From IMG/VR virus record IMGVR_UViG_3300047564_006846, positions 1 through 23,834 of that record: DNA of 23,834 nucleotides, one strand, 5' to 3'. The position numbers and the translations under genes are program-made. Source of the stretch: a virus. Under the pieces are notes generated by a model. That model was not told the DNA's origin. It worked only from the letters and a program-made list of their open reading frames with translations, and did no database searches. Below, in pieces: positions 1 through 23,834 of this stretch (the first letter of the stretch is position 1; each line of letters begins with the position of its first letter).

Positions 1-161
1 TTATAGCTCTTATCAAAGTGTTTGTTTGTTTCCATTACTATAACTTTGTTGATTAACTCACCAGCAGTCTCAAAATAGGAGTCCACACTTCTTTTAGTTG
101 TCTCAAAAAGTTTATCGTTTGCTGCAAGAGACAGTATTATGACATCAAATTTATTTTGCAT
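1..161 (-). CDS. Glycosyltransferase family 2-like protein, N-terminal fragment
   Basis: Only the first 53 residues are in the window; the gene runs off the left edge. They begin MQNKFDVIILSLAAND and continue with a Thr/Ser-rich helix and a second beta strand ending VIVMETN. This is the usual start of a GT-A glycosyltransferase: a first nucleotide-binding strand, a helix with a TxxSV-like pattern, then a second strand ending in an acidic residue. The catalytic DxD is not in view. The ATG at 161 overlaps the end of the upstream gene by 11 bases, so it is probably cotranscribed with the two following glycosyltransferases. The sugar and acceptor cannot be told from this piece. Confidence 0.6.
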   Translation of the reverse strand, partial: MQNKFDVIILSLAANDKLFETTKRSVDSYFETAGELINKVIVMETNKHFDKSY

Positions 162-933
162 ATGTTTCAAAAAGATATTGTTCTAACGGCTTAATGGCAT
201 CGTATTGATGAATTACGTATGGAGTGTGTCCGTTAAGTTTGATTGTATTTTTAACTTGTTCGTATTTTGCAGTTTTGTGATGATTTGCAAGATTAAAAAT
301 CTCGTAGTTGTTTAAAATGTGATAGCGAAGTTTGTCAAAATAAACTGTTTTTATCAGACATGCTTGATCAATGTTTTGATAGTTTCCAATACGAGAAATA
401 ATCAAAGACATATCATGACTCATTTCTTTTAGTAACTCAACAATCTTTTCTCTGTTACCAAAAATATTTCCTCCATTTAAAATTTCGTATTTTGCTACCA
501 TACTGTACAAATCCTGATTGTAACAATGCAACAACCATATAGAATTTGTTTGACAGTTTCCAATAATACTGTTTTCGCTTGTTATGTAAGGTTTTGTGTC
601 TTTAACAAGTTCAAAGGGATTTTTTTGAAAAAATAGATCGGTAAAATCACACAAATACGTGTTTGTAGCTGAGCTAATATGTTTGCAATACAAATAAAAA
701 TAGATCATTTTAAGTGTATACGGAGACAGAGAAGTGTGAACGTTGTATTGCTTAGAAATAGCTGAAACGTCGACTAAGTTGACTTGTTTGTTTCTTAAAA
801 AGTCAATAAGTTCATCGTCAAAATCTTTGTATAAAACAGTGACATGCTCTGTAACTTTTTTGGCACTGTTGGTAAAAACTTTTATGCCGGGCTGTAGTTT
901 ATAACCTTGTCCGAATGTAATAATTTCGTTCAT
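151..933 (-). CDS. Putative glycosyltransferase (GT-A-like, DxxD type)
   Basis: A 260-residue protein. CDFTDLFFQKNPF at about 95-107 resembles the acidic metal/sugar-nucleotide site (D..D..FQ.NPF) of a glycosyltransferase family found in many organisms, and the family's later parts are also visible: NGGNIFG near 154-160 and HQYD near 243-246. It therefore probably transfers a sugar from a nucleotide sugar, with Asp96 and Asp99 as metal ligands by analogy. There is no membrane segment or signal peptide. It overlaps the preceding glycosyltransferase gene by 4 bases and the next by 11, so the three form one operon. The acceptor could be virion protein, modified DNA or host glycan. Family assignment rests on motif reading only. 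Confidence 0.6.
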   Translation of the reverse strand: MNEIITFGQGYKLQPGIKVFTNSAKKVTEHVTVLYKDFDDELIDFLRNKQVNLVDVSAISKQYNVHTSLSPYTLKMIYFYLYCKHISSATNTYLCDFTDLFFQKNPFELVKDTKPYITSENSIIGNCQTNSIWLLHCYNQDLYSMVAKYEILNGGNIFGNREKIVELLKEMSHDMSLIISRIGNYQNIDQACLIKTVYFDKLRYHILNNYEIFNLANHHKTAKYEQVKNTIKLNGHTPYVIHQYDAIKPLEQYLFETYAK

Positions 934-1775
934 TTGTTGTGATAAATGGTTTTTAATGTTTGTAAAACAACATCTCTTGAAGCTGGAGGAATAATACTAG
1001 GAACTTTTCCGTGCAAATTATAAAAATGTTGAAGTCCGTTTATAGTGTTATCCATGAAAGTTTGTTCGTTTTTAGCTAATGTTGAATTTGCTTTTTCGTC
1101 TTTGGCCTCCTTAATGTATTCTTCACTTTTGCTAACATCAGCAAACCACCAAAAAGGAGTGTATTTTCCTGCCTTAATAATTCTATATGTATGTTCAACG
1201 TGTTCCCAAGCGTTATAAAATTGTTCATCAAGCAGTCCTACTTCTTTTAGAATAGAACTATGAAAGTATGTAAACATAGCTACAATATGTTGATACAAAG
1301 CAATGTCTACGTTGTTCTTATAGCCAACAACAAGCTTTGGGTTAGGAGGAGTTGTTTGACTGGCTAAATGTCTCTTTGAGAGATCTCCAATAACAGACGG
1401 ATCGCTTTGTACTCTATTCCACGGACTACCTGGTCCATAGTTAAAGTGTGGTATTTTAGTTTCTTTATAGCCTTTAATGTAAAAGTTCCAAACCTCGTTG
1501 TTTGTAATAATACAATCATCCTCAAGAATAAAGATGTGTTCACATTCCTTTTCAAGTAAATGCTTCAGTGCTTTATTTTTAGTTTTTGAAACTCCTAAAT
1601 TTTTTTCGTTTTTAATATATGTTGTAGTGTCTGTTAGAAAGTTTTTAACTTCTTTGTCACCATCATTCACCACAACTAGTTCATGAATAGTTTTTTGATC
1701 AATGCTTTCATAGCACTGCTTAAAAAATTCTGGTCTATTGCAGGTAATAATACCCACTCCAATTTTATCATTCAT
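930..1775 (-). CDS. Glycosyltransferase family 2 protein
   Basis: A 281-residue protein with a clear GT-A fold: first strand IGVGIITCNRPEFFKQC (5-21), acidic NDGD at 37-40, NLGVSKTKNKAL at 59-70 (the usual N.G.s.arN region), and ILEDDC at 83-88 as the metal-binding DxD equivalent. It should transfer a sugar from a nucleotide donor. AWEHVEHTYRI further on fits the catalytic-base region (typically ED) of family 2. It starts at 1775 with an 8-base overlap with the end of the gp47-like gene, showing coupling to the recombination operon. No Shine-Dalgarno is seen. The substrate is unknown. Confidence 0.8.
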   Translation of the reverse strand: MNDKIGVGIITCNRPEFFKQCYESIDQKTIHELVVVNDGDKEVKNFLTDTTTYIKNEKNLGVSKTKNKALKHLLEKECEHIFILEDDCIITNNEVWNFYIKGYKETKIPHFNYGPGSPWNRVQSDPSVIGDLSKRHLASQTTPPNPKLVVGYKNNVDIALYQHIVAMFTYFHSSILKEVGLLDEQFYNAWEHVEHTYRIIKAGKYTPFWWFADVSKSEEYIKEAKDEKANSTLAKNEQTFMDNTINGLQHFYNLHGKVPSIIPPASRDVVLQTLKTIYHNK

Positions 1776-2829
1776 AAGACGTAGTAGATTGCTTATAAAG
1801 TTCTAAACATCTGTCGAGAACTTCTTTTTTCGTTGCCCTGGTTTCAATATGCTCAACAAATTCATGAAAAGCGGTTTCTATATCAATCGAAAGTTTTTTA
1901 ACATCTTTAGTGTCACACTGAGCAGTATCTAAAATGTTAAATTCCGTTCTAAATTGTAAAGGCTTGTATTGAGTTAGCTTAGTAATAAGCATGTCTAAAG
2001 TCAATGTGTCAATCTTATTGTCAACATACAAGCTAATAATGTTGTTTTCAATAAGAGAGGGAAGATTGTTGTATTTTTTTGTAACAAGTTCAGATATTCT
2101 TAAACGATAATGCTTTGGAGTTATTTCATTTTTTAAAAAAACAACATCATTAAGATTGTCAAAATTAATAATAGAAGCCCCTTTTTCTTGACCTCTATCA
2201 CCAAAGTCCATTTCATATGGAGCTCCTAAATACAAAACATATTTTTCGTCTTCATACTGTCTAAATTCCCTGTAATGAAAGTGTCCAGTAACAACGTGAT
2301 CTGCTTTTAAAAACAGATCAGCAGTAGAATCTCCGTGATCACAAACCTTAACTGAATTCATTTTAAAGTTCGGAATTTCAAAGTGACCTACAAGCATATC
2401 AACGCGCTCTAAATCCTTCACTACCGTTTTCCATGGACAGAAAGTAACCTTTTTGTCATTTACTGCAATTGTTGTTGGAGTTGAAAACACAGTAACGTTG
2501 TCTTTTTGTAAAATTTCAACAGAATTTACTTCTACCGTAGACGATAAAAACGCATCATGGTTACCTGGGATCATGTAAATCTTAAAAGGAGATAAGGTAT
2601 CAAAAAACTTTTTGGCTACATGTAAAGTATTAACACCTATTTCGTGTCGATCATGAAATACATCACCAGCAAAGAAAATAGTGTCCAACTTATTTTCCTC
2701 CATAGTCTCTTTGATCCAGTTGGCTAGATCTAAAGCAATTTTATGCCAAGTAGGGGAGTTTTGATGAACACCCAAATGGAGATCAGAAAAAAATAAAACT
2801 TTGTTTTGTTTTGGAGAAATATTAAGCAT
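1768..2829 (-). CDS. 47: gp47-like recombination nuclease subunit (Mre11/SbcD family)
   Basis: A 353-residue calcineurin-fold phosphoesterase. The motifs are SDLHLG (D16, H18), GDVFHDR (55-61), PGNHD (88-92), VGHFE (148-151) and TGHFHYRE (181-188), the ordered metal-binding set of Mre11/SbcD/T4 gp47. In T4, gp47 pairs with the gp46 ATPase to resect DNA ends for recombination-dependent replication; gp46 is not in this window. The frame stays open upstream to 2913 and overlaps the gp55-like gene. I chose the ATG at 2829 because it gives an 8-base overlap and places the first beta strand about 10 residues from the N-terminus, as is usual. Length is close to T4 gp47. Confidence 0.93.
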   Translation of the reverse strand: MLNISPKQNKVLFFSDLHLGVHQNSPTWHKIALDLANWIKETMEENKLDTIFFAGDVFHDRHEIGVNTLHVAKKFFDTLSPFKIYMIPGNHDAFLSSTVEVNSVEILQKDNVTVFSTPTTIAVNDKKVTFCPWKTVVKDLERVDMLVGHFEIPNFKMNSVKVCDHGDSTADLFLKADHVVTGHFHYREFRQYEDEKYVLYLGAPYEMDFGDRGQEKGASIINFDNLNDVVFLKNEITPKHYRLRISELVTKKYNNLPSLIENNIISLYVDNKIDTLTLDMLITKLTQYKPLQFRTEFNILDTAQCDTKDVKKLSIDIETAFHEFVEHIETRATKKEVLDRCLELYKQSTTSYE

Positions 2830-3463
2830 TATCTGAATTATAAAAATCCATACCGCTGTCATTGTGGAAGTTTTTACGACAAGGTAAATTATTGCTACAC
2901 ATATGACTTTCAAACATTTCCTCTTGATAGCGTTTTAGTGTATCAAAGTCTTTCTTAGATTTTTTAATGCAATTTTGAAATGCATGATAGGCAACTTTTG
3001 TAAAATAAGAAAAGGGATTGTAACCAGCTTTTGTTTTGAAGCGCTTTCTGCGTAAGGCTGTCATCATTTTAACAATAGCATCCCCTTGCATTTCGCTCTT
3101 AAAACTATAACTATAAAAGTTTCTTGCTAACGCTAATCGAGTAGCAATCATTTGTACCATTTCGGCAAGCTTATCGGAAATAATATCTGTTTCGTAATAC
3201 TTTATGATTAAGGCTTCCATTTCAACAGGATCAATATATACGTCCTTTAACTCTTCTTTAGTTCTACGAGTTCGTTTTTGGGGAGGAGGGCTGAGAGGGT
3301 TGATCGGAAGAGCTGGTGCTGGCGCTACAGAAGTCTGAGCAGTCTTTTTTGTGAAAATCTTTTTCTTAACAATTGGTTTTTTTATTAAATTCTTTTTTGC
3401 TTTAGGCTTTGGTTTTGTAACCTGTAAACCTTTTTGAGTTTTTGTGCTTTTATTTTTTTTCAT
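2822..3463 (-). CDS. 55: gp55-like late transcription sigma factor
   Basis: A 213-residue protein. Residues 75-175 match the phage late sigma pattern: a helical region, then GYNPFSYFTKVAYHAF at 148-163 followed by KKSKKD, resembling sigma region 2 of T4 gp55. In T4 this protein binds host RNA polymerase core and the -10 box TATAAATA and is activated by the gp45 clamp. TATAAATA boxes occur repeatedly in this window, which supports the role. The first 70 residues are a Lys/Pro/Ala-rich, probably disordered extension not present in T4 gp55 (185 residues). The C-terminal MDFYNSDNA is hydrophobic and acidic and could be a clamp-binding tail (inference). A host-type promoter lies just upstream. Confidence 0.87.
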   Translation of the reverse strand: MKKNKSTKTQKGLQVTKPKPKAKKNLIKKPIVKKKIFTKKTAQTSVAPAPALPINPLSPPPQKRTRRTKEELKDVYIDPVEMEALIIKYYETDIISDKLAEMVQMIATRLALARNFYSYSFKSEMQGDAIVKMMTALRRKRFKTKAGYNPFSYFTKVAYHAFQNCIKKSKKDFDTLKRYQEEMFESHMCSNNLPCRKNFHNDSGMDFYNSDNA

Positions 3464-3478
3464 ACAATCTAATCGGTT

Positions 3479-3506
3479 ATTATAGAGGGGTATAACTAAC
3501 TTTCAA
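3479..3506 (-). promoter_or_regulatory. Sigma70-type promoter for the gp55-like gene
   Basis: Reading the minus strand, TTGAAA (3501-3506) is followed by 16 bases and then TATAAT (3479-3484), a perfect -10 box. The ATG of the gp55-like gene is 15 bases downstream. The -35 box lies in the last codons of uvsW, so the late sigma gene can be read by host polymerase independently of the uvsW transcript. Confidence 0.65.
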
Positions 3507-4941
3507 CGAGCATTGTGCTAGTAATTGGTATTTTTTCCAGTTCGTATAATCTTTTTCTTTCTACGTAGTGTTTGAATCCATATGTTAAGCAGGTATCAGC
3601 TATGTCAAAAATCGTCGCAACTTCCTTTGTGTGATGCAAGCGAAGCGTACGACCGATAGATTGAATAATCTTAATACGAGCCTTGCCAATTGCAGCAAAT
3701 ATTACATTGTGTAAATTCTTAATTGAAATACCTGTAGAGAAAATTTTGGATATTGCTATACAAACAATGTTGTTGTTTTCTTCCATCATTTGTCTAATTT
3801 TTTCCCTCTCCTCAACTTCAAGTGATCCTTGTATAAAGTACACTTGTTTGTCGGTGCCTCGAAGTTTTAGCTTTAGCTGTTCTTGTAGATATTCACCGTG
3901 AGCAATTCGATCGACAAGTATAAGAGTGTTTGTATCTAAAGAGTTAACAACCTTGTAAATAATTTCCGTTCTAAAAGAGTGTGTTTGCAACCAATTAGTT
4001 TCTTCTTCATATCCAGCTGTAGGATTGTCAATTGAAGGTCTTGCAAACTCAGGAATATTTTTGTAATCCAATTCCAGACATGCAACCCTGACTTTGGAAA
4101 TGTATTGTTCTTTTCTAAGTTCTACTGATTTTTTGTAGTAAATAATGCTTCCAAAAATTCTATTAATTGACCACACATCAAATTTGCTTTCAGGCAAAGA
4201 ACCAGTAAAACCTAAAATATAACGACTATTTAAATCTTTAATTAGTTTTGTAATTTTTTCGGCACTTGCCATTTTATGGCATTCATCGACTATTACGAGA
4301 TCAAAGTTTTTAAGAACATTAATGTCTTGTTTTTCGGACAACAGAATTTGGTTGTTAGCTATAACTATGTTTGTATTCGAAAACTCATGGTTTCCTGTCC
4401 ACTTGGAGAACAGCTTTTCGTCAATTCCATATTCAACAAAATCACTATAAGTTTGCTGAACAAGCTGAATATTAGGAACTAAGATTAACACCTTTAAATT
4501 TTTTGTTACACAAGTGTTTGCAATCAAGCCAATTACAAGCGTTTTACCAGCAGATGTTGGTAACACAATAACACCTCGACCTGCTTTAAGTGCACCCAAG
4601 ACAGACTCGTGCTGATAATCTCTTGGTTGGAACTTCAGCTCTTCGTATTTTTCTGCAATAGAAGGAACATTGTGTACTTGTAAAAAGTCTGGTGTTGCTT
4701 TAATCTCTGCTTGTGGAAAGTTTATTTTAATTTCTTTGCACAACTCCTCAAAAAAAGGCGTATCGAAATAACCTTTGTTTGTAAAAGCGTATTTGCGAAT
4801 AGGAATGTTGCGGCCGAATCTTCGACGTAAAAAAATTTGTGCTTTGTCTTCAACGGAAAACAGTTCTCTAATTTCAGCCAGATGAGGGCTAATAATTTGA
4901 GCTTTGCGTTTTACAGTGTCAAAGTCAAACAGTACATTCAT
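3496..4941 (-). CDS. uvsW: UvsW-like ATP-dependent DNA/RNA helicase (SF2)
   Basis: A 481-residue superfamily 2 helicase. RDYQ at 107-110 (Q-like motif), Walker A PTSAGKT (128-134), DEAD-type box VDECH (218-222), motif III GFTGSL (244-249) and motif VI QSIGRTLR (427-434) are all present and in order. Length and arrangement match T4 UvsW, which unwinds R-loops and branched recombination intermediates and drives the switch from origin- to recombination-dependent replication. About 100 N-terminal residues form the small extra domain also seen in UvsW. Its ATG at 4941 abuts the end of the uvsY-like gene, the same pairing as in T4. No Shine-Dalgarno is seen. Confidence 0.92.
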   Translation of the reverse strand: MNVLFDFDTVKRKAQIISPHLAEIRELFSVEDKAQIFLRRRFGRNIPIRKYAFTNKGYFDTPFFEELCKEIKINFPQAEIKATPDFLQVHNVPSIAEKYEELKFQPRDYQHESVLGALKAGRGVIVLPTSAGKTLVIGLIANTCVTKNLKVLILVPNIQLVQQTYSDFVEYGIDEKLFSKWTGNHEFSNTNIVIANNQILLSEKQDINVLKNFDLVIVDECHKMASAEKITKLIKDLNSRYILGFTGSLPESKFDVWSINRIFGSIIYYKKSVELRKEQYISKVRVACLELDYKNIPEFARPSIDNPTAGYEEETNWLQTHSFRTEIIYKVVNSLDTNTLILVDRIAHGEYLQEQLKLKLRGTDKQVYFIQGSLEVEEREKIRQMMEENNNIVCIAISKIFSTGISIKNLHNVIFAAIGKARIKIIQSIGRTLRLHHTKEVATIFDIADTCLTYGFKHYVERKRLYELEKIPITSTMLVES

Positions 4942-5351
4942 TATGTTGTTTCGAGAGTAATAATCTTTGTGAGGTTGTTCATACCGTATTGCGCATCTCT
5001 AAAGTTTGCTTCAACTTTAGTAAGATATTCAACCAGTAGTTCGTTATTGGCAATTTCTTCATCAATTTTAGCTACTGCTTCATGTGAGTTAATTGAATCG
5101 GTAAGCGTTTTAGATGTTAATGCAACAGGAGATTCGTGTTCAATTTTTTGACGCAGTTTTTTGACAGCGATGTCTCGGTAGCGTTTGAGTTTGCTAATTT
5201 CTTGTTTGTGAAACATAAGTCTTCCGACCCAATAGTGACGAACTGAAGGCAAGCTCATTTGTGTGTCTTTTATATTGAGCTCGTCTATTTTAAGAAACTC
5301 TTCAATTTTATTGTAATACTCTTGAAACAAATCGATTGCAGTTTTTTCCAC
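4941..5351 (-). CDS. uvsY: UvsY-like recombination mediator
   Basis: About 136 residues, largely helical and charged. Conserved-looking landmarks are a Trp near 41 (RHYWVGRL), a basic helix (KLKRYRDIAVKKLRQK), an ESPVALTSK turn, then two long helices ending near AQYGMNNL. This order and length resemble UvsY, which loads UvsX recombinase onto gp32-covered single strands. Position next to uvsW is the T4 arrangement. There is no ATG: the frame opens at 5411, and GTG 5351 and TTG 5375 are the candidates. I chose GTG for length; neither has a Shine-Dalgarno. A run of seven T just upstream makes the true start worth checking. Moderately sure of the family. Confidence 0.72.
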   Translation of the reverse strand: MEKTAIDLFQEYYNKIEEFLKIDELNIKDTQMSLPSVRHYWVGRLMFHKQEISKLKRYRDIAVKKLRQKIEHESPVALTSKTLTDSINSHEAVAKIDEEIANNELLVEYLTKVEANFRDAQYGMNNLTKIITLETT

Positions 5352-5410
5352 ATAACAACTGTAAACCAAAAACAAAAAAAGTCCACGCCAACAAAAATTT
5401 TGCCCCCCAA

Positions 5411-5439
5411 ATTATATAAAGCCCTTTAAAGATCTTAAA
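5411..5439 (-). promoter_or_regulatory. Candidate promoter for uvsY-uvsW
   Basis: On the minus strand, TTTAAG (5434-5439) is followed by 17 bases and TATAAT (5411-5416). The -10 box is perfect; the -35 is weak, and it lies inside the repeated element GGAGCTTTAAGAT. This suggests that an activator, rather than sigma alone, may set the -35 contact. Transcription would begin near 5404, upstream of the candidate uvsY starts. Confidence 0.5.
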
Positions 5440-5440
5440 G
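5424..5440. repeat. Inverted repeat, operator-like
   Basis: CTTTAA (5424-5429) and TTAAAG (5435-5440) are exact inverted halves around a short AGATC centre. It overlaps the spacer and -35 of the candidate uvsY promoter, a place where a regulator could act. Confidence 0.4.
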
Positions 5441-5452
5441 CTCCGGTAAAAC
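5432..5452. repeat. Direct repeat copy A
   Basis: ATCTTAAAGCTCCGG then TAAAAC. The second copy at 5496-5518 differs by one inserted A and a TAT/GT change near the end. The copies are about 65 bases apart and each sits upstream (minus-strand sense) of a TATA-like box. Confidence 0.6.
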
Positions 5453-5464
5453 AGATTGAGGAAG

Positions 5465-5494
5465 GGAGGTCCCCCTATAAAAGGAAAAACCTCC
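5465..5494. other. Hairpin enclosing a TATA-like box
   Basis: GGAGGT (5465-5470) pairs with ACCTCC (5489-5494), enclosing an 18-base loop that holds CCCCCTATAAAAGG. It has no T-run typical of a terminator. It could be a protein-binding cruciform or an RNA element. Confidence 0.4.
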
Positions 5495-5495
5495 A

Positions 5496-5518
5496 ATCTT
5501 AAAAGCTCCGTATAAAAC
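5496..5518. repeat. Direct repeat copy B
   Basis: ATCTTAAAAGCTCCG followed by TATAAAAC, the second copy of the repeat at 5432-5452. In minus-strand sense its TTTAAG is followed 17 bases on by TTATAG, so it repeats the promoter-like arrangement of copy A. Confidence 0.6.
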
Positions 5519-5545
5519 GAGTCTCGGTCGGGTTAACAAGCTTCA

Positions 5546-5560
5546 ACTAATAATATTAGT
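5546..5560. repeat. 15-base palindrome ACTAATAATATTAGT
   Basis: Two 7-base arms are perfect inverted copies around one central base. It is the AT-rich exception in an otherwise GC-rich stretch. Possible uses are a repressor site or an unwinding element. Confidence 0.5.
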
Positions 5561-5602
5561 ATGCCCCCTCGGTTGTCCTGTAAGGGCTGGCTTGAGCGGT
5601 CC

Positions 5603-5614
5603 TGGCAAATGCCA
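5603..5614. other. Small hairpin TGGC-AAAT-GCCA
   Basis: A perfect 4-bp stem with a 4-base loop within the GC-rich non-coding region. It is not followed by a T-run, so it is not a convincing terminator. It could be part of a larger folded RNA. Confidence 0.3.
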
Positions 5615-5776
5615 AACAACGGTCACGCAACTAGCGCACATCGAGTAGTGTTTTTAATTTGTAAATCGCTGATCCTGTTTGTTTATCCTCCAACGAGGAC
5701 CCGCTATAACGCTTTGGTTGGACCTAACAGCGACAAAAGCAATTTATACCATAAAATTGATATGTCAACTAATTGC

Positions 5777-5784
5777 CTTAAATA
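5777..5784 (+). promoter_or_regulatory. Late promoter box (CTTAAATA), variant
   Basis: CTTAAATA keeps the TAAATA core of the T4 late box and lies 5 bases before the ATG at 5790, the same distance as the exact box at 10008-10015. By T4 spacing (box at -13 to -6) the transcript would start on the A of the ATG. Confidence 0.55.
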
Positions 5785-5789
5785 AGAGC

Positions 5790-6005
5790 ATGGATTTCGC
5801 TAGCTTAGTGTCACAAGTTTTAAATGAAGATGTTGTTGCAGGTGGCGAGGGTTCTGCGTTTGGAGCAGGCGTAACAAACACTGCAACCGCTTTTAGTGGA
5901 GACACATATGCTCCAGGAGATGCTCGTGTTCCTTATAGTATCTACGGAGGAATAATTACAAGAGCAGGACTTCGTAAAAAACGCAAGAAACATAAAAAGT
6001 CCTAA
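5790..6005 (+). CDS. Small late protein, candidate head-internal protein
   Basis: A 71-residue protein. It starts MDFASLVSQVLNEDVVAGG, then is Gly/Ala-rich and disordered-looking (YAPGDARVP), and ends in a very basic tail KKRKKHKKS. I do not recognise a named family. The N-terminus is a short amphipathic stretch ending in LNE, matching the L-x-E cleavage sites of T4-type prohead proteases and resembling the starts of three other late genes here. The basic tail suggests DNA contact. ATG 5790 was chosen over the upstream in-frame 5679 because a late-promoter box sits 5 bases before it and the upstream frame does not look like protein. It leads a three-gene plus-strand operon. Confidence 0.68.
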   Translation: MDFASLVSQVLNEDVVAGGEGSAFGAGVTNTATAFSGDTYAPGDARVPYSIYGGIITRAGLRKKRKKHKKS

Positions 6006-6007
6006 AT

Positions 6008-6433
6008 ATGGAATTGGGTCATTGGCAGCTTCAAGAAGGTCTTGAACCTAACTCCGATGCGTTTGGTTTTATATATGAAATTACAAACACAGTCAATAAC
6101 AGAAAATACATTGGTAAAAAACAACGCGTTTCGAGAATCAAGCGTAAACCTCTTAAAGGTAAATCCAGGAATAGAATTGATTACAAGGAATCGGATTGGA
6201 AATCGTACACTGGTTCTTCGAAAGAGCTTAATGAAGACATTGAAAAGCATGGAAAGGATAAGTTTGTTTTTACCATATTAGAATGGTGCAACTCCAAGTT
6301 TGAATTGGGTTACAAAGAAATAAAAATCCAGTTACAAAAAGATGTTTTGTTGAAAGAAGAATATTATAATGGTATTATTAATGTGCGTGTTGGAAGACCT
6401 CCAAAAAACTTTACATTAAATGAACAACATTAA
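6008..6433 (+). CDS. GIY-YIG family endonuclease
   Basis: A 141-residue protein. FGFIYEI (19-25) and YIGKK (34-38) are the paired GIY and YIG strands; they are followed by a basic loop and WKSYTGSSKEL. Late in the protein EEYYN gives the expected catalytic Glu and the conserved Asn. This is a single nuclease domain without an obvious extra DNA-recognition domain, like free-standing homing endonucleases of T4-type phages (Seg/Hef-like). It begins 2 bases after the preceding stop and overlaps the next gene by 14 bases. Its place in a late operon suggests it is either a mobile intruder or a resident nuclease, perhaps linked to recombination or packaging; the sequence does not decide. Confidence 0.8.
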   Translation: MELGHWQLQEGLEPNSDAFGFIYEITNTVNNRKYIGKKQRVSRIKRKPLKGKSRNRIDYKESDWKSYTGSSKELNEDIEKHGKDKFVFTILEWCNSKFELGYKEIKIQLQKDVLLKEEYYNGIINVRVGRPPKNFTLNEQH

Positions 6434-6842
6434 AAATTTTCCAAAATCAAGAGTAACTGTAATAGATGTATATCCTTATTTTAAGGAAGGCTTTAAGCAA
6501 GCTATTGATTTTTGCAAAAGGCATAACATTTCGCTAGGAAGTCCAGATGGTTCTAGAGTTGTTTTTGGCTACAGTTTAAAACATATTAAAGAAGGTTGCC
6601 AAAAAACCAAAAATCAATATCAAACAGTAACCTGTGTTTCTAAAAAGGGAGTTACAAAAAAACTAGAACACTTTATGGAAACACACTTCGCAACACTAGC
6701 TCGCTTTTTCCCTCATCCTTTTTGTGGAACGTTCGACTTATCTTCTCCTGAGCTAGAGATGGCTGCTGAGAGTTTGGTACTCAAAAATACCAAAAAAATA
6801 GATACAAAAAACCTAGCTAAAAGTCTAAAGTTAAAAGTTTAG
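6420..6842 (+). CDS. Hypothetical protein
   Basis: A 140-residue soluble protein of unknown function. It is rich in Lys and Phe, with predicted alternating strands and helices (VTVIDVYPYFKEGFKQAIDF near the start) and scattered Cys and His (CKRH, CQKTK, HFMETHF, FPHPFC) that do not form a clear zinc motif. It overlaps the GIY-YIG gene by 14 bases and converges on the minus-strand kinase with an 8-base gap and no visible terminator. It has no membrane segment. Confidence 0.6.
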   Translation: MNNIKNFPKSRVTVIDVYPYFKEGFKQAIDFCKRHNISLGSPDGSRVVFGYSLKHIKEGCQKTKNQYQTVTCVSKKGVTKKLEHFMETHFATLARFFPHPFCGTFDLSSPELEMAAESLVLKNTKKIDTKNLAKSLKLKV

Positions 6843-6850
6843 TCAACCAA

Positions 6851-7495
6851 CTATCCGACATCTGCAATAAGAGATCCGTCTTCTTCTCCGTAAGGCTTGC
6901 CACTATCTTTAACATAAAGCTTTATTTGAGGCAATCTCATATCTGGTGGACCATCTAAAGTAATAACAGGTGGGCAATCTTCAAGTGGGAAAAAGGCTCC
7001 TGTGTTTTTTTCATATGAGCTAACCAATGCTCTAAAGATGTTATCAATCTCATCTCTAAAAGAAGCATCTTCGGTTTCTCTGTTTTCTCTTTCTGTTAAC
7101 GGAATTTCGGGTCGTGCAGGAACATAAAACAGCAAATCATAGTACTTTAAAGATAAGGTTGCTAGTGCCTGACAATCAATAATATATTCTTTTGTAAACC
7201 CTTCATCGTTTTTAGCATAATGCCATAAAGTATAAGCAATGTTATCTACAACACTACGATCAAACACCAAAAACTTTTCTTCTGATGCTGAAGCTTGCTG
7301 TGCCTCATCAATTAATGCATTTAAGATAATCTTTTGAGATTCTTTTGTTCCAGCTTTATTTAAAGGTATTTTTTGTTCTGCAACAATATCTCTATAAGAC
7401 GTTTCGGGTCTTTTATACATTGGCCATTGTTTAAGAAACTCTTCAATGAGAGTAGTCTTTCCAGATGCGTGAGGTCCAATAAAAGCAATTTTCAT
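6851..7495 (-). CDS. P-loop kinase/ATPase (AAA_28/NadR-like)
   Basis: A 214-residue protein. It starts MKIAFIGPHASGKTT, a Walker A motif at 7-15. LVFDRSVVDNIAY gives the Asp-Arg of a substrate-binding motif seen in nucleotide and nicotinamide-riboside kinases, and LLFYVPARPEI is a typical core strand with a basic lid following (TERENRETED). It therefore probably phosphorylates a small molecule or nucleotide. The last 40 residues are an acidic tail of unknown role. The gene lies directly after queE with a 3-base gap, so it may serve the same pathway, but that is context only. The substrate is not deducible. Confidence 0.75.
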   Translation of the reverse strand: MKIAFIGPHASGKTTLIEEFLKQWPMYKRPETSYRDIVAEQKIPLNKAGTKESQKIILNALIDEAQQASASEEKFLVFDRSVVDNIAYTLWHYAKNDEGFTKEYIIDCQALATLSLKYYDLLFYVPARPEIPLTERENRETEDASFRDEIDNIFRALVSSYEKNTGAFFPLEDCPPVITLDGPPDMRLPQIKLYVKDSGKPYGEEDGSLIADVG

Positions 7496-7498
7496 TGA

Positions 7499-8260
7499 TT
7501 ATACTTTAAGAGCTTTATCCCAAATTACAAGCTGCAATCTCGGAGAAAAGTTTACGTGCATTGCTTTTGCGTATTCAGCTACAGCTAAAGAGTTTTCAAC
7601 ATGTTCTTTACGAGAACCACAGCATGGCATAAACCAAACACGTTGAAGTGGAACGTTAATGCCTTCATAATCATCAACATACTTGCGCCATATCTCTTCA
7701 ATGTCTTTATCTGAATTAATAACAAACTTAAACCCAGAGTTATGAGCAACGTGCCATCTAAGTACTTCAGGTTTATATGTCTTTTCTTCTGGATCTCCGT
7801 TTGTAGTTAGCTTTGGAGAAGTTGTAAACGAAGCATTAAACCCAGTGACCCATTCTTCGCTTGGAGTTAGTGTAGCATTTGTCTCAAAATCGATTCTTGG
7901 TGTGAAACCATATCTATCGACAAACTGTCTCATAAACTTTAGGAGCTGCTTTTCTTGAATAAAAGGTTCTCCGCCAGTAATTTTAAAAATTGCTCTGTTC
8001 CTTAAATGCTCAATGTAGTTGTTTTCTTCAAGAAGCCGAAAAACTTCCTCAAACGTCAATTTGTTTTTAACAGACCATGAAACAAACGAATCACAACCAT
8101 GAGGGGAATCAGGAGAAGCAAAGCCCTTGCATGTTAAATTGCACATAGCCATTCTCATAAAAACCGATGGCTGTCCTACAAACTCTCCCTCTCCTTCCAG
8201 GGTATAGAATAATTTATCGTCGCTTAAAAAAAGCGTTTCTTGTTTAATTTCTGTGTTCAT
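7499..8260 (-). CDS. queE: 7-carboxy-7-deazaguanine synthase (radical SAM, QueE-like)
   Basis: A 253-residue protein. FYTLEGEGEFVGQPSVFMRM (18-37) is the hallmark QueE start. It is followed by CNLTC (Cys40, Cys44) and GCDS (Cys56), so the iron-sulfur cysteines are spaced CX3C with a longer insertion before the third Cys than the textbook CX3CX2C. ITGGEPFIQ is the SAM-binding GGEP motif. The enzyme converts carboxy-tetrahydropterin to carboxy-deazaguanine, the step after QueD, whose gene is directly upstream and overlaps by 17 bases. ATG 8260 was chosen because the in-frame 8296 start would lie well inside queD. Likely part of a preQ0-type pathway for DNA or tRNA modification. Confidence 0.88.
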   Translation of the reverse strand: MNTEIKQETLFLSDDKLFYTLEGEGEFVGQPSVFMRMAMCNLTCKGFASPDSPHGCDSFVSWSVKNKLTFEEVFRLLEENNYIEHLRNRAIFKITGGEPFIQEKQLLKFMRQFVDRYGFTPRIDFETNATLTPSEEWVTGFNASFTTSPKLTTNGDPEEKTYKPEVLRWHVAHNSGFKFVINSDKDIEEIWRKYVDDYEGINVPLQRVWFMPCCGSRKEHVENSLAVAEYAKAMHVNFSPRLQLVIWDKALKV

Positions 8261-8693
8261 ATATTGCTGAATTATTTTCGTGCTCCCAAACTTCAACCTT
8301 TGTTACGCGACAACGATTTTTTAGACTATCGTTAGTTTCAATAAAAGTTTTTGCAGCATTATAGCACCACTCTGCTGTTTTTTCAATCCCTACACCATCC
8401 ATAACTCTTAGATCACAACCACCAATGTTATGCAGTTCTTGGAATTTTTCTAAAAGAGGATCATCAGAAGCAATACAAAGAGTGTGATCAAACTGACATT
8501 GGAGATAGTTTTTAAGAGCTTTTAAGCCTCCAAAATCTACAACCCAGTTACGCTCATCTAAGCTATCCGCTTCAAACCAAAATTTAGCCATAAGTCTGTA
8601 GCCATGAACGTATTTGCAATGAGATTCTAATGCTCTCCACTGTCTAAATGCACATGAACCGAGTTCTATAATTTTCGTTGATCTATAATTCAT
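8244..8693 (-). CDS. queD: 6-carboxytetrahydropterin synthase-like (QueD family)
   Basis: A 149-residue protein. SHCKYVHGY (24-32) corresponds to the catalytic Cys and zinc-binding C...HGH segment, WVVDFGGLK (50-58) to the conserved DF.xLK strand, FDH (68-70) to the catalytic LDH, and VEVWEHENNSA near 133-143 to the substrate-binding Glu. It should convert dihydroneopterin triphosphate to carboxy-tetrahydropterin, feeding QueE. The E. coli HGH is HGY here and the early zinc-ligand His is absent (FRQWRA). A divergent zinc site with His25 is possible, or a different subfamily. The start overlaps the end of the upstream gene by 4 bases (ATGA). Confidence 0.83.
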   Translation of the reverse strand: MNYRSTKIIELGSCAFRQWRALESHCKYVHGYRLMAKFWFEADSLDERNWVVDFGGLKALKNYLQCQFDHTLCIASDDPLLEKFQELHNIGGCDLRVMDGVGIEKTAEWCYNAAKTFIETNDSLKNRCRVTKVEVWEHENNSAIYEHRN

Positions 8694-8965
8694 ACTCCCT
8701 CAAAGTTTACCACATTTATATTATTTTTAAACTCATTAAAAATTTCACTTGAAATTTGATCTTCGTAATTTTTTTCTTCCATAAACTCAATAAACTTAAG
8801 CTTAATGTTTGGATCAAAATTTTTCAACTTTTTAGCTAAATCAAACAATTGCTGTTGTCGTACTTCATCAACAGAACCAATAATGCTAACTGAAGATGTG
8901 AATAACAAAGCAGAAATTACTGATTCAAACTCCTCTTTCGTAAATTCGACTTGTATTTTTTTCAT
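8690..8965 (-). CDS. Hypothetical protein
   Basis: A 91-residue protein beginning MKKIQVEFTKEEFESVISALL, a pattern often seen in small helical regulators or nucleic-acid-associated phage proteins, followed by more helices rich in Phe, Asp and Lys. No named family is recognised. It is the first gene of the queD-queE-kinase operon and stands directly behind a good sigma70-type promoter. Confidence 0.6.
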   Translation of the reverse strand: MKKIQVEFTKEEFESVISALLFTSSVSIIGSVDEVRQQQLFDLAKKLKNFDPNIKLKFIEFMEEKNYEDQISSEIFNEFKNNINVVNFEGV

Positions 8966-8972
8966 TAAGAAA

Positions 8973-9000
8973 AATATACTACGTTTTTTCCTACAGTCAA
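8973..9000 (-). promoter_or_regulatory. Sigma70-type promoter for the queD-queE operon
   Basis: On the minus strand, TTGACT (8995-9000), 16 bases, then TATATT (8973-8978). Only 7 bases separate the -10 box from the ATG at 8965. A normal start point would therefore fall on or next to the start codon, giving a leaderless message. Confidence 0.7.
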
Positions 9001-9006
9001 GAGCAA

Positions 9007-9627
9007 TTACGATTTAATCAACAAAGCAATATCCTCAAAAGGCAATCCGTCTTCGTGAGCTTTATCAATAACCTCAAACAATTCATTAATAACTGCTCCA
9101 ACCTTATCTTTATACACTAGATATTTTTTATATCTTTCTACGTCTGTAATATTTGTATTTTCTTTTTCCAATAACGAGTGAGTCTCAAGTAGATCAACCT
9201 TTGCACCTAGAAATCTTTTAAGACGAAAAACGTTTTTAAGCATAGGAGAATAAGATGCATGCTCTTCAATTGTTTCTGGTTGTTTAATTTTATTACCATT
9301 TTTATCAATAACTCCAAGCTTATAGGCTTCAAAGTCAGTAAACTCTTTTTTCAGCTCGTGAATTAGAACACTAAAATCCAAGAAACTTTGTATTTGTTCT
9401 CTAAACATTGAGTTGTAGTTTACACCATGCACGTGTATGTCACCTATTGGATTAACTCTACACCCCCTACCATAGTTAGGAGAACCACAATAAGCACACT
9501 TAGTCGGATCATCTGGATGGAAATGTGTTTCATGTGGACCGTAACGACATCCTTTGCCGCGGTTTGTAGATCCGCAATACATACAACGGCTTTGTTGCAA
9601 TGGCTTTGCTTTATTGGTTGGTTGCAT
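9007..9627 (-). CDS. Protein with two tandem Cys/His zinc-binding motifs
   Basis: A 206-residue protein. Two 29-residue-spaced copies of a C-x2-C-G-S-x-N-x-G-x-G-C-R...H-x-H motif fill the first 70 residues: Cys15, Cys18, Cys27, His35, His37 and Cys44, Cys47, Cys56, His65, His67. Each copy offers five possible zinc ligands. The rest is a mostly helical, charged domain (about 75-206) with no family I recognise. It may bind nucleic acid or another phage protein. Its ATG at 9627 overlaps the end of the upstream late gene by 17 bases, so it probably shares that gene's late promoter. Confidence 0.72.
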   Translation of the reverse strand: MQPTNKAKPLQQSRCMYCGSTNRGKGCRYGPHETHFHPDDPTKCAYCGSPNYGRGCRVNPIGDIHVHGVNYNSMFREQIQSFLDFSVLIHELKKEFTDFEAYKLGVIDKNGNKIKQPETIEEHASYSPMLKNVFRLKRFLGAKVDLLETHSLLEKENTNITDVERYKKYLVYKDKVGAVINELFEVIDKAHEDGLPFEDIALLIKS

Positions 9628-9964
9628 TTGCTGTATTGCTCTGCTTATCTATAAATGACTTCTGCTGAGAGTGCTTTTCAAGCTCTTCAATTGATTTTTT
9701 AATAACATTTAAGAATTCAGGATTAGCTTTGTTTCTTTCAAGAAAGTCCATAACCTCTTTGCCTAAATCTGCTGAATCTTGCTGTGTTTTTTCTTGGCTA
9801 CCTTCTGGTTGTTTTTGTTGATCTACAGGAGCAGTTGGTCCTTTTAATGAAGGATTTTGTTGTCTCATTGGAGCTGAAGTAGTTGGATTTGTAGCTCCGA
9901 CGTTAGAAGCACCAAAATTTTGTTCACTCATTAAAGAATTTAGAAGATTGTCAAACGATTTCAT
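9611..9964 (-). CDS. Small late protein, candidate head-internal protein
   Basis: A 117-residue protein. It starts MKSFDNLLNSLMSEQNFG, a short amphipathic stretch ending in L-M-S-E, then a Gln/Pro/Ser/Asn-rich disordered middle, then a helix near 68-100 (KEVMDFLERN). No named family. The N-terminus resembles those of the late genes at 5790, 10021 and 12685 and could be a capsid-targeting peptide cut after Glu14. ATG 9964 lies 6 bases after a late-promoter box, so the message would be leaderless. It is followed by the tandem zinc-motif gene with a 17-base overlap. Confidence 0.7.
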   Translation of the reverse strand: MKSFDNLLNSLMSEQNFGASNVGATNPTTSAPMRQQNPSLKGPTAPVDQQKQPEGSQEKTQQDSADLGKEVMDFLERNKANPEFLNVIKKSIEELEKHSQQKSFIDKQSNTANATNQ

Positions 9965-9970
9965 ACTAAG

Positions 9971-9978
9971 TATTTATG
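9971..9978 (-). promoter_or_regulatory. Late promoter box (CATAAATA)
   Basis: On the minus strand CATAAATA precedes the ATG at 9964 by 6 bases (CTTAGT). It differs from TATAAATA at the first base only. T4 late boxes cover -13 to -6, so transcription would start at about the ATG. Confidence 0.75.
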
Positions 9979-10007
9979 CCAAAAATACATTTTTCTACTT
10001 TAAAAAC

Positions 10008-10015
10008 TATAAATA
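10008..10015 (+). promoter_or_regulatory. Late promoter box (TATAAATA)
   Basis: An exact T4 late box on the plus strand, 5 bases (AGATA) before the ATG at 10021. It supports 10021 rather than 9976 as the start of the large late gene. Confidence 0.8.
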
Positions 10016-10020
10016 AGATA

Positions 10021-11652
10021 ATGATTGATTTTAGAAAGCTCGTTTTAGAGGCTCCTCAGCCAGCAAACGAACCAAATCCAGCTGCAGCTCCTTCTGCTGG
10101 AGTTGCTCCAACTCCGTCTACTCCAACTGATACAAAACAAGAAGCCACTAAAGAAGATCAGCAAGCCAAAGATGTAACTCAGTTTTTTGATACTAATCAT
10201 TACAACGAACTTAAAACTGCCTTCGAAACAAAATATAAAAACCTAGAACTCAAGTTTCCAACTGAAGATGAGTTTAAAAATATTGTTTATACAGCAGCAA
10301 ACAATTCTATTAGAAACACAAAAGATCCAACTGCTTTTGCAAACGTTGCTCTCGTTTACCCTCTTTTAGATTTAATTGCTCAAGTTAAAACAAGCTTAAA
10401 AAATAAACAAAACGCTGAACCAGCATACAAAGGCTTTTTAAAGCGTTTGAATGGTTCGCAAGGAACTCCTTTGGATTACGTTCCAGTAGATCCGTGGGCG
10501 TTGTCCGTTAAGCAAGAATATTTTACAAGAGATAAAGCTGAGTTAGGAGAATTAGCTTTAAACAAGCATACAGACAAAAGCATTTTAGATACAATACTAG
10601 CACTTTTATCAGCACGCAGAAAACAAGTTGTTAAAAAATTAACATTTAAAAAAGATGTCTCAAAAAACGTAGATCCAAATAAAATTCCTAATGCATTAAA
10701 CTTTGTAAAGGATCTAATTTATTATCCTGAGCGATATGCAGGTGGTAATGTTCCAATTCCACCAAAGCTTACAGGGCTGTATGATATTGATTCTGCTAGA
10801 GAGTTACTAACAATTGGTCGTTTAGCTAAAGCTTTTTTTCAAGGGGAAGCAGGTAAAATACAACCACCTTTAGAGCAAAGTAAATTTCAAGAAGCGTATG
10901 AGGCATTTTTAAACAACAATCCCCTCAAAGACGAAAACTTTGATTGGACTCCTTACCAACAACAAAAAAATCAAGAAGATCAGTCTCAAGAAGAAGAGCA
11001 AACTACAAACACAGAAAGTTTTAATCTTTTGTATGATCAATTATATGCTTTGCTTTCCGAAAAAAATGCTAAACAAAGACGCAAAGCTCGCAGACAACGA
11101 GAGCGAGAGCAACAAACTAATACAGACAACAATCCTCCAGCTGATCAAGATCAACAAACAACTAACAATGAGGATAAACCCCAAAAAGGAGATAAAGTAA
11201 ATTATGGTCCAGGCTATGAGTTTGAGTTTGATGGTACAGACTGGACACACGAAGGCACTAAAGTATCAAAACCAGGAGATGCCGAAAAACTTAACAATAA
11301 ATGGAAAGAGCAAAAAACTCCAAATCCTCTGCCGCCATCTTCTGAGCAAGACTCTTCAGAAGAATCTTCTGAAGAAAAAGAACAGTCAACAACTGAAGAA
11401 GAGCCAAAACAAGAGAAACAGACTCCTCAAGAAAATGCTGCTCAAATTGAAAAAGGTGGATATACGCTAAACAATGTAAAGCAGCTGGGCGAACAAAGAA
11501 ACACTCAAGCCAAAGCACTATATGATGCTTTGAAAAAGTTTGCTGATTATATTAGAGCTGGCATTGAACGAGATTATACAGGAGCAATCCAATCAGCTGC
11601 TGGAGCAATGAAGTCACTCTCAAAAATTGGTGGCCCTACAATGGGCAAGTAG
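10021..11652 (+). CDS. Large late protein with low-complexity regions, candidate virion/head protein
   Basis: A 543-residue protein. It starts MIDFRKLVLEAPQPA, then a Pro/Ala/Thr-rich linker (about 10-50), a mixed helical domain (about 50-305), Gln/Glu-rich linkers, an internal segment SFNLLYDQLYALLSE (333-347) followed by a basic stretch (KQRRKARRQRERE), more acidic Ser/Glu-rich linker, and a C-terminal helical end. No named family is recognised. The N-terminus (LVLE|A) and the internal LLSE|K both look like L-x-E prohead-protease sites. This suggests a head-internal or scaffold-related protein that is processed (inference). The in-frame ATG at 9976 is less likely. Its 3' end overlaps the primase gene tail-to-tail by 17 bases. 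Confidence 0.78.
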   Translation: MIDFRKLVLEAPQPANEPNPAAAPSAGVAPTPSTPTDTKQEATKEDQQAKDVTQFFDTNHYNELKTAFETKYKNLELKFPTEDEFKNIVYTAANNSIRNTKDPTAFANVALVYPLLDLIAQVKTSLKNKQNAEPAYKGFLKRLNGSQGTPLDYVPVDPWALSVKQEYFTRDKAELGELALNKHTDKSILDTILALLSARRKQVVKKLTFKKDVSKNVDPNKIPNALNFVKDLIYYPERYAGGNVPIPPKLTGLYDIDSARELLTIGRLAKAFFQGEAGKIQPPLEQSKFQEAYEAFLNNNPLKDENFDWTPYQQQKNQEDQSQEEEQTTNTESFNLLYDQLYALLSEKNAKQRRKARRQREREQQTNTDNNPPADQDQQTTNNEDKPQKGDKVNYGPGYEFEFDGTDWTHEGTKVSKPGDAEKLNNKWKEQKTPNPLPPSSEQDSSEESSEEKEQSTTEEEPKQEKQTPQENAAQIEKGGYTLNNVKQLGEQRNTQAKALYDALKKFADYIRAGIERDYTGAIQSAAGAMKSLSKIGGPTMGK

Positions 11653-12646
11653 CAAGCTTTTGCTTAATAAGAGCTTCTGGACCAGAGGCTGAGTGCTTTA
11701 CAACAAACTGCCACGGAATTTCATTCGTTTTTAACTGACAGCAAATTTCGTTAAAATCTTTAAACTGTCTAAACTCTGAAGGCCACATAAAAACCCTTTT
11801 GCCTTCTTTAATATGCTTTTCAATTCTTTTAGCTGTTTGTTTGTTGTTCTTATCGTTATCAAAAACGTATATTAATTCATACCCCAACATGCTTCGAAGC
11901 TTTGTTTCTTGCTTGTGTGTTGGAGTTAAAGAGGCAATAGCAACTCCATTTTTAACAAACATGGAATCAATAGGTCCTTCAAAGATAAAAATGTATGGAA
12001 CTTCAGAAGTTACGTTGTTAATATTGAATAGACACTTCTCTCCAAACTTTGTAAGATAACGAGGAAACTGATTGTTGGTTAGCGCTCTAGTTTGATAACA
12101 AGCAACTTGATTGCTCTCATCATAAAAAGGAATAACTAATCTGTTTTTGTGAACTTTGTCTTCTAAAGATACAAAAAACTTCTTACAAGAATTAACAGCC
12201 TCAAACAAACGTCGTTGTTCACAGTATTCTTTTGCTAGCTTTACAAACTTGCTATCTTTGTAATATTCGATTTGTTGAGGGTCTGTTAAGTCAATTGAAT
12301 TGGTTGGTAGATCCTCAAGTTCTAATACAGTAGCTGGTTCTTTAACAGTTTTAATCTTTTGCTGAGGAATCTCTTGAATCTTTTCGTTGTTACGTTTAAC
12401 AATTTCCGGAAACGTTAAATGCGCTACTTCTTTAATCCAATCTAATGGCCTCCACGAACGACAGCAGTTATGACAGTAAAAATACTGTTTGTTTGGAAAG
12501 TAATACAACCTTCTAGTTCGACCAGCAGACTTTCCTTCTTTGCAAACAGGACACTCTGCATTAAAAGTGTTTTGGTACTTCTTGTGTACAGGTCTCTTGC
12601 AATGAGTATAAAATAACTCGACTAAAAACTCTTCATTAAGCTGCAC
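11636..12646 (-). CDS. 61: DNA primase, T4 gp61/DnaG-like
   Basis: A 336-residue protein. A zinc-binding domain (Cys32, Cys35, Cys58, Cys61; CPVC...CHNC) is followed by a linker, a region with RLVIPFYDESN and YQTRAL that matches the primase RNA-polymerase domain, and a TOPRIM fold with IFEGPIDSMF (Glu223) and VFDNDKN (Asp263, Asp265). It should make RNA primers for lagging-strand synthesis with the replicative helicase. Size is close to T4 gp61 (342). The start is GTG at 12646 with no Shine-Dalgarno. The C-terminal codons overlap the convergent late gene by 17 bases. Confidence 0.88.
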   Translation of the reverse strand: MQLNEEFLVELFYTHCKRPVHKKYQNTFNAECPVCKEGKSAGRTRRLYYFPNKQYFYCHNCCRSWRPLDWIKEVAHLTFPEIVKRNNEKIQEIPQQKIKTVKEPATVLELEDLPTNSIDLTDPQQIEYYKDSKFVKLAKEYCEQRRLFEAVNSCKKFFVSLEDKVHKNRLVIPFYDESNQVACYQTRALTNNQFPRYLTKFGEKCLFNINNVTSEVPYIFIFEGPIDSMFVKNGVAIASLTPTHKQETKLRSMLGYELIYVFDNDKNNKQTAKRIEKHIKEGKRVFMWPSEFRQFKDFNEICCQLKTNEIPWQFVVKHSASGPEALIKQKLATCPL

Positions 12647-12684
12647 AGTCTAACAATACTAGATGTCAGACAAATTTCTACAGC

Positions 12685-13101
12685 TTATTTCATTGAATGA
12701 ATCAAGAAATTCTTAAGAGTTTCAACAACTTCACGGAGTGTTTTAGCTGCTGAAATAATGTCTGAGCTCGTTCTGCCAGAGATACCCTCAAATGGAGTTT
12801 CTGGTTTGTCGAGTTTTGAAACTAGTGAAGCTAGTGATTCCCCTTCAGTTCCATTTAGAGTGTTTGCAAATTCTTCAATCTTAAAGACATAGTCTTTAAG
12901 AGTAGAACCTTCACTATTAGAAGCTTCTGGTGCTGAAGTTTCGTCGTCTGTTGCTAAATCAATATCTTGATTTGTATCAAGTTCTGGAAGAGGCATGGGT
13001 TCTACATCATCAAAATCTTCAGGTGATGCAACTTCATCGCTTTTAATCTTTGCTTCTTCTTCTGTAACAAAAACTTTCTTGTATAAATCTTCGAACTTCA
13101 T
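12685..13101 (-). CDS. Acidic late protein, candidate head-internal protein
   Basis: A 138-residue, strongly acidic protein. It starts MKFEDLYKKVFVTEEEA, with a hydrophobic/basic first dozen residues ending in V-T-E. Then comes an Asp/Glu/Pro-rich disordered part (SPEDFDDVEPMPLPELDT) and a helical C-terminal half. No named family. The N-terminal pattern resembles the other late genes with possible capsid-targeting peptides, although V-x-E is a weaker match than L-x-E. ATG 13101 is 6 bases after a late box, predicting a leaderless message. The primase gene follows after a 38-base gap. Confidence 0.7.
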   Translation of the reverse strand: MKFEDLYKKVFVTEEEAKIKSDEVASPEDFDDVEPMPLPELDTNQDIDLATDDETSAPEASNSEGSTLKDYVFKIEEFANTLNGTEGESLASLVSKLDKPETPFEGISGRTSSDIISAAKTLREVVETLKNFLIHSMK

Positions 13102-13107
13102 AATTAG

Positions 13108-13115
13108 TATTTATG
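13108..13115 (-). promoter_or_regulatory. Late promoter box (CATAAATA) overlapping a plus-strand start codon
   Basis: On the minus strand CATAAATA lies 6 bases (CTAATT) before the ATG at 13101. Read on the plus strand the box is TATTTATG, and its last three bases are the ATG of the divergent gene at 13113. Confidence 0.75.
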
Positions 13116-13475
13116 CTATCAGTTGAACTTTTTTACTGTGTTTTTTGGGTTTCAATGATTTCAGTCATTTGGTTTTACACAGATACAGTGTTATACTATT
13201 CCCAATTGTTAAACGTTTGTGAAAACACAAGGTTGAAATTTACAAAGTATATTAAAGACAACCCTGACAAATACTTTCCTGATTTTTTGTACAAACAAAG
13301 CCTTTATACAAACAATAACGTCTTAAAATTTTTGCTTAAGTTAGCAAGCTGTCCTTTTTGTTCTACTTTTTGGTTGTCTCTTGTAGCTTCGTTTTTAGTT
13401 CAAAATTTACTGCTACTTGCTCCAATTTACATTCTAACAATGTTTATTGTTCTTGGAATAAAGAGGATGATTTAA
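13113..13475 (+). CDS. Membrane protein with CPFC motif (DUF1360-like)
   Basis: A 120-residue protein with a hydrophobic N-terminal segment (about 4-28), a charged soluble middle, and LASCPFCSTFWLSLVASFLVQN near 77-98 leading into one or two further membrane segments. A CPFC directly before a membrane helix is the hallmark of the DUF1360 group of small phage and bacterial membrane proteins, whose function is unknown. ATG 13113 lies only 11 bases from the divergent minus-strand start. A TATAAATC at 13082-13089 is a possible plus-strand promoter. It ends inside the convergent exonuclease gene (32-base overlap). Confidence 0.65.
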   Translation: MLSVELFYCVFWVSMISVIWFYTDTVLYYSQLLNVCENTRLKFTKYIKDNPDKYFPDFLYKQSLYTNNNVLKFLLKLASCPFCSTFWLSLVASFLVQNLLLLAPIYILTMFIVLGIKRMI

Positions 13476-14238
13476 AGTTTAGAAACATCTCTCTAATTTG
13501 AGGTTGGATGTTGTTTAGCTCAAAAATTTGATACGTTGGATTGTTAGCATTGATCCAAACAATTTTTAAAGCATCAATTTGCAAGTTCGTTGATTTTTCA
13601 ATAAGGTATTTGTAAGTGTTTAATTGAACTGTGTATTCAGAGATCTCGCATTCTGGCAAATCCTCAAAAGGATGAAGTAGGTTTGCATATTCAGAAGAGT
13701 TAGATAATTTTTTGTTTGTTTTAAAATCCAAAATTTCAAGTTTGTCAGTTTTTTGATTGTGTGCCAAAATATCTAAAGTTCCGCAGACTTTAGTATCATC
13801 AATGTCTCCCAACACAAGTTCACTCTTAAGACACTCTAAATATTGATTGTCATTATAAAACGAAATAAAATGATTTACCAAAGTCGGAAAAACGGATTTA
13901 ATCTTTTTTCTTTCATCAGCACCTAGACCATCAAAACTTCCTTTGTATTCAAGGTGCTTATTAGTATAGGTGCTTTCAATATATTTGTGCAGCATGCTTC
14001 CAACTGTACGAGCATATAAGTTGTTAACTTGCCAATCTTTTTTAACTTGTTCGACAGTTAAGCCAGTTCTCTCTGCTACACGAGCTGCAATTCTATCCTG
14101 CTCAAAAGGTCGCTTGTATCGTTTTAATAGCTGAGTAACAGAAGGACTGTTAGTTGGTTGGCCATCAACAAGATATTGATGAGTTTCTTCAACGAACGAT
14201 ATTCTCTTAAAAACTGAAAGTTGCTTTTTAATATTCAT
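13444..14238 (-). CDS. PD-(D/E)XK superfamily exonuclease
   Basis: A 264-residue protein. TVGSMLHKYIE (78-88) gives the His of the RecB-like G.x.xH motif, SELVL (139-143) the acidic residue, GTLDIL (153-158) the catalytic Asp156, and EILDFKTNKK (168-177) the D-x-K pair Asp171/Lys173. SPSVTQLLKRY near 31-41 and the C-terminal YTVQLNTYKYLIE (the Q...Y motif) complete the RecB/Cas4-type nuclease set. It is a likely 5'-3' or end-processing DNA exonuclease in recombination or host DNA breakdown. It overlaps the membrane-protein gene at its 3' end and follows the preceding small gene with a stop/start overlap (TAATG). Confidence 0.85.
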   Translation of the reverse strand: MNIKKQLSVFKRISFVEETHQYLVDGQPTNSPSVTQLLKRYKRPFEQDRIAARVAERTGLTVEQVKKDWQVNNLYARTVGSMLHKYIESTYTNKHLEYKGSFDGLGADERKKIKSVFPTLVNHFISFYNDNQYLECLKSELVLGDIDDTKVCGTLDILAHNQKTDKLEILDFKTNKKLSNSSEYANLLHPFEDLPECEISEYTVQLNTYKYLIEKSTNLQIDALKIVWINANNPTYQIFELNNIQPQIREMFLNFKSSSLFQEQ

Positions 14239-14453
14239 TAACGCTCTGTTACATTTCTGAGAATGAACAGATCATTATTATACCCTAAAGGTCTAAGAGT
14301 TCCAGTGTATTTTTTGCCTTCCCACGTCCAGCGTATAATATCTCCGGATTGATAATCTATACCATCAAACTCTAAATCTTCTTTAGGTATTTCGCTTGTA
14401 TCGAAATAAAAGACTTCTTTTTCTTTTGTAATAAACTTAGATAGATCCAACAT
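14238..14453 (-). CDS. Hypothetical small protein
   Basis: A 71-residue protein, mostly beta strand by appearance (EVFYFDTSEI, GDIIRWTWEGKKYTGTLRPL), perhaps a small barrel. No family is recognised. I chose the ATG at 14453, 2 bases after the upstream stop, over the in-frame GTG at 14477, which would overlap the upstream gene. Its stop overlaps the start of the exonuclease gene, so the two are probably translated together. Confidence 0.55.
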   Translation of the reverse strand: MLDLSKFITKEKEVFYFDTSEIPKEDLEFDGIDYQSGDIIRWTWEGKKYTGTLRPLGYNNDLFILRNVTER

Positions 14454-14455
14454 TT

Positions 14456-14902
14456 TTAAAACATCATTCTGATCCACTCTGTTATATTTTTTTTGTTCGA
14501 TTGTGGATATCCGTATTTATAACGACCCCACGCTTTTGTATTTACGTGTTTAAACCAAAGCTTTTTAGCTAGCTTATCGATTTTATTCTCAATTGTAAAC
14601 TTAGCTGCAGGAGTTAGCAATGGCGTTGCAGCATTCATGTGATAAGCTAGCCATTTATGCTTTTTTGTAGAAGCAATATGATGAGCAAGCTCGTGAAAAA
14701 ATGTAAGCAAGATTTCTCTGCGATTTTGTTTGTTGCTCAAAAAAATAACACGCTTCTCATAGTTATACGAACCAGCAATATCAATTGCTCTCTTATTAAA
14801 GGAAACTTTTTTGACACCCATGTCCCAAGCAAAGTTGCAAATAAGAGTTCTAAGTTGGCGCTTAGATATAGAGTTTCTAGAAAAATATCTTTTTGTTTTC
14901 AT
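14456..14902 (-). CDS. Zincin-like metalloprotease-fold protein (HELAH)
   Basis: A 148-residue basic protein. LLTFFHELAHHIAST carries the HExxH zinc motif (HELAH) in the middle, preceded by a strand-rich half (KRVIFLSNK) and followed by helices. This resembles small SprT/ImmA-type metallopeptidase folds. A third zinc ligand is not clear to me. The C-terminal WGRYKYGYPQSNKK looks like a substrate or DNA-binding tail. The activity and target are unknown. It follows the 14902-15162 gene with an ATG/TAA contact, in one operon. Confidence 0.65.
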   Translation of the reverse strand: MKTKRYFSRNSISKRQLRTLICNFAWDMGVKKVSFNKRAIDIAGSYNYEKRVIFLSNKQNRREILLTFFHELAHHIASTKKHKWLAYHMNAATPLLTPAAKFTIENKIDKLAKKLWFKHVNTKAWGRYKYGYPQSNKKNITEWIRMMF

Positions 14903-15162
14903 TAGTTATTTTTTTCGATAAATTTGGTTCCGTGTAACAAAGAGTTAGAGGACTCTCCGTCTTTTAAAAACCACTCTCCATCAACGTTTATAAAATGGTG
15001 TTCGTTGTCTTCTTCGTCTTTAGCGCACAAACTTTCACTTGTTTGAAAAACAACAATAGCTGGTAAGCTATGCATCAGTTTTCCTTTAAAGACGTATGCA
15101 ATATCCCCCTTCACTGACTTAACAGTTACGGAGCCGCCTGGTTTGACGTTAAATGATGCCAT
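14902..15162 (-). CDS. Hypothetical small protein
   Basis: An 86-residue protein beginning MASFNVKPGGSVTVKSVKGD, mainly beta strand with a Gly turn, ending in a Glu/Asn-rich tail. No family is recognised. It lies at the head of the zincin/exonuclease operon. On the minus strand TTGTTT, 17 bases, CATAAT lies upstream at about 15180-15208, but the match is weak. An imperfect hairpin CTCTT-TTATT-AAGAG sits at 15206-15220. Confidence 0.55.
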   Translation of the reverse strand: MASFNVKPGGSVTVKSVKGDIAYVFKGKLMHSLPAIVVFQTSESLCAKDEEDNEHHFINVDGEWFLKDGESSNSLLHGTKFIEKNN

Positions 15163-15213
15163 TTCTATTACTTACAATTATGCTTTAAAAGTATGGACAA
15201 AACAACTCTTTTA

Positions 15214-15798
15214 TTAAGAGAAATGAGACTCATATTTAAAATACTCAGAAAAGTATTGGTCCAAAGTTAAAAAAGTGGTAGGCATATTCTTCCAAATTTT
15301 TGTTTTTTCGTATGGAGATTTGTACCATTTTTTGGTATGAAACGTATAAACATAGCTAAACAAATATGCATTAGCTTGTTGAATGTATTTCTCGGTGTTT
15401 ATTGGAATTTGGTATGTTTGAGCTTTAGCAATACTTCTTCTTTCACAATCAAGCTCCAAACGAATTGCATTATTAAACCCCTTTTGAACTTTTTTTGGAG
15501 TCAGCTTTTTGCCGTGTATCCAATCTTCAACAATCTCTATTGAATATTTGTCAGGAATCCAGGTGTCAACTCCTTCAATCCATTGATCCATATGACAGGC
15601 TTCATGAATCAAGGTCATAATCCATTCCAGAGGATCCTTTTTCTTTATAGCTACCGCCAACACCTTTTCGTCAAAGTAACCACTGCACGGTAGATTGTTT
15701 GTATCTACATGAGTTGCATTTTCTAATCGAAAAGATATTCCACTTTCAATACATTTTAATGAAATATCAGCAATTAGTTTATTTAAATTAGTGACCAT
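15214..15798 (-). CDS. Zincin-like metalloprotease-fold protein (HEACH)
   Basis: A 194-residue protein. WIMTLIHEACHMDQWIEG carries an HExxH motif (HEACH), and about 50 residues on, LELDCERRSI offers an acidic third ligand, the arrangement of gluzincin-type metallopeptidases. The C-terminal third is aromatic-rich (TFHTKKWYKSPYEK). No named family. It starts 16 bases inside the end of the GMP reductase gene, so it is translationally linked to it. It is the second HExxH protein within 1.3 kb. Confidence 0.68.
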   Translation of the reverse strand: MVTNLNKLIADISLKCIESGISFRLENATHVDTNNLPCSGYFDEKVLAVAIKKKDPLEWIMTLIHEACHMDQWIEGVDTWIPDKYSIEIVEDWIHGKKLTPKKVQKGFNNAIRLELDCERRSIAKAQTYQIPINTEKYIQQANAYLFSYVYTFHTKKWYKSPYEKTKIWKNMPTTFLTLDQYFSEYFKYESHFS

Positions 15799-16787
15799 TG
15801 TACCTCTCTAAAAGCATCCAAATTGTTACCACCCGCATAAGAAATAGCCGATGTCAAGTCTTGGTGCACTTCTTTAAGTTTTTGCTCATAAGTCATGCCG
15901 TTCATAGGCATCGACAAGGTACGGCCTTCAATGTTCTTCTTGTTACCATTCATCGAAGAAGCAGAACCAAAATAAAGCTTCTTAGTAGGATCAGTAGGAT
16001 CAACCATAGCAGGAGAATCAATACAACGGGCGAACATAGAACCAGCCATAACCATGTCAGCTCCTGCTACAAATGCTTTAGCAATATCTCCATTACACGA
16101 AATACCACCATCAGCAATAATCAACGGAAGAGGATTTGGAACAACATCGTAATTACTAACATTCAGCTCTCTTCTTTCATCAGCTATAGCCTGGACGGTT
16201 GAAAACATTGGTGAAGCAAATCCCGTCTTATTGTAGGTAATGCAAGATGCTCCACAAGCAATACCAACTTTAACGGCATCAACGTAAGGGAGCATTCGAA
16301 GATAGGCATCAGTTGTAGCAATGTTGCCTCCAATAATAAACAGATCCGGATAAATTGTGCTTTTTAATGTTTTGAGAAACTTGAGCATATTGATAGTTTC
16401 TGAATGATCTCCATGAGCAACATCAACAGTAACAAAATCAAGCTTGAGCTTTTCATCAACAATTTTGTGAACTAAATCAACATCTCTTTCTTTAATGCCA
16501 ACAGAGATAGAAACAAACGGAATGTTTTTCTCTCCCTTTGTTACCCCATAAATCCAATTCAAAATATCATCGTATTCGTAAAATCTATGCAAAATATAAA
16601 AATAGTTATTGTTAGCTAACCATTCAGCTTTTTCAAAGCTAATACAAGAGGCCATGTTAGCAGGTACAATAGGAAGTTTAAAAGTAAACTTTCCAAGATC
16701 AATAAAAACATCAGCCAGAGACCTAGAAGGCAACTCTGAGTAATTAGGAATGAGGTGTATGTCTTTGTAATTCAGCGATCGGTTCAT
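15783..16787 (-). CDS. guaC: GMP reductase-like (IMPDH/GMPR family)
   Basis: A 334-residue TIM-barrel enzyme without CBS domains. LNYKDIHLIPNYSELPSRS (5-23) is the family's N-terminal signature. Cys182 in GASCITYNKTG is the catalytic cysteine, with the KTG that favours GMP reductase over IMP dehydrogenase. ADGGIS...GDIAKAFVAGADMVMAG (225 onward) binds the phosphate, and EGRTLSMPMNG plus the SYAGG region fit the GuaC C-terminus. It should convert GMP to IMP with NADPH, shifting guanine nucleotide pools. ATG 16787 was chosen over the in-frame 16829 because it begins right before the signature. It overlaps the upstream small gene by 44 bases. Confidence 0.85.
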   Translation of the reverse strand: MNRSLNYKDIHLIPNYSELPSRSLADVFIDLGKFTFKLPIVPANMASCISFEKAEWLANNNYFYILHRFYEYDDILNWIYGVTKGEKNIPFVSISVGIKERDVDLVHKIVDEKLKLDFVTVDVAHGDHSETINMLKFLKTLKSTIYPDLFIIGGNIATTDAYLRMLPYVDAVKVGIACGASCITYNKTGFASPMFSTVQAIADERRELNVSNYDVVPNPLPLIIADGGISCNGDIAKAFVAGADMVMAGSMFARCIDSPAMVDPTDPTKKLYFGSASSMNGNKKNIEGRTLSMPMNGMTYEQKLKEVHQDLTSAISYAGGNNLDAFREVQWSLI

Positions 16788-17046
16788 AGTAACGTGGTTT
16801 AATTTTATTAGTGTTTGGATCTTTTTCAAGCAATCCTTCTGTAAGATAATAATCTATAACTCTATTGAGTGCTTGTATAATTTCTTGTTCAGTTTCTAAA
16901 TTTTTAAAGGCACTTTTGGGCAAAAAAATTTCTCTATCAGATAAAGCAAGTAAAGAGTCTTTATATTTTTGAATAACATGAAAGTTTTTTAAACAGTCTA
17001 TGTTGTGGAGATATATTTTAGGATTTTTAATCTCGTTATAAGACAT
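16744..17046 (-). CDS. Hypothetical protein
   Basis: A 100-residue, charged, mostly helical protein from MSYNEIKNPKIYLHNIDC. No domain is recognised. ATG 17046 is preferred; a GTG at 17076 would add 10 residues. Its end overlaps the GMP reductase gene. It is the promoter-proximal gene of the 13444-17046 operon. Confidence 0.5.
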   Translation of the reverse strand: MSYNEIKNPKIYLHNIDCLKNFHVIQKYKDSLLALSDREIFLPKSAFKNLETEQEIIQALNRVIDYYLTEGLLEKDPNTNKIKPRYYEPIAELQRHTPHS

Positions 17047-17096
17047 TTTTATTGGGATTACTGTATGAGTTTCCACAAATTACAGAAAAAATCAAC

Positions 17097-17112
17097 CGAG
17101 AACTTATTCTCG
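17097..17112. other. Hairpin CGAGAA-CTTA-TTCTCG
   Basis: A perfect 6-bp stem with a 4-base loop in the 100-base gap between divergent genes. On the minus strand a T-rich stretch follows five bases later. It could be a weak terminator or an operator. Confidence 0.35.
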
Positions 17113-17164
17113 AAGTATGTCTAAAAAGTCAACATTTTTACGTGTTATTTTGAACACAAGCTAC

Positions 17165-17172
17165 TATAAATA
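17165..17172 (+). promoter_or_regulatory. Late promoter box (TATAAATA)
   Basis: An exact late box on the plus strand, 8 bases before the ATG at 17181. The predicted leader is about three bases. Confidence 0.75.
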
Positions 17173-17180
17173 TCTGCACC

Positions 17181-17399
17181 ATGAAAAACAATCGACCCAA
17201 AGTCGATCTTGGATTGGTTTATTCAATGTATGGTGGCATAGGTTATCCTGGTTACTATATGGACCCAGAATTATCTAAAGAACTATTTCGTTTAATGAGA
17301 TATTACTTTAGAAGACTCTGGAGATCTGTTAGAAGATCTTATAGGTCTCATATAGCAAACATGGAAAAACGCTCTATAGCCTTCTCCAACTTGCTTTAA
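17181..17399 (+). CDS. Small basic Tyr/Arg-rich late protein
   Basis: A 72-residue protein: a Gly/Tyr-rich first part (LVYSMYGGIGYPGYYMDPE) and an Arg-rich helix (RYYFRRLWRSVRRSYRSH). No family is recognised. The late-promoter box just upstream and strong basic charge suggest a virion or DNA-associated structural protein. It stands alone between two minus-strand operons and its stop lies 1 base from the convergent gene. Confidence 0.62.
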   Translation: MKNNRPKVDLGLVYSMYGGIGYPGYYMDPELSKELFRLMRYYFRRLWRSVRRSYRSHIANMEKRSIAFSNLL

Positions 17400-17400
17400 A

Positions 17401-17628
17401 CTATCTACCAAGATCTAGTTCAGCTTGAGCTTCTTCTTTTAACCATAGCGTAACTTGGTCAAAAGACCAGTCTATGGTTTTGGGAACTCTTTGCCATTTT
17501 TCCTTGTAAGCAATTTTGAAATCGTCCCACAAACGAGGATCAATATTGCAGCAGGGAGCTTCGCTTCCAAACAACACAAGGTTTTCGTCCACTAAATTGT
17601 TGTATTCTTTTGTTGATAATCCAGCCAT
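17401..17628 (-). CDS. Hypothetical small protein
   Basis: A 75-residue protein with APCCNIDPRLWDDFKIAY in the middle and an acidic helix at the end. It has two adjacent Cys but no full metal motif. It follows the 17630-17839 gene with a 1-base gap. Function unknown. Confidence 0.5.
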   Translation of the reverse strand: MAGLSTKEYNNLVDENLVLFGSEAPCCNIDPRLWDDFKIAYKEKWQRVPKTIDWSFDQVTLWLKEEAQAELDLGR

Positions 17629-17629
17629 A

Positions 17630-17839
17630 TTAGTTATTAGATAGCAATAACGCTAAACGAGATTCTTCTCCTGTTCCGTCTTCATACTTTCCATAATACC
17701 ACTTTGGATTAGTTGTAGGTTTAATAAACTTTTGATGGAGGTTAACAATTGGATCATAACCATCCTCGTAACCTTTTACAACAACTTCAATGTTGGAATC
17801 TATTTTTGATAGATAATCTATTAACTCTTTTACTGTCAT
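17630..17839 (-). CDS. Small conserved-type protein (MTVKELIDYL start)
   Basis: A 69-residue protein. MTVKELIDYLSKIDSNIEVVV is a pattern seen at the start of many short phage and bacterial proteins of unknown function: a helix then a beta strand, with an aromatic Gly/Tyr-rich second half (WYYGKYEDG). It overlaps the upstream gene by 4 bases (ATGA). Confidence 0.55.
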   Translation of the reverse strand: MTVKELIDYLSKIDSNIEVVVKGYEDGYDPIVNLHQKFIKPTTNPKWYYGKYEDGTGEESRLALLLSNN

Positions 17840-18063
17840 ACATTCTTAATAGCAAATTCAACGTCAACTTTTTCAAACAATGAAAGTGCTAAACTGTTAT
17901 CTTCATAAATGTTGCAAAGACGGCCTGTGTTTAAATGGACAGCGTTATAGCTTTCGTGTTTAGGTGTTATTTTTTGATATAAATTAAACACGTCTTTTTC
18001 CTCGCTAAAATTTTTATAAGCAAAAAAATCTCCAACAGCTAAATTGTGCCACTTAACTTTCAT
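17836..18063 (-). CDS. Hypothetical small protein
   Basis: A 75-residue protein starting MKVKWHNLAVGDFFAYK; the strand-turn pattern suggests a small beta-barrel. It overlaps the end of the metallophosphoesterase gene by 11 bases and the next gene by 4, so it belongs to the same operon. Function unknown. Confidence 0.5.
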   Translation of the reverse strand: MKVKWHNLAVGDFFAYKNFSEEKDVFNLYQKITPKHESYNAVHLNTGRLCNIYEDNSLALSLFEKVDVEFAIKNV

Positions 18064-18916
18064 TGTCGTGTCTTAACGTTCCTTCATAATTTGTTAAATT
18101 AGTAACCCGAGAAGAAAGCTTATACGCAGCTTTCTCTTTAGGGATAGATTTGGTTGTAAACCTACCATCTATGATTATACCATAATCCTTCTCAGTATCA
18201 AGGTTCCAACTTTCATAATGCTTATTCATGCCCAAACATTCCGGTTCCCGACAAGTGGTGTGACCAACAATTTGTTTGCCAATAGCTTCTGAAGCTTGAA
18301 ACTCATTATTCCAATCAAGCCAAAGAGCACCACCTACATTACAATCCCCGCCGCGACAATATCCGGCACCTGAAATAAGATAGTTATGAGGCCGAGTAAA
18401 ATCTCTAAAGTTCTTCCAAACAACTGGAATAATCTTATCGATAACATCATCAGCAGTCAGACCATAGGGGATATGCTTTTCAGACAAACCTGCATGAGAA
18501 AGAGTAAAGCCTTGGGTGCGATGTACAATCTTAAAGTTCTCAGTAAAGAACTCATCCTTCAACCCCCGATCATAGAACTGATGGCGGAACTTCTTAGCCT
18601 TTGAAGCTGTAAACCCCGAACAATAATATTTGACGGTTTTAGATATTCTATTAGAAGAGTAATCCTTGTTTTCGTGAATATAGGACAAATCGTGATTACC
18701 AATTAAGAATACAAACTTATCTTTATTGGGATGGTCTAAGACCAAATACTTAAGAAACTCACAGGTTTCTTCAAACCCAGCAACTTTCGGAGGATCGTAA
18801 AACGAATCAAACCAATCTCCAAGAAAAACAACCTCGTCATAGTTTTTTTCAGCTTCGAGAATTGCTTTAACAGAATCAATTCGTTGATGAATATCAGCAA
18901 TAACTAAGGTTTTCAT
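18053..18916 (-). CDS. Calcineurin-like metallophosphoesterase
   Basis: A 287-residue protein. The motifs are IADIH (Asp8, His10), LGDWFDS (32-38), IGNHD (72-76), LSHAG and VGHT, the full set for a two-metal phosphoesterase. It resembles protein phosphatase/Ap4A-hydrolase-type enzymes more than Mre11. A Gly/Cys loop (YCRGGDCNVGG) is unusual. ATG 18916 was chosen over the in-frame 18952, because the latter would lie within a GC hairpin and adds residues coded by it. One line I counted was about 47% G+C against about 30% in a typical neighbouring line. Substrate unknown. Confidence 0.83.
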   Translation of the reverse strand: MKTLVIADIHQRIDSVKAILEAEKNYDEVVFLGDWFDSFYDPPKVAGFEETCEFLKYLVLDHPNKDKFVFLIGNHDLSYIHENKDYSSNRISKTVKYYCSGFTASKAKKFRHQFYDRGLKDEFFTENFKIVHRTQGFTLSHAGLSEKHIPYGLTADDVIDKIIPVVWKNFRDFTRPHNYLISGAGYCRGGDCNVGGALWLDWNNEFQASEAIGKQIVGHTTCREPECLGMNKHYESWNLDTEKDYGIIIDGRFTTKSIPKEKAAYKLSSRVTNLTNYEGTLRHDNES

Positions 18917-18927
18917 ATTTTTATAAA

Positions 18928-18950
18928 GGCGGGGAGGAAACCTCCCCGCC
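18928..18950 (-). terminator. Strong GC hairpin, probable terminator after the DUF932 gene
   Basis: GGCGGGGAGG and CCTCCCCGCC form a perfect 10-bp stem with a 3-base loop. On the minus strand it is followed by TTTATAAAAAT, a broken T-tract. It ends the DUF932 transcript or stabilises the downstream message, which starts only 11 bases later. Confidence 0.6.
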
Positions 18951-18971
18951 AATATTTGTTCAGCTTACAAA

Positions 18972-19823
18972 TTAAGCTGCAATTTTGCCTTTTTTACCGT
19001 CTTTAACCAAAAGCTGAGTCAAGGCTTTCGACAAACTTTCACGTTCATGTGTAAGAGTTGTTTCGGCTCCCTTCCAAAGGAGTTGGTTGACACGAACACT
19101 GTCAAAGTAACCTTTGATCGGACGAGTGAATCCCTCCACTCCACGAACCAGATTTTCTTGAACACGGTTGTAAACTTGCCAAGTAGAGTTGCCAGAATCA
19201 GCCTCACGACGGGATTCTAACAAACGCTCTGCTACACGACCCATGTCCTGGAAACGCTTCGGCATTTCAGGGCGATAGTTGAAGCGTCCGCTAATTGCAT
19301 AGCGCACAAAGTCAAGCTGCTCATTTTGATCGAGTTCGCGTTGCTTGAAATCGTTGATGGTTCCCATGATTTTGGGAAAGCGTGACGAAATCTGGGCAAC
19401 TTGTTCCATGATTTCAGACAAACGATCGTCAGAGAAACGATGTTTAGTACGAATTGTTTCCATAGGACCGGAAGCAACAATCAAACCATTTGAGCAAACA
19501 AATCGGAAAAACCCAATTGCAAACATCAAACGTTTAGTGCGGTTGTGAGAGTTGAACATCTCAATCCGAGGAATACCCTCTTGGTGATCTTGCACCTTAA
19601 AGTCATTCTCGTGCACCAAAGTGATACGATGCTGAGCATAAGGTGAAGTGCTTTGTGCCGTTGCGTTTGTAATCTGCCAACCGTAGTCTTGAACACGCTC
19701 GAGAATCTCGCGTGTAGAAACGAATTGGTAGCGATTGGACACGTTACTAGCTGCTTGAGTTGCATTGATCGCTGGAACAAGCTCAATAGCCTTATCTAAT
19801 GTAATTGGATTAATTGTTTCCAT
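18972..19823 (-). CDS. DUF932 (phage/plasmid-like) family protein
   Basis: A 283-residue protein. NSHNRTKRL (91-99) and FFRFVCSNGLIV (105-116) are the typical core of the DUF932/DUF945 family, found on phages, plasmids and other mobile elements; its biochemical role is not settled. The N-terminal part (VSNRYQFVSTREILE) and a long helical C-terminal half fit. Lines of this gene reach about 55% G+C, far above the roughly 30% of many neighbours. That points to recent transfer or codon adaptation for high expression. It has its own 57-base upstream gap and a strong hairpin downstream, so it looks like a single-gene transcript. Confidence 0.8.
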   Translation of the reverse strand: METINPITLDKAIELVPAINATQAASNVSNRYQFVSTREILERVQDYGWQITNATAQSTSPYAQHRITLVHENDFKVQDHQEGIPRIEMFNSHNRTKRLMFAIGFFRFVCSNGLIVASGPMETIRTKHRFSDDRLSEIMEQVAQISSRFPKIMGTINDFKQRELDQNEQLDFVRYAISGRFNYRPEMPKRFQDMGRVAERLLESRREADSGNSTWQVYNRVQENLVRGVEGFTRPIKGYFDSVRVNQLLWKGAETTLTHERESLSKALTQLLVKDGKKGKIAA

Positions 19824-19880
19824 ATGTTTTTATTACAAGGACTACTATCCAATATGTTAAAGGACAAGGCAACAGTCTTT

Positions 19881-20069
19881 TTAACTTTTTGTGTTTTTTA
19901 ACTGTATTAATTCTTTTAAAGCGTCTTCAAATGACACAAACGTTACTTCATTCTTTGGTCCAATATCAGGACAATCCATTGTTTGAGCAATATCAAACAT
20001 TTGCTGTTTTACGCGATTGACTAAAGAAGAAACCTCTGGATCTCTTTCAATTATTGGTCGTTGGTTCAC
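19881..20069 (-). CDS. Hypothetical small protein
   Basis: A 62-residue protein with a GTG start that overlaps the upstream stop (GTGA). It is charged and helical, with DCPDIGPKNEVTF in the middle. No family. The overlap supports translational coupling, which is the main reason to keep it. Confidence 0.45.
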   Translation of the reverse strand: MNQRPIIERDPEVSSLVNRVKQQMFDIAQTMDCPDIGPKNEVTFVSFEDALKELIQLKNTKS

Positions 20070-20476
20070 TTATGATATTTCATGAACAAGTCAAAAACTT
20101 TAAATGCTGCATCAAACAAAAATACAGCTACAGCACCATAAATTGCCCACATTGCTTTTGACTTTATAGATGATTGTTTATCTACGTCTATGTCCCTTTC
20201 GATCTGAGCAACCTTTTGACTGACACCGTCTTCATCATATAAAACAAAAGTCATTTTCTTTTCTAAAGATTCTAAAGCTTGAACTGCTGTTAGTCTCCAA
20301 TGTTTATATTCAGCTTCTGAAACAGCATATAGTTGTTTAAAATCAGCAATTTCTTTGTTTAGGTTTTGAAGAACTCTGTTGTGGTCTTCTAGTTGTTGAA
20401 GCACCATAATTTGATATTTTGACCAACCGTTTCCATCGTAGTGGTTTCGGTTGTTTTCAGTTAAGTGCTCATTCAT
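20066..20476 (-). CDS. Coiled-coil protein with C-terminal membrane anchor
   Basis: A 136-residue protein. Residues 20-100 are a long helix with heptad-like Leu/Ile spacing (VLQQLEDHNRVLQNLNKEI). Residues 108-131 are one membrane segment (MWAIYGAVAVFLFDAAFKVF), ending in a short basic tail. The layout resembles small phage membrane accessory proteins such as XhlA-type lysis helpers, but the match is only in shape. It lies just downstream of the lysis block. A weak late-promoter box is upstream at 20509. Confidence 0.6.
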   Translation of the reverse strand: MNEHLTENNRNHYDGNGWSKYQIMVLQQLEDHNRVLQNLNKEIADFKQLYAVSEAEYKHWRLTAVQALESLEKKMTFVLYDEDGVSQKVAQIERDIDVDKQSSIKSKAMWAIYGAVAVFLFDAAFKVFDLFMKYHK

Positions 20477-20508
20477 AAATTTACGGCGTTATGTAATAAT
20501 ACTTATTC

Positions 20509-20516
20509 TATTTAAA
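20509..20516 (-). promoter_or_regulatory. Possible late promoter box (TTTAAATA)
   Basis: On the minus strand TTTAAATA is one base from the late consensus, but it lies 32 bases before the ATG at 20476 rather than 5-8. The call is weak. Confidence 0.3.
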
Positions 20517-20519
20517 GTG

Positions 20520-20999
20520 TTAAATAGAAGGGTTATACGCCTCAAAATAAGAGAAATCAGAAGCAATTCCTATTGTTTGATTTTCTCTTTCATCACATAC
20601 AGCAAAACGCCAAAGCAACTTGACTTTTTGTCCACTTTTAGCTTTCCATTTTGTAACCAAGGATTTTTTACGATCGTCTGGGTATAAAATTTTTTGATTT
20701 TGTAGTTTATTAAAATAACTTCTGGCTTCTTCTAACTCACTCGTGTCCAAAAAATAGCTCCAAATACTCTGACCTATGACATCATTTCGCGTATAACCAA
20801 GTATTGTAGTTATAGCATCGCTTGCTTTTAAGATAAAACCTTTGCTATCCAAAAAAACAATGATGTCCGGACTTGCTGCAAAGATTAGTGCTAATTGACT
20901 CTCAAGCTCTGATAAATATTTGGACAGACGATTGAGACTTTGTTGTCTATTCTCAATATCTTTGAGTAGTTTCTCATTCTCCAAAAGCACACTATTCAT
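20520..20999 (-). CDS. PAS-domain protein
   Basis: A 159-residue protein: an N-terminal coiled coil (about 4-35) and a PAS sensor domain (about 36-150). IFAASPDIIVFLDSKGFILKAS (39-60), TILGYTRNDVIGQSIWSYF (65-83) and a C-terminal sheet with LLWRFAVCDE follow the PAS order closely. No kinase, HTH or cyclase output domain follows. PAS domains sense ligands, redox or light in host regulators; one alone in a phage late region is unusual. ATG 20999 is 5 bases past the end of the endolysin gene; the in-frame 21035 start would lie inside that gene. Confidence 0.78.
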   Translation of the reverse strand: MNSVLLENEKLLKDIENRQQSLNRLSKYLSELESQLALIFAASPDIIVFLDSKGFILKASDAITTILGYTRNDVIGQSIWSYFLDTSELEEARSYFNKLQNQKILYPDDRKKSLVTKWKAKSGQKVKLLWRFAVCDERENQTIGIASDFSYFEAYNPSI

Positions 21000-21004
21000 T
21001 TTAA

Positions 21005-21697
21005 CTATAGCCTTGCAAACTGGAAGTGCATCCAATCGTAATTACGCTCTCTTCCTAAGCTAACTCCCCCTTCTTCTTCTACAAATTTCCAAAATTCGTT
21101 ATACACGGGTTTAGCTAAAGTAGCTTTTTCCTTGCTCCATTTTAGTTGATTGTTATCTGGATCTAAATCGATTGCAGCTCCCCAAGAATGAATAGACCAC
21201 GAACTACCTCCTCTCATTCGGCGAACGTTAACACAACCTCCGAAAACATCCAATCTTAATTTTGAAACGTCTTTGCCATAATTCTTCAAAGTTTTTTCAA
21301 ATACATTGTAAAAAGCCTTTGCACATTTTTCATGACAAGAAATTTTTTTAATAGTTACTCCTGTGTCCCATGCCAATTTCATTGGATAAGGTAATTCAAG
21401 GGAAGTCATGTTTTCTCCCACAGGGCCATAAAAGTTGCACATAGAAGTGTAATCTTGTTTAGGCCAACGCTGAGAAAGAGGAGTGTTGTTGGAAACGTTT
21501 GTTACGAACGCCCATGTTTTTGGACCAACAACACCATCTGGCTTTAGCCCATGTTTAAGTTGAAATTTTAGAGTCTCTTTTTCTGTTTGAGGACCAAAAG
21601 CTCCATCAACTACAGGAAGCTTGTATCCAGCAGATTGCAAAAACATTTGCCACTGTTTTACTTCTTCTCCTACGTCTCCTTTTTGTAGCTCTTTCAT
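21005..21697 (-). CDS. Endolysin: peptidoglycan-binding domain plus M15 peptidase
   Basis: A 230-residue protein. Residues 5-65 are a PGBD repeat (GDVGEEVKQWQMFLQSAGY, VDGAFGPQTE, PDGVVGPKTW). The C-terminal part is a VanY/M15 zinc peptidase with SIHSWGAAIDLD (His170, Asp177) and YDWMHFQF (Asp221, His224) as metal and catalytic residues. It should cleave peptide cross-links of peptidoglycan for lysis. No signal peptide is present, so it needs a holin. It overlaps the end of the holin candidate by 4 bases (ATGA). Confidence 0.87.
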   Translation of the reverse strand: MKELQKGDVGEEVKQWQMFLQSAGYKLPVVDGAFGPQTEKETLKFQLKHGLKPDGVVGPKTWAFVTNVSNNTPLSQRWPKQDYTSMCNFYGPVGENMTSLELPYPMKLAWDTGVTIKKISCHEKCAKAFYNVFEKTLKNYGKDVSKLRLDVFGGCVNVRRMRGGSSWSIHSWGAAIDLDPDNNQLKWSKEKATLAKPVYNEFWKFVEEEGGVSLGRERNYDWMHFQFARL

Positions 21698-22170
21698 TCT
21701 CCTTCCTTTCTAAACACCCACTCAATTGGAGCATAAGACGGATCGTCTTTAAATTTATTTGCATACACAATTGTTTGCTCTTCTATAACTTTTTCTTCTC
21801 TTTGTTCAGATGTTAGAATTGAATCAAGAGTTGAACTCGAAGTGCTACCATACTTAAAGTCAATAGCAGCTTGAACACCAATATAAGAAGCAACAATGAT
21901 AGCTACAATCTCAATAGTCTTAGTGAAGATGGTAACGTAACCTGCAATAAGCTCATTCTTTGCAGGTAATAAAAAAAGAATACCAACAGAAAGCAGATAA
22001 AAAGCTAACAGGCCAATAAAAGAAGAAAAAGCTAAAAAGAATTTTTTTGACTTAAAATGGTTTTCTTGGCGCAATGAACTTTGCAATTCTATTGGGGTGC
22101 CAGGAGGAACTCTATTTGAAGAAAGAAACGAGGCCGCATTTTTTGCAATATTAGCTATGGAGTCCCACAT
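21694..22170 (-). CDS. Putative holin (two membrane segments)
   Basis: A 158-residue protein with a basic, Ser-rich N-terminal part, two close membrane helices at about 44-68 (FLAFSSFIGLLAFYLLSVGI) and 74-102 (VTIFTKTIEIVAIIVASYIG), and a charged C-terminal tail. Two helices directly before an endolysin gene are typical of holins, but the protein is longer than most and no family is recognised, so the role is inferred from position. A late-promoter box is 6 bases upstream of the ATG. Confidence 0.6.
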   Translation of the reverse strand: MWDSIANIAKNAASFLSSNRVPPGTPIELQSSLRQENHFKSKKFFLAFSSFIGLLAFYLLSVGILFLLPAKNELIAGYVTIFTKTIEIVAIIVASYIGVQAAIDFKYGSTSSSTLDSILTSEQREEKVIEEQTIVYANKFKDDPSYAPIEWVFRKEGE

Positions 22171-22176
22171 TAAAAA

Positions 22177-22184
22177 TATTTATT
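22177..22184 (-). promoter_or_regulatory. Late promoter box (AATAAATA)
   Basis: On the minus strand AATAAATA lies 6 bases (TTTTTA) before the ATG at 22170. It differs from the consensus at the first base. It would drive the holin, endolysin and PAS genes. Confidence 0.7.
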
Positions 22185-22213
22185 CGAACTACGTCGAAAA
22201 ATATCCCTAGAGC

Positions 22214-22732
22214 TTATAAGAAAAACCAAACAAGAGCTGCAAACAAAGCAGCTGTGCCAACTGGAACTCCAATATTATATGGTGGTGGAGCAAAATTCAT
22301 GAACTGAAGTCCAAGAAGAACACCACCGGCAGCAGCAATAAAAGCAGCAATAAGCTTTAGTCTGTGATAGCGCTTTACAGCACTATTATACTTCTCCATA
22401 AACTTCTGGGCTTCGGCTTGTTGAATAATGCCCCACTCTTTGAGTGCATCAGCTGACTTTTGAACCTCTACTGTCTTAGCTTCTGCATTTTTTGTTTGAA
22501 CTAAAGCCTTATCAAGAGAAGCTTTAAGTTTTGTATTCTCTTCTTTAGCAGCTTTAAGCTCAGCAGCAATACCTTTTACAATCTCTCTACCTTCGTTAAT
22601 GGTCGGCTTGGGTGTTGGCTTAGCAACAGCAGCTGGTGTAGGTTGAGGTTTAGGTTCTTTCTTTCCAAAGGGCCACGCAAAACCAGTTGATGCCAAACAA
22701 ACAAAAATAATAAATGATAAGAACTGTTTCAT
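22214..22732 (-). CDS. Exported coiled-coil protein with C-terminal membrane hairpin
   Basis: A 172-residue protein. A signal peptide (about 1-19, MKQFLSFIIFVCLASTGFA) is followed by a Pro/Lys/Thr linker, a long Ala/Lys/Glu coiled coil (about 45-118), and two C-terminal membrane segments (LIAAFIAAAGGVLLGL and GVPVGTAALFAALVWFFL). It lies between the lipoprotein and holin genes, where spanins often sit. However, a classical inner spanin has its single membrane segment at the N-terminus, so this would be an unusual layout. Cleavage and topology are not proven. Confidence 0.6.
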   Translation of the reverse strand: MKQFLSFIIFVCLASTGFAWPFGKKEPKPQPTPAAVAKPTPKPTINEGREIVKGIAAELKAAKEENTKLKASLDKALVQTKNAEAKTVEVQKSADALKEWGIIQQAEAQKFMEKYNSAVKRYHRLKLIAAFIAAAGGVLLGLQFMNFAPPPYNIGVPVGTAALFAALVWFFL

Positions 22733-22733
22733 A

Positions 22734-23003
22734 TTAAGGTTTAATTACGTTTTTGTTTGCTTGTTGTTCTGCTTCCTTTTCAATTTGTTCGAGAAGAGCA
22801 TCTAATCTTTCTGCTAATGTTAAAGCTTTGTCAATCTTTTGTGCTACAACTGTATTTTGATCTCCAGCCTCTTTAAGAACTTCTTTAGTCTCTGTTAATG
22901 ATTCAATAACTTGAGCTGTTGATACTGTAGGAGGAGGTGTTTGTTTGGTAGTAGCACACCCAGTACAGACTAAAACAATAGCTAAAAATAGAAGCAAACG
23001 CAT
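22734..23003 (-). CDS. Small lipoprotein (outer-spanin candidate)
   Basis: An 89-residue protein. MRLLLFLAIVLVCTGCATT is a lipoprotein signal with the modified Cys at 16 (the lipobox has Cys at -3, slightly atypical). After it comes a short Pro/Thr linker and a helix of about 55 residues (VIESLTETKEVLKEAG onward). A small lipoprotein beside an exported coiled-coil protein and endolysin fits an outer spanin that links the outer membrane during lysis. ATG 23003 is 6 bases after an exact late box. Confidence 0.68.
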   Translation of the reverse strand: MRLLLFLAIVLVCTGCATTKQTPPPTVSTAQVIESLTETKEVLKEAGDQNTVVAQKIDKALTLAERLDALLEQIEKEAEQQANKNVIKP

Positions 23004-23009
23004 ATTAGC

Positions 23010-23017
23010 TATTTATA
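23010..23017 (-). promoter_or_regulatory. Late promoter box (TATAAATA)
   Basis: An exact late box on the minus strand, 6 bases (GCTAAT) before the ATG at 23003, predicting a leaderless message for the lipoprotein. Confidence 0.8.
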
Positions 23018-23030
23018 ATTGCTCAACATA

Positions 23031-23288
23031 TTATCTACAAATATTTTTTGAGAAGTTTTTAACTACCGAACGAGCCCCATTTGGAATAAAATACTTTTTG
23101 TTTTTATTGTAACATTCTTGAGACATTGTTTGAAGAACACCACCTGTTTTATGGTCAAACACCATAACTCCTTTGCGAGGCTTTACAAGATTGTGTTTAT
23201 GAGCACAAACAGAACAAAAAATTGTGTTCGGTAAAACTGCTAATCTGTCCCATTCAATGGGATTTTGACAAGTTCTACAAAAACTCAT
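23031..23288 (-). CDS. Small zinc-ribbon protein
   Basis: An 85-residue protein. CRTC (Cys4, Cys7) and CSVC (Cys25, Cys28) form a four-Cys zinc ribbon at the N-terminus, followed by a basic C-terminal part. It may bind nucleic acid or RNA polymerase, but no family is recognised. It begins 1 base after the end of the Gly-rich gene and has no Shine-Dalgarno. Confidence 0.6.
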   Translation of the reverse strand: MSFCRTCQNPIEWDRLAVLPNTIFCSVCAHKHNLVKPRKGVMVFDHKTGGVLQTMSQECYNKNKKYFIPNGARSVVKNFSKNICR

Positions 23289-23289
23289 T

Positions 23290-23718
23290 TTACCAAACGT
23301 TGGGATATGTAACCCAACCAGAAGTATAACCAGTAGGAGCAGAACGCCTTACATAGCCACGGCTCGGACCAGGACCATAACCACCGTAAACCCCAGGAGG
23401 AGCAACATTAGGATAAAAGACAGCACCGTAAGGAGCTCCTCCACAGTATCCACCAGCAGGAAGAGCTACTCCTCCACCACCATAACCACCTCCACCATAA
23501 CCACCTCCACCATAACCACCCCCAACAGCTACTCCTCCTCCACGACTACTGTAACCAAAACCAATACCTCCTGCTGAAAAGCCCCACTGTTGTCCGTTTT
23601 TACCGTTAGAATATCCAAACCCACCCATTGGGGTAGAAACTCCCCAAGACTGAGCATGTAAAGTAGTACCTGCAGCAAAAAGAAATGCTGCAACAACAAG
23701 TGTTTTAATATTTTTCAT
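23290..23718 (-). CDS. Secreted Gly/Tyr-rich protein
   Basis: A 142-residue protein. A signal peptide (MKNIKTLVVAAFLFAAG, about 22 residues, cut near LHA) leads into a Gly-rich mature part with GGYGG repeats, then a Pro/Tyr/Gly end (PPGVYGGYGPGPSRGYV). The mature part has no enzyme motif. It could be a virion-surface or periplasmic, adhesive or structural protein. ATG 23718 is chosen over the in-frame 23772 because it starts the signal peptide. DNA repeats in the Gly region may vary in length. Confidence 0.68.
   Translation of the reverse strand: MKNIKTLVVAAFLFAAGTTLHAQSWGVSTPMGGFGYSNGKNGQQWGFSAGGIGFGYSSRGGGVAVGGGYGGGGYGGGGYGGGGVALPAGGYCGGAPYGAVFYPNVAPPGVYGGYGPGPSRGYVRRSAPTGYTSGWVTYPNVW
23481..23525. 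repeat. 15-base tandem repeat, about 2.7 copies
   Basis: CATAACCACCTCCAC occurs at 23481-23495 and 23496-23510, with a partial third copy to 23525. It encodes the Gly-Gly-Tyr-Gly-Gly units of the Gly-rich secreted protein. Confidence 0.75.
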
Positions 23719-23791
23719 AAAGACAGTGTCTATAAAAAAACAGGACACTTCAACACTAAAAATATAGCACAAAAGAATAAGTAAAAATAGT

Positions 23792-23834
23792 ATGCCTCCA
23801 ACACCTACTCCAAGTCCTTCACCAAGTCCTACTC
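23792..23834 (+). CDS. Pro/Thr/Ser-repeat protein, N-terminal fragment
   Basis: The window ends after 14 codons from the ATG at 23792: M-P-P-T-P-T-P-S-P-S-P-S-P-T. The frame is open to the edge. The repeat of Pro with Thr or Ser suggests a linker or surface protein. It is divergent from the Gly-rich gene. It could also be non-coding, since no clear promoter box at the usual distance is seen. Confidence 0.4.
   Translation, partial: MPPTPTPSPSPSPT

Follow-up and report, generated by a model that had tools for sequence, protein, structure and literature searches.

The window, that is, the whole 23.8 kb stretch of DNA analyzed here, is an IMG/VR virus fragment (IMGVR_UViG_3300047564_006846) whose genes lie mostly on the minus strand. 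It carries the T4-type genes gp47, gp55, UvsW, and UvsY, the gp55-like factor claimed in the original prediction being present as a homolog (Table 1). No tRNA was found when position 5561 was checked. QueD/QueE-like genes and a kinase-like NTPase occupy positions 6851–8693, a possible sign of deazapurine DNA modification. Searches with gp55 and UvsW led to 30-odd contigs of the same clade; the clade sample used in this work comprised 18 contigs read fully or nearly so plus the window (19 contigs, about 1.07 Mb), all of them fragments and some closely similar to one another. The clade was well apart from T4, Kyanoviridae, and SAR11 phages in the gp43, terL, and UvsW trees, with the window nested inside it in the UvsW tree (support 100/99), and no match was obtained by megablast of the window against phages. 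The clade is one of uncultured T4-like freshwater phages; its hosts are probably Verrucomicrobiota.

Table 1. Promoter elements and associated genes in the window.
Feature	Position	Strand	Remarks
gp55-like late sigma factor	2822..3463	(-)	phrog_234, E 8e-19
Late box CTTAAATA	5777..5784	(+)	5 nt before ATG 5790
Late gene, conserved small protein MDFASLVSQVLNEDV..., 71 aa	5790..6005	(+)	orthologs share start M
Early gene behind locked sigma70 promoter, 91 aa	8690..8965	(-)	similar genes of about 90 aa in three other contigs
-10 TATATT, sigma70-type	8973..8978	(-)	7 nt before ATG 8965
-35 TTGACT, sigma70-type, locked early promoter	8995..9000	(-)	16-bp spacer to TATATT
Late gene MKSFDNLLNSLMSEQ..., 117 aa	9611..9964	(-)	no PHROG or Pfam match
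Late box CATAAATA	9971..9978	(-)	6 nt before ATG 9964
Late box TATAAATA	10008..10015	(+)	5 nt before ATG 10021
Late gene MIDFRKLVLEAPQ..., 543 aa	10021..11652	(+)	start 10021, not 9976, by box geometry
Late gene MKFEDLYKKVFVTEE..., 138 aa	12685..13101	(-)	orthologs in 9 contigs
Late box CATAAATA	13108..13115	(-)	6 nt before ATG 13101
Variant late box TAAGTA, candidate	15169..15174	(-)	6 nt before ATG 15162
Late box TATAAATA	17165..17172	(+)	8 nt before ATG 17181
Predicted late gene, 72 aa	17181..17399	(+)	no significant match
Endolysin, operon-distal, with Shine-Dalgarno site	21008..21697	(-)	phrog_17001, E 2.8e-75; upstream AAGGAAGGAGA-ATG
Late gene, small membrane protein	21694..22170	(-)	directly upstream of endolysin
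Late box AATAAATA	22177..22184	(-)	6 nt before ATG 22170
Late gene, Rz-like spanin, lipoprotein-like N terminus	22734..23003	(-)	phrog_456, E 0.0015, weak
Late box TATAAATA	23010..23017	(-)	6 nt before ATG 23003

All seven T4-type late boxes that had been claimed for the window were located where they were said to be, and at the claimed distances from the ATG (Table 1). Only 0.19 boxes at a gap of 4–8 nt would be expected for its approximately 42 genes (Poisson P = 1.7e-9; expectation derived from the clade background rate for TAAATA). Since TATAAATA-like words were not unusually numerous in the window as a whole (61 vs. 50.7 in shuffles, not significant), the signal resides in the spacing of the boxes. 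Most orthologs of gene 5790 retained the box at a gap of 5 nt (n = 15), and 7 of the 9 shown for gene 13101 kept it within 4–9 nt. Besides the TAAGTA candidate listed in Table 1, a second and weaker variant box, TAATTA, lies 6 nt before 13113(+). PHROG/Pfam matching indicated no function for the 543-aa protein. The Shine-Dalgarno (SD) site of the endolysin is clean (GGAAGGAGA-ATG), unlike most clade genes. Many late-box proteins (window genes 5790, 9964, 10021, and 13101, and box genes of the clade contig G022) share an N-terminal stretch F..(L/I)....L.E, as in MEFQKIVEEVLVED, MKFEDLYKKVF, and MIKFEELVESFLLE, which we take to resemble the capsid-targeting sequences carried by the internal head proteins of T4.

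The box-to-ATG distance was a property of the clade. The sharp peak at 5–8 nt that had been predicted for whole genomes was found in the 19 contigs and was absent from T4 and the cyanophages. Distances from NATAAATA to the next ATG opening an ORF of 40 codons or more were 5 nt in 62 cases, 6 in 29, 7 in 11, and 8 in 8, with a tail of 29 cases at 9–14 nt and 16 at 15–40 nt. When the 6-mers exactly 5 nt before the ATG of 1412 genes were ranked, with no motif chosen beforehand, TAAATA was obtained 104 times (background 1.3), a count inflated by a start chooser that preferred box-adjacent ATGs; TAATTA and TAAGTA were obtained 26 and 22 times (background 1.15 and 0.43, respectively), an enrichment that is unbiased because the start chooser favored TAAATA only, and TAACTA did not occur at all. 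The clade consensus is thus TAA(A/T/G)TA. At gaps of 5–7 nt TAAATA was counted 180 times vs. 14–50 for 14 other permutations, the exception being ATAAAT (108), which overlaps the box. Among 191 orthologs not chosen for having a box, 150 presented TAA(A/G/T)TA at 4–9 nt, vs. 3 in a control window 34–39 nt upstream. Box genes were located at operon starts much more frequently than other genes, as reflected by more opposite-strand neighbors (36 vs. 13%) and fewer tight same-strand junctions (8 vs. 47%), and their start codon was mostly ATG, locked GTG or TTG starts being near background in the clade.

The boxes precede late genes, in agreement with the late-promoter function originally assigned to them. 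In the 217 kb contig G022 the box genes included terL, tail sheath, tail tube, the gp13 head-tail adaptor, baseplate hub, and tail fiber, and those of the window include the spanin-like protein and the membrane protein next to the endolysin. The genes for portal, prohead protease, and major capsid protein were exceptions, with leaders of 9–14 nt or longer or an operon-distal position, and no near box was found before the clade capsid gene. The gp55 homolog would be the factor acting on these boxes. Regarding its T4 partners, the gp45 clamp models PF09116 and PF02916 gave nothing above the cut-off in five contigs, BLAST with HTVC008M proteins as queries matched neither gp33 nor gp45, and no clamp was recognized by eye in the gene order beside gp44; these proteins have possibly diverged.

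The T4 late box spans positions -13 to -6 (PMC1524935), so that a gap of 5 nt would place +1 on the A of the ATG. The base at -1 was C or T in 87, 75, 87, and 92% of the genes with gaps of 5, 6, 7, and 8 nt, respectively, vs. 56% of the non-box genes. A pyrimidine in every gap class suggests that the polymerase starts on the A of the ATG each time, although U or C at -1 could instead reflect a translational preference. Codon-position mismatches directly after the ATG (0.34/0.20/0.54) indicated coding, under selection, from the box-adjacent ATG. SD sites were found in about 1% of the locked genes, 10% of the non-box clade genes, and 8–10% of random 12-mers, and no class of clade genes used them above background. 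The lack of SD sites is therefore clade-wide and does not discriminate; it is no special mark of the late genes.

Early genes displayed the same arrangement. The sigma70-type promoter claimed at 8973 with a 7-base fit is real (TTGACT-16 bp-TATATT-7 nt-ATG), and like promoters precede like genes of about 90 aa in three other contigs (G022 38911, G011 89007, and G028 50621). TTGAC presented its maximum in the clade 29–31 nt before the ATG (69 vs. 4.8 expected, about 14-fold), a lock absent from seven other T4-like phages. Where a -10 was recognizable, it most often ended 6–7 nt before the ATG, with a spacer of 16–17 bp. This geometry would place the early +1, too, on the A of the ATG. The original interpretation is supported with one correction here: the gp55 homolog is there, but the design is not specific to it or to late genes, because early promoters of the sigma70 type show the same lock. 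Early promoters of G022 (e.g., 391–436) and G011 also showed an extended -35, TTGACNTGTCC. TGTCC is repeated there much more often than background would give, perhaps as an operator or an additional contact.

We consider it highly probable, from the sequence data, that early and late promoters of the clade are fused to the ATG of the first gene, giving leaderless or nearly leaderless mRNAs. In both classes transcription would begin at the start codon of the operon's leading gene or within 0–3 nt of it. The gp55-type box TAA(A/T/G)TA, ending 5 nt (less often 6–8) before the ATG, would serve the late genes, and TTGAC...-10 promoters with a -10 ending 6–7 nt before the ATG would serve the early ones. 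Ribosomes would then start on the 5'-terminal AUG without an SD helix. Leaderless expression in the clade is very likely in view of the promoter spacing. For late mRNAs, as originally proposed, the spacing, initiator, SD, and ortholog tests all point to it, but as a tendency that is not absolute, given the portal, protease, and capsid genes.

Three other readings were weighed. Transcription might begin a few bases upstream, leaving leaders of 1–8 nt that are very short rather than absent. Gaps of 6–8 nt are common and some genes have 9–14 nt, as such leaders would predict, whereas the pre-ATG base is still a pyrimidine (75–92%) in gap classes 6–8, which fits +1 on the A; we regard this reading as unlikely, if worth keeping in mind. 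We give little credence to TAAATA being an A/T-rich signal for translation initiation, as in non-SD hosts, instead of a promoter. The clade makes no use of SD sites, as would be expected from such a signal, and non-SD genes are known for A/T-rich upstream regions (PMC5397173). Nevertheless, the element is sequence-specific (TAAATA yes, TAACTA no), identical to the late box of T4 and cyanophages, and a mark of operon starts and late genes. Moreover, a purely translational signal leaves unexplained the TTGAC -35 hexamer locked upstream of other genes, and this early lock is therefore the strongest argument for a spacing set by the start of transcription.

It is very improbable that the box-adjacent ATG is a by-product of the promoter, with the true start at a later ATG behind an ordinary leader. 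The start codons are predictions, and the gene finder preferred box-adjacent ATGs for TAAATA. Against a later start, orthologous proteins align from the box-adjacent M, the codon-position bias is seen from codon 2 onward, the enrichment of TAAGTA and TAATTA arose without start selection, and the published HTVC008M annotations picked the same box-adjacent starts. Promoter-ATG fusion thus remains the preferred reading.

Two clade contigs, G013 and G022, encode a bS21 protein, the window not being among them; phage bS21 of verrucomicrobial type was located at L074:10248-10457(-) and G022 216510(+). All 40 genome-collection matches of the G013 bS21 (40/40) corresponded to Verrucomicrobiota, many of them from lakes. 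In 12 such genomes TTGAC...TANNNT occurred 76 times at the leaderless gap (6–7 nt) vs. 18 times at a gap 10 nt longer, and SD sites were at background in 400 kb of one of these genomes. A Verrucomicrobiota host is thus suggested with moderate confidence by one gene located outside the window. A gp55 search of genome-collection contigs for host-linked phage contigs found none. A Bacteroidota host, suggested by the SD lack, was rejected, as TANNTTTG was not enriched and the phage bS21 matches Verrucomicrobiota. A broader scenario, in which these phages of Verrucomicrobiota rebuilt their early and late programme around leaderless mRNAs and use their own bS21 to retune host ribosomes toward such mRNAs late in infection, appears to us rather doubtful.

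T4 serves as the standard example of late genes expressed from leadered, SD-driven mRNAs. A clade fusing promoter and start codon in both promoter classes would represent a simple and testable mode of gene expression that seems not to have been described for T4-type viruses. Such a fusion would tie the choice of transcription start directly to translation and leave operon-first genes without room for leader-based control, and the layout predicts the mode of translation in poorly known freshwater Verrucomicrobiota. In practice, both the start of a gene and its late timing would be marked in otherwise unannotated phage DNA by a T4-type box lying 5 nt ahead of an ATG. The cultured SAR11 phages with a partial version make the leaderless prediction testable now.

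The clade shares with the T4 late promoter system (gp55/gp33/gp45; Straboviridae and cyanomyoviruses) the box sequence, a gp55 homolog, and late virion genes. In T4, S-PM2, and P-SSM4, however, the boxes are spread broadly 12–40 nt before the ATG, in T4 with SD sites, as compared to 5–8 nt without SD sites in the clade; boxes at 4–8 vs. 15–40 nt numbered 0 vs. 27 in T4, 1 vs. 26 in S-PM2, and 3 vs. 21 in P-SSM4. The TAAGTA and TAATTA variants are also a clade feature, unlike T4-type late promoters. None of the literature searched, most subscription papers lying outside it, described promoters locked to the ATG in a T4-like phage. The Pelagibacter phages HTVC008M and Mosig and the methylophage Melnitz have 9, 7, and 3 boxes, respectively, exactly 5 nt before the ATG and without SD sites; unlike the clade, they present a second, SD-bearing set at 15–40 nt (6, 23, and 18 boxes) and their early TTGAC promoters are not locked. 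The SAR11 phages HTVC008M and Mosig thus show a partial version of the clade lock. In HTVC008M, SD sites were found in 7% of box-locked genes, 4/4 far-box genes, and 55% of other genes, and the independently annotated starts of the gp25, gp48, gp2, and tape-measure homologs each follow a box at a gap of exactly 5 nt. Papers on this phage group are silent on box spacing (PMC9004378, PMC7029224). Stenotrophomonas phage CM1 (OP883945) is mixed like Mosig, with 7 boxes exactly 5 nt before the ATG and 32 at 15–40 nt.

Freshwater phages encoding bS21 have been assigned to Bacteroidetes hosts (PMC9723584); like them, the clade consists of freshwater myoviruses with a phage bS21, but its bS21 matches Verrucomicrobiota. 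Bacterial leaderless genes (Deinococcus-Thermus, Actinobacteria) have a TA-like -10 about 10–12 nt before the start and no SD site (PMC3160421, PMC12340547), and the clade likewise places a -10-type signal at about this distance, lacks SD sites, and uses AUG starts. Those bacterial genes depend on cellular sigma70, whereas the clade phages would apply the layout to both host-type and gp55-type promoters.
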